From Arcobacter cloacae (lineage in GTDB: Bacteria; Campylobacterota; Campylobacteria; Campylobacterales; Arcobacteraceae), in NCBI RefSeq assembly GCF_013201935.1, contig NZ_CP053833.1, positions 62,001-126,000 on the forward strand: a stretch of DNA of 64,000 bases, in the 5' to 3' direction. The notes under the pieces were generated by a model. It did no database searches, was not told the DNA's origin, and saw only the letters and a list, made by a program, of their open reading frames with translations. This document shows positions 1-64,000 of this stretch, one piece after another. Position 1 is the stretch's first letter. Each line of letters starts with the position of its first letter. A program made the position numbers and the translations under genes.

Positions 1-2
1 CT

Positions 3-143
3 CAATTATTTCAGCCAATTAGACTTGCATTAACAGGTGGAACACAAGCTCCTTCTGTTTATGATATCATTGCAATCCTTGGTTTTAACGAGGTTTCAAC
101 AAGATTAAAAGAGGCTTTAAAAAGAAATTTTCAAAATACTTGA
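3..143 (+). CDS. gltX: Glutamyl-tRNA synthetase, C-terminal end (partial)
   Basis: Only the last 46 codons are present; the gene enters from the left edge and stops at TGA 141-143. The visible peptide contains QPIRLALTGG followed by APSVYDIIAILG, the pattern of the anticodon-binding C-terminal domain of glutamyl-tRNA synthetases, which end with a short helix rich in Lys/Arg as seen here. The enzyme charges tRNA-Glu in the cytoplasm. The stop codon overlaps a perfect 8-bp hairpin (141-160) without a T-run, so termination there is doubtful. The identity rests on a short tail, hence moderate confidence. Confidence 0.7.
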   Translation, partial: QLFQPIRLALTGGTQAPSVYDIIAILGFNEVSTRLKEALKRNFQNT

Positions 144-162
144 TTATTTGAAAATAATCAGG

Positions 163-168
163 CATAAT
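163..168 (+). promoter_or_regulatory. -10 box for the RRM protein gene
   Basis: CATAAT lies 29 bases upstream of the start codon, in an AT-rich stretch without a clear -35 box, as is usual in Campylobacterota. It is followed by a Shine-Dalgarno AAAGGAT at 183-189. Confidence 0.45.
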
Positions 169-196
169 GTCTATACTTTTATAAAGGATAGAATAG

Positions 197-463
197 ATGA
201 ACATTTACGTAGGTAATTTATCATACAGAATGAATGATAATGAGTTAGAAGGAATCTTCGCAAAATTTGGTGCAGTGAAAAGTGCAAAAGTAATCATGGA
301 TAAAGAAACAGGAAAATCTAAAGGATTTGGTTTCGTTGAAATGGCAGAAGCATCAGCTGGAGCTTCAGCAATCGAAGCTTTAAATGGTAACGATTGTGAA
401 GGTAGAACGTTAAGAGTTAACGAAGCTAAACCTAGAGAAGAAAGACCAAGAAGACAATTCTAA
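197..463 (+). CDS. RRM-domain RNA-binding protein
   Basis: This 88-aa cytoplasmic protein is a single RNA recognition motif. RNP2 (IYVGNLSY) is at residues 3-10 and RNP1 (KGFGFVEM) at about 42-49, both with the aromatic residues that stack on RNA bases. A short basic tail (PREERPRRQF) follows, as in the glycine-poor bacterial/cyanobacterial RBP family. The gene stands alone: it has its own -10 box and is followed by a strong hairpin terminator. Proteins of this kind are abundant in Campylobacterota, but their RNA targets are not known and nothing here defines them. Confidence 0.93.
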   Translation: MNIYVGNLSYRMNDNELEGIFAKFGAVKSAKVIMDKETGKSKGFGFVEMAEASAGASAIEALNGNDCEGRTLRVNEAKPREERPRRQF

Positions 464-473
464 TTTAAGTTTA

Positions 474-499
474 AGTAGTGTTTTTAACACTACTTTCTT
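474..499 (+). terminator. Rho-independent terminator after the RRM gene
   Basis: AGTAGTG and CACTACT form a perfect 7-bp stem around a T-rich loop, followed by TTTCTT. Confidence 0.8.
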
Positions 500-547
500 A
501 AAATGCATATTTTAACTTTTTTTAAGTTACCCAGAAAATCCCCGAAA

Positions 548-553
548 TATAAT
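548..553 (+). promoter_or_regulatory. -10 box of the two-component operon
   Basis: A perfect TATAAT lies 34 bases upstream of the response regulator start. A Shine-Dalgarno AAGGAAATTGA directly precedes that ATG. Confidence 0.55.
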
Positions 554-587
554 GAATAACTGCTCCTTAAAAGATTAAGGAAATTGA

Positions 588-1250
588 ATGAAGATTTTGC
601 TATTAGAAGATGATTTAATTTTGAATGAGATTATCGAAGAGCATTTAGTTTTACAAGATAATGATGTGATTTCCACATTTAGTGGGTATGAAGCTCAAAA
701 TTATCTATATTCTGAAACCTTTGATTTATTACTTTTAGATGTAAATGTTCCTGATATAAACGGATTTGAGTTATTAAAAGAGTTAAGAGCTCAAAATATA
801 AAAACACCAGCCATATTTATAACATCTTTAAATATGGCTGATGATATGCAAAAAGGTTTTGAAAGTGGTTGTGATGACTATATAAAAAAGCCTTTTGATT
901 TAAAAGAATTAGACTTACGAATAAACAATATTAAAAGATTTTTTAATATTTCTCCCCAAAACATAACAATTATTGATGAGAAAATATCTTTAGATAATGA
1001 AAACTTAACAATTATTACTGAAAATAAAAAGATTCAAATTACAAAAAAAGAGAGTGAAGTTTTATTATATTTAATAAAAAACTGTTCAAAAATAGTAAGT
1101 ATAGAAGAATTAACACTTAATCTTTGGGCATATGTAGATAGTCCTACTGCTTCGACCATAAGAACTTATATAAAAAATCTAAGAAAATTTATTGGTGAAG
1201 ATAAAATAAGTAATATAAGAGGAGTTGGTTATCGATTTAACAAGAAGTGA
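588..1250 (+). CDS. OmpR/PhoB-family response regulator
   Basis: The 220-aa protein has an N-terminal receiver domain (about 1-115) with the acidic pair D8/D9, phospho-acceptor D51 (LLLLDVNVP) and the conserved Lys in DYIKKPF. It ends with a winged-helix OmpR-type DNA-binding domain (about 130-220, ending IRGVGYRFN). It is a transcription regulator activated by the kinase encoded immediately downstream, whose start overlaps its 3' end by 26 bases. The stimulus is not evident. The neighbouring metal-efflux operon lies behind a convergent gene, so a Cus-type regulatory link is possible but unproven. Confidence 0.93.
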   Translation: MKILLLEDDLILNEIIEEHLVLQDNDVISTFSGYEAQNYLYSETFDLLLLDVNVPDINGFELLKELRAQNIKTPAIFITSLNMADDMQKGFESGCDDYIKKPFDLKELDLRINNIKRFFNISPQNITIIDEKISLDNENLTIITENKKIQITKKESEVLLYLIKNCSKIVSIEELTLNLWAYVDSPTASTIRTYIKNLRKFIGEDKISNIRGVGYRFNKK

Positions 1251-2382
1251 AAAAACTACATTTTTTAGGTTTTTATTTTTATATTTAGGTTCTTCATTGA
1301 TTTTAATGCTTTTTGTTGCATTTTTTTATTATCAAAATGAAAAAACACTCTATATTGATTTGGTTAAATCAAATATGCAAAATATAATTTCTAAAGCTTC
1401 AAATGAAGTTATTGTTTCACATATGATGCAACAAAAATTTGATAAAGAGAAATATTTAAATTCAAATGAATATAAAATATCTTTTTATGATGAAAATAAA
1501 AATTTTCTTTTTGGAAGTCTAAAAGAAAATATTGATTTCTCTTCTAAATTCATTTTTAATGATAACTATCTACTTTTAGTAGATAATTCAACTGTTGGGC
1601 ATTTAGGAGTTGAATATATAGTTTTAAAAGATTCTAGTTTAATGAAAAAAATTGAAGAGTTAAAATTCTCAATTATTACAATATTTTTATTCTCTTATTT
1701 ATTTATCTCTATTGTAGGAATTTATTTGGCAAAACTTTTTTTAAAGCCAATAAAAGAAGAAAGAATCAAACTAAACAACTTTATAAAAGATACTACCCAT
1801 GAATTAAATACACCTATAAGTGCAATTATTATGTCAACTCAAAATGAAAAATTGAGTGCTAAACAAATAGAAAGAATAAGATTAAGTGCAAATAGAATAT
1901 CAGAAATTTATAAAGATTTGACATTTATATTTTTAGAAAATAAACAAAAATCAACACTTTTAGAAGAATTAGATTTATCAATTATAATTAAAGAACAAAT
2001 TGATAGTTTTGAACCTTTATATTTGAAAAAAAAATTAGAAGTTGCTTATGAGCTTGAACCTACTATTTTTAAAATAAATAAGGATGATTTTATAAGACTA
2101 TTCAATAATCTTTTTTCAAATGCAATAAAATACAATAAAATGAATGGAAAAATAGAGATAGTTCTAAAAAATAGAGTTCTAATTGTAAAAGACTCAGGAA
2201 TTGGTATAAATAAAGAGAAATTGAAAGATATATATAAACGCTATTATCGTGCCACAAACCAAAGTGGTGGCTTTGGTTTGGGTTTAAATATCGTAAATAT
2301 GATTTGTAAAACTTATGATGTAAAAATTGAAGTTGATTCTTTAGAAAATAAAGGAACAACTTTTACTTTAAAGTTTAAATAG
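1225..2382 (+). CDS. Sensor histidine kinase
   Basis: The 385-aa membrane kinase starts at TTG 1225, the only initiation-like codon in an open stretch that begins at 1219, inside the end of the response regulator gene. The Shine-Dalgarno (AGAGGAG) abuts the codon, so the exact start is uncertain. Two membrane segments (about 14-34 and 148-170) bracket a small periplasmic sensor region. The HisKA box (TTHELNTPISA) has its phospho-acceptor at H192. The HATPase domain shows the N box (NNLFSNAIKYN), DSGIGI and GFGLGLNIV. It forms a two-component pair with the preceding regulator. Confidence 0.9.
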   Translation: MVIDLTRSEKTTFFRFLFLYLGSSLILMLFVAFFYYQNEKTLYIDLVKSNMQNIISKASNEVIVSHMMQQKFDKEKYLNSNEYKISFYDENKNFLFGSLKENIDFSSKFIFNDNYLLLVDNSTVGHLGVEYIVLKDSSLMKKIEELKFSIITIFLFSYLFISIVGIYLAKLFLKPIKEERIKLNNFIKDTTHELNTPISAIIMSTQNEKLSAKQIERIRLSANRISEIYKDLTFIFLENKQKSTLLEELDLSIIIKEQIDSFEPLYLKKKLEVAYELEPTIFKINKDDFIRLFNNLFSNAIKYNKMNGKIEIVLKNRVLIVKDSGIGINKEKLKDIYKRYYRATNQSGGFGLGLNIVNMICKTYDVKIEVDSLENKGTTFTLKFK

Positions 2383-3763
2383 CATAAAAATCATCTTCTG
2401 CTATAACTACATTCTTACCACTATTTTTTGCTCTATATAAAATAGTATCAACTCTTTTAAATAAAGACTCTTTATCATCATCGCTATTACAAGTGGCCAC
2501 TCCAAAGCTACAAGTAACTTTCCCTTCAATATTGTCAAATTTGTGTTCACAAATAATTTTTTTAATATTATTTGCCACAAATTTTGCCCTTTCTAAATCA
2601 GTGCCAGGAAGTAGTATAACAAACTCTTCTCCTCCCCATCTTGATAAGGTATCAGTGCTTCTAATATTTTCAGAAATTAGCTTTGTTATTAAACGAAGAA
2701 TATTGTCTCCAATGTGGTGACCAAAATTATCATTTATATTTTTAAAATCATCAATATCAAGAAGTATGATACTTAAACTTGTTCTTTGCATTTTTGCTTT
2801 TTGCAACTCTAAATCAAAAAACTCTTCAAATTTCATTCTATTAAAAACACCTGTTAATACATCAATTGATGCTTGTTGTTCCAAAGTTTGAGTAATTGAG
2901 TAAAGTTCATCAACTTTATGTTTCATAGCTTTATTTAATGTGCTAAGTTGTTCTTTTGCTTGTTCAAATTCTGTTACATCATTTCTAATTGCTATAAACT
3001 CTGTAATATCACCATCAATATCTAAAATAGGAATGATAGTAGAATAAACTACATAAGTTCTACCATCTTTTCTAAGGTTTGTAATTAAACCACTCCAAGG
3101 ATTTTTATTTTTTATGGTACTCCAAAGTTCTTGAAAAACATTGCTAGACATCATAGGATGTCTTACAATATTGTGAGGCTTTCCAATTAGTTCATCTCTT
3201 CTATAACCTGATACTTCACAAAATTTATCATTTACATAAGTTATTATCCCTTTTGGATTTGTCTTTGAAACGATATTACTTAAATCAACGGCTTTTTTGT
3301 ATTGATTAAGTAGATTTGTATTGTCATCTTTTGGGAGAGATTTAAACTCATTTATTTGTTCATAAGCAATATATAACTCTTTTATAATGTTTAAAAAATT
3401 CTTTTCAATATCATTTAGTAATGCAAATGATAAAATCCCCTCTTTTTGGAAAAAAGAGTTTATAGAGTTTTTTAATGATGTAAAGAGTGTAAAAAAATCA
3501 TTTGTACTAAAAGAGGCCTTTGTTAAGATTTGTAAAAACTTATCTTTTATTGGACAATTAGAAAGGTCAATCTCCCATTGCATAGAAGCAATAATACAAT
3601 CAAAAAATTCATAAAATATTTTTTTTTGTTCTGTATTTAGAATTAATTGATGAGTTAAAAAGATATTTTGTGTATCTTGAGTTTCTATCCAACGATCAAC
3701 TATTGTATTTCTATTTACCTTTAATAAATAAGAAAATTCTTTTAACTGAATAAGCTTTTCCAT
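2375..3763 (-). CDS. PAS-GGDEF diguanylate cyclase
   Basis: This 462-aa soluble protein has three parts. An N-terminal helical region of about 150 aa resembles globin/RsbR-like sensor folds. A PAS domain (about 165-275) with NIVRHPMM and an NPWSGLITNLRKDG segment resembles the FAD-binding PAS of Aer. The C-terminal GGDEF domain (about 300-455) carries the intact active site RWGGEEF. An RSTD inhibitory (I-site) motif sits five residues before it, so product inhibition by c-di-GMP is expected. It makes c-di-GMP from two GTP. Its 3' end overlaps the convergent histidine kinase gene by 8 bases. Confidence 0.92.
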   Translation of the reverse strand: MEKLIQLKEFSYLLKVNRNTIVDRWIETQDTQNIFLTHQLILNTEQKKIFYEFFDCIIASMQWEIDLSNCPIKDKFLQILTKASFSTNDFFTLFTSLKNSINSFFQKEGILSFALLNDIEKNFLNIIKELYIAYEQINEFKSLPKDDNTNLLNQYKKAVDLSNIVSKTNPKGIITYVNDKFCEVSGYRRDELIGKPHNIVRHPMMSSNVFQELWSTIKNKNPWSGLITNLRKDGRTYVVYSTIIPILDIDGDITEFIAIRNDVTEFEQAKEQLSTLNKAMKHKVDELYSITQTLEQQASIDVLTGVFNRMKFEEFFDLELQKAKMQRTSLSIILLDIDDFKNINDNFGHHIGDNILRLITKLISENIRSTDTLSRWGGEEFVILLPGTDLERAKFVANNIKKIICEHKFDNIEGKVTCSFGVATCNSDDDKESLFKRVDTILYRAKNSGKNVVIAEDDFYAI

Positions 3764-3893
3764 TTTAAACCTTTTAAATTATGAACATAAATTATACAGC
3801 ATTTCTGATTATTCAGATGTTAAATTTATCATTACATACATACTCCACACAAAAGAAATAAAATACAAATAATTTTATTACTTAGGAGTAAAG

Positions 3894-4277
3894 ATGAAAA
3901 GTTTATTGAAAATAATGATGGTTTTAGTTATAGCTGTATCTTTTTTAAAAGCAGAGCCAATAAAACAATCAGGGGAAAAAGATGGTTATGATGTTATTTT
4001 AACAACAAAAAAATCTTTAGTTGTAGGAGATAATGAATTTTTTGTAGAGTTACAAAAAGATGAAAAAGCAGTTACAACAGCAAAAGTAAAAGCAAAGTTC
4101 TTTATGCCAGAAATGCCAGGAATGCCTTATATGGAATATGAAGATAATGCAGTTTTAGAAAATGGAATTTATAAAATGAAAATAAATTTTTCTATGGGTG
4201 GAACTTGGCAATATCATATAAAGTTTAAAACAGATGATGGAATAGTTCATACTATTAGAGGAAGCGTGAATTTATAA
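3894..4277 (+). CDS. YtkA/FixH-like periplasmic protein
   Basis: A 127-aa protein with a signal peptide (about 1-20, cleaved near KAEP) and one beta-sandwich domain carrying the YtkA-like pattern KAKFFMPEMPGMPYMEYE. The five closely spaced methionines of that pattern could bind Cu(I) or Ag(I). It opens an operon with the CusCBA-type efflux genes (1-base overlap with the next ATG), which fits a periplasmic metal-handling role analogous to CusF, although the fold is different. The Shine-Dalgarno TAGGAG lies 5 bases before the ATG. Confidence 0.75.
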   Translation: MKSLLKIMMVLVIAVSFLKAEPIKQSGEKDGYDVILTTKKSLVVGDNEFFVELQKDEKAVTTAKVKAKFFMPEMPGMPYMEYEDNAVLENGIYKMKINFSMGGTWQYHIKFKTDDGIVHTIRGSVNL

Positions 4278-5464
4278 TGATAAAAATATTACTAAGTTCA
4301 TTTCTTGCAAGTTCACTATTAAGTGCTATAACAATAGATGAATTAGTAAGCAAAAGTATTGAAAAAAATATTGATTTAAAAGGTTTTGAAAAGTCTATAC
4401 AAGTTGCAAATGAACAGATTAAAGTTTCAAAAAATTGGAAAAATCCAATGCTTGCTTTTAAAACAAATGAAATAATGTTTGATAAACCTTTATCAAATCA
4501 AAAAGAGTATGGAATCGAACTCTCGCAGGTTATTCCTGTTGGGAGTAAACTTGATATTGAAGAGAGTATTGCAAAAAAAGATAAAAATATTCAGATATTT
4601 TCTCTTGAAGACAAAAAATTAGAGTTAGAAGCAAAAATATATGAATATAGTTATACTATTTTAATCTTGGAAAAAAGATATGAGATATTAGAGTTTTATC
4701 AAAAAAATTTAGATAAATTGGAAGATTTATATAACTCTTTGTATAAATATCAAAAAGCTTCATTAAATGAGATTTTAAATACACAAATTTCAAAATTGGA
4801 CTTAAAAATAGAACTTGAAAATCTTAAAACTTCAATAGATAATGCATATTTAAATTTAGAACAAATAAGTTATGAAAAAATTGAGAATATAAGTGAAAAA
4901 TTAAGTTTAAAAGCTATTTCAAAGGAATTTATAGAAAGTGATTTATTAACTCATCCAAAAGTAAAAGCCTTAGAAGAGAATAGTTTAAAATATAAAGAAA
5001 TTGCAAAACTTGAAGAAGCTAATAAATTCTCTGAAGTAACTTTAAGTGTTGAATATATGCAAAATAAAGAGCAAGATTTTGCAAATATAAGTGTTGCAAT
5101 TCCACTACCTATTTATAAAACAGAAAATTTAAATAAAGTAAAAGCAAACCTAAATTCGAATGAAACAAATGATAGATTACAAAGTCTTTTGCATAATCTT
5201 AGATTACAGAATAAAATATATTTAAACAGTTTAAATCAAAGTGCGAAAAATTATGAATTGATTCAAAAAGAGATTATCCCTTTAAAAGAGAAAATTCAAA
5301 AGAATTTAGAAAATTATAATAGTTTTGATTTGATAAAACCACAAGATAGTCTAACAAATTTGAATGAATTACTTAATTATGAGATAAAAGCTTTAGAAGA
5401 GGCTTTGAAATATTATGAAGCATATTCACAACTAATCTATTTTTCAAATAAGGGAATAAAATGA
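4277..5464 (+). CDS. CusC/TolC-type outer-membrane efflux protein
   Basis: A 395-aa protein with an N-terminal signal peptide followed by long heptad-rich helices (about 25-200 and 220-390), the duplicated TolC-like architecture that builds the outer-membrane channel and periplasmic tunnel. The phrase EYGIELSQVIPVGSK is typical of the first barrel strands in heavy-metal efflux members. At 395 aa it is slightly shorter than E. coli CusC. It is translationally coupled on both sides (ATG overlaps) with the YtkA-like gene and the membrane-fusion gene. Confidence 0.87.
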   Translation: MIKILLSSFLASSLLSAITIDELVSKSIEKNIDLKGFEKSIQVANEQIKVSKNWKNPMLAFKTNEIMFDKPLSNQKEYGIELSQVIPVGSKLDIEESIAKKDKNIQIFSLEDKKLELEAKIYEYSYTILILEKRYEILEFYQKNLDKLEDLYNSLYKYQKASLNEILNTQISKLDLKIELENLKTSIDNAYLNLEQISYEKIENISEKLSLKAISKEFIESDLLTHPKVKALEENSLKYKEIAKLEEANKFSEVTLSVEYMQNKEQDFANISVAIPLPIYKTENLNKVKANLNSNETNDRLQSLLHNLRLQNKIYLNSLNQSAKNYELIQKEIIPLKEKIQKNLENYNSFDLIKPQDSLTNLNELLNYEIKALEEALKYYEAYSQLIYFSNKGIK

Positions 5465-6465
5465 TAAAAATAATAGCAATATGTGCCCTACTTTTTACTA
5501 CATTTTTAAATGCAAATGTTTTAGATGCTAAACAGTTGTTTAATAAAAAAGTAGTAAAAGTTAAAAAAGAGGATTTTTCTATAAATAAAAGTTTTTATGG
5601 AATTACAAAAATAGATGAATCCTCATTAGTTGATATTGTAAGTAGATTTGATGGATATATTACAAATTTATATGCAAATAAAAGCTATATGAGTATCAAA
5701 AAAAATCAACCTTTATACTCTATTTATTCAGAAGATATTATGTCTATTCAAAATGAGTTGCAAGTTGCAAAAGATTTTAATAAAAATATATATAACTCTA
5801 CTTTGTTAAGATTAGAAAATCTTGATATTTCAAAACAGAATCAGCAAAAAATAAAAGAAGGAAAATTAGATTCAAAAGGTTTAGTGGTTACCTCAAGCGT
5901 TGATGGTATCTTGGTTGCAAAAAATATAAATAATAAAAGTTTTGTTCAAAAAGGAGCAAATTTATTACAACTAGCAGATTTACAGACTATTTGGTTTGTT
6001 GCATCTATTTATCAAGATGATTTAGCTTTTGTAAGAAATAATAGTAGTGCAAATATAACTATAGATGGAATAGATAAAGAGATAAAAACAAAAGTTGATT
6101 TTATTTACCCTATTTTTGATGAAAATAGTAAAACGGTTGATGTAAGATTCATACTAGATAATAAAGAGCTAAATTTACTTCCTAGTATGTTTGGAAAAGT
6201 TGATATTGAAGTAAATAAAAGTTCAAAACTAACTCTTCCAAAAACAGCTGTTTTAAAAAAAGCACAGGATTATTTTGTATTTAAACAAATAAATGCACAA
6301 GAGTTTGAACCAATTAAGATAAAAGCAAATAGAATCTCTTCAAATAAATATGAAATATTAGAAGGTTTACAAGAAAACGATGAAGTTATAAATAATGCCC
6401 TATTCTTACTTGATTCAGATGCTGTGACAAATGCTTTATATGAAACTGATAATGAAGATTGGTAA
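5461..6465 (+). CDS. CusB-type membrane fusion protein of a heavy-metal RND pump
   Basis: A 334-aa periplasmic adaptor with a signal peptide (about 1-18), a lipoyl/barrel-sandwich hybrid domain split by an alpha hairpin (about 50-150, SRFDGYITNLYANKSY ... SSVDGILVAKNI), a beta-barrel domain (VASIYQDDLAFV ... FDENSKTVDVRF) and a C-terminal membrane-proximal domain. It links the inner-membrane pump to the outer-membrane channel. It lacks the N-terminal metal-binding region and the fused CusF-like tail of some relatives. It overlaps the upstream gene by 4 bases (ATGA). Confidence 0.87.
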   Translation: MIKIIAICALLFTTFLNANVLDAKQLFNKKVVKVKKEDFSINKSFYGITKIDESSLVDIVSRFDGYITNLYANKSYMSIKKNQPLYSIYSEDIMSIQNELQVAKDFNKNIYNSTLLRLENLDISKQNQQKIKEGKLDSKGLVVTSSVDGILVAKNINNKSFVQKGANLLQLADLQTIWFVASIYQDDLAFVRNNSSANITIDGIDKEIKTKVDFIYPIFDENSKTVDVRFILDNKELNLLPSMFGKVDIEVNKSSKLTLPKTAVLKKAQDYFVFKQINAQEFEPIKIKANRISSNKYEILEGLQENDEVINNALFLLDSDAVTNALYETDNEDW

Positions 6466-6470
6466 ATAAA

Positions 6471-9400
6471 ATGGTTGAAAATATAATCTCATATAGTATA
6501 AAAAACAGATTTTTAATACTATTTTTTACATTTATTTTAACTATTGGTTCTTTTTGGGCTGTAAAAAATACCAATCTTGATGCAATTCCAGATTTATCAC
6601 CTGTTCAGGTAATTGTTCAAGTTGAGTGGAATGGACAAAGTCCAAAAACAATTGAAGAACAAATATCTTATCCTTTGATTTCAAGTTTGATGAGTTTACC
6701 AAATATTGATACAGTAAGAGCAATGAGCTCTTTTTCAAATGCAATGATATATATCATTTTTAAAGATGGCACAGATATTTATGATTCAAGAAGTAGAATA
6801 TTAGAACAATTATCAACCTTACAAGGAACTTTTCCACAAGGTTCAACAGTAAAATTAGGACCTGATGCTACAGGTGTTGGTTGGGCTTATCAATATGCTT
6901 TAAAATCAAATAATAAAAGTTTAGAAGAGTTACGAACTCTACAAGATTATTATTATAAATTTGCACTATTAGGTGTTGATGGTGTAAGTGAAATAGCAAC
7001 AGTTGGTGGATATATAAAAAATTATGAAATAACTTTAAATCAAGATAAGTTAGTTCAATATAATTTAGATATACAAAATATTAAAAATAGTATCCAATCA
7101 AACAATAAAGACATTGGTGGAGGAGTAATTTTAGAAAATGGTTTTGAGCATATAATTACAGCTCGTGGTTACCTAAAATCTGTTTATGATATAGAAAATA
7201 TTACTATTCAAACTTCTAATAATATTCCTTTAAAATTAAAAGATATAGCAACTGTAAATGTAACTTCAACTCCAAGAAGAGGAATGGCTGATTTAAATGG
7301 AGAAGGTGAAACAGTTGGAGGAATTGTAATTGTAAGATATGGAGAAAACCCATATTCTGTAATACAAGCTGTAAAAGAGAAACTAAAAACATTAAATGTT
7401 CCTGATGTTGAAGTTGTAGAGGTTTATGATAGAACTTCACTAATTGATAAAGCAATAGATACTTTAAAAAATACACTTATTGAAGAATCAATTATAGTTA
7501 TGATTGTTGCAGGATTGTTTTTATTTCATTTTAGAAGTGCTTTAATTATCATAATTACTCTTCCACTTACTGTACTTATAAGTTTTTTATTGATGAAGTT
7601 TTTAGATATAGGCTCAAATATTATGAGTTTAGGAGGAATAGCAATTGCAATTGGTGCAATGGTTGATGCAACTATTGTAATGGTTGAAAATGCTCATAAA
7701 AATCTTCAAGGAAAAGATAATCTTACAAATCAAGAAAGAGTTGATATTATTATAAAATCTTCAAAACAAGTTGGAAGACCTATCTTTTTTGCTTTGATTT
7801 TAGTAGTAGTCTCTTTTTTCCCAATATTTGCTTTGAGTGGACAAGAGGGAAGATTATTTACTCCTTTAGCATTTACTAAAACTTTTGCTATGTTAGTTGG
7901 AGCAATATTATCTATAACTGTTGTTCCAATTTTAATGATATTTTTAATAAAAGGTAAAATTCTAAGTGAAGAAAAAAACTTTATAAATAGATTTTTTATA
8001 AATATTTATTCACCTTTTTTAAGATTAGCTTTAAAGTTAAAGTATTTAGTAATAACTATTTTTTTAGGAACTCTTATTTTTGCTTATTTTGTATATGAGA
8101 AACAAAAGTGGGAATTTATGCCAATGATGAATGAGCAAACTTTTATGTATATGCCAGTAACTCCTTATGGAATAGGAATAGATTTAGCAAAAGAGTTAGC
8201 ACAAAAAACAAATCAAGTCATAAAATCTTTTCCTGAAGTTGAAAATTCTTTTGCAAAAGTTGGACGAGCTGATAGTGCAACTGATCCAGCTCCACTTGCT
8301 ATGATTGAAACAATAATCACTTTTAAACCACAAGAGCATTGGAGAGAAGGAATGACACATAAGAAATTGATGGAAGAGATGGATAAAAAACTTCAAGTTC
8401 AAGGACTTATAAATTCATGGACTTATCCAATTAGAGGAAGAATTGATATGCTTTTAACAGGTATTAGAACTCCTCTTGGAATAAAACTTTATGGAAATGA
8501 TAATAAAACCCTTGAAGATGTCTCTATTAAAATAGAGCAAATTTTGAAAAAATATGAAGGAACTTTATCTGTATCAGCAGATAAGGCAAACTCTGGTTAC
8601 TACTTGAATATAAAAATAGATGAAGAGATGATCTCAAGATATAACATTACAAAAGATGATGTATTACAAACAATCTCTTTAGGAGTAGAAGGGACACAAA
8701 TCTCTACGTTTTTGGATAAATTAGAGAGATATCCAATAACATTAAGATATGAATCAAACCAAAGAGAAGATATAACAACATTAGAAAATCTTCTTATAAA
8801 AACTAATTTAGGTTTTAAACCTCTTAGACTTTTTGCAAATTTAGAGTATGAAGAACAAGCTTCTGTTATAAAATCAGAAAAAGGGCTAAATGTAAATTTT
8901 GTTTACATAACACCAAAAGAAGGTTTTTCAACTAAACAATATAAAGATGAAACAAATGAATTATTAAAAGAGTTAGAGTTACCATCTGGTTACTATTTTG
9001 AGTGGGCAGGACAGAGTGTGTATTTAGAATCTGCTATGGCAAAGATGGTATATATTATTCCTATTACATTTATGATTATATTTATATTGATTTATTTAGC
9101 TCTTAAAGATATGACATATACTTTAATCATATTTTTTACTCTTCCTTTTGCAATAACAGGAGGAATATTTTATATAGAATATTTGGATTTTAATTTTTCT
9201 ATAGCTGTTATAGTTGGATTTTTAGCCCTTTTAGGAGTTGCTGCTGAAACTTCTATTGTTATGTTAATTTATTTAAATGAAGCAATACAAGAGTTAAGGC
9301 AAAAAAATCAAGAGTATTCTAAAGAGATGTTTATTGAGGCTATTTATAAAGGTGCTGTTTTGAGATTAAGACCAAAACTAATGACACTCTTTACTTTACT

Positions 9401-9596
9401 TGGTGGATTAATGCCTATTATGTATATAGATGGTGTTGGAAGTGAAGTGATGCAACGAATAGCAGCTCCGATGATTGGAGGAATGGTTAGTTCAACATTT
9501 TTGACTCTGATTGTAATACCTGTTATTTTTTATATTGTAATGTTTAAAAGAAATAATCTTTCTAAACATTTACTAAACAATAAAGATATAAAATAA
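6471..9596 (+). CDS. cusA: CusA/SilA-type heavy-metal RND efflux pump
   Basis: A 1041-aa inner-membrane transporter of the HME-RND family. It has the N-terminal TM1, two large periplasmic loops and twelve membrane segments. TM4 contains GGIAIAIGAMVDATIVMVENAHK, with the acidic proton-relay residue. The periplasmic sequence with WTYPIRGRIDM and LTGIRTPLGIKLYG is typical of Cu/Ag exporters. A TTG at 6459 gives a slightly longer frame, but ATG 6471 is preferred because it begins the usual MVENIISYSIKNR. It is the energised component working with the two preceding gene products. Substrate Cu(I)/Ag(I) is inferred from the family. Confidence 0.92.
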   Translation: MVENIISYSIKNRFLILFFTFILTIGSFWAVKNTNLDAIPDLSPVQVIVQVEWNGQSPKTIEEQISYPLISSLMSLPNIDTVRAMSSFSNAMIYIIFKDGTDIYDSRSRILEQLSTLQGTFPQGSTVKLGPDATGVGWAYQYALKSNNKSLEELRTLQDYYYKFALLGVDGVSEIATVGGYIKNYEITLNQDKLVQYNLDIQNIKNSIQSNNKDIGGGVILENGFEHIITARGYLKSVYDIENITIQTSNNIPLKLKDIATVNVTSTPRRGMADLNGEGETVGGIVIVRYGENPYSVIQAVKEKLKTLNVPDVEVVEVYDRTSLIDKAIDTLKNTLIEESIIVMIVAGLFLFHFRSALIIIITLPLTVLISFLLMKFLDIGSNIMSLGGIAIAIGAMVDATIVMVENAHKNLQGKDNLTNQERVDIIIKSSKQVGRPIFFALILVVVSFFPIFALSGQEGRLFTPLAFTKTFAMLVGAILSITVVPILMIFLIKGKILSEEKNFINRFFINIYSPFLRLALKLKYLVITIFLGTLIFAYFVYEKQKWEFMPMMNEQTFMYMPVTPYGIGIDLAKELAQKTNQVIKSFPEVENSFAKVGRADSATDPAPLAMIETIITFKPQEHWREGMTHKKLMEEMDKKLQVQGLINSWTYPIRGRIDMLLTGIRTPLGIKLYGNDNKTLEDVSIKIEQILKKYEGTLSVSADKANSGYYLNIKIDEEMISRYNITKDDVLQTISLGVEGTQISTFLDKLERYPITLRYESNQREDITTLENLLIKTNLGFKPLRLFANLEYEEQASVIKSEKGLNVNFVYITPKEGFSTKQYKDETNELLKELELPSGYYFEWAGQSVYLESAMAKMVYIIPITFMIIFILIYLALKDMTYTLIIFFTLPFAITGGIFYIEYLDFNFSIAVIVGFLALLGVAAETSIVMLIYLNEAIQELRQKNQEYSKEMFIEAIYKGAVLRLRPKLMTLFTLLGGLMPIMYIDGVGSEVMQRIAAPMIGGMVSSTFLTLIVIPVIFYIVMFKRNNLSKHLLNNKDIK

Positions 9597-9620
9597 ATGA
9601 ATTTAATAAAAGGAGTGAAA

Positions 9621-10199
9621 ATGAAATTAGTTACAAGATTAGCAAGTGCAGTTGTATTAACTTTAGGATTAGCAAATGCAAGTGAGTTTACTTTAGATAA
9701 AGCTCACACAAATGTAGGGTTTACGGTTAAGCATTTAATGATTACAAATGTAAATGGTAGTTTTAAAGCATATGATGCAAATATTGATTTTGATACAGCA
9801 AAAAAAAGTTTTAACTCTTTTAGTGCAACAGTTGAAACACAATCAATTGATACAGGAATTGAAAAAAGAGATGACCACTTAAGAAGTGAAGATTTTTTCT
9901 TTTCTGAAATGTTCCCTAAAATGACTTTTGAAATGAAATCTTATGAAGCAGATGGTGATGAAGGTAAAATGAAAGGTGATTTAACAATAAGAGGAATCAC
10001 AAAACCTGTAACTCTTGAAGTTGAAGATATTGCTATGATTAAAGATTTTGATGGAAATAATAGAGTTGGATTTACATTAAAAGGTAAAATCAATAGAATG
10101 GATTATGATTTAAAATGGAATAAAGCTTTAGAATTTGGAGGAGTTGCTGTTTCTGATGAGGTTAAAATAGTTGTTGATGTACAAGCAAAAGAGAAATAG
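9621..10199 (+). CDS. YceI-family periplasmic protein
   Basis: A 192-aa protein with a signal peptide (about 1-20) and a complete YceI lipocalin-like barrel beginning FTLDKAHTNVGFTVKHLMI and ending with GVAVSDEVKIVVDVQ. YceI proteins bind long polyprenoid or amide lipids in the periplasm. ATG 9621 is chosen over ATG 9597 because AAAGGAG lies just before it and it begins the signal peptide. It lies 24 bases after the efflux pump gene and is probably co-transcribed. A second YceI gene occurs at 51670-52221. Confidence 0.9.
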   Translation: MKLVTRLASAVVLTLGLANASEFTLDKAHTNVGFTVKHLMITNVNGSFKAYDANIDFDTAKKSFNSFSATVETQSIDTGIEKRDDHLRSEDFFFSEMFPKMTFEMKSYEADGDEGKMKGDLTIRGITKPVTLEVEDIAMIKDFDGNNRVGFTLKGKINRMDYDLKWNKALEFGGVAVSDEVKIVVDVQAKEK

Positions 10200-10252
10200 T
10201 ATTTTAAATTGTTTTAGAATATACTCATGAAAATTTTAAAAAGGAATAAAAA

Positions 10253-10567
10253 ATGAATATGAAAAAAGTTTTAGCAGGATTATTTCTAGGTGCATTACTT
10301 GCAACTACATCTGCATTTGCAAACAATGGTTCTTGTGGTGCTGGAAAATGTGGTGGGGAAATGAAAAAAGAGATGAAAGGTTCTTGCAACACTGGAAAAT
10401 GTGGTGGAGAAATGAAAAAAGAGATGAAAGGTTCTTGCAACACTGGAAAATGTGGTGGAGAAATGAAAAAAGAGATGAAAGGTTCTTGTGGTGCTGGTAA
10501 GTGCGGAGCTGAAATGAAAGATGAGAAAAAAGCATCTTGTGGCGCTGGAAAGTGTGGTTCTAAATAA
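10253..10567 (+). CDS. Secreted Cys-rich repeat peptide, possible metal-binding bufferin-like protein
   Basis: This 104-aa protein has a signal peptide (about 1-24, cleaved at AFA-NN) followed by four full and one partial 17-residue repeats of the type GSCxxGKCGGEMKKEMK. Each repeat holds a CxxxxC pair, giving ten cysteines and several methionines. It follows a Cu/Ag-type efflux operon and a YceI gene, so periplasmic soft-metal binding is a reasonable inference. The GKCG units resemble the repeats of HvfA-type bufferins, whose cysteines are modified by DUF692 (MNIO) enzymes, but no such enzyme is encoded in the window. Shine-Dalgarno AAAAAGGAATAA precedes the ATG. Confidence 0.8.
   Translation: MNMKKVLAGLFLGALLATTSAFANNGSCGAGKCGGEMKKEMKGSCNTGKCGGEMKKEMKGSCNTGKCGGEMKKEMKGSCGAGKCGAEMKDEKKASCGAGKCGSK
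10328..10531 (+). repeat. Four tandem 51-bp coding repeats
   Basis: Units lie at 10328-10378, 10379-10429, 10430-10480 and 10481-10531, each encoding 17 aa, with a fifth truncated unit to the stop codon. Units 2 and 3 appear identical in DNA and unit 1 differs at few bases, which indicates recent expansion. Confidence 0.9.
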
Positions 10568-10570
10568 TTC

Positions 10571-10600
10571 TTTTACTATAGGTTTTTACCTATAGTAAAA
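10571..10600. terminator. Bidirectional terminator between the Cys-rich gene and the MATE gene
   Basis: A near-perfect 13-bp stem, TTTTACTATAGGT with ACCTATAGTAAAA, around a short T loop. It overlaps the stop of the convergent MATE gene (10590) and has A/T runs on both sides. Confidence 0.85.
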
Positions 10601-11948
10601 TATTACAACTCTTCTTTAATAAATTTTTTGTATAAAAATATGCGAAAAATGCAGCACTATAAATCATAATTAAAATTCCAATCCATAGATAAACAAAATC
10701 TAGTTCAAATATTTTTACTATTAAATAAGCAATTATAAGTTTTGCTACGATTTGTCTATACAAAGCTATATATAAAATCATTTTAGGTTTTTTTATAGCT
10801 TGTAGGGTTGATACACAAATAAATAATACTACATAAGCATAAAAAATCCAAATTTCAACCAATAAATAAGTTATTCCAAAATCAACAACTATTTCATTTG
10901 AATCAAATAAAGCAATAAGAGTTTTACCTAAAATAGTAAGTGTGATAATTCCGATTGTTGATAAAATAAACCCATATTTCATGGCAACTTTTAAAGTCTC
11001 TAAAACCCTATCATATTTTTTTGCACCGTAGTTATTTGATATGATGGTTAAAACAGCTGTACTTAATCCAAGAGTTGGTAAAAGCATTAGTTGTTCTACT
11101 CTATAAGCTATTCCATATCCAGCAACAGCCATAAGACCATATTGAGCAACAAAATATGTAAGAATAACCGAACCAATAGACATAATAAGCATATTTAAAC
11201 TAGATGGAATTCCTTGAGATAAAAAGAGCTTATAAACTCTAAAATCAGGTAAAAAATATAAAAGTTTTTCAAAGTGAATAACTCTTGTTTTATAAACTTT
11301 GTAAAAAAGATAAATCATATTTATAATCTGAATCAAAACGGTTGCTATAGCTATTCCACTAAGTCCCATAGCTGGAATAAATAAAAATCCAAACATAAAT
11401 AAAGGATTTAATATTAAGTTTGCAAAAAATCCAAAAATAAGTGTATTTCTATAAGTTTTTGTATCTCCTAAAGCAACTAAGACAGCATTTAAAGAGAAAT
11501 TAAACATAAAAAATATTGTTCCAAATAAGATAGGATTTATATATGTTATTGCATCTTGTAGATACTCTTCTTTAGCACCAAGTAAAATAAACATAGAAGG
11601 AGCAAATATATAACCAATAATAGAGAGTATAAATCCAATAAATGGAATAAAAACAATACCTTTATGGGCATAAATTGATGCTAGCTTTTCTCTTTTTTTT
11701 CCAAAAGAGTTTCCTAAAATAGCAGTTATAGCAGAACTAAAGCCATAACCTAAACCAATTATTAAAAAAAATACCATAAAGGAAAGTGTTAAAGCAGAAA
11801 CTGCTTGTGTAGAGATAAGTCCAGCATAAAATGTATCAACAACATTATACATAGTATTAAAAAACATTCCTATACTTGCTGGAATAGCAAGTTGTCTTAG
11901 TAAAGTAGGAATATCTTGAGAAGTTAGTTTTATTTGATTATTTTTCAA
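10590..11948 (-). CDS. MATE-family efflux transporter
   Basis: A 452-aa inner-membrane protein with about twelve membrane segments in two related halves, beginning LLRQLAIPASIGMFFNTMYNVVDTFYAG, which is the characteristic MATE opening. MATE proteins export cationic drugs or metabolites using Na+ or H+ gradients; the substrate cannot be told from sequence. It lies 16 bases downstream of hom on the same strand and is probably the last gene of that transcription unit. Confidence 0.92.
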   Translation of the reverse strand: MKNNQIKLTSQDIPTLLRQLAIPASIGMFFNTMYNVVDTFYAGLISTQAVSALTLSFMVFFLIIGLGYGFSSAITAILGNSFGKKREKLASIYAHKGIVFIPFIGFILSIIGYIFAPSMFILLGAKEEYLQDAITYINPILFGTIFFMFNFSLNAVLVALGDTKTYRNTLIFGFFANLILNPLFMFGFLFIPAMGLSGIAIATVLIQIINMIYLFYKVYKTRVIHFEKLLYFLPDFRVYKLFLSQGIPSSLNMLIMSIGSVILTYFVAQYGLMAVAGYGIAYRVEQLMLLPTLGLSTAVLTIISNNYGAKKYDRVLETLKVAMKYGFILSTIGIITLTILGKTLIALFDSNEIVVDFGITYLLVEIWIFYAYVVLFICVSTLQAIKKPKMILYIALYRQIVAKLIIAYLIVKIFELDFVYLWIGILIMIYSAAFFAYFYTKNLLKKSCNILL

Positions 11949-11964
11949 GTTTGTAAATAGAGGA

Positions 11965-13227
11965 TTATTCCTCTATTCTTATCATTGCAGGTTTTACTAA
12001 AACTACTCCTGAGTTTTCTACCTCTTTCATAGCTTTTAAAATATCTTTTTCAACGCATGTATGAGTTGTTAAAAGAAGATTTGCACTACCATTTTTTAGT
12101 GGTTTTTGTAACATTGCTTCAATAGAAATAGAATTATCTCCTAAAATAGTAGCTATTTTTGCTAATGTTCCAGATTTATCAGCAACCTCAAGTCTTAAAT
12201 AGTATTTTGTAGAGATATTTTCTTTTGACATTAAAGAGAGTTTCTCTCCTGGTTGTTTTTCAAAACCAAGCATTGGAGAGCCCTTCCCTCGTCTTGCTAT
12301 ATCAATTATGTTTGCAACAACCGCAGATGCTGTTGCATCACCACCTGCTCCTGCTCCATAAAACATAGTTTCTCCGACTTTATCTCCTACAACAGAGATA
12401 CCATTCATAACACCATCAACTTTTGCAATCATTTTATCTTGAGGTATTAAAACAGGATGAACTCTTAATTCTATTTCTTGCCCTACTTTTTTAGCAATTC
12501 CTAGTAATTTTATAGAGTATTCAAACTCTTTTGCAAACTCAATATCAGCATTAGTAATAGTATCAATACCTTCAATTAAAATATCTTCAGGTTTTGCATC
12601 AATTCCATAAGCAATAGAAGCTAAAATCAAAAGTTTATGAGATGCATCAAATCCACCAACATCAAAAGTAGGATCTGCTTCTGCATATCCTAAATCTTGA
12701 GCTTCTTTTAAAATTTCATCATAACTAACACCATCATTTATCATACGAGTTAGCATATAGTTACAAGTTCCATTCATAATACCTTGAATAGATTTGATAT
12801 GATTTGCACTTAATCCATCTCTTAAGGCATTAATAATTGGAATACCACCTGCAACTGCTGCTTCAAACTCAAATGGAATATCACCAGCAAGTTCCTGAAG
12901 TTCGTATCTATGATATGCCAATAAGGCTTTATTTGCAGTAACTACAGCTTTACCTTTTTGTAAAGCTTTTTTTACTATTTCATGTGGCTTTTCAATTCCA
13001 CCCATTAACTCAACAATTATATCAATTGAATTATCATTTAAAACATCATCAATATTGTCTGTAAGTTTGATATCAACATCTCTTTTTTTATGTAAATTTG
13101 AAACTACTCCAATAGTCGGAATTATCTCTTTCCCAGCACGTGCGGTGATAATATTTTTGTTATCTCTTAAAATATTTGCAACACTAGCTCCTACTGTTCC
13201 AACTCCAATAATTCCAACTCTTAACAT
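11965..13227 (-). CDS. hom: Homoserine dehydrogenase
   Basis: A 420-aa cytoplasmic enzyme reducing aspartate semialdehyde to homoserine for Thr/Met synthesis. It shows the N-terminal NAD(P) fold (GIIGVGTVGASVANIL), the catalytic region (GIMNGTCNYMLTRM, EAQDLGYAEADPTFDVGG) and a C-terminal ACT domain (about 345-420, YYLRLEVADKSGTLAKIA) that suggests feedback inhibition by threonine. It lies 9 bases after the aminotransferase gene, a pairing conserved in Campylobacterota. Confidence 0.96.
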   Translation of the reverse strand: MLRVGIIGVGTVGASVANILRDNKNIITARAGKEIIPTIGVVSNLHKKRDVDIKLTDNIDDVLNDNSIDIIVELMGGIEKPHEIVKKALQKGKAVVTANKALLAYHRYELQELAGDIPFEFEAAVAGGIPIINALRDGLSANHIKSIQGIMNGTCNYMLTRMINDGVSYDEILKEAQDLGYAEADPTFDVGGFDASHKLLILASIAYGIDAKPEDILIEGIDTITNADIEFAKEFEYSIKLLGIAKKVGQEIELRVHPVLIPQDKMIAKVDGVMNGISVVGDKVGETMFYGAGAGGDATASAVVANIIDIARRGKGSPMLGFEKQPGEKLSLMSKENISTKYYLRLEVADKSGTLAKIATILGDNSISIEAMLQKPLKNGSANLLLTTHTCVEKDILKAMKEVENSGVVLVKPAMIRIEE

Positions 13228-13236
13228 AACTATTTC

Positions 13237-14451
13237 CTATTTTTCTAATGATTTTAAATATTTCTTTATATTTTTTGCAGCTTGTCTAATTCTTTTTTCA
13301 TTTTCAATTAAAGCAATTCTTACATACTGGTCACCATAGTGTCCAAATCCAATACCAGGACTTACAGCCACATGAGCTTGTGTTAATAACTGTTTTGAGA
13401 ATTCCATACTTCCTAAATGTGCTGCCACTTCTGGGATTTTTGCCCAAATAAACATAGATGCATTTGGTTTATTCATAACCCAACCAGCATCTGCAAATGT
13501 TTCAAGCATTAAATCTCTTCTTTTTCTATATTTCTCAACATGTTCAGCAACACAATCTTGTGGACCATCAAGTGCAACAGTAGCAGCAACTTGAATTGGA
13601 GTAAACATTCCATAATCAAGCCAAGATTTAATTCTTTTTAATGCTCCAATTAATTTCTCATTTCCAACAATACACCCTACTCTCCATCCAGCCATATTGT
13701 ATGATTTACTTAAAGTAAAACACTCAACAGCAACATCTAAAGCACCTTCTGCTTGAAAAATTGAAGGAGTTTTATATCCATCAAATGTAATATCAGCATA
13801 AGCTATATCAGAGATTATATAAAATCTCTCTTTTTTAGCCATAGCTACTAATTTTGTATAAAATTCAGGTGTAACTGTCGCACAAGAAGGATTGTGTGGG
13901 AAGTTTACAACTACAAATTTTACTTTTGGAATAGACTCATCAATAGTTTTTTGTAATCTTTCAAAAAACAGTTCTTCATCAACTTTAAATGTATCATCAA
14001 ATGATAATTCAAATTTATGAACAGCAGCTCCATTTAGCATAAATGCATAAGAGTGAATTGGATAAGTAGGGTCTGGAACAACAGCTACATCACCAACATT
14101 TACTATTGCTTGAACTAAATGAACATAACCCTCTTTTGAACCCATTGTTGCACATACGTGTTTATTTGGATCTAAGAAATCAACATCATATTTTCTTTTA
14201 TACCAATTTGAAATAGCAAGTCTTAATTTATAAATTCCTGCACTTGCACTATATCCATGGTTTTTTGGTTTAGCAGATGCTTCTATTAATTTATCTGTGA
14301 TATGTTGTGGTGCTGGACCATCAGGATTTCCCATAGAAAAATCAATTACATCTTCCCCTGCACGTCTTGCTTCCATTTTGATATTATTAACTTCCGCAAA
14401 CACATAGTTTGGAAGTCTTTTCATTCTTTCAAATTCAATTTCTGCAAACAC
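13237..14451 (-). CDS. Class I/II PLP-dependent aminotransferase
   Basis: A 404-aa fold-type I aminotransferase. PLP-site features are SMGNPDGPAPQHI, NFPHNPSCATV, DIAYADITFDG, and the Schiff-base Lys in TLSKSYNMAGWRVGC. Its closest relatives are the AlaC / LL-diaminopimelate aminotransferase-like proteins. In Campylobacterota this gene sits directly upstream of hom, which suggests a role in aspartate-family or alanine metabolism, but the substrate cannot be decided here. The gene begins 3 bases after the periplasmic-protein gene ends. Confidence 0.9.
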   Translation of the reverse strand: MFAEIEFERMKRLPNYVFAEVNNIKMEARRAGEDVIDFSMGNPDGPAPQHITDKLIEASAKPKNHGYSASAGIYKLRLAISNWYKRKYDVDFLDPNKHVCATMGSKEGYVHLVQAIVNVGDVAVVPDPTYPIHSYAFMLNGAAVHKFELSFDDTFKVDEELFFERLQKTIDESIPKVKFVVVNFPHNPSCATVTPEFYTKLVAMAKKERFYIISDIAYADITFDGYKTPSIFQAEGALDVAVECFTLSKSYNMAGWRVGCIVGNEKLIGALKRIKSWLDYGMFTPIQVAATVALDGPQDCVAEHVEKYRKRRDLMLETFADAGWVMNKPNASMFIWAKIPEVAAHLGSMEFSKQLLTQAHVAVSPGIGFGHYGDQYVRIALIENEKRIRQAAKNIKKYLKSLEK

Positions 14452-14454
14452 TAT

Positions 14455-15264
14455 TTACTCCTTAGTAATGTTAAGACCTTGCTTTAAATTTGCAAGGCTA
14501 TAAAAATCATCAATTTTGATATATTTTGTACTATTAGGCACGCTAAGTCTTAGACTTCTATGCAAACTATCTTTTTCAACTATCTCAAGTACGTTGTAAT
14601 TCTTATCATAAAAAATTATATTAGGATGCCAACTATTTCCTGCTGTTGAGTTTATATTAATATTAGAGATATTATCAACTTCAACAATATAAGGTCTTTG
14701 AGGTTTTTTCAAAGATAATTGACTGTTATTTACCAAATCTTCCGTTCTATAAATTTTTGAATTACTAGCGTCTATTGAGTAACTCCATTTATTAGATCCC
14801 TCTCGTTTTATATCCAAAATTCTACTATTTACTTTTTGTAGTTCTTGTGATAAACGAAGAGGGCTTATGGCGGCTGCGGTTTTAATTTTTACCGTCCATT
14901 TAAGTTGATTATTAACTACTACTTCTTCTTGAGTTATATAGTTTTGATTACCTAAAATTCTAATAATATCAGATATGTTTCTTAAAGAGATTTTTGGATT
15001 ACTATTGAAGTTAAAAGTAACAAATAAATCTTGAGTTGAACCAAGATTTAGTTTTAAAAGATTGTTATTTGATAAAACTTCAGTGATTTTTACATAGTCA
15101 ATTTGTCCATTTGAATAAAAACTATTTTGATTTTTAAATAAATGATTTATTAAATTACGATGAGTGTTATACTCTGATACACCCAAAATATCTCTAACAT
15201 TATCATTTAGATTTGCAAATAATGCAACATTTAAAGCAGTAAATAAAAATAGTTTTTTTATCAT
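14455..15264 (-). CDS. Periplasmic protein of unknown function
   Basis: A 269-aa protein with a signal peptide (about 1-18, FTALNVALFANL). The rest is soluble, with mixed alpha/beta composition and no catalytic motif I recognise. A central segment (QLKWTVKIKTAAAISPLRLSQELQ) and a C-terminal beta-rich part (RPYIVEVDNISN ... LRLSVPNSTKYIKIDDF) are visible. Its place between the aminotransferase gene and the rRNA methyltransferase genes matches a conserved Campylobacterota gene order in which a periplasmic protein occupies this slot. Confidence 0.8.
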   Translation of the reverse strand: MIKKLFLFTALNVALFANLNDNVRDILGVSEYNTHRNLINHLFKNQNSFYSNGQIDYVKITEVLSNNNLLKLNLGSTQDLFVTFNFNSNPKISLRNISDIIRILGNQNYITQEEVVVNNQLKWTVKIKTAAAISPLRLSQELQKVNSRILDIKREGSNKWSYSIDASNSKIYRTEDLVNNSQLSLKKPQRPYIVEVDNISNININSTAGNSWHPNIIFYDKNYNVLEIVEKDSLHRSLRLSVPNSTKYIKIDDFYSLANLKQGLNITKE

Positions 15265-15279
15265 GGTATTCTTCTTTTT

Positions 15280-15969
15280 TTATCTTTTTAGATTATAAAT
15301 CAAAATTCCAGCAGCAACAGATACATTTAATGAATCAAACTCATGTTCCATAGCAATAGATACTTTTAAATCAAGTTTTTTAGCAACTTTAGGAGAAATC
15401 CCAGTTCCTTCACTTCCTAAAAATAATGCAACTTTATCAGTTTTTTCAATTTTGCCATATTTTTTTAAATCAACACCATCTGTTGTTGCACCAATTAGTG
15501 TAAATCCTGCATCAATTAATTCACTTGCTAAATCAACTGATCTTGGATGTACTAAAAATGGTAAATCAAGTAAAGCACCAGAACTTGTTCTTAAAATTCC
15601 AGAATCATTTACAGTTTTAATATCAGCAGCTATTAAACCTTCAATTCCTAAAGAATAAGCAGTTCTAGCAATTGCACCAATGTTTCCAACATCTGTAACA
15701 CCATCTAAAACTAAAATAAAGTTCATTTTTTTGAACTCTTTTATGTTTGTATATTCAACATGTTTTAGTTTTAAAAAGAAACCTTGATGGTTTCCACCTT
15801 TTGCTAATGCTTGAGCTTTTTGATTATCCAACTTGTGGATTTTTTTGTCAAGTTTTGCAAACCTTGTGAAAAGTTTTTTATCTATTTCTTTAGAAAGAAA
15901 AACTTCTTCTATTAAATCAGGGTGTTTGTCAAGTACATAAAGTACGATTTGTTTTCCATATATTATCAT
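15280..15969 (-). CDS. rlmB: TrmH/SpoU-family rRNA 2'-O-methyltransferase (RlmB-like)
   Basis: A 229-aa SPOUT methyltransferase. It has an N-terminal substrate-binding domain (about 1-75) and a knotted SAM-binding domain with NIGAIARTAYSLG, LFLGSEGTGIS and SLNVSVAAGILIY, the three SpoU motifs. It probably methylates the 2'-OH of a 23S rRNA guanosine. Its ATG overlaps the end of rsmI by 4 bases, giving an rRNA-modification pair behind rpmE. Assignment to RlmB rather than another SpoU member comes from size and domain layout. Confidence 0.87.
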   Translation of the reverse strand: MIIYGKQIVLYVLDKHPDLIEEVFLSKEIDKKLFTRFAKLDKKIHKLDNQKAQALAKGGNHQGFFLKLKHVEYTNIKEFKKMNFILVLDGVTDVGNIGAIARTAYSLGIEGLIAADIKTVNDSGILRTSSGALLDLPFLVHPRSVDLASELIDAGFTLIGATTDGVDLKKYGKIEKTDKVALFLGSEGTGISPKVAKKLDLKVSIAMEHEFDSLNVSVAAGILIYNLKR

Positions 15970-16787
15970 GAGGGGATTCTATCCAAAAATTGTTGATAAA
16001 CCTCTTTTACTGATTGTCCAGTCATTTTTGCTATTAATTTAGCTTTAATTTTTGGAGCTATATCTAAAGAAAGAATATCATTTAAATCAAGATTAAAACC
16101 AATTTTTTCTTTTGGTTCAACTATTACAACCCATTCACCTCTTATATTGATACTTTTAAACTCTTCAAAGAGATTTATTGCAGAATCTTTATAAGTTGTT
16201 TGATGAAGTTTTGTTATCTCTTTTGCTAAAAATATTGTTCTATTTGGCTCTTTTTCTTTTAACTCTTCTAAAAGTTTTAGAAGTCTGTGTGGTGATTCAT
16301 ATAAAATTGCTAATTTGTCATCATTTAATAAATCATCAAGTTTTGATGCCCTACTTGCGCCTTTATGGTCTAAAAATCCATAAAAAGAAAAAGTTGTATG
16401 TGAAAATCCACTCATTGCATATGCAGTTAAAATAGCATTTGCACCTGGAAGTACATCGTAAGGAATTTGATTTTTTATGCAAAAATCTACAAGTGTAGCC
16501 CCTGGGTCACTAACACAAGGCATTCCAGCATCACTTACGTAAACAACATTTTTAGAAAAAGTCTCTTTATCTAAAGTTTTTAAAATTTGATTTTCATTGT
16601 GTGAGTGAAAAGATTTATACTCTTTATTTGAGAAATCTATATTATATTTTTCACCCAAAAGGTTTAGAAGCTTTTTTGTTACTCTTGTATCTTCACAAAA
16701 AATAAGTTCCGCCTCCATAAGAACCCTTAAAGACCTATTTGAAATATCTTCAAGATTTCCTATAGGAGTTGGAACTAAGCACAACAT
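15966..16787 (-). CDS. rsmI: 16S rRNA (cytidine-1402-2'-O)-methyltransferase
   Basis: A 273-aa tetrapyrrole-methylase-fold enzyme with the RsmI signatures LVPTPIGNLEDIS at the N-terminus, FCEDTRVTKKLL, VSDAGMPCVSDPG and YESPHRLLKLLEEL. It methylates C1402 in the decoding centre of 16S rRNA. It starts 9 bases after rpmE, so the ribosomal protein and two rRNA methylases form one transcription unit. Confidence 0.95.
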   Translation of the reverse strand: MLCLVPTPIGNLEDISNRSLRVLMEAELIFCEDTRVTKKLLNLLGEKYNIDFSNKEYKSFHSHNENQILKTLDKETFSKNVVYVSDAGMPCVSDPGATLVDFCIKNQIPYDVLPGANAILTAYAMSGFSHTTFSFYGFLDHKGASRASKLDDLLNDDKLAILYESPHRLLKLLEELKEKEPNRTIFLAKEITKLHQTTYKDSAINLFEEFKSINIRGEWVVIVEPKEKIGFNLDLNDILSLDIAPKIKAKLIAKMTGQSVKEVYQQFLDRIPS

Positions 16788-16796
16788 AGTATTGTA

Positions 16797-17000
16797 CTAT
16801 TTGTCCATGTTATATTTAGCTTTGAATTTTTCAACTCTTCCAGCAGCATCAACGATTTTTTGCTCACCAGTGAAGAATGGGTGACAAGAAGAACAAATGT
16901 CAATTTTTAATGTTTCAACATTTGATTTTGTTTCAAATGTATTACCACAAGAACAAGTAACTGTACAAACTTTATAATCTGGATGAATTTCTTTTTTCAT
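16797..17000 (-). CDS. rpmE: Ribosomal protein L31, zinc-binding type
   Basis: A 67-aa protein beginning [20 protein letters not shown] with cysteines in a CxC-x19-CxxC arrangement ([11 protein letters not shown]), the zinc-binding C+ form of L31. It sits at the subunit interface of the 50S ribosome. It has its own promoter (-10 TATAAT at 17081-17086) and an untranslated leader of roughly 70 bases that ends with Shine-Dalgarno AAGGAAAT. Confidence 0.97.
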
Positions 17001-17080
17001 ACCAATTTCCTTAAAAATAATTATTGTCTAACAAAAGGTCAGGTCTTCGCAAGCCCTTTATTAAACTCTTTAGGGACGGG

Positions 17081-17086
17081 ATTATA
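17081..17086 (-). promoter_or_regulatory. -10 box of the rpmE operon
   Basis: On the minus strand this reads GCTATAAT, an extended-type -10. It overlaps the last codons of miaA. The resulting leader contains GGG/CCC-rich segments able to fold, but no known riboswitch is recognisable. Confidence 0.55.
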
Positions 17087-17957
17087 GCGAAAAATACTTA
17101 ATAATATCTGAATTTAAGTTTTCTATTATATTTGAAGTTTTATTTAAAAATTGACCTTTGTTGAAGGTATTTTGTCTTTTTGCAAGTTTTGTAGTATTTA
17201 AGCAGATTTTTTCTTCAAGCTCTTTTTTTGATATCTTTCCATCTAGATATTCTAAGGTTTCAATAACTCCAATAGATGACATACAATTTGGTGCTCTTGT
17301 ATATTTTTTTTCTAAATATATTATCTCATCAATCAAACCTGAATTTAGCATAATATTTGTTCTAAGTGCAATTCTTTTTTTTAACTCTTCTTTATCCCAT
17401 AAAATTTCAAATATTTTCAAATCTTTCGCAATACCGATTTTAGGATTTTTTTCAAAATACTCACTTGGAGTTAGATTTGTTTGTTTGTAAATAGCGTAAG
17501 CTTTTTCGATTCTATATTTATCATTTTTTTCAATCTTTTGCATATAATCTTTATCTAAATTATAAAGTAAATCATAAGCATCAAGTGAAGAGATATCAAG
17601 TTTTATTTTAGATTCTACACCTTGTGATAAACCATCGATTAACGCTTTTAGATAAAAACCAGTTCCCCCAACAATGATAAGATTTTTATCATTTTGAATA
17701 GCATATTCTTTTGATTTTTTATAAAGTTCAATAAACTTTATAACATCAAACTCTTCATTTGGAAAGACTTCATCTATCCCAAAATGTACAATATCTCCTC
17801 TTTCTTGCAAAGTTGGTTTTGCAGAAACTATATCTATCTCTTTATAAACACACAAAGAATCTAAAGACAAGATAATAGAGTTTGTTTTATTTGCTAATTC
17901 TAAAGATAGGGCAGTTTTTCCTGAAGCTGTTGAGCCAATGATTGCTAGTTCTTTCAT
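17082..17957 (-). CDS. miaA: tRNA dimethylallyltransferase
   Basis: A 291-aa enzyme that adds a dimethylallyl group to A37 of tRNAs reading UNN codons. It shows the P-loop GSTASGKTALS, the DSLCVYKEIDIVSAKPT motif with the catalytic Asp, and IIVGGTGFYLKALIDGL. The C-terminal zinc-finger-like extension of eukaryotic forms is absent, as expected. It begins 2 bases downstream of the small lipoprotein gene. Confidence 0.95.
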   Translation of the reverse strand: MKELAIIGSTASGKTALSLELANKTNSIILSLDSLCVYKEIDIVSAKPTLQERGDIVHFGIDEVFPNEEFDVIKFIELYKKSKEYAIQNDKNLIIVGGTGFYLKALIDGLSQGVESKIKLDISSLDAYDLLYNLDKDYMQKIEKNDKYRIEKAYAIYKQTNLTPSEYFEKNPKIGIAKDLKIFEILWDKEELKKRIALRTNIMLNSGLIDEIIYLEKKYTRAPNCMSSIGVIETLEYLDGKISKKELEEKICLNTTKLAKRQNTFNKGQFLNKTSNIIENLNSDIIKYFSL

Positions 17958-17959
17958 AA

Positions 17960-18151
17960 TTAACTTTTATTCTTACAATCTTCAAGTTTTTGTGTTAAAT
18001 CATTTATCTCTTTCTCTTTTTGAATAAGAGTTTTTAGTAAATCAGAGATATCTTTTGAGCCTGAATTTATAACTTCTGTTTGTGATTTTGAGCTACAAGC
18101 AGTGAAAAAAAGAAATATTATTGGTAAAGTAAGTTGAATAACTCTTTTCAT
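17960..18151 (-). CDS. Small lipoprotein with coiled coil
   Basis: A 63-aa protein with a lipoprotein signal peptide ending in the lipobox FFTAC (Cys at residue 19), then a Ser-rich linker and a C-terminal heptad region (ISDLLKTLIQKEKEINDLTQKLEDCKNK) likely to form a coiled coil. Such Lpp-like lipoproteins often help anchor or space the envelope, but the role here is unknown. It precedes miaA with a 2-base gap. Confidence 0.75.
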   Translation of the reverse strand: MKRVIQLTLPIIFLFFTACSSKSQTEVINSGSKDISDLLKTLIQKEKEINDLTQKLEDCKNKS

Positions 18152-18240
18152 TGTTCTCTTTCAAAATTAAAATGTAGATGATTATAACTAGAAAAAGTTT
18201 AATTTTTATTTTTAATCATATCTTAGATACTATTTCATCC

Positions 18241-19104
18241 ATGGATAAACTAATAAAAAAACTTAATGATTTCAATGAACTAGTGATGTTCAAACACTCT
18301 ATTTTTTCACTACCTTTTATCTTCATAGCTATGATAGTAAGTGCACAAGGTTGGTTTGGTTTTAAGCTTTTGATTCTTGGAATTCTAGCAGCTTTAACTG
18401 CTAGAAATTTTGCAATGGGATTCAATAGATTTATGGATAGAGATATAGATGCTTTAAATCCACGAACAATAAACAGACCCAATGTTGATGGAAGATTAGA
18501 TGCTAAACAGATATTTATATTTACATTTTTAAATGCTTTGGGATTTATAGCAGTTGCTTATTTTGTAAATGATTTGGCACTATATTTATCTATTCCTATT
18601 TTGATAATCATAGGTTCATACTCATATTTTAAAAGATTTTCATATTTCGCACATATTATTTTAGGTATTTCTTTAGGACTTGCTCCAATAGCTGGTGTTG
18701 TGGCTGTTAGTGAGTCTATCCCTTTTTGGGCAATACTTTTAAGTATTGGTGTAATGTTTTGGGTTGCTGGATTTGACTTACTTTATTCTTTACAAGATAT
18801 AGAAGTTGATAAAAAATTAGGACTTCACTCTATTCCTTCAAAATTTGGTGTACAAAAAACAATGCTTTTTTCAAAAATCTTTCATATTTTAACTATTGTT
18901 TTTTGGCTTTTATTTGTTATTTTCTCAAATAGTTCTTATTTTGCTTATTTAGCAGTGATATTAAGTGCTTTGATGCTCTCTTATGAACACTATTTAGTAA
19001 ATAAAGATTTTAATAAAATAGATAAAGCATTTTTTACAGTAAATGGATATTTAGGGATTTTATTTTTTATACTTATTGTATTAGATAACATATTTTTTGT
19101 ATAA
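18241..19104 (+). CDS. mqnP: UbiA-family prenyltransferase, probably menaquinone biosynthesis MqnP
   Basis: The 287-aa inner-membrane protein has about eight membrane segments and the two Asp-rich motifs of UbiA enzymes: NRFMDRDIDALNPRT (about 60-75) and DLLYSLQDIEVDKKLG (about 180-195). It attaches a polyprenyl chain to an aromatic or futalosine-derived ring. Campylobacterota make menaquinone by the futalosine route, so MqnP is the likely identity. A longer frame from ATG 18178 exists, but ATG 18241 gives the family's usual opening (MDKLIKKLNDFNELVMFKHSIF). Neither start has a strong Shine-Dalgarno. Confidence 0.88.
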   Translation: MDKLIKKLNDFNELVMFKHSIFSLPFIFIAMIVSAQGWFGFKLLILGILAALTARNFAMGFNRFMDRDIDALNPRTINRPNVDGRLDAKQIFIFTFLNALGFIAVAYFVNDLALYLSIPILIIIGSYSYFKRFSYFAHIILGISLGLAPIAGVVAVSESIPFWAILLSIGVMFWVAGFDLLYSLQDIEVDKKLGLHSIPSKFGVQKTMLFSKIFHILTIVFWLLFVIFSNSSYFAYLAVILSALMLSYEHYLVNKDFNKIDKAFFTVNGYLGILFFILIVLDNIFFV

Positions 19105-19134
19105 TTTAAAAAATTAGTTAAAATGTCTGAAGAA

Positions 19135-19211
19135 TGGCACGCCTGGTAGGAGTCGAACCCACAACCCACCGGGTCGAAACCGGTTATTCTATCCAGTTGA
19201 ACTACAGACGC
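19135..19211 (-). tRNA. tRNA-Arg (anticodon UCG)
   Basis: The minus-strand sequence begins GCGTCTGTAGTTCAACTGG and ends with a gene-encoded CCA (135-137). It folds as a cloverleaf: an ACCGG/CCGGT anticodon stem around TTTCGAC gives anticodon TCG, and GGGTTCGACTC is the T arm. The 5' 52 bases are duplicated at 27285-27338, so the gene is the attachment site of the element to its right. The 3' part (19135-19159) is present only here. Confidence 0.96.
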
Positions 19212-19213
19212 AC
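19160..19213. repeat. Left attachment repeat, inside the intact tRNA-Arg
   Basis: 54 bp identical to 27285-27338. It covers the tRNA from two bases before its 5' end through the anticodon arm to the start of the T arm. Flanking bases differ on both sides of each copy, which defines the limits. Confidence 0.93.
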
Positions 19214-19282
19214 TCAAGCCCGATTTAATGGGCATTTTAGAAACTTTCAGTAATAATCTAAGACTCACTTACTCAAATAGTT

Positions 19283-19302
19283 TGTGTATCAGATTGTGTA
19301 TT
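19283..19302 (+). repeat. Left arm-type repeat of the element
   Basis: TGTGTATCAGATTGTGTATT matches 18 of 20 bases in the same orientation at 27220-27239. An inverted half-copy (TGATACACAA) lies at 19319-19328. Short repeats of this kind beside the core site are typical arm sites for tyrosine integrases. Binding is inferred. Confidence 0.55.
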
Positions 19303-19355
19303 ACTGACCGAATTGGAATGATACACAAGAGTAGTTTAAAAAACTCTGAAGATGA

Positions 19356-19963
19356 CTAAACCTCAACTCTCTTCATCTCATTAAAGGCTTTGATATAAGC
19401 TAACTTAAACTCAAGAGCTTTAGCTCCAGTAAACCCCATAACTAAAAGTGAGAAACCATCAAAAGTTAAAAGATATTCTTTTCTTGTTTCACCTTTCTTG
19501 TCCTTATACTGTGAAATAAAGAACATTTTAACCAACTCATTTTTGAGGTCGTTAGAAATCAATTTTTCAATATCTACGAATACTTCAGGAGCAACATAAG
19601 TCCCTCCGAACTTACCTTTTCTAGTGATTTTTAATTGTGGGGAATTTCCCCCATTTAAACCTAATTCTAATTCCCTCGATTTCGAGGTATTTAAACTAAG
19701 TTCGTGTTCAAGGGCTTCAAGGAACTCTTGAGTTGAGTCTGCTCTCCAATAATTGTCAAGTCTTTACCTCTATTCTTATAAGTTGATAGAGTAAACATTT
19801 GGCTCCTCAAATCTGAGGTGTCAGGTTTCATATCATCTATTAACTTCTCAATATCCCTAACAACATTATCGTGTCTCTTATCAAAAATCTCAGCCACTCT
19901 TAAAGAAGTTGTTACAGGTACATCTTCACCTTTTACTTTGTGTTTTACTACTAATTTATTCAT
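19356..19963 (-). pseudogene. Rha-family phage regulator with KilA-N-like insertion, frameshifted
   Basis: The N-terminal part (start ATG 19963, Shine-Dalgarno AGAGGTGA) has the Rha DNA-binding motif TTSLRVAEIFDKRHDNVVRDIE. The frame is then lost near 19755-19766. One missing base would restore GKDLDNYWRADSTQEFLEAL, and that second frame runs on through LKITRKGKFGGTYVAPEVF to the Rha C-terminal signature (KEYLLTFDGFSLLVMGFTGAKA) and the stop at 19356. The middle segment resembles a KilA-N domain. Rha proteins act in phage and element regulation. As read, only a truncated N-terminal product (90 aa) could be made. Confidence 0.75.
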
Positions 19964-19972
19964 CAGTCACCT

Positions 19973-20134
19973 CTAGTCCACTAAAAGCCTACTCTCACCA
20001 CAATCTTTACAAGTAACTCCAGTTCTATCTCCAAAGCTACCTACAGATACATTAGTGCTTTCACACTTGTTACACTTGATAGAGTCTTTATCAGCGTTAT
20101 AAAAATAAATAGACAATATAAGAAAGACACACAT
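19973..20134 (-). CDS. Zinc-ribbon microprotein (53 aa)
   Basis: A short frame from ATG 20134 to TAG 19973 encodes a hydrophobic N-terminus (MCVFLILSIYFYN) followed by a two-knuckle zinc ribbon (CNKCES ... CKDCGES, spaced 18 residues apart). It lies 9 bases before the Rha start codon on the same strand, so the two are probably co-transcribed. No clear Shine-Dalgarno precedes it, so the start is uncertain. Its function is unknown; rubredoxin-like ribbons of this kind commonly bind nucleic acid or protein. Confidence 0.6.
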   Translation of the reverse strand: MCVFLILSIYFYNADKDSIKCNKCESTNVSVGSFGDRTGVTCKDCGESRLLVD

Positions 20135-20700
20135 TGATAAAGTAGTAACTTAAAGTACAATCTATAGTTATTCTTTAAGTATTAATTCTAAGTTTATTGA
20201 TTATTAGAAATGAGATTAAGGTCTAGGTATAGCATTACTTTAACTCATCTATACTAGCTACTATATCTCACTTCTATACATAATATTAATATAGAAATGA
20301 GTCAAGGAACAACTGTAGTCACACTAATAGCTTCATCTGTAGCTATTACTATAGTATATAATTAGACCTCTTCTCATAGTAAGAACGCGAGATAAAACTG
20401 TAGTTAATCTAATATGATTTATGGTCTGTTTATAATCTCATTTCTATAGATTATCAAGCTTAACCAACAACTAAAGACTCTTAAAGTCCCCTACTTAAAA
20501 TAAAACTGTTGTTCTTTACAGTATAAGCTCTGTAGAGCCCATCAAATGGGGCTTAATTTTCATATTGGACAGTTTTAGCTTTATACTTTCTGTCCAGTTA
20601 AGTTTTACTATATATAAGAAGTAGTTTTTAGTTAAAACTATCTATTAAGCCCTATTTATAGGCTTTTATAGTTGATTTAGTATGGTGCATATTTGCACTA
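20135..20700. promoter_or_regulatory. Gene-free region with iterated dyad motifs
   Basis: There is no convincing gene in this 566-base stretch. It holds a repeated box TATAGAAATGAG: forward at 20290-20301 and, less exactly, at 20206-20214 (AGAAATGAG), reversed at 20437-20448, and reversed with one mismatch at 20267-20278. The two central copies form a dyad. A separate hairpin AATAGCT/AGCTATT is at 20326-20347, and a GCCCAT/ATGGGGC hairpin at 20537-20552. The region lies upstream of the zinc-ribbon/Rha unit and downstream of the RepL-like gene, so operators or replication iterons are both possible. Confidence 0.5.
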
Positions 20701-21453
20701 TTAGTCATTTAGTACATAAGTGTCTTTAAAAGCTTCAAATAACTCTTCACTTAAATCTTGTCCATTCATAGCATACATAGGATTTATTCTTATTCCTACA
20801 GCTTTACCTTCTAACTTTACATCAGCAATAACTTTAAGCTTTTTTGCTTCAGCTTTAAATCTCTTCATATCATCAACTGATATATTAAACTTTTCTTGTA
20901 TCTCTTTTGTTGTCATTGGACTAAAAGTACCATCATTATTTTGTTTTGAGACTATATTCTCATATGGACTTAACTCTCGTGTTAGGTCATAGAAGATACC
21001 AAGATGTTTATAATTACTAAATGAAGGTCTTACTTTTGAAAACACTTTTGTGTATCTATGGTTTGCTTTAAAGTTCTCTATTTTTACTTTACTTTGTTGC
21101 TTTGATTTTGTGAGTTTTTTCTTATAATAATTTAGACTATTAAACTCTTTTCTTTTTTGCTCAATATAATTCCTATCTATAATGTGGAAATTATCAGAGA
21201 TTACTTCTCCAGTTTCTTTATTTACTAATATAGTTGTTTTATGTATTTCTAACTCAACTATATCTTTATAACTATCAATTAAATCTTCATAATAAGACTC
21301 ATAAACTTCATAGTTTTTAGAGCTAAAAGCTTCAAGTCTTTTAAGAGCTATTTCATAGTCTTCATTTGTAGAATGACCTTGAGGCTTTTTGATTTGCTTT
21401 AGATATTTATCTTTTGCATATTCTTCTATTGTTTCAAAAGCATTAATTTCCAT
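20701..21453 (-). CDS. RepL-like winged-helix protein, possible replication initiator
   Basis: A 250-aa soluble protein rich in Lys and Glu. The N-terminal half is helical. The C-terminal half (about 140-245) has the sequence HLGIFYDLTRELSPYENIV, then a putative winged helix (MTTKEIQEKFNISVDDMKRFKAEAKKLKVIA) and an ending (GIRINPMYAMNGQDLSEELFEAF) reminiscent of RepL-type plasmid initiators and related element regulators. Its start codon is embedded in the end of a 23-codon upstream frame, implying translational coupling. I do not recognise the exact family, so a purely regulatory role is also possible. Confidence 0.55.
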   Translation of the reverse strand: MEINAFETIEEYAKDKYLKQIKKPQGHSTNEDYEIALKRLEAFSSKNYEVYESYYEDLIDSYKDIVELEIHKTTILVNKETGEVISDNFHIIDRNYIEQKRKEFNSLNYYKKKLTKSKQQSKVKIENFKANHRYTKVFSKVRPSFSNYKHLGIFYDLTRELSPYENIVSKQNNDGTFSPMTTKEIQEKFNISVDDMKRFKAEAKKLKVIADVKLEGKAVGIRINPMYAMNGQDLSEELFEAFKDTYVLND

Positions 21454-21514
21454 TACGCTTTCCTTTGATATACCGATTTAAGTGACTTATCATTTGTGTT
21501 TGATTGTTGTTCAT
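21443..21514 (-). CDS. 23-aa leader peptide overlapping the RepL-like gene
   Basis: A strong Shine-Dalgarno (AAAAGGAG, 5 bases upstream) precedes ATG 21514. The frame (MNNNQTQMISHLNRYIKGKRNGN) stops at 21443, 11 bases inside the next gene. The sequence resembles the first helix of small phage helix-turn-helix proteins that begin NQTQMIxxHL, so this may be a truncated remnant retained as a coupling leader. Existence as a translated unit is inferred from the ribosome-binding site alone. Confidence 0.45.
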   Translation of the reverse strand: MNNNQTQMISHLNRYIKGKRNGN

Positions 21515-21640
21515 CTGAAACTCCTTTTGATTTTGTTTATTTTGGATTGATTTTCTCTCCTATAGGAGGGTATCTTCTACAGAGTCGATTTGATGGGCAT
21601 TTCTGAAAGTGGATTTTTAGGCTGATTTTTTGATATAAAA

Positions 21641-21735
21641 ATGTTCTGTGAAGTTGGCTACAAGCCTTTTTAGTAGTTAAGTAATAAAAGTATTAGGGTA
21701 AATTAAAACAAGAGCTGTGAGATGACTTCACAGAC
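21641..21735. repeat. Left arm of an imperfect ~95-bp inverted repeat
   Basis: Two blocks, TTCTGT...GGCTACAAGC (21644-21664) and AGATGACTTCACAGAC (21720-21735), recur in reverse complement at 24708-24798 with nearly the same spacing (76 versus 75 bases). The arm overlaps the 3' end of the serine recombinase remnant. The remainder of 21515-21734 holds no gene I can support. Confidence 0.55.
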
Positions 21736-21884
21736 CTCTTTTAGTGATATAAGTAGATAAGCTTTGAACAGAACAGTTACCTTTTCCCATAACTGGCTCT
21801 AAATGATTTGAAACTATTTTATTTAGAGATAGACCTAAGTTTTTAAGTTCAATGATTCTATCTTTATATTCATCATTGAATTTT
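21728..21884 (-). pseudogene. Serine recombinase remnant, C-terminal part
   Basis: The minus-strand frame reads KFNDEYKDRIIELKNLGLSLNKIVSNHLEPVMGKGNCSVQSLSTYITKRGL and stops at TGA 21728-21730. This is a helix-turn-helix tail like that at the end of small invertase/resolvase-type recombinases. It is cut off at the IS21 insertion, and its N-terminal partner lies on the other side (24410-24553). Confidence 0.7.
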
Positions 21885-22001
21885 TTGACTGAAAATTGAC
21901 CCACTATTTTGAAAACTTTTGACCCACCTGTAAACTAAAAAAACATACTCTTTTCTCATAAAAATAATAATTATGAAGAAAGGTAAAAGGAGATGATTAG
22001 T

Positions 22002-23504
22002 ATGGAGGATTGGGTAACTATTCGTAATCTAAAAAAGAAAGATCCAAACTTAGGAACTAGAACAATTGCTTTAATGTTAGGTATTAGTAGAAATACTGTA
22101 AAAAAAGCATTATTAAATGATGAATTACCTTTATATAACAGAGGTGAGAAAAAAATAAATGAAGCAGTTGAACCATTTATTGATTTTATCAAAGAGTCAT
22201 TTTTAAAGAAAAATTTAAAAGCTAGTAGAATTTTAAAAGATATAAAATCAAAAGGATATAGAGGAAGTCAATATGCTTTATATGCTTACATAAGAGAAAT
22301 TTTAAAACCAATAGCAAACGATGTAAGTAAAAATTCACCTCATGCTTACATGAGATATGAAACAAAACCAGCTGAACAGATGCAATATGATTGGAGTCCA
22401 TATACAGTTACTATTGGTGAAAATCTTGTAAAAATAAATATACATCAAACAATCTTAGGATTTAGTAGATATAAATTTTATGATGTAAGTTTAAATGTAT
22501 CAGGAAGTGATGTATATACAGCATTAGAAGAGAGTTTTATCTTCTTTGGAGGAGTTTGTGAAAGAATACAAGTTGATAATGCAACAGTATTTATAACAAA
22601 TGCTTCTAAAGATAATCTTATTTGGAATCCAAGATTTTTATCATTGTGTGGATTGTATGGAATAAAACCAACAAGAAGTATGCCATCACATCCATGGAGT
22701 AAAGGTAAAGTTGAATCACCTTTTAGTTATCTTGAAACACATTTTATTAGTGGTAATGAATTTAAAAGCTTTGAAGATTTAAGAGAACGATTAAAACAAT
22801 TTCAAGATGAGCATAATTTAGAGATTCATGGCACAACTAAACAAATTTCAAAAATACTCTTTGAAAAAGAGGAACAAAGTTTTTTAAAACCACTACCAAT
22901 AAATCCAATAACTGGGGAATTAAAACGATATGTTGGATTTAAAGAAGAGTTTAGAAAGGCAAATTCTGAATGTTTAGTCTCTTACAAAGGTAATAAATAT
23001 TCAGTTCCACATTACTTTGCAAGTAAAGAGGTTTGGTTAAGAGTATTATATGGAACAACTTTGCAAATATACTCAAGTAAAAATAAACTAATAGCAACTC
23101 ATACAATTAGCCTTAAAAAAGGTGAAGTCCTTGTTAATAAAGAGCATTTCAATGGATATAGAAAAGAAAATCAGTTTGATTCAATTGCAATTTCAATATC
23201 AAGACTTATAAAAAGATTTGCTAACTACATAAATATTCATAAATTCATTGAAAATATTAAAGTTCAAAAAAGAATTAGCCCAGCTTATCACCTTTATAAA
23301 ATAGCAAACTTGTTTGAATACTACGATGAGGCTGATTGTATTATGGCAATGGAAGAAGCAATTAGTTTAAATATTTATAGCTTCTCTTTTATCAAAGGAA
23401 CAATTACACATCAAACCAAGCCAAAAAATGAACAGTTAAATCTGTTTAATATCAAATTACCCCAAGCAAATATAAAAAGAGATTTAGGAGATTATAAAAT
23501 ATGA
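22002..23504 (+). CDS. istA: IS21 transposase IstA
   Basis: A 500-aa DDE transposase. The N-terminal helix-turn-helix (about 20-45, LGTRTIALMLGISRNTVKKAL) binds the element ends. The catalytic core has Asp in QYDWSPYTV, Asp in IQVDNATVF and Glu in KGKVESPFSYLE. A C-terminal beta barrel follows (SVPHYFASKEVWLRVL). ATG 22002 is preferred over ATG 21993 because the Shine-Dalgarno AAAGGAG ends only one base before 21993 but 9 bases before 22002. The gene overlaps istB by 4 bases. Full length and apparently intact. Confidence 0.95.
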   Translation: MEDWVTIRNLKKKDPNLGTRTIALMLGISRNTVKKALLNDELPLYNRGEKKINEAVEPFIDFIKESFLKKNLKASRILKDIKSKGYRGSQYALYAYIREILKPIANDVSKNSPHAYMRYETKPAEQMQYDWSPYTVTIGENLVKINIHQTILGFSRYKFYDVSLNVSGSDVYTALEESFIFFGGVCERIQVDNATVFITNASKDNLIWNPRFLSLCGLYGIKPTRSMPSHPWSKGKVESPFSYLETHFISGNEFKSFEDLRERLKQFQDEHNLEIHGTTKQISKILFEKEEQSFLKPLPINPITGELKRYVGFKEEFRKANSECLVSYKGNKYSVPHYFASKEVWLRVLYGTTLQIYSSKNKLIATHTISLKKGEVLVNKEHFNGYRKENQFDSIAISISRLIKRFANYINIHKFIENIKVQKRISPAYHLYKIANLFEYYDEADCIMAMEEAISLNIYSFSFIKGTITHQTKPKNEQLNLFNIKLPQANIKRDLGDYKI

Positions 23505-24340
23505 GAAATAAAAATACTACAAACTTAAGAAACAGTGGACCAGTTAATTTAGAGAATGGTTCACTAAAAGCAAATATAGAGAGTTATTGTAAACTTTTAT
23601 CTCTTTCATCAGTGGCAGATAATTATGAAAGTGCAGCACTTGATGCTGCTAAAGCAAAACTATCATATCAAGATTATCTGTATAAACTATTGCAACAACA
23701 AATAGTTGATAGAGTAGATAGAAGTGTAAATGCTAGAATTAAAAAAGCAGGATTCAAATATATGGCAACTTTGGATGAGTTTGATTTTAGCTTTCAACCT
23801 CAAATAGATGAAAAACTAATACGAGAATTAGCAACTCTAAGCTTTTTAGATAGTGCTACAAATGTACTTTTAGTTGGTGCTCCAGGAGTTGGAAAAACTC
23901 ATCTTTCAATAGCATTAGGACTTGAAGCCACCAAACAAAGAAGAAGAGTAAAATTTATAAGTGCTGAAGATTTAACCAATGAACTAATAGCTGCAAATCA
24001 CTCTAATACTATAACAGATTATCTTGAAAGTATGAGTAGAATAGAGTTACTAATAATTGATGAAATTGGATACTTAGACCTTTCAAGAGAAGTAGCATCA
24101 CTTTTTTTTAGACTTATTTCAAAGAGATATGAAAAATCTTCAACAATAATTACATCAAATAAAGAATTTCAAGAATGGGGACAGATATTTAATGATGATG
24201 TGATAGCAACAGCAATACTAGATAGACTTTTACATCATTCACATCCATTTTTAATAAATGGTCCAAGTTATAGAATGAAAGATTTATTGCCAAAAAGTAA
24301 AAAGAAACAAAATTTAGAGAATAAAAATAACGAAATTTAA
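23501..24340 (+). CDS. istB: IS21 helper ATPase IstB
   Basis: A 279-aa AAA+ ATPase related to DnaA/DnaC. The Walker A is GAPGVGKTHLSIALG (about residue 127), Walker B is LLIIDEIGYLD, and sensor/arginine-finger sequences (TSNKEFQEWG, AILDRLLHHSHP) follow. IstB assembles on target DNA and activates IstA for insertion. Start ATG overlaps the istA stop (ATGA). Intact, so the IS may still be mobile. Confidence 0.95.
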   Translation: MRNKNTTNLRNSGPVNLENGSLKANIESYCKLLSLSSVADNYESAALDAAKAKLSYQDYLYKLLQQQIVDRVDRSVNARIKKAGFKYMATLDEFDFSFQPQIDEKLIRELATLSFLDSATNVLLVGAPGVGKTHLSIALGLEATKQRRRVKFISAEDLTNELIAANHSNTITDYLESMSRIELLIIDEIGYLDLSREVASLFFRLISKRYEKSSTIITSNKEFQEWGQIFNDDVIATAILDRLLHHSHPFLINGPSYRMKDLLPKSKKKQNLENKNNEI

Positions 24341-24409
24341 TGTTATAATTTCAATCTGCAGGTGGGTCATTTTTAATCAAAAAAGTGGGTCAAATTTCAA
24401 TCAAAATTT

Positions 24410-24553
24410 TCAATCTTTTCTTGAACTCATTACAACTTCAATCCAATCATCAACAGTTATCTTTAATTTATCATTACAGTAAGCTCTAATCTCACTCTTT
24501 TGGTTTTCAACAGTTTGTCTATCAGTTGAAACTCTAAGGTATCCAATAGTCAT
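24410..24553 (-). pseudogene. Serine recombinase remnant, N-terminal part
   Basis: The minus-strand frame from ATG 24553 (Shine-Dalgarno AAAGGAAT) encodes MTIGYLRVSTDRQTVENQ, the N-terminus of a resolvase/invertase with the catalytic Ser in RVST, and continues to SSRKD before TGA 24410-24412. The usual 100 or more residues of the catalytic domain between this point and the C-terminal tail at 21884 are missing even after removing the IS, so the gene lost its middle as well as being split. Confidence 0.78.
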
Positions 24554-24919
24554 TTTTATTCCTTTCAAGTCTTAAGGTATATTTTACTTTAAACTTTATC
24601 AAATCATAAACTCTTTGTCAAGTATTATACTTAATAAATCAATAAAGTTTTAATGATGGTTATAACTTGATAAACTAGATTAATATTAATTCAAAACAGT
24701 TATTAAAGTCTGTGAAGTCATCTAGGAACACTAAAACTAATTTATTAATAGAATTAATCACAAAGAATGAGAAAAGAGCTTGTAGGCTTCTGACAGAAAG
24801 GTTTTAGTTTTAGTTGGTGGATTAAGTTGCTCTTTTTGTTGTCAAAAATGAAACTCAAGAGGGGTACGGGGGAGAATCTCTTTTACGTGTATTGAGATAT
24901 GGGGTTTGAGATTTTTTTG
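24554..24919. other. Gene-free stretch holding the right inverted-repeat arm
   Basis: I see no credible coding frame. It contains the right arm at 24708-24801, with GTCTGTGAAGTCATCT (24708-24723) and GCTTGTAGGC...GACAGAA (24779-24798), mirror images of the left arm blocks near 21641-21735. A G-rich run (GGGGTACGGGGGAG) occurs at about 24861-24874. Confidence 0.5.
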
Positions 24920-25486
24920 TTATTTTTTTAAATCATTTATCAATTCAGATTCTAAGTTAGATAATAAAATACTTCCAGCTCCTCTTAAATAAAAGATATA
25001 TAACTCTTTATTATTACAGTTTACAATATACTTTTCCCAATCATAGCTATTTTTAAGACTTGTTGAACTTTCATAATATAATTGAATTAATTTGATTAAT
25101 ACATATCTTCTTTCTTTAATTCTATTATTTTCAGTATGGTCTATTAATATTTCATAACCTTGTGACATTTCATTAAAGTTCTCCCAAAGTTCAGCTTGAA
25201 TGTATAGTGGTTTTTGCATTGAGAGATAGTCACCTCTATCCCTAACATTTTTTATCCATTCTTTTTCTTGAGGTGTAGGTTCTGATAAACATTTAATGAT
25301 ATTATCAATACTTTGTTTTGTGTTTTGATATGAACTTAAAATTAAAGTATCTATATCTGTAGGTAATGATTTTATAATATCATCAATATTTACTTTTGTA
25401 TGTTTAGGTGACTCAAAAGGCATATTTTTTAAATCTGTTGATAAAGAAAAACTTACTAAGAATATAAGTATTAAAAGTAGTTTCAA
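24920..25486 (-). CDS. Secreted protein of unknown function
   Basis: A 188-aa protein with a signal peptide (about 1-17, LLLILIFLVSFSLS). The mature part is helical and charged, with three cysteines and a NIIKCLSEPTPQEKEWIKNVRD segment. No domain is recognisable. It is a cargo gene of the tRNA-Arg element, transcribed toward the IS and not obviously coupled to a neighbour. Shine-Dalgarno TAGGAGAT lies 5 bases before the ATG. Confidence 0.65.
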   Translation of the reverse strand: MKLLLILIFLVSFSLSTDLKNMPFESPKHTKVNIDDIIKSLPTDIDTLILSSYQNTKQSIDNIIKCLSEPTPQEKEWIKNVRDRGDYLSMQKPLYIQAELWENFNEMSQGYEILIDHTENNRIKERRYVLIKLIQLYYESSTSLKNSYDWEKYIVNCNNKELYIFYLRGAGSILLSNLESELINDLKK

Positions 25487-25555
25487 TTAAATCTCCTAAT
25501 AAAACTAATAACTCATAATACGAAATTATATCAAAGCAGACTTTAAAAGTCTGCC

Positions 25556-25816
25556 CTAAGCTACTTCTTTAACTTCATCAATAACTCCATTTATTCCATT
25601 GTTATTTCTAAGTTCATTTGAACATAACTCTTTAAGCTCTGTAATAACACCTCTTAGCTCTTTTTCTAATTCAATTACTCTTTTATAAGCTTCATCACTT
25701 TTAAGACTTGTAAGGTCATCTACATAAATACCCTCATCTTTTTCATTACCAATATATAATGAATTACCATTAACAGATAACATCAAACCTAAACTTTCTA
25801 ATTCTACTGATAACAT
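25556..25816 (-). CDS. Small protein of unknown function
   Basis: An 86-aa acidic soluble protein. The first half is beta-like (LMLSVNGNSLYIGNEKDEGIYVDD) and the second half is a probable coiled coil (EAYKRVIELEKELRGVITELKELCSNEL). There is no signal peptide. A Shine-Dalgarno (AAAAGGAT) precedes the ATG. It lies between the integrase gene and the secreted-protein gene of the element, all on the same strand. Function unknown. Confidence 0.6.
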   Translation of the reverse strand: MLSVELESLGLMLSVNGNSLYIGNEKDEGIYVDDLTSLKSDEAYKRVIELEKELRGVITELKELCSNELRNNNGINGVIDEVKEVA

Positions 25817-25911
25817 TTTTAATCCTTTTATTTGGTTTTAATTAGGTCATATCTAAAGACCTTATAGAGACTAGAGGAACACTTAAAGCCTAATCTCTGT
25901 AAGACCTTAAG

Positions 25912-27153
25912 TTAAAACTCTAACCTATCTATAGCCTCTTTTAAAACCTCAAGTGGATACCTTGAAGCATATCTTCCCATAGTCATTCCCTCGTGACTAT
26001 GACCTAATATTTCAGATATAACAATAGGATTAACCTCTGCATATTTAAGCTGTGTTGCTAGTGTATGTCTGTAAGAATAAAGTGTCTTTCTTGGATTGTT
26101 TGTAAGATGAGGTTTAACTTGTTCTCTAAACTTTTTACTGATATATTCATCTCTAAACAGTCCTCTAAGCTGATTATATTTTTTATGAACATCTAATAAA
26201 ATCAAATCTTTGTGTAAAGGTATTTTTCTATGACTAGATTTAGTTTTAAGACTACAGCTCTCTTCAGATAAGTCAATAAAAAAGATATGTCCCTCTTGCT
26301 TTAATTGACCTTTAGATAACTCTGATATTCTCATTCCAGTATATGCTAATATTTTGTAGATTAACTTCAAGTTGCCATCAGATAAAACTTTATCAATAAG
26401 CTTAAATGATTTTCTAACCTCTTCAATTTCAAAAGGCTCTCTTTCCATTTGTGCTGAAAGTTCTGCTTTAGGTGACTCCAAAAATGAAGCAATATCAACA
26501 TCAATAAATCTTGAAGCATATGCAAACTTGTAAAATCTTCTAGTCCACTTTAGATACTTTTTTAGTGTTGTTGTACTTACTTTATCTTTTTCCTCTATTG
26601 ATTTAACACTCAACAGTTGAGCTATTGTCATAGACCTATACGGCTGTTTAGTTCTAATAGGCATATTTTTTAGTCTTGCTTTAAGATTAATTAGGTCATC
26701 AATATCAACAAGCTTTAGAACTAATCCTTTTGTTATATGTCTGAATATTTCATCAAAAAAATTAATCATTTCATCTTTGAACTTATCTGACATTGTTTCA
26801 GAAGCATTAAGGTGTTTAATGAAGCTATCAATAGCATAAGGATAGTTTATCTCTCTTACAGCTTCATCAGGCTTTTTATAGCCTCTAGTGTTATTTAGAA
26901 CGTTTACATAATAGTTCTTTACAAGTTGTTTAGTAATGGCTTTGTCAGAATGATTAAGGGAAAGAGATACAATTAGCTTATCAAACTCAACTCTGTATAT
27001 TCTAGCAACTGCTAAAGCTTTCTTGTAGTTTTCAATAGTGATTGTTTTTATAATTTCTGATTTGTCATCAAAGTAAACTCTAAGTCCCTTAGGTATTCTT
27101 AATCTAAACTTATAGCCAAACTTTGTCTCGTAAATGTATTTACTGCTAGACAT
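25912..27153 (-). CDS. int: Tyrosine-family integrase of the tRNA-Arg element
   Basis: A 413-aa site-specific recombinase. The N-terminal part (about 1-110) resembles the AP2-like/arm-binding start of phage integrases (YETKFGYKFRLRIPKGLR). A SAM-like core-binding domain (about 120-230) follows, then the catalytic domain with Arg in YTGMRISEL, Lys in KTKSSHRKIPL, YSYRHTLAT (HxxR position with Tyr replacing His), His in ILGHSHEG and nucleophile Tyr in MTMGRYAS. It starts 131 bases from the right attachment repeat, as expected for the enzyme that inserted the element. Confidence 0.93.
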   Translation of the reverse strand: MSSSKYIYETKFGYKFRLRIPKGLRVYFDDKSEIIKTITIENYKKALAVARIYRVEFDKLIVSLSLNHSDKAITKQLVKNYYVNVLNNTRGYKKPDEAVREINYPYAIDSFIKHLNASETMSDKFKDEMINFFDEIFRHITKGLVLKLVDIDDLINLKARLKNMPIRTKQPYRSMTIAQLLSVKSIEEKDKVSTTTLKKYLKWTRRFYKFAYASRFIDVDIASFLESPKAELSAQMEREPFEIEEVRKSFKLIDKVLSDGNLKLIYKILAYTGMRISELSKGQLKQEGHIFFIDLSEESCSLKTKSSHRKIPLHKDLILLDVHKKYNQLRGLFRDEYISKKFREQVKPHLTNNPRKTLYSYRHTLATQLKYAEVNPIVISEILGHSHEGMTMGRYASRYPLEVLKEAIDRLEF

Positions 27154-27219
27154 AACGCATTAACCTCTAAAGGTCAGTTAAAATTAATACTAAAGTGATA
27201 AAATACATTTTGATTTAAG

Positions 27220-27239
27220 TGTGTATTGGATTGTGTATT
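27220..27239 (+). repeat. Right arm-type repeat of the element
   Basis: TGTGTATTGGATTGTGTATT, 18 of 20 bases identical to 19283-19302. Just beyond are three AAGTG-type repeats (AAGTGTCTGA, AAGTGTCTCT, AAGTGCC; 27241-27267) that could be further integrase-binding sites. Confidence 0.55.
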
Positions 27240-27284
27240 TAAGTGTCTGAAAGTGTCTCTAAGTGCCATAATTACGGTAATTCG

Positions 27285-27338
27285 CACAACCCACCGGGTC
27301 GAAACCGGTTATTCTATCCAGTTGAACTACAGACGCAC
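27285..27338. repeat. Right attachment repeat, truncated tRNA-Arg copy
   Basis: 54 bp identical to 19160-19213, containing the 5' two-thirds of the tRNA but no 3' T-stem/acceptor half, so it cannot make a tRNA. The bases to its right (27339 onward) are the original upstream flank of the tRNA gene. Confidence 0.93.
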
Positions 27339-27408
27339 CTAAAAATAGATTGGAATTTTATCTAATACAGACTTAAAATTTTATATAAAAACTAAACAAA
27401 GGAAAAAT

Positions 27409-28041
27409 ATGCCATATTTAGTATCTTCTATAATAGCTGTTGTAACAGCACTTATAATTTTATTGACAAGATATGAAGCTGATGATAGTGCGATAACAGC
27501 AGAGATAGAAAGAGCAAAATCTATGTTTATAACAGTTGATGGATTTACTAATACATATATTCAAAGTGGTGGGGATATGACAAAGATAAACTTTGAGCAG
27601 TTGTTTGATGATGGTATTTTACTTGGAAATATGACAAAAGATATACCAACATCAATTGCGAATGTAAAAGTAACAGCAGGTGAAATAGGTGATAAAAGTT
27701 TTACAGCTACTTTAGAATTTCCAAAAAGTAATATTAAATGGCAAATAGTTCCAATAGTTAATTATAAAATTAATGATTATAGAGGTATAGAAGTAGATTT
27801 AGGTAAAAGTGTAGGAGCTGGTTATCAGTTATTTATAGATTTTACTAAAGAGAGTACACTTATGAGCAAAAATGCTTTTAGTGAAAACTTTCTTGGAAGA
27901 GAAATTTGCGAAAAAACATTTTTTGGAAGTTTTATAAACAATGCAACTTCTATTTCAAGTTCATCAGGAACTTTAAATCAAATAGTTACAACTGGTGGGA
28001 CAAGTATTGATGGAAAAATTGCTTGTGTGGTTTTTAAATAA
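27409..28041 (+). CDS. Pilin-like protein 1 (no class III leader)
   Basis: A 210-aa protein beginning Met-Pro followed directly by a hydrophobic helix (about 4-20, LVSSIIAVVTALIILLT) and an amphipathic continuation (ITAEIERAKSMFITVDGFTNTYIQ), the shape of a mature type IV pilin N-terminus. The usual charged leader ending in Gly before Phe-Glu is absent. The C-terminal domain has two cysteines (about 164 and 206) that could make the pilin disulfide loop. Shine-Dalgarno AAAGGAAAA precedes the ATG. It is the first gene after the attachment repeat and starts the pilus-like locus. Assignment is by architecture only. Confidence 0.6.
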   Translation: MPYLVSSIIAVVTALIILLTRYEADDSAITAEIERAKSMFITVDGFTNTYIQSGGDMTKINFEQLFDDGILLGNMTKDIPTSIANVKVTAGEIGDKSFTATLEFPKSNIKWQIVPIVNYKINDYRGIEVDLGKSVGAGYQLFIDFTKESTLMSKNAFSENFLGREICEKTFFGSFINNATSISSSSGTLNQIVTTGGTSIDGKIACVVFK

Positions 28042-28156
28042 ATTATTTTCAATAAAAAATTATTATTTTATATTTTTAATACAAAAAAATAATTGATTAA
28101 TATCAAAAATGCATAAAAATTTAAGAATTCTTTAATAGTAAAGAAAATTATTTTGT

Positions 28157-28162
28157 GATAAA
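28157..28162 (+). promoter_or_regulatory. Extended -10 for pilin-like gene 2
   Basis: TGTGATAAAAT (28154-28164) contains an extended -10 at 28157-28162, 54 bases before the start codon. A Shine-Dalgarno AAAAGGGG follows at about 28203-28210. Confidence 0.4.
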
Positions 28163-28216
28163 ATAGAACATAAAATAATCTTGATAAGATTATAAATCAA
28201 AACAAAAGGGGTAAAT

Positions 28217-28876
28217 ATGCCACAGTTGATAGCGATGATTATCGTAGTTGTTGGAGCAATGATTTATATGTTCCAAACATTTGGGGGAACAGGTGATAAG
28301 ATTGAGGGTGTTGCTCAAAAGGGAAGTATTATTACAGAAATTAATAATATTAAAGATGGAGTTAAAATAGCTGCTAGATCTGGACATATTCAAATTCCAA
28401 CAGGTACCGATCCTGATGCAGCAAAAAATTTAAAAGGTTTAGCAACTCTTTCATATTTTGCAGAGCAAATAAACAGTCAATTAACAGATACTACTAATCA
28501 TTCTTCAAATGCTAATATTTATAATGCAATTTCTTTTGGTGGTACAGTTGTTACAACAGCTACTAATAATAGTGCAATGAAAATTTCTCTTGTTTCTAAT
28601 GTTTCAAAAGCAATTCCTGGAATTTATGTTGATATGTCTGCGGGAAGTCTTAAAGATAATGCTGCATTTTTGGAAGCTCAAATTGCTACAGATTTAGCAT
28701 CAATTGCTACAATTGATAGACATGCAACAGCAGCAACAGCGGGTGCATTACCTACAACAGGTACTGATTTAGAACAAAGAACACCAGCTACAACAGCTCC
28801 ATCAGATAATTCATTAACTGATGGTAAATTTATAATTTATTTTAAAGACTTTGGTTCTAACGAAGTTGTTAAATAA
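28217..28876 (+). CDS. Pilin-like protein 2, candidate major pilin
   Basis: A 219-aa protein starting MPQLIAMIIVVVGAMIYMFQTFGG, again Met-Pro plus a hydrophobic helix without a cleavable prepilin leader. It continues with an amphipathic stretch (SIITEINNIKDGVKIAARSG) and a Thr/Ala-rich globular domain lacking cysteines. It has the strongest Shine-Dalgarno of the locus (AAAAGGGG), its own promoter and its own terminator, the usual arrangement for a highly expressed major subunit. Role inferred from context and architecture. Confidence 0.6.
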   Translation: MPQLIAMIIVVVGAMIYMFQTFGGTGDKIEGVAQKGSIITEINNIKDGVKIAARSGHIQIPTGTDPDAAKNLKGLATLSYFAEQINSQLTDTTNHSSNANIYNAISFGGTVVTTATNNSAMKISLVSNVSKAIPGIYVDMSAGSLKDNAAFLEAQIATDLASIATIDRHATAATAGALPTTGTDLEQRTPATTAPSDNSLTDGKFIIYFKDFGSNEVVK

Positions 28877-28883
28877 CACCTTT

Positions 28884-28913
28884 AAACATCTAAGTAATTT
28901 AACTTAGATGTTT
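28884..28913 (+). terminator. Terminator after the candidate major pilin gene
   Basis: A perfect 12-bp stem AAACATCTAAGT / ACTTAGATGTTT with a 6-base loop, followed by ATTT. It separates the second pilin-like gene from the rest of the cluster. Confidence 0.85.
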
Positions 28914-28967
28914 ATTTCAAAACAAAACCTAAGTGCTAAACCTAAAGGTAGCATTTACTTTTTGTTT

Positions 28968-28973
28968 TATAAT
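28968..28973 (+). promoter_or_regulatory. -10 box of the long pilus-like operon
   Basis: TATAAT in TTTTATAATTG. A transcript from here would begin near 28980, so translation must start at ATG 28990 and not at the upstream in-frame GTG 28933. Confidence 0.55.
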
Positions 28974-28989
28974 TGATAAGGTTTTTCAA

Positions 28990-29703
28990 ATGTTAGGAAA
29001 TATATGGCTATCTTCTGCTCTTATTGTTACAGCTATATTTTCTGTAGGTGCTATGTATAAATCTTATAGTGATATTCAAGAAGCAAAACAAGTCCAAGAA
29101 CACTACGAAATAATCTCAGAAATCAAAACACTTCTAGCCAAGCAATACAATAAAAATCCACAAGATATAACAAGAGATGAAATCATAGCTCACCTACCAA
29201 AAGGTGGAAATTGGGAAAAAGTTTTACTTCTTGATAGACAAAAAGATAGTAATCTTTCAAATAAAGCTTTAGTAAACGAAGATGGAAAAATAGAGATAAG
29301 TGAAGATGAAAAGCTTAAACTTTTAGCTTTAAAAGCCAAATTAAAAGATGTTGTAAATGTAAGTTCGATGACTCTTGATTCTACAACAAAAAATTATACT
29401 TTTGAAGTTGGAAAATCTGAAAAAAATAGTATCAAGGATGATTTGGAAATTGAAAAAAGTATAATACAAGCAATTGATATACTATCAAAAGAGATACTGT
29501 ACACTTCAGGAGCAAATAAATCAAGTATATTGGAAGGTGTAATCAAAAACTTATTTGAAACGCATGAAAATTACTATTTATTTGATGGATTAACTAAAGA
29601 AAAAAAAGAAGAATTTTTTAAATCAAAAATAAAAGAAAAACTATATAAAAATGAGTCTGCTATAGAAACAAGATTATATAAAGAATTGGAAAGTTTGTTA
29701 TGA
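28990..29703 (+). CDS. Pilin-like protein 3
   Basis: A 237-aa protein beginning MLGNIWLSSALIVTAIFSVGAMYKSY, a short-leader hydrophobic helix continuing into QEHYEIISEIKTLLAKQYNKNPQDITRDEIIAHLP. That helical module is weakly matched by the next secreted proteins. It has no cysteines. ATG 28990 is chosen over GTG 28933 because a TATAAT lies between them and an AAGG Shine-Dalgarno precedes the ATG. Its stop overlaps the next start (ATGA). It is probably a minor pilin or pseudopilin. Confidence 0.55.
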   Translation: MLGNIWLSSALIVTAIFSVGAMYKSYSDIQEAKQVQEHYEIISEIKTLLAKQYNKNPQDITRDEIIAHLPKGGNWEKVLLLDRQKDSNLSNKALVNEDGKIEISEDEKLKLLALKAKLKDVVNVSSMTLDSTTKNYTFEVGKSEKNSIKDDLEIEKSIIQAIDILSKEILYTSGANKSSILEGVIKNLFETHENYYLFDGLTKEKKEEFFKSKIKEKLYKNESAIETRLYKELESLL

Positions 29704-30434
29704 AAAAGTTATTTTTTATTTTTATATTTTTATCAAATATTGCATTTTCTTTGGATTTAAATGATTTTGAAGAGAGAAAAAGCGTTTTAGAAGATGTAAA
29801 AAGTATCATTTTATACGAAGAATCAATTGCAATTGCCTATGAAAATTATATCTTATCAAACTATTCCATTCCTACTTTAGCACAGATAAAAGTTTTGATA
29901 GGTGACTTAACTACTCAGGTTTCAGGTATTACAACAACTTTAACATTAAATAACAGTGCAATCACAAAAATTTCTTACGCTTTAAATGATACACTAAAAG
30001 CAGATGATAGTATAAAAGCTTTATATGATAGTAATACTTTTAGAAAAAGGACTTATGTTAGAAATAATGAAGTCTATTTTATTTTAGAAGATGTTTTTGC
30101 AAAACATTTATATGATTTAATGAAATCATCTAATATTTCAGTAATAAATAATTGTCCAATAGTAGTTTTTACTACAGCTGTAAATTGTAAAGAGAATAAT
30201 CATATTTATATAGGATTAACAAAAAAATTAGAGGGTGGATTAGTGGTTCCAAATACTTATTTAATGGTATATCATATAGATAAATTTAAAACAGGACCTA
30301 TCATCATAACAGATGACACTTCAAAGCATATAACTGAAAGTGCTTTTGATTCTATACCAAAAGGTGCTTTACTTTATGATACAAATGGGGTTAAATATCT
30401 TAAAACATTAGATGGAATCGAGGTTTTAAAATGA
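29700..30434 (+). CDS. Secreted protein with pilin-like helical module, 244 aa
   Basis: A conventional signal peptide (about 1-17, FFIFIFLSNIAFS) is followed by a module VLEDVKSIILYEESIAIAYENYIL ... IPTLAQI that recurs at the N-termini of the next two proteins and of the protein at 39723. The rest is beta-rich with two cysteines (about 151 and 162). Coupled on both sides by ATGA overlaps. No known family recognised; a minor pilin-like or accessory secreted component is the best guess. Confidence 0.6.
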   Translation: MKKLFFIFIFLSNIAFSLDLNDFEERKSVLEDVKSIILYEESIAIAYENYILSNYSIPTLAQIKVLIGDLTTQVSGITTTLTLNNSAITKISYALNDTLKADDSIKALYDSNTFRKRTYVRNNEVYFILEDVFAKHLYDLMKSSNISVINNCPIVVFTTAVNCKENNHIYIGLTKKLEGGLVVPNTYLMVYHIDKFKTGPIIITDDTSKHITESAFDSIPKGALLYDTNGVKYLKTLDGIEVLK

Positions 30435-31186
30435 TAAAAATTTTTTTATTTATTGTTTTGTGGTTTAGTTTTTCTTTTTCAAATGAGAGTTTAAATGCCC
30501 AAAAACAAAATACTTTATATATTCATAATCTAATAGAAATAGAAGAAAAAATAGCCTCTAATTTTGAAAAATATCTTTTAACAGAATTTAAAATCCCTAC
30601 AATAAATGATTTGATAACTGATGAATATTTGGGAAGTAATTTTTCACTTTTAAATAGAATGGGAGATAATATAGATTTTCTTGATGCTTTAAATCTTAAA
30701 ATAAAGTATGCAATTAGAAAAAATGAATTTATAAATGCTCAAGATTATACAGTCTTACTTTATAACAGAGATTTATATAGGAATTATACAACCGTTAGTT
30801 CTGAAATTGCTGATAGTAAAATAGATTTATCAAAATCTTATGTTGAATTTAGATTAAAATCTGCAGAAGCAAATACAATTTATAATATTTTAAAAGCTGG
30901 AAATATTATCGAAAAAACTTGTACAGCTACTTTGGTTAGTAAGTATTGTAACAATGATAAAAACTCTATTAGATGGTATAATGCAAGTTCTAACTGGATT
31001 GAATATAATAAAAAAGATTTTAATCAAGGAAATATAACTATAAGTAGTGAAAGTATTATAAGTAGTGAGATTTTAAAATTAAGAGATTTAAAAGTAGGAA
31101 GTTATATTTTCATAAAAGATAAAACAAAAAATGTAAAGTTAGCTGATGATGTATCAGGAAATTTACAAATTTTAAAGGTTAATTGA
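30431..31186 (+). CDS. Secreted protein with the same helical module, 251 aa
   Basis: A signal peptide (about 1-17) precedes the shared module (IEIEEKIASNFEKYLLTEFKIPTINDLITDEYLGSNFSLLN, about 35-75). The middle is charged, a Cys pair occurs near 167-175 (CTATLVSKYC), and the C-terminus is beta-rich. It is a paralogue of the preceding and following proteins by its first 100 residues. It is coupled to both neighbours by 4-base and 1-base overlaps. Function unknown. Confidence 0.6.
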   Translation: MIKIFLFIVLWFSFSFSNESLNAQKQNTLYIHNLIEIEEKIASNFEKYLLTEFKIPTINDLITDEYLGSNFSLLNRMGDNIDFLDALNLKIKYAIRKNEFINAQDYTVLLYNRDLYRNYTTVSSEIADSKIDLSKSYVEFRLKSAEANTIYNILKAGNIIEKTCTATLVSKYCNNDKNSIRWYNASSNWIEYNKKDFNQGNITISSESIISSEILKLRDLKVGSYIFIKDKTKNVKLADDVSGNLQILKVN

Positions 31187-34161
31187 TGAAAATTTTAACA
31201 TTGATACTATTTTTTATAAGTTTTTCTTTTTCTTCAAGTCAAAATGTTTCATTGATGAATGATATAAAAAGTGTTATTCAAAAAGAAGAATATATATCGC
31301 TTGCAATAAATAAATATATTTTACAAAATGCAAAAATTCCTAAAAAAGATGATAATACGCTGGATTGGGATGAACTTATGACTAGTGATTATTTAGGAAC
31401 AAATTTTAATAGATACAATCCTATGACAAAACAGAATATATCAGTTGTTTTTGATTCAAATAATAGTGCTTTTATAAAGGGAGTTTTTGAAGCTGAAAAT
31501 CAACATAAAGCTGAATATAATTATTTGTATAATTTTTATATAAATAAGATTTTTAGAGTAAATACAATTCCGCCAAAAAATAATACAAAAGCAGAACTTG
31601 TAAAAGGTTCTTTAGTTTTATATAACTCAATTCAAAATGAAATTGTAAAAGTTATAAATAGAAATACAAATAAAATATTTTTACCTACTCAAGCTTGTGA
31701 AATTGGAAACTATTACTATGAATTAAAAAATGAAAAATTGATATATAAATATTGTAAAACAGCCACATCTTCTATAGAAGTTTATCAAGAATCACCAGTG
31801 TATTTAGATAATTTAGATGATTTAAAATATATAAAAATTGAAATAGGTGAAAAAGCTTATGTAAAAGATGGTATTTCTTGGTATGAGTATTATTATGAGG
31901 GAAATGGCTCTTGGATTCCTTTGGGAACAGGTAGAACTACAGGACAAGTAAATGATGAAATAAGTATAGAAGATAGGATTTTATCATATATCCCTGATGC
32001 AAAAGATTTGGTTTTAAGACGTGATGGTGGATGTATGCTTGCAAATGGAGATATCTTTTGCTGGGGAAATAATAGTTATAAAAAAGCTGGTATTGAGAAC
32101 TATGGACAACTTGATAAAACTATAAAACCTGACTATGTAAATACACCTGTAATGTTGAAAGTTCAAATAGAAGATACAGAACAAAATAATAAAAAATGGT
32201 ACAACAATCCATATAGAGTAAAATTTGAAAAAATGGCTATGAATAGTACAAATGTTTGTGGAATTTCTCCTATATTTAACTATTTTGATAATGGTCAAAA
32301 GAAGTTTGGTGGAGATTTATATTGTAATGGTCAAATAACTCAATTATATTTTGAAAATGTATCAACAGCTGTTAGTGAAACTTCTATTCTTGGAAAAAAT
32401 AAGTTTTTTGGATGGGGTAAAAGTGATAAAACAGATGATGCTCCTAAATTAATAAAAATATCAGAAGATGGTGGACCTGTAGAAAAGGATTCTTCAAAAC
32501 AAGAATTGATGATTTTAAGAGATGAGATTTATTTAACTGATATTGTGATGGTTGAAGATACGATAGCCGTATTATCTGATAATGGTAAAATATATACTAT
32601 AGGAAGAAATTACAATGGAGCTTTAGGAATAGGGAATAGTGATAAATTTATTGTTCAATCAACACCTCAAGAGGTTAAAAGTAATGGAGTTTCTTTTAAA
32701 AAGATATTTGCACTAAGAGACATCGCAACTTTTGGAGCAATCGATAGCAATAACTATTTTTATATTTGGGGTGAAAGACCAAATGGAACAGTTTATTATG
32801 AGCCTACAATTGTAAGTCATTCTTTAAAGTTTAATCCAGATGGTATTTTTACAAATAGTAAAGATTTTCTTCTAAAAGGTGTAGATAATAAATTTTACAG
32901 AACAAAAAATAGTATAGATTTAGTATCTGTTCCAGAGATACCAAGTACAGCAATAAGTGCTTCTATTTATGATAGTGGTTCTACTCAGTTGTATGTTTAT
33001 GCAACTGAAAATATGGTTTTAGAAGGAAGTAGTAAATATCTAAGTTGCAAAGAAAAAAATGATTCAGCTTGCAATAGCACTGATACCACTATATTTAAAA
33101 CAGCTTTAGATGAATTAAATGCTATTACGAATAGATTTAATGGAAAAGATTATGCAAATTTTGCAAATGTATCTATTTACCAGCTGGATACTGTAAAAAC
33201 TGAACAATATGATGACTTTGAAAATGGAGTTAGTACATGGCAGTTAAAAACGTATAGTGATACTCAATTTAAAAATCTTACAAAAACAGAAACACCTTCT
33301 ATTTTAACTGCAACTGAAAGCTCTGCAGATACTGCAAATTCAAGAGTTACGGAAAGAGTGGACCCAACTAAGATAATAGCTGGACAAGTTCGTAGTTCTA
33401 AATATTATGGAATTCAATTAGGGTATCAAGCTTTAGAAAAAACTTTTAATTTTGGTAGCCAGTATGCAAATAATGAAGTTGAGTTAGAATTTGATTTTTA
33501 CGAAATTGATACTTGGGATATGGAAAGATTTCAAGTTTTATTAAATGATCAATTAATATCTGAAGATGCATTTATTCATGATTGTCATGAACAATTCACA
33601 GAAACTAATGATACTGGAATTTATACATTGAGTTTAGGAAAACATTATAAGGACGATAAAAGAGTATGTAATGATCAAAATTCAAGTTTATACAATTTGG
33701 CATATTCAAGATTTGATGATGAAAAATATATTTATAAGTTAAAAGGAAAATTAGATAGTAATGGAAATTTAAAAGTTGTATTTAGAGTAAGAAATGCTGT
33801 TTCTGGAGAATATGGTTGGACAACATGGTCTTATGGACAAACAATAGATGATGAATCTTGGGCAATTGATAATGTACGTGTAAAAGTAAAAGAGACAAGT
33901 AAAACTTTTGTTTGTGCTATGACTGGAATTGGAAGTTCTTCTCAGATGTACTGTTGGGGGAATGTGGGACGAAGTATACCTATTTTAAGTACATCTTTAT
34001 ATGATGTTGGTAAAATATCTACTATAAATAAGTTATTTATCTCTACTGAGAGTGATAAGACAAGCCAAATGGCTTTTGATAACTTTAATGATTCAGGAAA
34101 TCTATTTTTAAAATATCCCACTTATATTGGTGGGTTTGATTATCCATTTTATTTTAAATAA
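31186..34161 (+). CDS. Very large secreted RCC1-repeat protein A, putative tip adhesin or substrate
   Basis: The 991-aa protein has a signal peptide, the shared module (DIKSVIQKEEYISLAINKYIL, about 20-70), then RCC1-like blades with the WG core: GDIFCWGNNSYKKAGI, FFGWGKSDK, GKIYTIGRNYNGALGIGN and YFYIWGERPN. A jelly-roll-like insert (about 670-900, YDDFENGVSTW ... SWAIDNVRVKV) is followed by a last blade MYCWGNVG. The C-terminus KYPTYIGGFDYPFYFK is nearly repeated in the protein at 39723. RCC1 propellers mediate binding, so surface display or tip function is inferred. Start ATG 31186 (overlapping TGA) is used, not TTG 31183. Confidence 0.7.
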   Translation: MKILTLILFFISFSFSSSQNVSLMNDIKSVIQKEEYISLAINKYILQNAKIPKKDDNTLDWDELMTSDYLGTNFNRYNPMTKQNISVVFDSNNSAFIKGVFEAENQHKAEYNYLYNFYINKIFRVNTIPPKNNTKAELVKGSLVLYNSIQNEIVKVINRNTNKIFLPTQACEIGNYYYELKNEKLIYKYCKTATSSIEVYQESPVYLDNLDDLKYIKIEIGEKAYVKDGISWYEYYYEGNGSWIPLGTGRTTGQVNDEISIEDRILSYIPDAKDLVLRRDGGCMLANGDIFCWGNNSYKKAGIENYGQLDKTIKPDYVNTPVMLKVQIEDTEQNNKKWYNNPYRVKFEKMAMNSTNVCGISPIFNYFDNGQKKFGGDLYCNGQITQLYFENVSTAVSETSILGKNKFFGWGKSDKTDDAPKLIKISEDGGPVEKDSSKQELMILRDEIYLTDIVMVEDTIAVLSDNGKIYTIGRNYNGALGIGNSDKFIVQSTPQEVKSNGVSFKKIFALRDIATFGAIDSNNYFYIWGERPNGTVYYEPTIVSHSLKFNPDGIFTNSKDFLLKGVDNKFYRTKNSIDLVSVPEIPSTAISASIYDSGSTQLYVYATENMVLEGSSKYLSCKEKNDSACNSTDTTIFKTALDELNAITNRFNGKDYANFANVSIYQLDTVKTEQYDDFENGVSTWQLKTYSDTQFKNLTKTETPSILTATESSADTANSRVTERVDPTKIIAGQVRSSKYYGIQLGYQALEKTFNFGSQYANNEVELEFDFYEIDTWDMERFQVLLNDQLISEDAFIHDCHEQFTETNDTGIYTLSLGKHYKDDKRVCNDQNSSLYNLAYSRFDDEKYIYKLKGKLDSNGNLKVVFRVRNAVSGEYGWTTWSYGQTIDDESWAIDNVRVKVKETSKTFVCAMTGIGSSSQMYCWGNVGRSIPILSTSLYDVGKISTINKLFISTESDKTSQMAFDNFNDSGNLFLKYPTYIGGFDYPFYFK

Positions 34162-34169
34162 GGAATTGT

Positions 34170-35831
34170 ATGTTGAAAGATTATAAAAGTATATTGTTTT
34201 TAGGTGGACTTTTTCTATTACTTAGTGGTTGTAGTTCAAAGAGTTATCATGATGAAATGATAAAAAAAGCTAAAGATTCCTTAAATAAAGAAGATTATCA
34301 AGAGTTGAAAGAGTCATATTCAAACTCACTAGTTAATGAGAAATCTAAATCAAAAGAGTTTATTTCTATTTTAGAAGATAAATCTTTAAGTGATATTTTA
34401 AAAGAGATGGAAATAATAGATGGAAATTTTTATTATCTAAAAAGTAGTGATATTTTAGTACCAAAAAGTAGAATTAAAATACATAATATAGCTGAATTAA
34501 ATCAATATTTAAATGCCGTTTTAGATAAAGAGTTGTTTATCAAAAAAAATGGTTCAATCTATCTTGTAAAACTTTTAACTACAAGTGAAACAAAAAAACA
34601 ATCAATAGAGCATATACCATTTCAATTAGAAGGTCAAATTTCTGTAGAAGAGCTTATTAAACTAATAACAGCTCAATCGGGATATGAAGTAAATATCGGA
34701 AGTTTCATAGAAAATAGGAATGACTTTCAAAATAGTATTGTAAGTATTAGTTCAAAAAATCTAAAAGATGCTTTAAATTCATTAGCTCATACAAAAGATG
34801 TTTTTGTTGACGTTGATTATGATAAAGAAGTTATTAATATCACAAGATATAAAGATTTAGTAATAGAGTTAAATATCCCTTTACTTGATATAAAATCTTC
34901 AAGTCAAACTTCAAATCAAGAAACAACAGGGGAAAGTAAAGTAGAAAATAATTCTCAGATAGTTTTATATGATGAATTAGACAAGATGCTAAAAAATATC
35001 ATCTCAACAGATAAAATCTCAACTTATCACATAGATAAAGCAAGTGGATTGATATTTTTAAAGTCTACAAAATCTATTGAAAATGCAGTTAGAACAATTG
35101 CTAAAGCTTATGAATCAACTTTTTCAAAAGAGGCTGTTATAGAGTTTGAAAGAATAGAACTTATTTTAAATAAAAATAGAGCCTACGGAATAGGAAGTAT
35201 TAGTGATAATAGACAACAAAATGCAGGTACAGGAGTAGTTCGAGAAATAGGTACAGGTGGAGCATTGAATTTTACAAGTGATAATGCTACAAGGCTTTTA
35301 CAAGTTGTAGCAACAGCAAATAATGAAATAGGAAGAGTTTTAAATTATAGTAAAAATATGATTATATTAAAAAACAATATCCCAACAGTTCAATCAATCA
35401 CTGATAATACAGACTATGTTGAAAAAATAGAAACAACAATCTCAGCAGAAACTGGTCTTAGAACTTCAGATGTTACAGTTAATACTCTAAAAGAGGGTAC
35501 ATCAATAACAGCAATGGCAAAAGTTTCAAGGGATAAAATATTTTTAAATATAACTCCTACAATAAAAAAACTTATTGAATTTGGAGAGGTTAGTATAGAT
35601 GGAACAGTAATTAAATTACCTCAATATAAAGACCAAAGTTATAATATTTCAAAAGAGGTAGCTTTGGGTGAAACTTCAATAGTAGGTTCTATTATAGTTC
35701 ATGATGATGCAAAAAATTATCAAGGGGTTTTACCACTTGAAGGTTTTGCAATTGGTGGAAGTGACTCTAAATCTTATGTAAGAAGAGAAATAGTTTATGT
35801 TGTAACTCTTAGAAATATCAAAGGCTTTTAA
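34170..35831 (+). CDS. Lipoprotein secretin (PilN/BfpB/MshL-like)
   Basis: A 553-aa outer-membrane ring protein. It has a lipoprotein signal (LLLSGC, Cys21), N-domains (about 100-270, including SVEELIKLITAQSGYEVNIG) and a C-terminal secretin core (about 320-553). That core carries VIEFERIELILNKNRAYGIG, the gate-region IILKNNIPTVQ, and the closing strands SISKEVALGETSIVGSI-like through REIVYVVTLRNI. Type IVb pilus secretins such as R64 PilN and BfpB share the lipid anchor and size. It would form the exit channel for the pilus-like structure or secreted proteins. Confidence 0.85.
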   Translation: MLKDYKSILFLGGLFLLLSGCSSKSYHDEMIKKAKDSLNKEDYQELKESYSNSLVNEKSKSKEFISILEDKSLSDILKEMEIIDGNFYYLKSSDILVPKSRIKIHNIAELNQYLNAVLDKELFIKKNGSIYLVKLLTTSETKKQSIEHIPFQLEGQISVEELIKLITAQSGYEVNIGSFIENRNDFQNSIVSISSKNLKDALNSLAHTKDVFVDVDYDKEVINITRYKDLVIELNIPLLDIKSSSQTSNQETTGESKVENNSQIVLYDELDKMLKNIISTDKISTYHIDKASGLIFLKSTKSIENAVRTIAKAYESTFSKEAVIEFERIELILNKNRAYGIGSISDNRQQNAGTGVVREIGTGGALNFTSDNATRLLQVVATANNEIGRVLNYSKNMIILKNNIPTVQSITDNTDYVEKIETTISAETGLRTSDVTVNTLKEGTSITAMAKVSRDKIFLNITPTIKKLIEFGEVSIDGTVIKLPQYKDQSYNISKEVALGETSIVGSIIVHDDAKNYQGVLPLEGFAIGGSDSKSYVRREIVYVVTLRNIKGF

Positions 35832-35833
35832 TA

Positions 35834-36850
35834 ATGAGTATGTTTTCTGATCCATATGAGCAGTTTTTACTTGATTATCTTGTAACAAAACTCGAAAATG
35901 GTTCAAATACAAGAAGAGCTTTGTTACTTTATAGTGAACAAATCACAAGAGAAACAAATTTCAAAAAAAGATTAATGGCCGCAATAAAAGATATGGAAAT
36001 AGGGAAGCATAAGCTTGAAGCAATTTTACACAAACATAAATTTTTAAATAGTTTTCAGTTTAGTTTAGTTGTAAATAGTACAAATACAATTGATGGTTTA
36101 AAACTTGTTTTATCTTTTAAAAAAGCAAACTCAAATCTACTTATGAAAATGATAAATCCTATTTTTGTTCCTATGTCTATTATTGTAGGAACATTTTATG
36201 GCTTGATTTTATATTTAGATATGCTTCAAAAAGATTTAGTTCAACTAAGAAAATTAAATCCCGATGTTGAACAATTTTTAGGAATACCAAAATATTTTAC
36301 TTATGATGTTGCATATATTGGATTAGGAATTTCTATTTTTGTTACTTTATTTATCTTGTTTGGATATATCTATACTGAAAAATATAAACCTGCATGGCTT
36401 TATAAAGTTTTTAAAACTCAAGCTTATTCTGATGGTAGATTTATGTTTAGAATCTTAAATGGAATGTTAAGTGCTGGTATTTCATTTCATAAAACTTCTT
36501 TGATTTTATCAAAGGATTATTTTAAAGTTGGATTTAGACCTTTTTTCAAAGATTTAGCAGATATGATAAATAAAAATAAAAAACTTTTTATTATGTTTGA
36601 AAGATATAATTTCCCACCTATTATAACAGCTGATATAAAACTTTCAGAACTTAGTAAAACAAGTTTTTCAGAAGTAACAAAAGCTTTATATCAAACTTGT
36701 GACACAATGTATGAAAAAAATATAAATTATATGGTTTTACAGTGGAGATTTATGTTTTGGTTAATAGCTATGTTAATTACAGTTGTTATTGGTTCAGATA
36801 TTATAAATCTGGTAATTAGTACATTTACTTTTAAAACTTTATATCAATAG
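35834..36850 (+). CDS. GspF/PilC-type inner-membrane platform protein
   Basis: A 338-aa protein with two cytoplasmic helical domains (about 1-105 and 190-290) and three membrane segments: INPIFVPMSIIVGTFYGLILYL (about 110-130), VAYIGLGISIFVTLFILFGYIY (about 156-178) and WRFMFWLIAMLITVVIGSDII (about 305-325). This is the layout of GspF/PilC/TcpE platform proteins, which couple the ATPase to subunit assembly. It starts 3 bases after the secretin gene. Confidence 0.8.
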   Translation: MSMFSDPYEQFLLDYLVTKLENGSNTRRALLLYSEQITRETNFKKRLMAAIKDMEIGKHKLEAILHKHKFLNSFQFSLVVNSTNTIDGLKLVLSFKKANSNLLMKMINPIFVPMSIIVGTFYGLILYLDMLQKDLVQLRKLNPDVEQFLGIPKYFTYDVAYIGLGISIFVTLFILFGYIYTEKYKPAWLYKVFKTQAYSDGRFMFRILNGMLSAGISFHKTSLILSKDYFKVGFRPFFKDLADMINKNKKLFIMFERYNFPPIITADIKLSELSKTSFSEVTKALYQTCDTMYEKNINYMVLQWRFMFWLIAMLITVVIGSDIINLVISTFTFKTLYQ

Positions 36851-36859
36851 AAGAAAATC

Positions 36860-38501
36860 ATGATAAAAAAAATAGTTTCAACTTTAAAAAATGTACCAAA
36901 AATGAGCTTTTTAAATAAAGATAAAAAATTGTATAAAAAAGAACAATCTGAAAAAATAGATTTTAAAAAGATTATAGAAAAACAAAAGCATACTTTTTTT
37001 GAGTTTATCGGAAAAACTGATGATACAGATACTCATTTATCTCATGTAATTGAAGAGATGATTAAAGATAAATTTCAACTAAAAGGTGGATATGGAGATT
37101 TAATTGCAAATGAAGCAAAATATGCAGAATTTGTAAGAAGTCTAGGATATGAGTATTATGCAACTTATAGTGATTTATCAAAATATTATCAAGATACTTC
37201 TTTTCAATTAGATGAAAAAAAACTTGAGTTTTGTACAACAATGTATATTATCACTTTAGAAGATAAAAAGAATAAAAATAAAGTTTTAGGTATTAGAGAT
37301 GTTGTAAATCTTGATTTTGAAATTTTAAGTAAGTTCTATTTTACAAAAATAGTAGTTTTAGGTGAGGGTGTTTTATCTTCTGTATTTGGAGAAGATAGGG
37401 AGATTATCTTTAGTTCAAATAGTGATACTGAAAATGATGAAGAGATAAATAAATATTTTGACAAAATGATGGGACAAGCTATTTTACTAGGGGCTTCTGA
37501 TATACATATTCAAAAAACAAGTAGATACGCATCTTTATGGTTTAGAATTGATGGTATCAAAGTTGATATGGGAACAATGCCAATTACTATTGCTAAAACT
37601 TTAAAAAGAAGACTTGTAACAATGGCCGATCAAGAGGATTCTGATTATGAGTCAATCAATGGTGTTATAAATTATGAATATGGTAAAAAAAATATCAAGT
37701 TCAGACTTGGGCTTATAAACTCAAAATTAAACTTTTCATTGGTTATGAGGATGATTGGTGGGCGTGGAGTTGTTTCGCATAATCTATCAGGACTTAATTA
37801 TCCAGAAGAGACAATTAGAATTTTATCTAATTTAACAAAATATGCAAATGGTATGATATTAATAACAGGACAAGTTGGATCGGGTAAAACACACTTAATG
37901 TATGCACTTTTACAACAATTAGCAAAACAACAACAATATGTTATTACTATTGAAGACCCAGTTGAGTATGTTGATGAAGCATTTTTTCAAATAGATTTAT
38001 CAGAGTTTGCAAGTGCAAGTGAAGAGTTTAAATATGGTTATCCAGAAGCAGTTGTTGATATTTTAAGACAAGATTCAAATATTATATTAATTGGGGAAAC
38101 AAGGGAACCACAAACAGCATCACAACCATACCAACTCAGCTCCTGCAACTGTATCAAGGATGACAAGTTCTTTGGGAATTAATGAAGGGGATATTATTGA
38201 TAACTTAAGAGGAATAGTATCTCAAAGACTAGTTAGAAAGTTATGTACATATTGTAAAGAACCAGATGGAGAAGCTGGATTTAAAAAAGTTGGTTGTGAT
38301 GAGTGTAATCATACTGGATTTAAAGATAGGGTTCCTATTGCTGAGGTTGTAAGATTCAAACTAGGGCATGGAGGAGATTTTGAAAATCCAGCTGAATATA
38401 TGACAGTTGAAAAAGCAGCAATGGCTCAATATCATGCAGGATTTATCACTAAAGAAGATGCGACAGCTATTATTAGAGGGGAAGAAGTATGGTACGACTA
38501 G
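36860..38501 (+). pseudogene. GspE/PilB-type assembly ATPase, broken by an internal deletion/frameshift
   Basis: The first frame (36860-38182) holds the N2 domain (GASDIHIQKTSRYASLWFRIDG), Walker A GQVGSGKTHLM, the Asp box TIEDPVEYVD and Walker B ILRQDSNIILIGETREPQTA. At 38120-38126 the frame is lost. The correct continuation HTNSAPATVSRMTSSLG is in another frame (from CAT 38127) and runs to 38501 with the tetracysteine zinc motif (CTYC ... CDEC). Family members have about 17 residues between TA and HTNSA, including the GHLVLTTLH signature; these are absent. The protein as read would end in 20 foreign residues. Confidence 0.85.
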
Positions 38502-39238
38502 TAATAACTGATTTTGCCACTAAAGAAGATAGTGAGTTTTTTTATATAAGAGATGAATTTGATGTATCTCAAAATATGTTTACCTATCACTCTTTCAAAA
38601 AATATAGTGTTTATTTATCGAAATATACAGATGATGATATCTATTCTTTGAATCTTTTATCAAGAAAGTATTTAGATAAAAATCAATTTTTGATTCATAT
38701 TGCAGATGGGGAGTATGTGATATTATTTAATCATAAAACGGTATATTCAGCGAAAATAAATCAGAATTTTATCACAGATGACATGATTAAATCTATTTTG
38801 ATTACAAAGCATATAGCTATGCTCTCAAGTGGTGGAAGTATTGATAGTATTTATTATGTAATTAATTCAAAATTTAAACATGCTATAGAAAATATTTTAA
38901 AGCAAAATACAAAAAATGAAAAACAAGAAGTTGTTGCTAAATCTTTAGGTGAAATTGAAGATTTAGTAAAACCCTTGAAGTCTTTGGATACTTCAAAATC
39001 TCATTTTACAAAGTTGTTTTATATTACTTCCTTGACAACACTTAGTTTATGGTTTGTTTTTTTTGGATTAGAAAAAATTACGAATAAAGTATTTTATACA
39101 GAACCTCTTGAAAACTTAACGAAAGAAATAGAAATAGAAAAACAATTAGCAAAGCGACAGCAAATAATTTTAAATACAAATGAACAAAAATATAAAGAAT
39201 TAACAGATTGTATTTCAATAAATGGAGATTCTAAATGA
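38489..39238 (+). CDS. GspL/BfpC-like bitopic assembly protein
   Basis: A 249-aa protein with a cytoplasmic domain (about 1-175) that resembles a reduced PilM/GspL actin-like fold, one membrane segment (about 178-198, LFYITSLTTLSLWFVFFGLEKI) and a short periplasmic coiled coil (LTKEIEIEKQLAKRQQ). Position after the ATPase and before a GspM-like gene matches the L-M order of type II secretion and the PilM/N-PilO order of pili. It overlaps the end of the ATPase frame by 13 bases, with Shine-Dalgarno GGGGAAG. Identity by topology and order only. Confidence 0.6.
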   Translation: MVRLVITDFATKEDSEFFYIRDEFDVSQNMFTYHSFKKYSVYLSKYTDDDIYSLNLLSRKYLDKNQFLIHIADGEYVILFNHKTVYSAKINQNFITDDMIKSILITKHIAMLSSGGSIDSIYYVINSKFKHAIENILKQNTKNEKQEVVAKSLGEIEDLVKPLKSLDTSKSHFTKLFYITSLTTLSLWFVFFGLEKITNKVFYTEPLENLTKEIEIEKQLAKRQQIILNTNEQKYKELTDCISINGDSK

Positions 39239-39726
39239 TAAGTGTTCATTCAAAATTAGTATCTAGAATAACCAAAATGCTTTTGATAGGTTTAACTACA
39301 TATACTGTATTATTTATTTTGTTTAAAGCTATTATTTATTTTCAATCGGTGAAACAAAAAGAGAATTTAGTAAGAGATATACAAATTCAAAAAGAACAAA
39401 CAGAAATTATAAAAAATAAGGTTAATGAGGTTAAGAAAAAAATAGAAAATCTTGAAAAAATATATGTACAAAAAGAAGAATTAGAAAACAAAATAAAAGA
39501 TATATTTCAAAGAATGTCTTTATTGGATTATCAATTAAATTATGTTGATGCAAGAAAGATGTGTGTTGATAGATATATTATTGTTGCTAGAGCAGATTAT
39601 CAAAGTGAAAAAGGTTTAAAAGCAATTGAGGGTATTTTATCTTATTTGGGTGAAATAAAAAAAAGTGAAAATGATGAAAATCTATATTTTGTAAATTATA
39701 TAGCAAAACCAAGGGATATAAAATGA
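39235..39726 (+). CDS. GspM/PilO-like assembly protein
   Basis: A 163-aa bitopic protein with a short cytoplasmic N-terminus, one membrane segment (about 14-33, MLLIGLTTYTVLFILFKAIIYF), a long coiled coil (about 38-95) and a small alpha/beta domain (about 100-160) like the ferredoxin fold of PilO/GspM. It overlaps both neighbours by 4 bases. It would pair with the preceding protein to form the inner-membrane alignment subcomplex. Confidence 0.65.
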   Translation: MISVHSKLVSRITKMLLIGLTTYTVLFILFKAIIYFQSVKQKENLVRDIQIQKEQTEIIKNKVNEVKKKIENLEKIYVQKEELENKIKDIFQRMSLLDYQLNYVDARKMCVDRYIIVARADYQSEKGLKAIEGILSYLGEIKKSENDENLYFVNYIAKPRDIK

Positions 39727-41951
39727 AAAAGTTTTTAGTTTTTGTTATTTTACTTGTTTGTACAACTTTGTTTGCAAATAATGTTGTAGATTCGATTACT
39801 TTAACAAAAATAAAAAAACTTGTTCAAAAAGAAGAAGAAATAGCTGCTGCATATAAGAAATATATTTTAGAAAAAGGTGTAAATCCTACAACTTTAAATG
39901 ATTTAAAAACAGCAAATTATTTACCAAAAGGATTTGATATTATAAATCCTTTTGGCAAGCAAATTACTATTATTCTTGATAATAACTCAACAACTACAAA
40001 TAAAAAAGATGATATTCATAAAATTAGAGGTTTTGAATCAACTGATCCTAAATTAAAATCAAACCTATATGATTTTTATTATTCAAATAAATATAGAACT
40101 CATACAAAAGCACCTTTAAGTATAAACAATAGTAATATTGAGATAATTTTATCATCAAAAGAAAGATTTATGTATGAAAATAGTTCAAAAATCACAACAA
40201 CTGCTCCAAATAATTCTACAAAAACTCCAAAAGATAGCTATTATTTAGATAAAAATGGTGTTTTACATTGGTATGATAGTTCTGGAAATTATAAATACTC
40301 TTTTGATAAAGAGTTAGTTCTTGATGAAAGTGTAACTTTATTAAATAGTGATGGAAGTGTAAATAGCAATTATAAAAATTTGGTAAAAGATATAGAATTT
40401 GCAGGAATGACTATATTATATAAAAAAGATGCTGTTGCTCAAGAACATGTAAATATTGGCTCAGGAAGTGTAGTAAAAGTAAATCAACAAACAAGAGATA
40501 TAGGAAAAACTGTTATTCAGTTTAGTAGAAGAGCAGGTGGAATGATTGTAAATGGAGATATTTATACTTGGGGTAATATTGCAAACAGAATAGTAGGAAT
40601 AAATCAAAATAAGTATACAAAAGATAACGGAAGTTTAGGTTCAAATTACCCTGTTATTACAGGACTAGTAAGGGCTAGAGTAAAAACTTATAACTCAACC
40701 ATTGATAATCAAAATTATTTTTCATCTTCATTAAGACCAAAATTTGTGGATTTTTTTAGTACAGTTTTTCATAGTACTTGTGGAATCTCGACAAAAGGGG
40801 AGTTATATTGTGGTGGACTGGCAAGTGCATATCAAAAAGGATTTTTATATTCAAATGTAGACCCTTCAAATCCAAGTGTCGAAATGTTATATAAGAGTAA
40901 AGATTTTGATGGAACAACAGATAAAAAAGCTACTAAAATTTTTGCAAATGATGGATTTTGGTTAATATTTGGTAATACAGATATTGATAGTAATGGAAAT
41001 TATAAAAATGGTAGAATTTATAGATGGGGAGCTACAAGTAGAGGTTTTGGAGGAAACAATAGTTTAAATTATTCATCGACTAATATATCAGAGTTAAATA
41101 TTGAAGATAATAAAATAAAGGTATTATTTAAGGATTTAACATATCTTCTTACTATTGGACATAGAAAAATAGGAGCATTGTCTAATCAAGGGGATATTTA
41201 TATTTGGGGAACAGATTATACTTCATCATGTAGTGTTAAATGGGAAAATATTAATTATAACTTATGTATCCCGATTAAAATCACTATTTCTAATTCAACT
41301 ATGAATTCTCTTATAAAGTTTGAATCAATTCAAGGTGGATTAGATGCTTTTGTAGCAAAAAGTGAAAATGGAAAGTATTATAAATTATCTCATCCGATAA
41401 ATAAACAAATTCAAGTTATATCTGTAGATGAAGTAATTAAAACTTATAGTGAATATGTAGCAGAAAATGATGCTGAAATATTATCTGTAGATTTTTCAAG
41501 AAAATTGACTGATACAAACAAATCGAATTCAAGTACTGGAATAGTTTGGGTAAATAGTAAAAATGAATTGAAAGGCGATTATTTTACAACTACAAATAAA
41601 GATGATAAAATGTTCAAAGATGCAATTAAGCAAATAAAATGGAAAAAAATCAAAGTCATTCAGGATGATAATGGAATGTGTGGAATAGATGTAAATAATC
41701 AAATGTATTGTTGGGGAATGATGTCTTATTATGGTTCTGATATGAGGGATACTTTTATGTTACCAGTTTTTAATACAAATTTGTATGATACTAATAAAGA
41801 TTTTTTGATTGTTGAAGGAGGGAATTCAAATCTTACAAATATGACTTCAGATGAATGGTCTACAACTAATAGTGATGGAAAAACTGGTGCATTTTTCATG
41901 AAATATCCAACATATATTGGTGGATTTAACTATGAATTTATATTTAAATAG
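39723..41951 (+). CDS. Large secreted RCC1-repeat protein B
   Basis: The 742-aa protein has a signal peptide (about 1-18), the shared helical module (KIKKLVQKEEEIAAAYKKYIL ... NPTTLNDLKTANYLPKGFDI) and RCC1-like blades (GDIYTWGNIANRIVGIN, GELYCGG, GRIYRWGATSRGFGG, GDIYIWGTD, QMYCWGMMSYYG). It ends in FFMKYPTYIGGFNYEFIFK, nearly the same tail as protein A at 31186. It lacks the jelly-roll-like insert of A. Encoded within the assembly genes, so probably a dedicated substrate or tip protein. Confidence 0.7.
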   Translation: MKKFLVFVILLVCTTLFANNVVDSITLTKIKKLVQKEEEIAAAYKKYILEKGVNPTTLNDLKTANYLPKGFDIINPFGKQITIILDNNSTTTNKKDDIHKIRGFESTDPKLKSNLYDFYYSNKYRTHTKAPLSINNSNIEIILSSKERFMYENSSKITTTAPNNSTKTPKDSYYLDKNGVLHWYDSSGNYKYSFDKELVLDESVTLLNSDGSVNSNYKNLVKDIEFAGMTILYKKDAVAQEHVNIGSGSVVKVNQQTRDIGKTVIQFSRRAGGMIVNGDIYTWGNIANRIVGINQNKYTKDNGSLGSNYPVITGLVRARVKTYNSTIDNQNYFSSSLRPKFVDFFSTVFHSTCGISTKGELYCGGLASAYQKGFLYSNVDPSNPSVEMLYKSKDFDGTTDKKATKIFANDGFWLIFGNTDIDSNGNYKNGRIYRWGATSRGFGGNNSLNYSSTNISELNIEDNKIKVLFKDLTYLLTIGHRKIGALSNQGDIYIWGTDYTSSCSVKWENINYNLCIPIKITISNSTMNSLIKFESIQGGLDAFVAKSENGKYYKLSHPINKQIQVISVDEVIKTYSEYVAENDAEILSVDFSRKLTDTNKSNSSTGIVWVNSKNELKGDYFTTTNKDDKMFKDAIKQIKWKKIKVIQDDNGMCGIDVNNQMYCWGMMSYYGSDMRDTFMLPVFNTNLYDTNKDFLIVEGGNSNLTNMTSDEWSTTNSDGKTGAFFMKYPTYIGGFNYEFIFK

Positions 41952-41970
41952 AATTTAAAAAAGGGAAGAG

Positions 41971-42993
41971 ATGAAAAAAATAAGTTTGATTTTATTGGGG
42001 ATTTTTACAACATTTAATCTTTATGCACAAGAGCAAATAGCTCAAGACATGAAGAATATGGATAAATTAGATGTTTTAGATAGACAATCTAAAGATTTTT
42101 TCAATGCAATAACAGGGCTTGAAAAAGATTATTTAGAAGAACAAGTAAATGCGATAAAAAACAAAAGAGTAGAAAATCCATCAAATCCAAATCAACCACA
42201 AATGATAGTTACTCAAGAGCCAACTTTGTCACAAGAAGATTATGAAAAAAATGTATTTACACATCAAAATGAAATGGCAAGACTTACAACGGATTTTACA
42301 AGAACAAAAAAATTAAAAGATTTAAAAATCAAAAGTATGTATTCATTTAATGGAAAAGATTATGTAGTTTTAGAATTAATAGATGAAACATCAAATACAA
42401 GTGGAGTAAAAACTGAATTAAGTGCAAATATAGAGGGAAGATACATAGAGGGTGATAATATTTTAGGACATAAAATAATAGATATTAATACTAGAACAAA
42501 AAGTATAGAACTTTATAAAAAACTTGATGAAGAGTACGGATATACAATATATTTAAGCAATTATGGAATTTCAGTTAGTGATTTAAAAAAGATAGAAAAA
42601 ATAAATGACAAAATTGAAGCTAAAAAAGAAGAGATAAAAAAAGAGGAGCCAAAAGTAGTTCCTCCTTCTCAAAATAAAGTAAAAGATGTTTTTAATCAAG
42701 TAAATGAAAAAGAGATAAAAAAAGAAGAGATAAAAACTGATATTTCAAATTGTTTATATACAGTTAGAAAACAAAATCTAAATGTAAGAAATGAACCTGG
42801 TTTAGAGGGAAGAATTTTAAGAGTATTAAAAATAAATGACCAATTTACAATCAATAAAAAAGGGAACGATTGGGTTCAGATTGATACTATTTATAAAAAA
42901 ATCTCTGGTGATGTAATGATTGTTTCAAAAGAGAATAATTGGGTTCAAATAGTTGATGGAAATGTGACTTCTCCAAATAATGAGTGTAAATAG
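41971..42993 (+). CDS. PilP/GspC-like periplasmic protein with SH3-like C-terminus
   Basis: A 340-aa protein with a signal peptide (about 1-19), a charged helical region, and a central beta domain (about 105-195, LKIKSMYSFNGKDYVVLELID ... GRYIEGDNILGHKIIDINTRT) of the PilP/GspC homology-region type that contacts the secretin. A Lys/Glu/Pro-rich linker and a bacterial SH3 domain (about 258-340, TVRKQNLNVRNEPGLEGRILRVLK) follow. SH3b domains bind peptidoglycan or protein. It has its own Shine-Dalgarno AAGGGAAGAG. Confidence 0.65.
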   Translation: MKKISLILLGIFTTFNLYAQEQIAQDMKNMDKLDVLDRQSKDFFNAITGLEKDYLEEQVNAIKNKRVENPSNPNQPQMIVTQEPTLSQEDYEKNVFTHQNEMARLTTDFTRTKKLKDLKIKSMYSFNGKDYVVLELIDETSNTSGVKTELSANIEGRYIEGDNILGHKIIDINTRTKSIELYKKLDEEYGYTIYLSNYGISVSDLKKIEKINDKIEAKKEEIKKEEPKVVPPSQNKVKDVFNQVNEKEIKKEEIKTDISNCLYTVRKQNLNVRNEPGLEGRILRVLKINDQFTINKKGNDWVQIDTIYKKISGDVMIVSKENNWVQIVDGNVTSPNNECK

Positions 42994-43001
42994 GATAAAA
43001 A

Positions 43002-44075
43002 TTGGAAAATCAAAAAGATTACAAATCATCTATTTCTAGTGATATAAATAAAATTATTAATGAAACAGAGATATTAATAAATAAATATAATAAATTTTTT
43101 AATATTGAAGAGATTTTTTCTAGTGAAAATGGTGGTAAAACTAGATTAAATAGACAAATATTTAATGAAAATCACGAAGAAATACAAGCTTCTATTTTAG
43201 AAATTGCTTTATGTTTAGATGAAATAAAAGGTTATATATCTGAAGAGATAAAGATGATATTATCAAAATATAATCTCTTTGATAAAATAGAAATCACTGA
43301 TTTGATTTTTGATGATAGAAATTTTTTGGAACTTTTATTTTTAGATTTAGAAACACATGGAATAAAAGGTGAAATAAGAGTAAGATGTTTAAATGATGTA
43401 AATGAATTATTAAGTTTAAAAAATAAAATTTTTAATTTAAAATATTTTGTAGATATGTTTAATACATCAATTTTTGATAAATATCTAAATAGATTAGGAG
43501 TTGAAGATTTAATCAATAGTACGATTATATTTGAAACAATTGATTCTTATGGCTTACAATTTGAAGAGTTATTGAAATTTTCTAAAGAGATAAAAAATCT
43601 AGAACCACAAAGAGAAAAACTTACTAATTTAAATAGTCTAAATTCTCTTTTGGAATTACATAAGCGAAGGGCAGATAATTATCATTATGCAAGTATAAGA
43701 TATAAAATTTATGTTGAATATAATTGTGATATTTTAGCTAAACCTATGTATGTAAATAAAGCATATTTGGAAAATATAGTCTCTTCTTTGATGGAACAAT
43801 CATATATGGATTTAGTAAAAAAAGAGTTAAAAAAAGGAAAAATTCAAAAACAAGTAGATGTAAATGTATCAGTAGTTAAAAATACTTTTCAAATAACTAT
43901 CAAAAATAATGGTTTTGAATCAAGAAATATACAAAGTCTATATAATGCAGATATTGATAATAAATATATATTAGAAGCAAAAAATTTTGCTGCAGCTATA
44001 AATGCTAAGTTTGATATTCAAACTTTAGATAATGAAGGTATGTTATATACTTTAAGTGTAAAATTAAAAGCTTAA
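43002..44075 (+). CDS. Cytoplasmic protein with degenerate HATPase-like domain
   Basis: A 357-aa soluble protein, start TTG 43002 five bases after AGGAT. The first 240 residues are helical and charged. The C-terminal part (about 245-357) resembles a GHKL/histidine-kinase ATPase fold: an N-box-like YLENIVSSLMEQSYMDLV, a strand FQITIKNNGF where kinases have DxGxG, and YILEAKNFAAAINAKFDIQTLDNEGMLYTLSVKL at the end. The ATP-binding Asp/Gly residues are missing, so it is probably non-catalytic. It is the last gene of the pilus-like operon and may be a regulator. Confidence 0.55.
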   Translation: MENQKDYKSSISSDINKIINETEILINKYNKFFNIEEIFSSENGGKTRLNRQIFNENHEEIQASILEIALCLDEIKGYISEEIKMILSKYNLFDKIEITDLIFDDRNFLELLFLDLETHGIKGEIRVRCLNDVNELLSLKNKIFNLKYFVDMFNTSIFDKYLNRLGVEDLINSTIIFETIDSYGLQFEELLKFSKEIKNLEPQREKLTNLNSLNSLLELHKRRADNYHYASIRYKIYVEYNCDILAKPMYVNKAYLENIVSSLMEQSYMDLVKKELKKGKIQKQVDVNVSVVKNTFQITIKNNGFESRNIQSLYNADIDNKYILEAKNFAAAINAKFDIQTLDNEGMLYTLSVKLKA

Positions 44076-44100
44076 AACTAAAGGAAATTATCCTTTAGTT
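44076..44100. terminator. Bidirectional terminator between pilus-like operon and purT
   Basis: Perfect 10-bp stem AACTAAAGGA / TCCTTTAGTT with a 5-base loop. It overlaps the purT stop codon. Confidence 0.85.
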
Positions 44101-45264
44101 ATCTTTGAAATTTCCTATAATCTCTTTTGCTTTTTGTAAAGCAATATCACTACTATTTTTATCAAAAGTTAAAGCTACTGCCATTCTTCTACCCACATGA
44201 CTTTGAGGTTTTCCAAATACTCTAATAATAGAATCTTTAGTAAATGAAGAATCAAAAATATCAATTTGTGGATTAAAACTATCACCACTTGCTTTATAAG
44301 CAGCACTTGCACCTGCTCCATAAGTTATAAACTCAATTGGAAGACCTAAAACAGCTCTTACATGAAGTGCAAATTCACTAGCACTTTGAGTAATCATAGT
44401 AACCATTCCTGTATCGTGTGGTCTTGGACTAACTTCAGAAAAATAAACGTCATCACCTTTTACAAATAACTCAACTCCAAAAATTCCTCTTCCACCTAAA
44501 CCATCAGTTATAGTTTTTGCAATTTCTTGAGATTTTTTAATTGCTGTTTCACTCATATTCATAGGTTGCCAAGAGAAGATATAGTCACCATCTTTTTGAA
44601 TATGTCCAATTGGTTCACAAAATACTGTATCAATTCCATTTCTAACTGTTAACATTGTGATTTCATAATCAAAAGTGATAAACTCTTCAACTATTAATTC
44701 ACTAGCATCTCCTCTTGCTTCTTTTGCCATTTCCCAAGATTTTTCTAAATCATTTTCGCTTCTTGCAACACTTTGACCATGCCCTGAACTACTCATAACA
44801 GGTTTAATAACGCAAGGGAAACCTATCTCTTTAGATGCTTCTTTTAATGCATCAAAAGTAGTTACGAACTTATATTTACTTGTTGGAAGTTTTAATTCAA
44901 CAGCCGCAAACTCTCTGATGTTTTTTCTATTCATAGTTTTATTCACAGCATCAGCATTTGGAATAACATGAAATCCCTCTTTTTCAGCTGTAAAAAGAGC
45001 CTTTATATTAATTGCTTCAACTTCAGGTAAAATATAAGTAGGTTTTTCTCTTCTTATAACATCTAAAATTTCATTTTCATTTTTCATATTGATTGTATAT
45101 GATTTATTTGCTACAAGTTGAGCAGGAGCGTTGTTGTAACTATCAACAGCAATTGTTTCAATTCCTAATCTTTGAGCTTCAATAATAACTTCTTTACCAA
45201 GTTCACCGCTTCCAAGAAGCATTATTTTAATTGAGTCTGATTTTAGAGGTGCGGGAAATTTCAT
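44095..45264 (-). CDS. purT: Formate-dependent phosphoribosylglycinamide formyltransferase
   Basis: A 389-aa ATP-grasp enzyme forming formyl-GAR from GAR, formate and ATP in purine synthesis. It shows [21 protein letters not shown], the ATP-grasp segment [16 protein letters not shown], and [17 protein letters not shown] 45264 is used because AAAGGACAAAT directly precedes it and it starts the family's MKFPAPLKS; the frame remains open upstream to 45306. It works in the same pathway as purM and purA elsewhere in the window. Confidence 0.96.
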
Positions 45265-45274
45265 ATTTGTCCTT

Positions 45275-46039
45275 TTAATAATTTGATTGATAAAATCTTT
45301 TATCATAGTTTTGTAGATTATTTATTGTAATTATATCTTTTAATAAATTTAAATATTCATGGGCAATTCCAGAATAGTTTAACATTGTTTGAGAGAGTTT
45401 AAATCCATCTGGATTTTCATTTTGAATTCTTTGTTGAAATCTTGTTTCTTGAAAGGATTTATAAGCAAGATTTCTATTTAGGTTTAACATATAAGCACTT
45501 ACTGATTCTTGTAAACTTTTGAAAACTCTAATAAAATGTTTTGCTCCAAAATCTCTTTTTTTAGGGATTATCCCAAAAGCAGGGTCATAAGTCCAATGCC
45601 CAAAGATATTATTCGCATCACTTACAAATCTACTTTTACCCCAACCACTTTCAAGTGCAGCTTGTGCAAGTGCCAAAGAAGGTGGGATAATATCCACTTT
45701 TTTTTCGTACTCTTGTAGCGTATAAATATTTTTTATTTTATATTTTTGTTTAATATCAAGAAGTCTGTGAAAAGTAGGGGAATCAAAATCTATGTTTAAA
45801 ATATTTGAAGTTAAAACATCTTTTATAAATTGGCGTTCTTTTTTTATTAGTCTATTCTCGTAAGAAACCATTTTATACATATATTCAAAAAAATACTCTT
45901 TTGCTTTGTTTATATCTTCTATTTCATAGTACTCTTTTGGAAAACCTTTCGCAGATATTTGAGTTTGAATCGAAGTTACAAAACAAAAACTTAAGAATAG
46001 TTTCTTTGAATTTTTTATTAAAAATTTGAATAAAAACAT
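45275..46039 (-). CDS. Bax-like glucosaminidase (peptidoglycan hydrolase)
   Basis: A 254-aa protein with an N-terminal hydrophobic signal/anchor (about 1-30) and a glucosaminidase domain with [17 protein letters not shown] (catalytic Glu), [11 protein letters not shown] and [14 protein letters not shown], the pattern of E. coli Bax and related N-acetylglucosaminidases. It would cut glycan strands in the periplasm. It ends 3 bases before dapF on one side and precedes purT by 10 bases on the other. Confidence 0.85.
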
Positions 46040-46042
46040 ATA

Positions 46043-46783
46043 TTAAATGGTCGTAGTAAAAACTTTTTTAACAGCACCTTTAAAATAAATAGTACCATTT
46101 TTTAAAGAAAGAGTTAACTCTTCACCACTTTTTGGATAAACAAAAGCACTTTGTTTTACTAAGCCTAAATTATTTGCTCTTAAAAAACATGCTGCCATTC
46201 CTGTTCCACAAGCAAGTGTTTCACCTTCAACACCTCTTTCATAGGTTCTTACTTTTATAATTCCATTTTCGATTTTTGCAAAATTTACATTTGCGTTGTG
46301 TTCATATCTCATTTTAGAACTTAATTCATGATTGTAAAGCTCTAAATCTTCCACTATTGTTACAAGATGAGGAACACCTGTATCAACTAAATACCAAGTG
46401 AAACCATCTTGTTCAAACTCTTCTTTTATAACTTTTGGTGCTGTTAGTTGAGTTTCTACTATATCATTTTCAACAGATGATTTTATAATCCCAGCGCCTG
46501 TAAGAAATCTCATTTCGTTTGAACTTACTAAACCATTATTTAAAGCATAGTGAGAAACAGCTCTTGTTGCATTTCCGCACATAGCAGCATAACTTCCATC
46601 GCTATTATAAAAGAGCCATTTAAAATCAGCTTCATTAGATGGAACTAAAACTACTAATCCATCTGCACCAATTCCTTCTGTTCGATTGCATAATTTAATC
46701 GCATCATTTGAATAATCTTTTTCGATAAAAGAGTGGAAAATTACAAAATCATTTCCACTTGCACTATATTTTGTATATGTCAT
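46043..46783 (-). CDS. dapF: Diaminopimelate epimerase
   Basis: A 246-aa cofactor-independent epimerase converting LL- to meso-diaminopimelate for lysine and peptidoglycan. Both catalytic cysteines are visible in MCGNATRAVSHYAL and ETLACGTGMAAC, with the N-terminal KYSASGNDFVIF. Its ATG overlaps the coaE stop by 4 bases. Confidence 0.96.
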   Translation of the reverse strand: MTYTKYSASGNDFVIFHSFIEKDYSNDAIKLCNRTEGIGADGLVVLVPSNEADFKWLFYNSDGSYAAMCGNATRAVSHYALNNGLVSSNEMRFLTGAGIIKSSVENDIVETQLTAPKVIKEEFEQDGFTWYLVDTGVPHLVTIVEDLELYNHELSSKMRYEHNANVNFAKIENGIIKVRTYERGVEGETLACGTGMAACFLRANNLGLVKQSAFVYPKSGEELTLSLKNGTIYFKGAVKKVFTTTI

Positions 46784-47370
46784 ATAATCTCTCCGATGAT
46801 TCTTTCTACTTCATTTTGTAAATGTTTTAAATCTTTTGAATTATCAATTACCATATCAGCAAGTTTTCTCTTCTCTTCAATATCCATTTGATTAGAGATT
46901 TTTAATTTTGCTTCAGCTTCATCTATATTATCTCTTTTCATAAGTCTTTTTATTTGTAACTCTTTTGGAGTATAAATAACTAAAGATTTAGAAATAGGGT
47001 AGTGCATTTTTTCAAAAAATAGAGGGATATCCACAAAATATGGTTTATTTTGTTCTTCAAATATTTTTGATTCTTTTATTATCTCTTCTTTGATTAAAGG
47101 ATGAAGTAGGGCTTCTAATTTTAGTTTATTTTCTTCATTTGAAAATATTATTTTACCAAGTTCTTTTCTTAAAACTTTTCCATTTTGTACATATTGTTCG
47201 CCAAACATGGTGGCTATTTTACTTGAATTTTCATCGAGCAATCGATGAGCTATTAAATCAGCATCAATTGTTAGAAAACCATGTAGTTTGAAAAGGTTAC
47301 ATACAGTGCTTTTACCTGTTGAAATTCCGCCTGTTAAAGCGATTGCATTTTTAAATAAATCATTACTCAT
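46780..47370 (-). CDS. coaE: Dephospho-CoA kinase
   Basis: A 196-aa P-loop kinase (Walker A GGISTGKSTVC) that phosphorylates the 3'-OH of dephospho-CoA, the last step of CoA synthesis. DADLIAHRLL and the LID region (LMKRDNIDEAEAKLKI) are typical. It forms a coupled pair with dapF. Confidence 0.95.
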   Translation of the reverse strand: MSNDLFKNAIALTGGISTGKSTVCNLFKLHGFLTIDADLIAHRLLDENSSKIATMFGEQYVQNGKVLRKELGKIIFSNEENKLKLEALLHPLIKEEIIKESKIFEEQNKPYFVDIPLFFEKMHYPISKSLVIYTPKELQIKRLMKRDNIDEAEAKLKISNQMDIEEKRKLADMVIDNSKDLKHLQNEVERIIGEII

Positions 47371-47420
47371 AGTTAATATTTTACTACAAGAATGATTTAT
47401 TTATATTTAAGAGAAAAAAA

Positions 47421-47969
47421 TTATCTTTTCGCAATACCAGTTAATGCTCTATGTTCACCAGCTGGAAATACAAAAGAAGCATTGTGAATTTCTGCTGAAT
47501 AGTAATCTAAACCATCTAATAAATCAGCTCTTTGTAGATTTAAATCAGCTGTTGGGTGGTATCTTTTTGAAGCAATTACAGAAGTATTATGTCCAAATTT
47601 AAATGGCATAGCAATCCAGAATTTTGACCCAACAAGTGTTAAATCAGCAAATAGTTGTTCTTTATTACTTGAAAATGAACTTGAAGCAAAAGCTATCAAT
47701 CCATCGTCATTTAAAATTCTTTCAATATTTGCAAGTAGTAGTTCATCAAGTTTTACATCTGTAAAAATTATTACATCAATGTTTTTTTCATTTTTAGATG
47801 TTAAAAGTGATAAATCACCAAATTCAATATTTGAAGTTTTATTATGTTTAGCAGCTTGTGCTTTCATATCTTCATTTGATGTCCCAATAATCAGAACATT
47901 TGAAGCCTCTTTGTGTGTACACAATGGTAAATGTACCATCATTTCATTAAATGCGTTATTATCTTTCAT
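47421..47969 (-). CDS. Short spermidine synthase-like protein
   Basis: A 182-aa protein. The start (FNEMMVHLPLCTHKEASNVLIIG) matches the SpeE substrate/SAM-binding region, but it lacks the N-terminal beta-hairpin domain, and the usual GGGDG is replaced by GTSNED. A Rossmann core and a C-terminal ADLLDGLDYYSAEIHNASFVFP segment resembling the SpeE end remain. Campylobacterota encode such shortened homologues. Whether it makes spermidine is uncertain. The gene is divergent from purM. Confidence 0.75.
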   Translation of the reverse strand: MKDNNAFNEMMVHLPLCTHKEASNVLIIGTSNEDMKAQAAKHNKTSNIEFGDLSLLTSKNEKNIDVIIFTDVKLDELLLANIERILNDDGLIAFASSSFSSNKEQLFADLTLVGSKFWIAMPFKFGHNTSVIASKRYHPTADLNLQRADLLDGLDYYSAEIHNASFVFPAGEHRALTGIAKR

Positions 47970-48003
47970 TATATATAGTCCTTAATATTTATAAACAATT
48001 TGC

Positions 48004-48009
48004 TATAAT
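48004..48009 (+). promoter_or_regulatory. Extended -10 of purM
   Basis: TGCTATAAT, an ideal extended -10, 59 bases before the purM start. A Shine-Dalgarno AAAAAGGTGAATA follows near 48055-48065. Confidence 0.65.
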
Positions 48010-48067
48010 ACCAAAAAATTTTTAAAGTAATCGCAAGATTTAGAAACTAGAAAAAAAAAGGTGAATA

Positions 48068-49063
48068 ATGGCAACAGTTAGTTACAAAGATGCAGGAGTT
48101 GATATTGATGCAGGAAATCAGTTTGTAGAAAATATCAAACCTTATGTTAAAGCAACGACAATTCCAGGAGTTCTTGGAGGTATTGGTTCATTTGCAGGTG
48201 CTTTTGAATTACCAAGTGGTTATAAGAAACCTGTAATTTTATCTGGAACAGATGGTGTTGGAACAAAATTAAAACTTGCAATTGATGCAAAAAAATTTGA
48301 TACAGTAGGAATTGATTTAGTTGCTATGTGTTCAAATGATTTATTATGTAACTTTGGAGAGCCATTATTTTTCTTAGATTATTATGCAACAGCAAAACTT
48401 GATGTTGAAGAAGCAACACAAGTTGTAAAAGGAATCGCTGAGGGTTGTATTAGAAGTGAGTGTGCATTAGTTGGTGGTGAAACTGCTGAAATGCCAGGAA
48501 TGTATAAAGAGGGTGATTTTGACTTAGCTGGTTTTTGTGTTGGAATTGCTGAAAAAGATGAATTAAACAGAGTTGAAAGAATTAAAGAAGGTGATGTATT
48601 AATTGCACTACCATCTTCAGGTGTTCATTCAAATGGATTTTCGTTAGTGCGAAAATTACTTTTAGAAAAATTAGGAATGTCTTTAGATGATGATTTTCAA
48701 GGAAAACCACTTAAAGATGTACTATTAGAGCCAACAAGAATTTATGTAAAAGAGTTCAAAGCTAATAAAGATAAAATCAATGCATTAGCTCATATTACAG
48801 GTGGTGGAATTACTGAAAACTTGCCAAGAGTTTTACCAGATAATTTAAAAGCAGTTGTAAAAAGAGCAGATATTAGAGTTTTACCAATTTTTGAATTTAT
48901 GGGACAACATGTAGAACTAGAAGAGATGTACAGAACATTTAATATGGGTGTTGGTATGGTTTTAGTTGTTAGTTCTGAAAATGTAGATTCAGTTTTAGCA
49001 AAGACTGATGGATATGTAATTGGGCATATTGCTGCTGGTGCTAAATGTGTGGAGTTTATCTAG
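48068..49063 (+). CDS. purM: Phosphoribosylformylglycinamidine cyclo-ligase
   Basis: A 331-aa AIR synthetase. Visible motifs: YKDAGVDIDAGNQFVENIKP, ILSGTDGVGTKLKLA, VGGETAEMPGMY, ALPSSGVHSNGFSLVRKLL, and HITGGGITENLPRVLP. It uses ATP to close the imidazole ring in purine synthesis. Monocistronic, with its own promoter and a strong terminator. Confidence 0.97.
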   Translation: MATVSYKDAGVDIDAGNQFVENIKPYVKATTIPGVLGGIGSFAGAFELPSGYKKPVILSGTDGVGTKLKLAIDAKKFDTVGIDLVAMCSNDLLCNFGEPLFFLDYYATAKLDVEEATQVVKGIAEGCIRSECALVGGETAEMPGMYKEGDFDLAGFCVGIAEKDELNRVERIKEGDVLIALPSSGVHSNGFSLVRKLLLEKLGMSLDDDFQGKPLKDVLLEPTRIYVKEFKANKDKINALAHITGGGITENLPRVLPDNLKAVVKRADIRVLPIFEFMGQHVELEEMYRTFNMGVGMVLVVSSENVDSVLAKTDGYVIGHIAAGAKCVEFI

Positions 49064-49087
49064 TATTTAGATAAATTCCATTTTTTT

Positions 49088-49118
49088 AAAAGGCAAGTAT
49101 TTTTTACTTGCCTTTTTT
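49088..49118. terminator. Bidirectional terminator between purM and the GAPDH-like gene
   Basis: AAAGGCAAGTA / TACTTGCCTTT stem with T-rich loop and a T7 tail on the plus strand, A-run on the other side. It overlaps the stop of the convergent gene (49104). Confidence 0.9.
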
Positions 49119-50135
49119 TATCTCTTCATAATATTTTAAAATCTCCACAACTTTAGAAGCATATCCCCACTCATTGTCATACCAAAGTAGAAGTTTTATC
49201 ATATTTGTTTTAACATCTGTATATCTATGGTCAATTATTGTTGTAAATCTCTCTTTTTTAAAATCGCTTGAAACTAAAGGTTCAAAATTATTTAAAACTA
49301 TTGGAAATTTTTGATTCTTTTCATAATCTTTAAATAGTTCAATTATTTCATCTTTTGTTGAAGTTTGTTTTGTAAATAAAGTTACATTTATAGCTCCAAC
49401 TGTATCTGTTGGAACTCTTAGCGAATTTGAACTAATCAACTCTTTATTGAATTTTTCTAAAACATAAGAACAAGCTGTTATTGTAGTTGTTTTATTTGGA
49501 ATTATATTTTGAGTTGAAGATCTTCCAAATTCAAAGTTACAATCAACTTCTCTTGTAGCACTTCCTACGAAACTGCCATCAAGAACTCTTTGATGATTTA
49601 AAAGTGGATGAATAGTAATAATATCACCACATAAAATCTCTTTTTTTTCATCAACTAATTTTAAAGCTGGAAGTAGGGCTGTTGCATTACATGAGCTTGT
49701 AGAGATAATTTTATGAAAACTTGGATCTAACTCTTTTTCATTTGCCCCTAAAATCATATTTATATCAGCACTTTTATTTGGATGAGTTAAAAAAATAGCA
49801 TTCACAGGAAGTTGTTTTAAAAGATTTATATCCTCTTTTTTTCCACTTGAATCAATAATAATATCAATATCTTTTAAATCAATTTTATTTAAAGAATCAA
49901 AATTTGTAACTTTGATTTTTGATTTAGAGTTTTCTATAAAATTGTTTTCAATAATTTTAAATCTATCATCAAGTTTTCCATAAGTTGAATCATAATTTAT
50001 AGAATAAACTAAATTCTCAATATATGGATTTATATCATTTATTATTTTTATCTCAAAATTTTTATATTCAAGAAGTTGTTTTAAAACAGCTTTTCCAACT
50101 CTTCCTGCACCATTTAAAAGCACTTTTATACTCAT
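49104..50135 (-). CDS. Glyceraldehyde-3-phosphate dehydrogenase-like protein
   Basis: A 343-aa protein with the NAD-binding start VLLNGAGRVGKAVLKQLL, NYDSTYGKLD, a catalytic-Cys segment STSSCNATALLPALKLV, and the C-terminal LLWYDNEWGYASKVVEIL. The active-site context differs from classical GAPDH (SCTTNCLAP), and the His segment reads ITIHPLLNHQR. It may therefore act on a related phosphorylated aldehyde or be a divergent GAPDH. It stands alone between purM and the pirin gene. Confidence 0.8.
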   Translation of the reverse strand: MSIKVLLNGAGRVGKAVLKQLLEYKNFEIKIINDINPYIENLVYSINYDSTYGKLDDRFKIIENNFIENSKSKIKVTNFDSLNKIDLKDIDIIIDSSGKKEDINLLKQLPVNAIFLTHPNKSADINMILGANEKELDPSFHKIISTSSCNATALLPALKLVDEKKEILCGDIITIHPLLNHQRVLDGSFVGSATREVDCNFEFGRSSTQNIIPNKTTTITACSYVLEKFNKELISSNSLRVPTDTVGAINVTLFTKQTSTKDEIIELFKDYEKNQKFPIVLNNFEPLVSSDFKKERFTTIIDHRYTDVKTNMIKLLLWYDNEWGYASKVVEILKYYEEIKKGK

Positions 50136-50191
50136 AATTTAACCTATACTAATTTTATTGATGCAAGTATAGTTTAATTTTATTTATATAC

Positions 50192-50896
50192 TTATTTCTT
50201 TGGCATTTCTATAAATAAAATATGACTATTTGAGATAGGATTTATTATTAGTTTTTTTTCATCAACTATTTCCATCGCATCACCATCTTCTAAAATCACA
50301 TCATTTATTTTTGAACTTCCCTCAATTTGTACGAAATAAATTTGTCTATTCTCTTTTATTTCAAATTCTAAAGATTTATTAATTTCAAGTTCACTAACAT
50401 AAATATTCACATCTTGATATATTTTTATATCAGCATTTCCATTTTGTGAAGAAACAATATTTAATAATCTGTTTTTTCTTTCATTCTCTTCAAATTTTTT
50501 TGAGCCATAAAGTCTTGGAAGTCCAGTTTTAGGAGGAATAATCCAAATTTGTAATAGTCTTAAATCATCACTTTTATGAAGATTATGTTCACTATGATAA
50601 ATACCATCTCCAGCACTTAAATACTGAATTTCGCCTCTTTTTAAAGTTTCAGCATTTCCCATAGAATCTTTGTGGGTAATTTCTCCATTTACAATATAAG
50701 AGATAATTTCGATATTTGAATGTGGATGCATATCAAAACCACTTTGTGGGTGAACAATATCATCATTTAGCACTCTTAAAACACCAAAGTTTATATTATT
50801 TGGATTTCTATACTCAGCAAATGAGAAATGAAAACGACTTTGTAACCATCCAAGGTTTGATGTTCCCATATTATCTTTTGGTAATTTTTTTAACAT
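50192..50896 (-). CDS. Pirin-family protein
   Basis: A 234-aa bicupin. The N-terminal cupin has the metal ligands in GFDMHPHSNIEIISYI and GIYHSEHN. The C-terminal cupin (about 150-234) is reduced, as usual. Pirins are Fe-binding; some bacterial ones have quercetinase activity. It is the last gene of a MarR-YceI-dioxygenase-pirin cluster, 3 bases after the dioxygenase gene. Confidence 0.9.
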   Translation of the reverse strand: MLKKLPKDNMGTSNLGWLQSRFHFSFAEYRNPNNINFGVLRVLNDDIVHPQSGFDMHPHSNIEIISYIVNGEITHKDSMGNAETLKRGEIQYLSAGDGIYHSEHNLHKSDDLRLLQIWIIPPKTGLPRLYGSKKFEENERKNRLLNIVSSQNGNADIKIYQDVNIYVSELEINKSLEFEIKENRQIYFVQIEGSSKINDVILEDGDAMEIVDEKKLIINPISNSHILFIEMPKK

Positions 50897-50899
50897 AAT

Positions 50900-51664
50900 T
50901 TATCCTTTGAATATATAACTTTCCATAGAAATAGAACGATTTAGGATTTCATTATTAAATCCAGTTCCTATATAATCATAACTTGCACCTAAAGCTATAA
51001 AAAGTGGTAAAAAATGTTCATAGCTTGGGTGCATTTGATGAAAATTTTCTATTTTTTCAAATTCTAAAAGTTGTGAAATATCACCGCTTTTTAATATATT
51101 TTTTATTTTCTCATCAAATTTTATTACTAAATCATCTGCTTTTTCAAATGGATTATAAGAGACATTTCGTAAATTGTGAGTGATTGAACCACTTGCAATT
51201 ATCAAAGAATCATCTCTTATAAGCCTAAGTTTTTCACCTATTTGTAAAAGTTCTTTTACAGAATAATCAAAAGGAAGTGAAATTTGAATTACAGCAATAT
51301 CAAGTTTTTCAAACATCATATAAAGTGGTGTCCAAACCCCATGGTCAAAACTTATTCTTGTTTCATCAATAATTGGATTAAATTCTTTTAGAATTTCAAG
51401 TAAATTGTTTGTAAAGTTAATATCGCTTTTTATTGGATATTTTATATTATAAAGTTCCTCTTCAAAACCATAAAAATCATACATTAAATCTTTGGCTAAA
51501 GGATTAATAATTTTTAATCCTTTTGTAAGCCAATGAGCAGATACAACAACTATATATTTGGGTTTTTTAAACTCATTTGTAATATTCTTAAAATTAATTT
51601 TAGTTTTTGAGTCCACTAAAACTGTATTTGGTGCGCCATGTGAAATAAATAGTGTTGGATTCAT
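50900..51664 (-). CDS. Class III extradiol dioxygenase (YgiD/DODA family)
   Basis: A 254-aa enzyme with the non-heme iron/zinc ligands of the DODA family: SHGAPNTVL, VVVSAHWLTKG, and SFDHGVWTPLYMMF. E. coli YgiD opens the ring of DOPA; the physiological substrate in most bacteria is unknown. It lies 5 bases after the YceI gene and before pirin, a redox/aromatic-stress cluster common in bacteria. Confidence 0.9.
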   Translation of the reverse strand: MNPTLFISHGAPNTVLVDSKTKINFKNITNEFKKPKYIVVVSAHWLTKGLKIINPLAKDLMYDFYGFEEELYNIKYPIKSDINFTNNLLEILKEFNPIIDETRISFDHGVWTPLYMMFEKLDIAVIQISLPFDYSVKELLQIGEKLRLIRDDSLIIASGSITHNLRNVSYNPFEKADDLVIKFDEKIKNILKSGDISQLLEFEKIENFHQMHPSYEHFLPLFIALGASYDYIGTGFNNEILNRSISMESYIFKG

Positions 51665-51669
51665 TTAAA

Positions 51670-52221
51670 TTATTTTGCCAATTTACCTTGAACATCAATT
51701 ACAAGTTTTACTTCATCAGAAACTGCAACTCCACCTGTTTCTAAAACTTTATTCCAAGTAATTCCAAAATCACTTCTTTTGATTTTTCCACTTAAAGCAA
51801 AACCAGCTTTATCACCCATAACTCCACCATTTTCTAAATCTAACTTAACATTTTTTGTTACACCTTTCATAGTGAAATCACCATAAATTGCATCATCTTC
51901 AACTTTTGTTGATTTAAAAGTGATTTTTGGGAATTTTTCAGCATCAAAAATATCATCAGCTTTTAAGTGAGCATCCCTTTTTTCATTGGCAGTATTTATT
52001 GAAGAAACAGCAATTTCACCATTTAAAGATTTTAATTTATTTGTTTTTTCGTCATATTCAAAGTTTCCAGTAAAGTCATTGAAGTTACCTGATACATTTG
52101 TAATCATCATATGTTTAACTGTAAAACCTACATTTGTATGTGAATTATCAACATTATAATTTCCTGCAAATAATGCACTTGAAACAACAAGTGAAGCTAG
52201 TCCTAATTTAATTAATTTCAT
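51670..52221 (-). CDS. YceI-family periplasmic protein (second copy)
   Basis: A 183-aa protein with a signal peptide (about 1-19) and a full YceI barrel (NVDNSHTNVGFTVKHMMITN ... GVAVSDEVKLVIDVQG). It resembles the copy at 9621-10199 throughout. It lies downstream of the MarR gene and upstream of the dioxygenase, so it is probably under MarR control. Confidence 0.92.
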   Translation of the reverse strand: MKLIKLGLASLVVSSALFAGNYNVDNSHTNVGFTVKHMMITNVSGNFNDFTGNFEYDEKTNKLKSLNGEIAVSSINTANEKRDAHLKADDIFDAEKFPKITFKSTKVEDDAIYGDFTMKGVTKNVKLDLENGGVMGDKAGFALSGKIKRSDFGITWNKVLETGGVAVSDEVKLVIDVQGKLAK

Positions 52222-52243
52222 TTTTTTTTCCTTTTATTTTTTG

Positions 52244-52696
52244 TTAATTTGCTTTGTAAATTTTATTCAACAAATCATATAAAGTATTAAGCTCTTCATC
52301 ACTTAAAACTTCTAAAGCTGTGTTTAGATTTTTTGCATGGTTTGGAAAAACTTGTTCTATTATTTGAGTTCCTTTTTCTGTAATAGATAAAATCGAAGCT
52401 CTATTATCATTTGGGTCTTTAATAGAAGTAATCCATTCATCTCTTAATAAATTTCTAACAACAACAGTAGTATTTCCAGGTGTTCCCATAGTAAGTTTTG
52501 TAATAGAACCTATATTTAAATCACCTTTGTGATATAAAACTTCTAATACTTTAAATTGATTGAATGTAAGGTTATGTTTTGATAAATAATTAACAGTTAA
52601 ATGATTTAGTTTTAAATTTGTTCTTTCTAATCTAACAACAGTTTTCATAGCTTTATCTGTTCTTTTTCCATAAGATTTTAACGGTTTATTATTCAT
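52244..52696 (-). CDS. MarR-family transcription regulator
   Basis: A 150-aa winged-helix repressor: HNLTFNQFKVLEVLYHKGDLNIGSITKLTMGTPGNTTVVVRNLLRDEWI is the recognition region, followed by the wing DPNDNRASILSITEKG. It heads the YceI-dioxygenase-pirin cluster. The 148-base gap to the divergent aminotransferase gene would hold its operator, and a TTACTAATTAGTAGTAA palindrome at about 52721-52737 is a good candidate site. Confidence 0.9.
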   Translation of the reverse strand: MNNKPLKSYGKRTDKAMKTVVRLERTNLKLNHLTVNYLSKHNLTFNQFKVLEVLYHKGDLNIGSITKLTMGTPGNTTVVVRNLLRDEWITSIKDPNDNRASILSITEKGTQIIEQVFPNHAKNLNTALEVLSDEELNTLYDLLNKIYKAN

Positions 52697-52720
52697 TTAC
52701 ATACTCCTTGGCGAAATTAT

Positions 52721-52737
52721 ATTACTAATTAGTAGTA
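52721..52737. promoter_or_regulatory. Palindromic candidate MarR operator
   Basis: TTACTAATTAGTAGTAA just upstream of the MarR gene contains the inverted repeat ACTAATTAGT (52723-52732). MarR proteins bind such short AT-rich palindromes near their own start. Inferred from position and symmetry. Confidence 0.45.
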
Positions 52738-52814
52738 ATGTCAAGAGCTTTTATATTAATAGGAAATACTTAACCTTTACATAATGATTTTTTGGATAAA
52801 ATATTTCGTTTTGC

Positions 52815-52820
52815 TATAAA
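52815..52820 (+). promoter_or_regulatory. -10 box that decides the aminotransferase start
   Basis: TGCTATAAA, an extended -10, ends four bases before ATG 52824. A transcript would begin at about 52826, so translation must start at one of the ATGs at 52839-52847. Confidence 0.55.
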
Positions 52821-52844
52821 AGAATGAAAAATAAGGAAATGATG

Positions 52845-53951
52845 ATGCTATTGACGCCAGGTCCAACTCCAGTACCAGAATTTGTAAGAAAAGCAATGTC
52901 TGATGTTACAATTCATCATAGAACTGAAGAGTTTGAAGCTATTTTTAAAAATACTAGAGAATTATTATTAGAATTATACGGAATGCCTGAAGCTGTAATG
53001 TTAGCTTCAAGTGGTACGGGTGCTATGGAAGCTTGTGTTACTAACTTAACACATAAAAAAGCACTTACTATTAATTCAGGGAAATTTGGTGAGAGATTCG
53101 GAAAAATTTGTGCTGCTTTTGGTATAGATTATACAGAAATCAAAAACGAATGGAATACTCCTGTATCTGTTGAAGCAGTAGTTGAAGCTGTAAAAAATGA
53201 CTCTTCAATTGATGCTATTTTTATTCAAATTTGTGAAAGTGCTGGTGGATTAAGACATCCAGTTGAGCAAATCGCTGCTGAGGTTAAAAAAATCAATAAA
53301 GATATTATGATTATTGCAGATGGAATTACAGCTGTTGGTGTTGAAAAAATTGATACTACAAATTTAGATGCTGTGGTTACAGGAAGTCAAAAAGCTTTAA
53401 TGTTACCTCCAGGTCTTGCAATGATTGGTTTTTCAAATGAAGCAGTTGCAAAAATAGAATCAAAACCAAGAGGTTACTATTTTAATTTAGCAACAGAAAT
53501 TAAAAAACAAAGAACAAATACAACAGCATGGACAGCAGCAACTACACTTATTATTGGCTTAGGTGCAATTTTAGAAAAATTAAAAGCTGATGGATTTGAA
53601 AGTTTATATACAAAAACAGCATTAAGAGCAAAAGCAACTCAAGAAGCTTTAAAAGCTATTGGATTTGAAATTTATCCAAAAACTCCTGCAAATGCTATGA
53701 CAACTGTTTATACAGAGCAATCAAGCGCGATTAGAAAAGTTTTAAAAAATAAATATAATGTAAATATTGCAGGTGGTCAAGACCATTTAGCTGGTAAAAT
53801 TTTTAGAATTAATCACATGGGCTTAGTTGAAGATTATGAAGCAGCTTGGGCTGTAAATGCAGTTGAGTTGGCACTTGATGATTTAGGTATTAGAACTTTT
53901 GATGGAACAGCAAACAAAGTTTTTGCATCAAATATGTTTAAAGGAAACTAA
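52845..53951 (+). CDS. Class V PLP aminotransferase (alanine/serine-glyoxylate type)
   Basis: A 368-aa aminotransferase of the small class V family. MLLTPGPTPVPEFV begins the protein, LASSGTGAMEACVTNL binds the PLP phosphate, DGITAVG follows, and the Schiff-base Lys is in VTGSQKALMLPPGLA. The start is set by the promoter at 52815-52820 and Shine-Dalgarno AAGGA (52833-52837), which suits ATG 52845; the in-frame ATGs at 52824, 52839 and 52842 are too early or too close. It opens the operon hisZ-like, purA, DUF507, carA. The amino donor and acceptor cannot be decided from sequence. Confidence 0.88.
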   Translation: MLLTPGPTPVPEFVRKAMSDVTIHHRTEEFEAIFKNTRELLLELYGMPEAVMLASSGTGAMEACVTNLTHKKALTINSGKFGERFGKICAAFGIDYTEIKNEWNTPVSVEAVVEAVKNDSSIDAIFIQICESAGGLRHPVEQIAAEVKKINKDIMIIADGITAVGVEKIDTTNLDAVVTGSQKALMLPPGLAMIGFSNEAVAKIESKPRGYYFNLATEIKKQRTNTTAWTAATTLIIGLGAILEKLKADGFESLYTKTALRAKATQEALKAIGFEIYPKTPANAMTTVYTEQSSAIRKVLKNKYNVNIAGGQDHLAGKIFRINHMGLVEDYEAAWAVNAVELALDDLGIRTFDGTANKVFASNMFKGN

Positions 53952-53956
53952 GAATA

Positions 53957-56055
<2,099 letters not shown>

Positions 56056-56059
56056 GAGG

Positions 56060-56611
56060 ATGAGATTAAAATTACATCATACGCCATATGTCTCTAGAAG
56101 AATTACAAGAGATTTAGCTAGCTGTGACTTTGTTGAAGTTAGAAAAGATAAAAGTAGTATAGAAGCAGAAGTTGAAAAAATACTTGATGCTGATATAGAA
56201 AAAGAGTTTGCTTTAGACGAAAAAGTACAAGAGATTTTAGATACACAAGAAGAAGAGATAGAGTATTTAAATGCCGATAGAAGACAACTTTTTTGGATGA
56301 CAAAAAAAAGATTGGCAAATGATTTTGGAGTTATTTTAAATAATGAAGATAGATTTTCTGATATTGCTCACAAAATATTAGATTATTTATGGGAAGAAGA
56401 TTTTATACATTATACTTGCTCTGATAATCAAATTAAAAATGTAATATTTGCTTCTTTAGATGATTTTATAAAAGGTTTTGAAAAAGCAGATAATGAAGTT
56501 ATGGCTAAGTTAAAAAATTATAAAAGAAAATTGATACCTGGTACTGAAGACTATGATTTGGTTTATCACAGATTATATGAAGAAGAATTAATAAAAAGAG
56601 GATTGATATAA
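56060..56611 (+). CDS. DUF507 family protein
   Basis: A 183-aa acidic, largely helical cytoplasmic protein. It starts MRLKLHHTPYVSRRITRDLASCDFV and contains DRRQLFWMTKKRLANDFGV, both typical of the DUF507 family found in Campylobacterota and Aquificota. It lies between purA and carA with 4-base and 0-base gaps. The function of the family is unknown; its conserved place near purine/pyrimidine genes may or may not be meaningful. Confidence 0.85.
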   Translation: MRLKLHHTPYVSRRITRDLASCDFVEVRKDKSSIEAEVEKILDADIEKEFALDEKVQEILDTQEEEIEYLNADRRQLFWMTKKRLANDFGVILNNEDRFSDIAHKILDYLWEEDFIHYTCSDNQIKNVIFASLDDFIKGFEKADNEVMAKLKNYKRKLIPGTEDYDLVYHRLYEEELIKRGLI

Positions 56612-57730
56612 ATGCAAAAAGTATGGATATATTTAGAAAATGGGACTTTTTTAGAAGCGAAATCTTTTGGTGCAACAGGTACATCTGTTGGAGAAATAGT
56701 TTTTAATACATCATTAACTGGTTATCAAGAAATTATCTCAGATCCTTCTTATGCTGGTCAATTTGTGACTTTTACTATGCCAGAAATTGGAAATGTTGGA
56801 GTAAATGATAATGATATGGAAAGTAGAAAGTGTCATTGTAAAGGTGTATTAGTTAGAAATTATCATCATGAATATTCAAATTATAGAGCTCAAAATGATT
56901 TAGATTCTTTATTAAAAGAGCATGGTGTTTTAGGAATATGTGAAATTGATACAAGATATTTAACTAAAATGATAAGAGATGAGGGAGCTATGATGATGAT
57001 AGCTTCAACTGAAATCTCTTGCAAAGATGAATTAGCAAAACAATTAGCTGCAAGTCCTAGAATTGAAGATATTAATTATATTGAAATCGTATCTACAAAA
57101 GAGTCTTATGTTCATAAATCAGGTGCTTGGAATCATGAAATAAAAGCTTATAATAAAGCAGTTATGAGTGATAAAAAAGTGGTTGTTATTGACTTTGGAG
57201 TTAAAAGAAATATCTTAAATGAGCTTGTAAACGTTGGTTTAGAAGTTGAAGTTGTACCTTCTTCTTTTAAAGGTGAAGATTTAATAGCAAGATATGAAGC
57301 TAAAGAGATTGGTGGAGTATTTTTATCAAATGGTCCAGGAGATCCATTAACTTTAGTAAATGAAAAAAAAGAAGTTCAAAAACTAATCGAGGCAAATATT
57401 CCAATGTTTGCTATTTGTTTAGGTCACCAAATGCTTTCTATTGCTCATGGATATGACACATATAAACTGAAATTTGGACAACATGGTGGTAACCATCCAG
57501 TTGCAAATAATGGGGTTGTAGAAATCACAGCTCAAAATCATAACTATAATGTTCCTGATAATATTACTGAAATTGCAGATGTAACACATGTTAATCTATT
57601 TGATAATACAATTGAAGGTGTTAAGTATAAAAATAAAGAGATTTTCTCTGTACAACATCACCCAGAAGCAAGTCCAGGACCACATGAGTCTAAATATATC
57701 TTCAAACAGTTCGCAGATATTGTAAAATAA
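56612..57730 (+). CDS. carA: Carbamoyl-phosphate synthase small subunit
   Basis: A 372-aa glutaminase subunit. The N-terminal domain has FGATGTSVGEIVFNTSLTGYQEI. The class I amidotransferase domain shows GVFLSNGPGDP, nucleophile Cys in FAICLGHQML, and the His/Glu pair in VQHHPEASPGPHES. It supplies ammonia to CarB for pyrimidine and arginine synthesis; carB is not in the window. It is the last gene of the operon, followed by a terminator. Confidence 0.97.
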   Translation: MQKVWIYLENGTFLEAKSFGATGTSVGEIVFNTSLTGYQEIISDPSYAGQFVTFTMPEIGNVGVNDNDMESRKCHCKGVLVRNYHHEYSNYRAQNDLDSLLKEHGVLGICEIDTRYLTKMIRDEGAMMMIASTEISCKDELAKQLAASPRIEDINYIEIVSTKESYVHKSGAWNHEIKAYNKAVMSDKKVVVIDFGVKRNILNELVNVGLEVEVVPSSFKGEDLIARYEAKEIGGVFLSNGPGDPLTLVNEKKEVQKLIEANIPMFAICLGHQMLSIAHGYDTYKLKFGQHGGNHPVANNGVVEITAQNHNYNVPDNITEIADVTHVNLFDNTIEGVKYKNKEIFSVQHHPEASPGPHESKYIFKQFADIVK

Positions 57731-57731
57731 T

Positions 57732-57771
57732 TTAAAAGAGAAAGTTAATTATTTAACTTCTCTCTTTTAAT
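57732..57771. terminator. Bidirectional terminator between carA and pgpA
   Basis: A long stem, TTAAAAGAGAAAGTTAA with TTAACTTCTCTCTTTTAA (one bulge), around TTAT. It ends 9 bases before the stop of convergent pgpA. Confidence 0.85.
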
Positions 57772-57779
57772 TAGATTTT

Positions 57780-58256
57780 TTATAAAACAAATTTCTCAAG
57801 TAAATGATAAACTCCACCAGCAGCAATTCCACCAGCAATTCCGGCGATTATATCATCTCCCATAACACCCCAACCACCTTTTACTTTTTGGTCAACCTTA
57901 CCAATAATTGATGGTTTCCAAATATCAAAAATTCTAAAAAATATGAAAGCCAAAGGAGCTAGATAAATAGCATTTTCAGGATTGATACCACAAATAGATA
58001 AAGCAATCCACATACCAGCTAATTCATCAATTACAATCTCTTTTCCATCATGAATACCAACTTCTTTTTCATAAATATCTATTTGTTTAACTGCAATTAC
58101 AGTAATTAATAAAGCTAACATAAATAAAGTTGAAACATGTAAAAATTGAAGTAAAAAAATACCTAAGATTAGTGAAACAAAAGAACCTACTGTTCCAGGA
58201 GCTTTTGGACTTAATCCACTAAATCCAACTGTTAAAAAAAACTTTCTAAAATTCAT
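57780..58256 (-). CDS. pgpA: Phosphatidylglycerophosphatase A
   Basis: A 158-aa inner-membrane enzyme with about four membrane segments. GLSPKAPGTVGSF and the acidic active site DGKEIVIDELAGMWIAL and GVMGDDIIAGIAGG are the PgpA signatures. It dephosphorylates phosphatidylglycerophosphate to phosphatidylglycerol. It lies 8 bases after the regulator gene on the same strand. Confidence 0.94.
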   Translation of the reverse strand: MNFRKFFLTVGFSGLSPKAPGTVGSFVSLILGIFLLQFLHVSTLFMLALLITVIAVKQIDIYEKEVGIHDGKEIVIDELAGMWIALSICGINPENAIYLAPLAFIFFRIFDIWKPSIIGKVDQKVKGGWGVMGDDIIAGIAGGIAAGGVYHLLEKFVL

Positions 58257-58264
58257 AAATTCAC

Positions 58265-59155
58265 CTACTTTTTCTTTTCAATGTCTAGTTTCTTTCTTTT
58301 TTCCCAAAGAGATTTTCTTGAGATTCCTAGTTTTTTTGATAATTCTGTATCTGGATATTTATTTTGATAAGAGATGACCATCATTTTAACGTAATCATTT
58401 ATAGTCATAATATTTGCATTACCAAGTAATATTTTTTCATCATTAAATTCTATCTTTCTGAAAGGGAAATCCTCTTCTAGTTCTAAACTAGAGATTACAC
58501 AATTTTTATCTTCAATAATTTTATGTAATTGTTCTTTCATATTTTTTTTCAAAGAGTGATAATTTGTTAAATAAATTATAACCTTACCTGAAATAGAATT
58601 TATTTCTTTTAGCCAATTAGTAGAAGTTAAAGAGATAAAACAAATTGGTAAATCTACTCTTTTAGATAGTTCAAAAACTAATTTATCTGCACATTTTTGA
58701 GAATTTGTTTCTATTAATGTTGGAAAAGATGAAGGTAGTAAAACATCACTTGTATCTACATCTTCCATAGTAAAATTAAAATATTCTCTTAGTGTTTGAA
58801 GTTCTCTTCTCATACTTCTACACTCTTTATAATGATAAATTTTTCTTACAAGTTCATCCATTATAAAAGGTTTCATAATATAATCTTTCGCACCATCTTT
58901 TATAGGATTAGTAACTGTTTCATCAGAGATGTAAGATACAAGAAGTAAAATAATAGAGCTATCACAATATTTTTTTATAATACTTTTACATAAACTAGAT
59001 GGTAAAGAAGTAGAAAGTAATACAGTATCATAATCTTTAGTTAGATTATCAATATTAGGTGATTCTATATAATCACAGCTGTGTCCATCATCAAGTAGTC
59101 TTGAAACTACTTTTTGAGCTAAATAGATTTCATTTGCGATAATTAATATGTTCAT
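58265..59155 (-). CDS. Pseudo-receiver regulator with Fis-type DNA-binding tail
   Basis: A 296-aa protein shaped like a shortened NtrC-type regulator. The receiver (about 1-115) keeps the Lys in DYIMKPF, but the phospho-acceptor position reads DTVLLSTSLP, with Ser for Asp. The central part (about 145-230) looks like a degenerate AAA+ region without Walker A, sigma-54 GAFTGA or Walker B motifs. The C-terminus has a Fis-type helix-turn-helix (SKKLGISRKSLWEKRKKL). ATG 59155 overlaps the ispDF stop (ATGA); an upstream TTG 59167 is less likely. Confidence 0.78.
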   Translation of the reverse strand: MNILIIANEIYLAQKVVSRLLDDGHSCDYIESPNIDNLTKDYDTVLLSTSLPSSLCKSIIKKYCDSSIILLLVSYISDETVTNPIKDGAKDYIMKPFIMDELVRKIYHYKECRSMRRELQTLREYFNFTMEDVDTSDVLLPSSFPTLIETNSQKCADKLVFELSKRVDLPICFISLTSTNWLKEINSISGKVIIYLTNYHSLKKNMKEQLHKIIEDKNCVISSLELEEDFPFRKIEFNDEKILLGNANIMTINDYVKMMVISYQNKYPDTELSKKLGISRKSLWEKRKKLDIEKKK

Positions 59156-60279
59156 TTTTGTTTCCAATTATAATATTTCAATGTTGCTATACTTTGAACA
59201 GCTACTCCCTCTGCTCGACCTATAAATCCCATTTTTTCAGCAGTTGTAGCTTTTACATTTATAAACTGTTTTTCAATATTCAATAACGCAGCTAAAGAAT
59301 TTTTTATTTCATGTTTAAAAGGATTTATTTTTGGCTTTTGAGCAATAATTGTTGTATCAATATTTACAATTTCATATCCAACATTATAAATAAATCTAAC
59401 AATATGCTCTAACAACAATTTTGAATCTATTCCCTTATACTTTAAATCAGTATCAGGGAAAAATTCACCAATATCCCCAGCTCCACAAGCTCCTAATAGT
59501 GCATCAATAATAGAGTGTATTAAAACATCACCATCACTATGGGCTTTAAATCCATAATTATATGGAAGTTTTAAACCACCTAAAAACATAACTTTATTAT
59601 CTTCAAAAGCATGAATATCAAAACCAGTTCCTGTAAAAAAGTTTTTTGATGGTTCTTTTAAACAAGGTAGTTCATCTAGTTCATTTCCAAGAGTAAGTTT
59701 TTTGCTTTCAATACTTCCTTGAATATATTTGATGGTTCCATTTATTGCTTTTATAGCTGAACTTTCATCTGTAAATTCAATAGTTGTATCTAAGGCTTTT
59801 TTTAAAGTTTGTGTTAGGGAAAGTTGTGGAGTTTGGATTAGTTTTACTTCATCACGATTGATTGTATTTGTTTCATAAATTACTGTATCAGTTACATTTA
59901 AAACAGGAACAATACAATCTGCACTCTCTTTTTGTTCTAAAAGATTTTCAATTACACTTTGGGGAATACAAGCTCGTGCCACATCACTTATCATTACATA
60001 TTTTGTTGTTACAAATTGTAAAGAGTTTAAAATAGATTTTTGTCTTGTATCGCCACCTTTTACAAAAGCAAAATCATCAGTGAAGTTTCTCATGTAGTTT
60101 AATTCATCTTCATGAGAGGCTACAATAATTTTTGCAAAGTTTGAAAAAGAAGCTAACCTTTTAGTAACATTTAGCCATAAAGGCTCATTATCTATTCTAA
60201 TCCATTGTTTTTTTGTTTTATGTTCAAAACGTATGGAATTACCAGCGCAAAGAACTATAAGTGTAACATCTAACAACAA
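59152..60279 (-). CDS. ispDF: Bifunctional IspD/IspF isoprenoid enzyme
   Basis: A 375-aa fusion. The IspD half (about 1-205) has LIVLCAGNSIRFEHKTKKQW, KGGDTRQKSILNSL and VMISDVARACIP. The IspF half (about 215-375) has GTGFDIHAF, FKAHSDGDVLIHSIIDALLGA, GDIGEFFPD and VKATTAEKMGFIGRAEGV. It carries out the CTP-dependent cytidylyl transfer and the cyclisation to MEcPP in the MEP pathway. The fusion is characteristic of Campylobacterota and some alphaproteobacteria. Confidence 0.96.
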   Translation of the reverse strand: MLLDVTLIVLCAGNSIRFEHKTKKQWIRIDNEPLWLNVTKRLASFSNFAKIIVASHEDELNYMRNFTDDFAFVKGGDTRQKSILNSLQFVTTKYVMISDVARACIPQSVIENLLEQKESADCIVPVLNVTDTVIYETNTINRDEVKLIQTPQLSLTQTLKKALDTTIEFTDESSAIKAINGTIKYIQGSIESKKLTLGNELDELPCLKEPSKNFFTGTGFDIHAFEDNKVMFLGGLKLPYNYGFKAHSDGDVLIHSIIDALLGACGAGDIGEFFPDTDLKYKGIDSKLLLEHIVRFIYNVGYEIVNIDTTIIAQKPKINPFKHEIKNSLAALLNIEKQFINVKATTAEKMGFIGRAEGVAVQSIATLKYYNWKQK

Positions 60280-60333
60280 AACCCCTTTGTGTAAAAAAGT
60301 TACAAATTATACAATAAATTTACTTAGCTTATC

Positions 60334-61155
60334 TTAAGAATTTTCTTCAATAACCGCTTTTATAACATCTATAGAATTTAAAAAATTCTCAACATCAAAA
60401 TTATAAAGTGCAACTTTTTCCAATGCTTTTTCAATATTTTTATCACTAAGTGGATATCTGATATCACATAATATTTTGATTATTTGTAAAATTTGTGCTT
60501 TTTGTTGAAACTCTTTAGGACAGTTTTGTATATCTTCAGCAAAAGCAATAGGAAATATTATATTATGACTTAATTGCCAATTTTTAAAAATGTTAGCTGT
60601 AATTCTAGCACAAGTAAAACCTGTAAAAGTCTCTTCACAATAACTAATATCTTTTGTTTCTTCTAATTCTTTTAAAAATTCTTCTGTTTTTTTCTCATTT
60701 TGAATAGCCTGTGAAATTATAAATTTACCAATCTCTTGTAAAAAAGCAGGAAGTAACAGTTCATTTTTTAAATCAAAATTTATTGTTGAAACCCAAGTAT
60801 TTACTATGTTTGTTGCTAAAGAACAGCTAAATAAGAAATCATCATTTGTAACAGCATAAGCAACTAAATTTGATTTAATTGCTTCATTAATCGAAGAACC
60901 AATAGCAACTGAAATAGCAAATTTAATTCCAAGAAGATTTATTGCACGACTAAGTGTTTCTACTTTACTTCTAAATCCAAACATACTTGAATTAGCAACT
61001 TTTAATATATTTGCAACAATTAAAGGATCTTTTTTTAAAATTTCTAAAAGTTCTTCTACATTTGTGCTATCTTTTTTTCTAAAATTATCAAGTTCTATAA
61101 TATTATTCGGCAGGGGAGGTAAATTATTAATTTGATTAATTATATGTTTTTTCAT
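60334..61155 (-). CDS. HDOD-domain protein
   Basis: A 273-aa cytoplasmic protein with an HDOD domain (about 8-200): INNLPPLPNNIIELDNFRKKDSTNVEELLEILKKDPLIVANILKVANSS and LGIKFAISVAIGS. The HD catalytic residues are absent, as in the family. HDOD proteins are signalling scaffolds linked to motility, stress and c-di-GMP outputs. It lies 15 bases after the large unknown gene, so the two are probably co-expressed. Confidence 0.88.
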   Translation of the reverse strand: MKKHIINQINNLPPLPNNIIELDNFRKKDSTNVEELLEILKKDPLIVANILKVANSSMFGFRSKVETLSRAINLLGIKFAISVAIGSSINEAIKSNLVAYAVTNDDFLFSCSLATNIVNTWVSTINFDLKNELLLPAFLQEIGKFIISQAIQNEKKTEEFLKELEETKDISYCEETFTGFTCARITANIFKNWQLSHNIIFPIAFAEDIQNCPKEFQQKAQILQIIKILCDIRYPLSDKNIEKALEKVALYNFDVENFLNSIDVIKAVIEENS

Positions 61156-61170
61156 TTAAATCCTAAAATA

Positions 61171-63150
61171 TTAATAATTTAATTCTATTTCATCATCATC
61201 AAGATAAAATTTTACTTTTTTTTGATTAAATATTTCAATTATTCTTGAAATTCGAGTAGTAATTAAGCTCTTATGATAGCAAAAAATTGTATAAAAATTA
61301 TTTTCATTTGATTTTGGGATTAGAAAATTTATTTTAAATTCAGAATTTATATTTAAAATCTCTTTTTTTAATTCATTTCCTAAAATATTTATCTCATCAT
61401 CTTGAGTTATTGAAATTCTACACAAGCCATGGAAAAACTTCTCTTCAAACATGCTAACTAAAGATTTTATTATTTCATCAAAATCTTTATTTTCATTTAA
61501 ACTTTTGTTTTCTAATAAATCAAAAAAATAAGATAGCTCTTTTTCTTTTTTTAACAAAAACTCTTTTGTTAATTCATTTTCATTTGTAATTTGTAAATTT
61601 TTAATTATTGCATCTTTACTTTTTTCATAAATTTTATTGTTACTATACTTTCCGCTTAAAAAAAGAAAAATCACATAAAAATCTTTTGATTTTTTGATAT
61701 ATAAATTATTTGATGAATATAAAAGAGATAAATTAAGATATATTTTTGAACAAATTGATAAAAGATGAGAATTAAAACTATTTTGAAGAGTATAAGAAGC
61801 TATTTTTGAAAATAGTTCATCTAAATTATCATCCAATTTTTTATTTAAAAATTCTTTTATAAAAAGATTAAAAATTGATAACTTAAAGAATTCTAAGTAG
61901 TCATTTTTTATCACATTTGAATCAACTAAAATTTGTGCAATGTGAATAAAAGTATAAGATTTAATTTCTGAAACGAAAAATAATATTCGATAAATAGTCT
62001 CTAAATTTTTATTATCAAAATTTTTATTTGATAGAATAAAATCATTTATTATCTCTTGATAAGTGTAATCTTTAGTCGAAGAAGAAGAAAAATTATAATT
62101 GTATAAAAAAGATTTAATTAAAATTTTTTCAAACTCTTCGATACTATTGGCAATTTTTTCATTCTCATCTATGGAAAATTTCTTATAATAAGTCTTTACT
62201 ATTTTTTGAAAATATTCATTTTTATAGTAGTCAATATTTTTGTTTTTTAACTCTTTTATCATCTTTAAAAGAAGAATAGAAGCATAATTTCTGAATTTAA
62301 AAAATTCTAAATCTTTATCTATATCTTTTTCATATCCAAAGTTATTATTACTTGATAAAGTAAATCCATCTTCTTGTTTTTCAAGGCATAATAAATAGTT
62401 TTTAAAATAATTATCTAAATCGTCATTTTCTAAACTTATATTTTCCAAGTGTGAAAAATAATAAAGGTATTTCCCTTGTAAGTTATTTATTTTACAAAGT
62501 TCATAATCATCAAGTTCTATAGTGAATTTTACTATATTTATGGTTTCAGTCATTAGTTCAATAATCTCAAAAATATCAGATTTTTTTATTAAATTAATTG
62601 AATAACTAGCTATTAATTGAATTAATGTTTTTAGTAAAATTATATATAAATTAAATGTGGAAAAGAAGAGCTTTTTATTTGTAAAAAATAGATTTTTTAA
62701 ATGGTTTTCATAAAATCTAAAAATTTCACTTAAAGATTCTAAATCATACTCATTTGATATGTTTATGATATTTTTATCTGTTCCAATAGAAGTTATAAAA
62801 ATTATTAAATTTATTTCATTTATGAAGTGAATGTTATCATTATCATTTATTAAATTATTTAATTTTTTATTTAAAAAATCATTTATTTGTTCTTTAAAGA
62901 ATATATTATTTAAAAATAGTGCTTCTATATCTTTGGGTAAGTTTTTTTTCTCTTTAGAAAGATTAAAACTATAGTTTATAATATATAAAAAACTTTTTTC
63001 TGTAGAACTAATAAGTTTATTTTCATTTTCTAAAATAGAGTACTTTTCAGTTAAAAAATTTATTTCTTGTATATTTGATTGATATTGTAGTTCTTCATTT
63101 GTAAATAATGAAAAATTAGAGGTGTGATTATTGTTTTTATTTTGAATCAT
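61171..63150 (-). CDS. Large cytoplasmic protein of unknown function
   Basis: A 659-aa, very Asn/Lys/Ile-rich, helical protein without signal peptide or clear membrane segment. Repeated short helical units of Leu/Phe/Tyr spacing (for example LFFTNKKLFFSTFNLYIILLKTLIQL) suggest an all-helical scaffold, possibly TPR- or HEAT-like but not recognisable as such. ATG 63150 is preferred because GGAG lies 6 bases upstream; the in-frame ATG 63162 overlaps that site. It precedes an HDOD gene by 15 bases, hinting at a shared signalling role. Confidence 0.7.
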   Translation of the reverse strand: MIQNKNNNHTSNFSLFTNEELQYQSNIQEINFLTEKYSILENENKLISSTEKSFLYIINYSFNLSKEKKNLPKDIEALFLNNIFFKEQINDFLNKKLNNLINDNDNIHFINEINLIIFITSIGTDKNIINISNEYDLESLSEIFRFYENHLKNLFFTNKKLFFSTFNLYIILLKTLIQLIASYSINLIKKSDIFEIIELMTETINIVKFTIELDDYELCKINNLQGKYLYYFSHLENISLENDDLDNYFKNYLLCLEKQEDGFTLSSNNNFGYEKDIDKDLEFFKFRNYASILLLKMIKELKNKNIDYYKNEYFQKIVKTYYKKFSIDENEKIANSIEEFEKILIKSFLYNYNFSSSSTKDYTYQEIINDFILSNKNFDNKNLETIYRILFFVSEIKSYTFIHIAQILVDSNVIKNDYLEFFKLSIFNLFIKEFLNKKLDDNLDELFSKIASYTLQNSFNSHLLSICSKIYLNLSLLYSSNNLYIKKSKDFYVIFLFLSGKYSNNKIYEKSKDAIIKNLQITNENELTKEFLLKKEKELSYFFDLLENKSLNENKDFDEIIKSLVSMFEEKFFHGLCRISITQDDEINILGNELKKEILNINSEFKINFLIPKSNENNFYTIFCYHKSLITTRISRIIEIFNQKKVKFYLDDDEIELNY

Positions 63151-63255
63151 TGCACGCTCCATATCTATTTATTAAATATTATATAGAAAAGAAACTTATA
63201 TCAATAATAATTTCAAAATATCTAAACTCCTTAAGGTTATATAAATATATTTGGC

Positions 63256-63261
63256 TATAAT
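63256..63261 (+). promoter_or_regulatory. -10 box of thiC
   Basis: TATAAT within TTGGCTATAAT, 37 bases before the ATG. No TPP riboswitch could fit in the resulting leader of about 30 bases. Confidence 0.65.
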
Positions 63262-63297
63262 CACCTTACAATTTAAAAAATATTATAGGATTTTAAA

Positions 63298-64000
63298 ATG
63301 AGAAATTGGTTAGACAATCATAAAAATGACAAAGTTAGAACTCAAATGTATTATGCAAAACAAGGAATTATTACTCCTGATATGGAGTATGTTGCAAAAG
63401 TTGAAAAACTTGAACCTGAACTTGTAAGAAGCGAAATTGCAAGAGGGAGATTAATAATTCCAGCAAATGTAAATCATAAACATTTAGTTCCAATGTCAAT
63501 AGGAATTGCATCTTCTTGTAAGATAAATGCAAATATTGGTTCTTCAGCACTTGCTTCAAATGTTGAAGGTGAAATAGAAAAAGTAAACGTATGTTTAAAA
63601 TATGGTGCAGATACTATCATGGATTTAAGTACAGGTGGTGACTTAGATATGATTAGAACAGCTGTAATTCAACACTCAACAGTTCCAATTGGAACAGTTC
63701 CTATTTATCAAATTTTACATGATGTAAAAGATAAAATTGAAGATTTATCAATTGATGTTATGTTAAAAGTTATTGAAAAACAAGCTCAGCAAGGTGTTTC
63801 ATATTTTACAATTCATGCTGGATTCTTACTTGAATTTATGCCTCATGTTGCTAAAAGAAAAATGGGAATAGTAAGTCGAGGTGGTTCATTAATGGCTGCT
63901 TGGATGATGCATTATCATAGAGAAAACCCATTTTATGAAGCATTTGATGAAATTTTAGATATTTGTGCAAAATATGATGTTTCTTTATCTTTAGGAGATA
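63298..64000 (+). CDS. thiC: Phosphomethylpyrimidine synthase ThiC (5' part)
   Basis: The gene runs off the right edge; 234 codons are visible. [64 protein letters not shown] and the region YFTIHAGFL are diagnostic of ThiC, the radical-SAM enzyme converting AIR to HMP-P for thiamine synthesis. The C-terminal [4Fe-4S] Cys motif would lie beyond the window. Shine-Dalgarno ATAGGAT precedes the ATG. Confidence 0.95.

Follow-up and report, generated by a model that had tools for sequence, protein, structure and literature searches.

A conserved gene block of Arcobacteraceae encoding a type IV filament system with leaderless pilin-like proteins and RCC1-type propellers

Our analysis of a 64,000-nucleotide stretch of the Arcobacter cloacae genome (hereafter the window) revealed a block of 14 genes, all on the + strand at 27409-44075, which encodes a type IV filament system with an MshL-like secretin and a GspE/PilB-like ATPase. 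Our favoured reading, held with slightly better than even confidence, is that it builds a probably adhesive, non-retracting pilus, whose pilins bypass prepilin processing and whose tip carries Sec-exported propeller proteins. We regard as evenly balanced the proposition that prepilin processing is dispensed with, the pilins being translated from their mature N-terminus, with methionine removal instead and without Glu5, and two RCC1 proteins acting as tip adhesins.

The genes are tightly packed (Table 1): between g03 and g14, neighbours overlap by up to 13 bases or lie at most 19 bases apart. The original prediction had counted 15 same-strand genes; the shared strand stands, but the true count is 14, as the fifteenth is a piece of the split g09. 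The ORFs 36860-38182 and 38091-38501 are the two parts of a single ATPase gene, whose frame is disrupted by the absence of 44 bases that relatives have. Upstream, at tRNA-Arg, sits an integrative element of 8.1 kb that encodes a tyrosine integrase; it is bounded by a 54-base exact repeat (19160-19213 and 27285-27338) and ends just before the block. We considered and rejected a location of the block inside this mobile element, which stops short of g01; moreover, ubiA adjoins g01 in some relatives, lying immediately upstream of it in loci L014, L015, L025, L055 and L056.

Table 1. Features of the block, with positions in the window
Feature	Coordinates	Strand	Description
g01	27409-28041	+	Pilin-like, 210 aa; start MPYLVSSIIAVV, without leader; two conserved C-terminal cysteines
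g02	28217-28876	+	219 aa; start MPQLIAMIIVVVGAMIYMF, without leader
Hairpin	28883-28914	+	13-pair stem, 6-base loop; directly 3' of g02
g03	28990-29703	+	237 aa; membrane helix at N-terminus; ATG start adopted, GTG at 28933 possible
g04	29700-30434	+	244 aa; signal peptide (by eye); N-domain common to g05, g06 and g12
g05	30431-31186	+	251 aa; signal peptide (by eye); N-domain as in g04
g06	31183-34161	+	RCC1 protein a of 992 aa, with RCC1 repeats; signal peptide (by eye) and N-domain as in g04
g07	34170-35831	+	MshL-like secretin; lipoprotein-type signal (by eye)
g08	35834-36850	+	GspF/PilC-like platform protein, 338 aa
g09	36860-38501	+	GspE/PilB-like ATPase gene; 44-base deletion at about 38126 breaks the frame in the window genome
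g10	38489-39238	+	249 aa; GspL-like from position/topology; no family match
g11	39235-39726	+	163 aa; GspM-like from position/topology; family matches low-scoring, unrelated
g12	39723-41951	+	RCC1 protein b of 742 aa; signal peptide (by eye) and N-domain as in g04; propeller at model residues about 262-742
g13	41971-42993	+	340 aa; PilP-like from position; bacterial SH3 domain (SH3_3 9.9e-8)
g14	43002-44075	+	357 aa; histidine-kinase-like by eye; no family match over cut-off

The anticipated secretin, GspF-like and GspE/PilB-like parts were all recovered. The secretin g07 matched the NCBIfam MshL model TIGR02519 (8e-10; 38.2 bits against a cut-off of 250.2) and had no Pfam Secretin match, and a PDB profile search with it returned low-scoring unrelated proteins only. 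The platform protein g08 matched Pfam T2SSF at 0.0085, likewise below the cut-off, which its homologue in the cousin system L022 exceeds. The two pieces of g09 matched T2SSE at 2.7e-36 and 1.1e-17; with the ATPase of locus L024 as query, the best solved relatives in the PDB were GspE chains (7.7e-43), and the PilB and GspE equivalogs each gave 193.1 bits, under their curated cut-offs of 675.65 and 630.25. No curated cut-off of any named class is thus reached, in keeping with the proposal of a machine outside the named classes. The GspL-, GspM- and PilP-like labels proposed for g10, g11 and g13 derive from position, size and topology, and no family match bears them out; for g10 and g13 this includes the NCBIfam models. 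In the compact locus L031, g13 is shorter (173 aa). As predicted, no prepilin peptidase was matched within the block; the single one of the window genome lies outside it, as do one full T2SSE gene and one weak T2SSE match.

A neighbourhood survey of 104 Arcobacteraceae genomes found matches to the platform protein in 27 and the system itself in 25, bearing out the expectation of a recurrent conserved block. All 14 genes occur in the same order in 21 of the 25 loci (a tblastn count of presence and order), a recurrence and ordering that exceed chance. Of the other four, two are cut by contig ends, one is divergent with two RCC1 genes, and one (L031) is compact and without RCC1 genes, keeping the machine without g03-g06 and g12. 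No leaderless system was found beyond Arcobacteraceae in a phylum sample (22/397, leaving aside six weak matches at E 2.8e-6 to 5.7e-4), and the viral contigs searched gave no match; a plasmid search matched one cousin system.

The two pilin-like proteins, g01 and g02, open directly with a membrane helix, beginning M-[P/A/G], in all 23 loci in which the start is covered: g02 begins with M-P throughout, and g01 with M-P in 17, M-A in five and M-G in one, using a TTG codon in two. The in-frame open stretch 5' of these starts is as short as one codon, and several loci have no room for a leader because of in-frame stops upstream. Neither protein has Glu at position 5, nor the leader ending in Gly/Ala, followed by a hydrophobic helix, of class III signal peptides. 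A scan for prepilin signals found no such ORF in the 25 loci (two of them cut by contig ends) and was positive in all four cousin systems. This lack of a leader had escaped the original prediction. The absence of a peptidase gene from the locus likewise likely points to leaderless pilins. By profile comparison g01 is homologous to g02 (hhalign 93.7%, E 1.9e-7; 65.9% in another run), and we consider them a probable minor or tip pilin and a probable major pilin, respectively.

For g02, with its variable middle and a length of 211-261 aa across loci, a structural model of low confidence (mean pLDDT 64.6) was closest in VIA-align to the pilins TcpA (Z 7.2), CofA (7.1) and PilA1 (6.6), the next unrelated chain scoring 3.8; these pilin scores fall below the trust level, as a Z under 8 may reflect a common arrangement only. 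The alignment with TcpA begins at g02 residue 1 and TcpA residue 2. Foldseek with the same model returned no pilin (top match E 1.4), a PDB profile search with g02 gave no matches, and hhalign detected no relationship to two canonical cousin pilins; the MAFFT register between leaderless and leader-bearing pilins is only suggestive. Nothing over cut-off was found for g01-g03 in Pfam, NCBIfam or PHROGs, and hhalign detected no link of g03 to g01/g02 or to g04-g06/g12. The hairpin recurs: in 20/22 loci the gap 3' of g02 reaches a z of at most -2.3, as do 3/22 gaps between g01 and g02 and 0/22 stretches inside g02. A hairpin 3' of a pilin gene suits an excess of pilin message, and together with the length and variable middle it makes g02 look like a major pilin.

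The two giant RCC1-like propellers of the original prediction were substantiated by separate routes. g06 matches Pfam RCC1 over cut-off (9.4e-8); the g12 sequence matches only WD40_RLD (9.4e-9, under cut-off), and its model retrieves RCC1-like propellers with Foldseek (E 8.3e-11). In VIA-align the g12 model is nearest to UVR8/RCC1 (Z 15 to 16.6, the highest being UVR8), with bacterial PLL/PHL lectins at Z of about 15 and PilY1 absent among the 50 matches listed. A conserved C-terminal KYPTYIGGFNYEFIFK was considered as a sorting signal and rejected, given that the g12 propeller alignments reach residue 742; going by the model, a role as the strand that closes the propeller is likelier. Inspection by eye agreed with the forecast of four secreted proteins, and their common N-domain (hhalign E 9e-30 to 1.4e-8) showed no link to the pilins by the same method. 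RCC1-type proteins are built into 24 of the 25 loci, so that the absence from homologous loci envisaged as counter-evidence was seen once, in L031. Pfam RCC1 matches occur in 16/25 system genomes versus 2/79 others.

We propose that the g09 ATPase and g08 platform would polymerize g02 subunits with g01-type minor pilins, while g10, g11 and g13 would link the machine to its secretin, g07, the presumed exit of the fibre from the cell. Made without a leader, the pilins may insert into the membrane as anchors in an N-in orientation, with removal of the initiator methionine (residue 2 is Pro, Ala or Gly) as their sole trimming; they would be assembled into the fibre without any cut by the prepilin peptidase. 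The four proteins with the common N-domain would reach the periplasm via Sec and, together with the minor pilins, make up a tip complex, with the RCC1 propellers of g06 and g12 possibly standing in for PilY1 as its ligand-binding heads.

Alternatively, the system could perform type II-like secretion, with a short g01/g02 pseudopilus expelling g04, g05, g06 and g12 into the medium via the secretin. This we consider unlikely, even though four exported proteins with a shared N-domain sit inside the operon, the ATPase has GspE chains as its nearest solved relatives, and a retraction ATPase is not evident: the product of the full extra T2SSE gene, at 453 aa, is as long as the CtsE homologue listed for A. 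butzleri DQ40A1 in PMC8308473. In genome G301, too, an RCC1 lipoprotein gene adjoins a T2SS-like cluster, an arrangement that could favour RCC1 proteins as cargo. However, the sole secretin family match is MshL rather than GspD, the features of g02 are those of a major pilin, and the compact L031 retains the machine without any of the would-be cargo genes.

Since a prepilin peptidase was kept in 12/12 genomes checked and prepilin-type genes over cut-off were found in 20/21, g01 and g02 might instead be membrane helpers of a canonical prepilin that is encoded elsewhere, matured by the genome's own peptidase and polymerized by the machine. Genome G000 has such genes and one peptidase outside the block, and the failure of Foldseek to find a pilin for g02 is consistent with this; we nevertheless find it doubtful, as G000 has two prepilin frames over cut-off (145 and 146 aa), and frames of similar size occur in the block-less G008 (142), G312 (144) and G313 (147), the cousin loci hold prepilins of their own whereas no prepilin signal was found in the 25 loci, and in VIA-align the first three places for g02 go to pilins. 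That the block is merely a decaying, functionless remnant is very improbable. Core genes are broken in two of the 25 loci (the ATPase gene in the window genome and, through a transposase gene, the platform gene in G057), G298 keeps only a leftover g01 and a piece of g14, and presence is patchy; yet the ATPase gene is open in 24/25, and invariant residues and gene order are retained across divergent genomes.

According to PMC10191384, a leader that is cleaved off by prepilin peptidase counts as the defining mark of type IV pilins, and this enzyme is one of five ancestral parts. If our favoured reading of a leaderless-pilin machine is true, neither is essential, pilin finders built on the leader signal miss such systems, and the question arises of how leaderless pilins are inserted and then lifted from the membrane without Glu5. 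The block also draws attention to surface proteins of Arcobacteraceae that are uncharacterised and may bind glycans.

We know of no described major type IV pilin that is made without a leader. Like the MSHA pilus, the block has a match to an MshL-type secretin and clustered ATPase, platform and L/M/P-like parts; unlike it, its secretin scores far below the cut-off, its pilins are leaderless and it has RCC1 proteins. The MSHA gene order also differs from that of the block. With the type IVb pili (TCP, CofA/longus, Bfp, R64) it shares a compact operon and a g02 model nearest to TcpA and CofA, but it lacks leader-bearing pilins and a peptidase gene, whereas type IVb pilins were defined by much longer leaders (PMC10191384). 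The cousin systems (L100, which is the Caminibacter pacificus plasmid NZ_CP040940.1, with its copy L021; L022; L066; L067) resemble the block in their types of secretin, platform protein and ATPase (23-33% identity for the most part, 44% over one 57-residue ATPase piece), but encode a prepilin with a leader, and g06 and g12 had no tblastn match in L021, L022, L066 or L067. PilY1 of type IVa pili is likewise a propeller protein in a pilus operon with a proposed tip role; the block propellers differ in having RCC1 repeats and another N-domain, and the PilY1 family is absent among the Pfam matches listed for block proteins. The system goes unnamed in the titles and abstract openings of the literature searched and in the available parts of PMC12206443, PMC8308473, PMC6668835 and PMC10191384, and a search for leaderless or PilD-independent pilins gave no matches. 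The claim that RCC1 proteins in a type IV pilus are unprecedented had to be given up: according to PMC12206443, PilX2 of the Saccharibacteria T4P-2 is a minor pilin with a seven-bladed RCC1 propeller, no predicted PilD signal and a proposed adhesin role. That propeller is the C-terminal domain of the pilin, whereas the block propellers belong to separate, putatively exported proteins; and while the lack of a PilD signal is stated there for PilX1 and PilX2 alone, in the block it is the probable major pilin that is leaderless.

Using the platform protein g08 as the query, we obtained matches in 10 of 298 genomes sampled from the order, 27 of 104 in the family, 22 of 397 in the phylum sample and nine loci among named genome contigs. 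Two of the 27 family matches (G043 and G323) belong to cousin systems, i.e., related machines with canonical leader-bearing prepilins, leaving 25 genomes with the present system. All 14 genes of the block (g01–g14) occur in the same order in 21 of these 25 loci by TBLASTN, which registers presence rather than the intactness of every frame, a core gene being broken in two of the 21 (g09 in the window and g08 in G057). The survey thus yields the recurrent conserved block that the original prediction named as its support. The same-strand arrangement holds in the window; the fifteen genes counted in that prediction are 14, with g09 split by a 44-base deletion. From g03 onward, neighboring genes either overlap or are spaced by no more than 19 bases, and wider gaps separate g01 from g02 (175 bases) and g02 from g03 (113 bases).

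Coordinates and assignments of the features discussed
Feature	Locus	Coordinates	Description
Window	G000:C1	62001-126000	Genome of 2.81 Mb; family Arcobacteraceae by lineage
g01-g14	Window	27409-44075	14 genes on one strand
g06	Window		RCC1 protein; RCC1 match above cut-off
g07	Window		Secretin, MshL-like (8e-10)
g08	Window		Platform protein; weak T2SSF match
g09	Window		ATPase; T2SSE match
g09 deletion	Window	~38126	44 bases, relative to L054, L053 and L024
g10	Window		GspL-like by position and topology only
g11	Window		GspM-like by position and topology only
g12	Window		RCC1-like propeller (predicted model)
g13	Window		SH3 domain; PilP-like by position and topology only
8.1-kb element	Window	19160-27338	Just 5' of the block; tyrosine integrase and IS21-type gene pair; flanked by an exact 54-base repeat at tRNA-Arg
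g08 of G057	L020	9166-10368	Disrupted by the gene of a transposase-like protein of 400 aa (so named by eye)
Second g01-type protein of G328	L031	14664-15785, minus	Leaderless; beside the compact locus on the other strand; repetitive C-terminal extension
g01 and g14 piece of G298	L093	8784-9642	Near purT; only these two genes
T2SS-like cluster of G301	L104	536-5940	Platform and two prepilins (by eye), divergent from an RCC1 lipoprotein gene
ORF of G324	L102	4291-11898	2535 aa with RCC1 repeats; no g08 match in genome

Two of the remaining loci (L029 and L032) run off the end of their contigs; both retain g12. A divergent locus in G330 (L065; secretin 34%, ATPase 46%) has a different gene order and leaderless pilins and, when L101 is included, a pair of overlapping RCC1 genes with N-domains that look alike by eye. 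The compact locus of G328 has g01, g02, g07–g11 and g13, with g03–g06, g12 and g14 not found in it; its record is titled as a Helicobacter pylori PMSS1 MAG, a title that looks wrong as the genome clusters with Arcobacteraceae. Within the genus group of the window the system is present in 15 of 31 genomes. Among seven genomes compared at ubiA and purT (purT falling outside the 10-kb stretch in four), the two genes stand 5.3 kb apart in G312 and 2.4 kb apart in G234 without the block, and the g01 and g14 piece of G298 is likely a remnant of it; hence, absence in relatives likely reflects loss of the block rather than its gain elsewhere.

The pilin-like proteins g01 and g02 are homologues whose similarity begins at residue 1 and extends through most of the sequence (93.7%, E 1.9e-7 by hhalign; 65.9%, E 5.7e-5 with another alignment set), and both appear to start without a prepilin leader. 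Among the 23 loci covering the start, g02 begins with MPQLIAM in 22 and MPLLIAA in one, whereas g01 begins with M-P in 17, M-A in five and M-G in one (n=23), with a TTG start codon in two; purine-rich, ribosome-site-like stretches are seen by eye 5' of both. Upstream, the in-frame open stretch can shrink to a single codon (g02 in L030; g01 in G096, G057 and L053), so that in these cases no leader is possible from any start codon. The longest reaches 26 codons (g01 in L025), and for loci with longer upstream frames the putative leaderless start rests on the start codon and conservation. Scanning forward-strand ORFs for [G/A] followed by xxxxE and a hydrophobic stretch, a rule that needs Glu5 and that odd prepilins would escape, found no prepilin in any of the 25 loci, of which two run off their contigs, nor in L099, the region surrounding the other ATPase gene of the genome. 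Every one of the four cousin systems (L021/L100, L022, L066 and L067) yielded one or more. L100 is the Caminibacter pacificus plasmid NZ_CP040940.1, from a deep-sea vent bacterium, and carries in one cluster a type IV pilus-like system whose proteins are for the most part annotated as hypothetical. Prepilins by definition have a leader ending in Gly or Ala and require processing (PMC10191384). A prepilin peptidase is present in 12 of 12 genomes examined, block or no block, and prepilin-type genes exceed the cut-off in 20 of 21 genomes, including block-less ones.

The predicted model of g02 (pLDDT 64.6, pTM 0.65) combines long helices at the N-terminus with a head that contains strands, in keeping with a pilin. 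Its top VIA-align matches are TcpA (Z 7.2, 146 residues, 6.4 Å) and CofA (Z 7.1, 130 residues, 4.2 Å), alongside PilA1 (Z 6.6, 126 residues, 3.8 Å); the next unrelated chain has Z 3.8. Values of Z below 8 are not decisive, however, and two further results speak against g02 as the pilin: Foldseek with this model reported no pilin, and profile comparison found no link to the canonical cousin pilins. In its favor, a stable hairpin region lies 3' of g02. There z reaches -2.3 or below in 20 of the 22 gaps (median -5.3); the same holds for 3 of 22 g01–g02 gaps (median -0.95) and for none of 22 stretches within g02. A hairpin after a pilin gene would fit surplus message for the major subunit.

The presumably exported proteins g04, g05, g06 and g12 bear signal peptides (by eye) and have a domain in common at the N-terminus (E 9e-30 to 1.4e-8 by hhalign), for which hhalign detected no link to pilins. 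The Pfam RCC1 model has matches in 16 of the 25 system genomes versus 2 of 79 others (Fisher p 9.6e-11, kinship ignored); in one of the 16 (G328) the match lies in an unrelated 1630-aa protein. In the g12 model, the predicted propeller (residues 262–742) scores Z 15 to 16.6 against UVR8 and RCC1, and Z about 15 against bacterial PLL/PHL lectins; given this lectin-like match, a glycan would be a reasonable guess for its ligand. The RCC1 lipoprotein of G301 is possibly a secreted partner of the adjoining T2SS-like cluster.

We propose that the ATPase and platform would raise the leaderless pilins into a fibre, the initiator methionine being presumably removed ahead of Pro, Ala or Gly; the fibre would exit through the secretin and may carry the propeller proteins at its tip. 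Outside the block, the T2SSE model identifies in the window's genome a single full gene, 453 aa long, plus a weak match. The former has the length given for the CtsE homologue in A. butzleri DQ40A1 (453 aa; PMC8308473), so that no retraction ATPase is evident from the T2SSE search of this genome and the fibre is likely non-retracting. The g09 frame is open in the remaining 24 of the 25 loci; barring an assembly error behind the deletion, the machine in the window strain is probably dead.

In the openly licensed literature we found no description of a leaderless-pilin system. The original prediction knew no described type IV pilus or T2SS with built-in RCC1 proteins; the pairing is not new in kind, given that PMC12206443 describes PilX2 of a Saccharibacteria type IV pilus, which bears an RCC1 propeller of seven blades and no predicted PilD signal. 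The surprising element is an entire system whose probable major pilin is without a leader.
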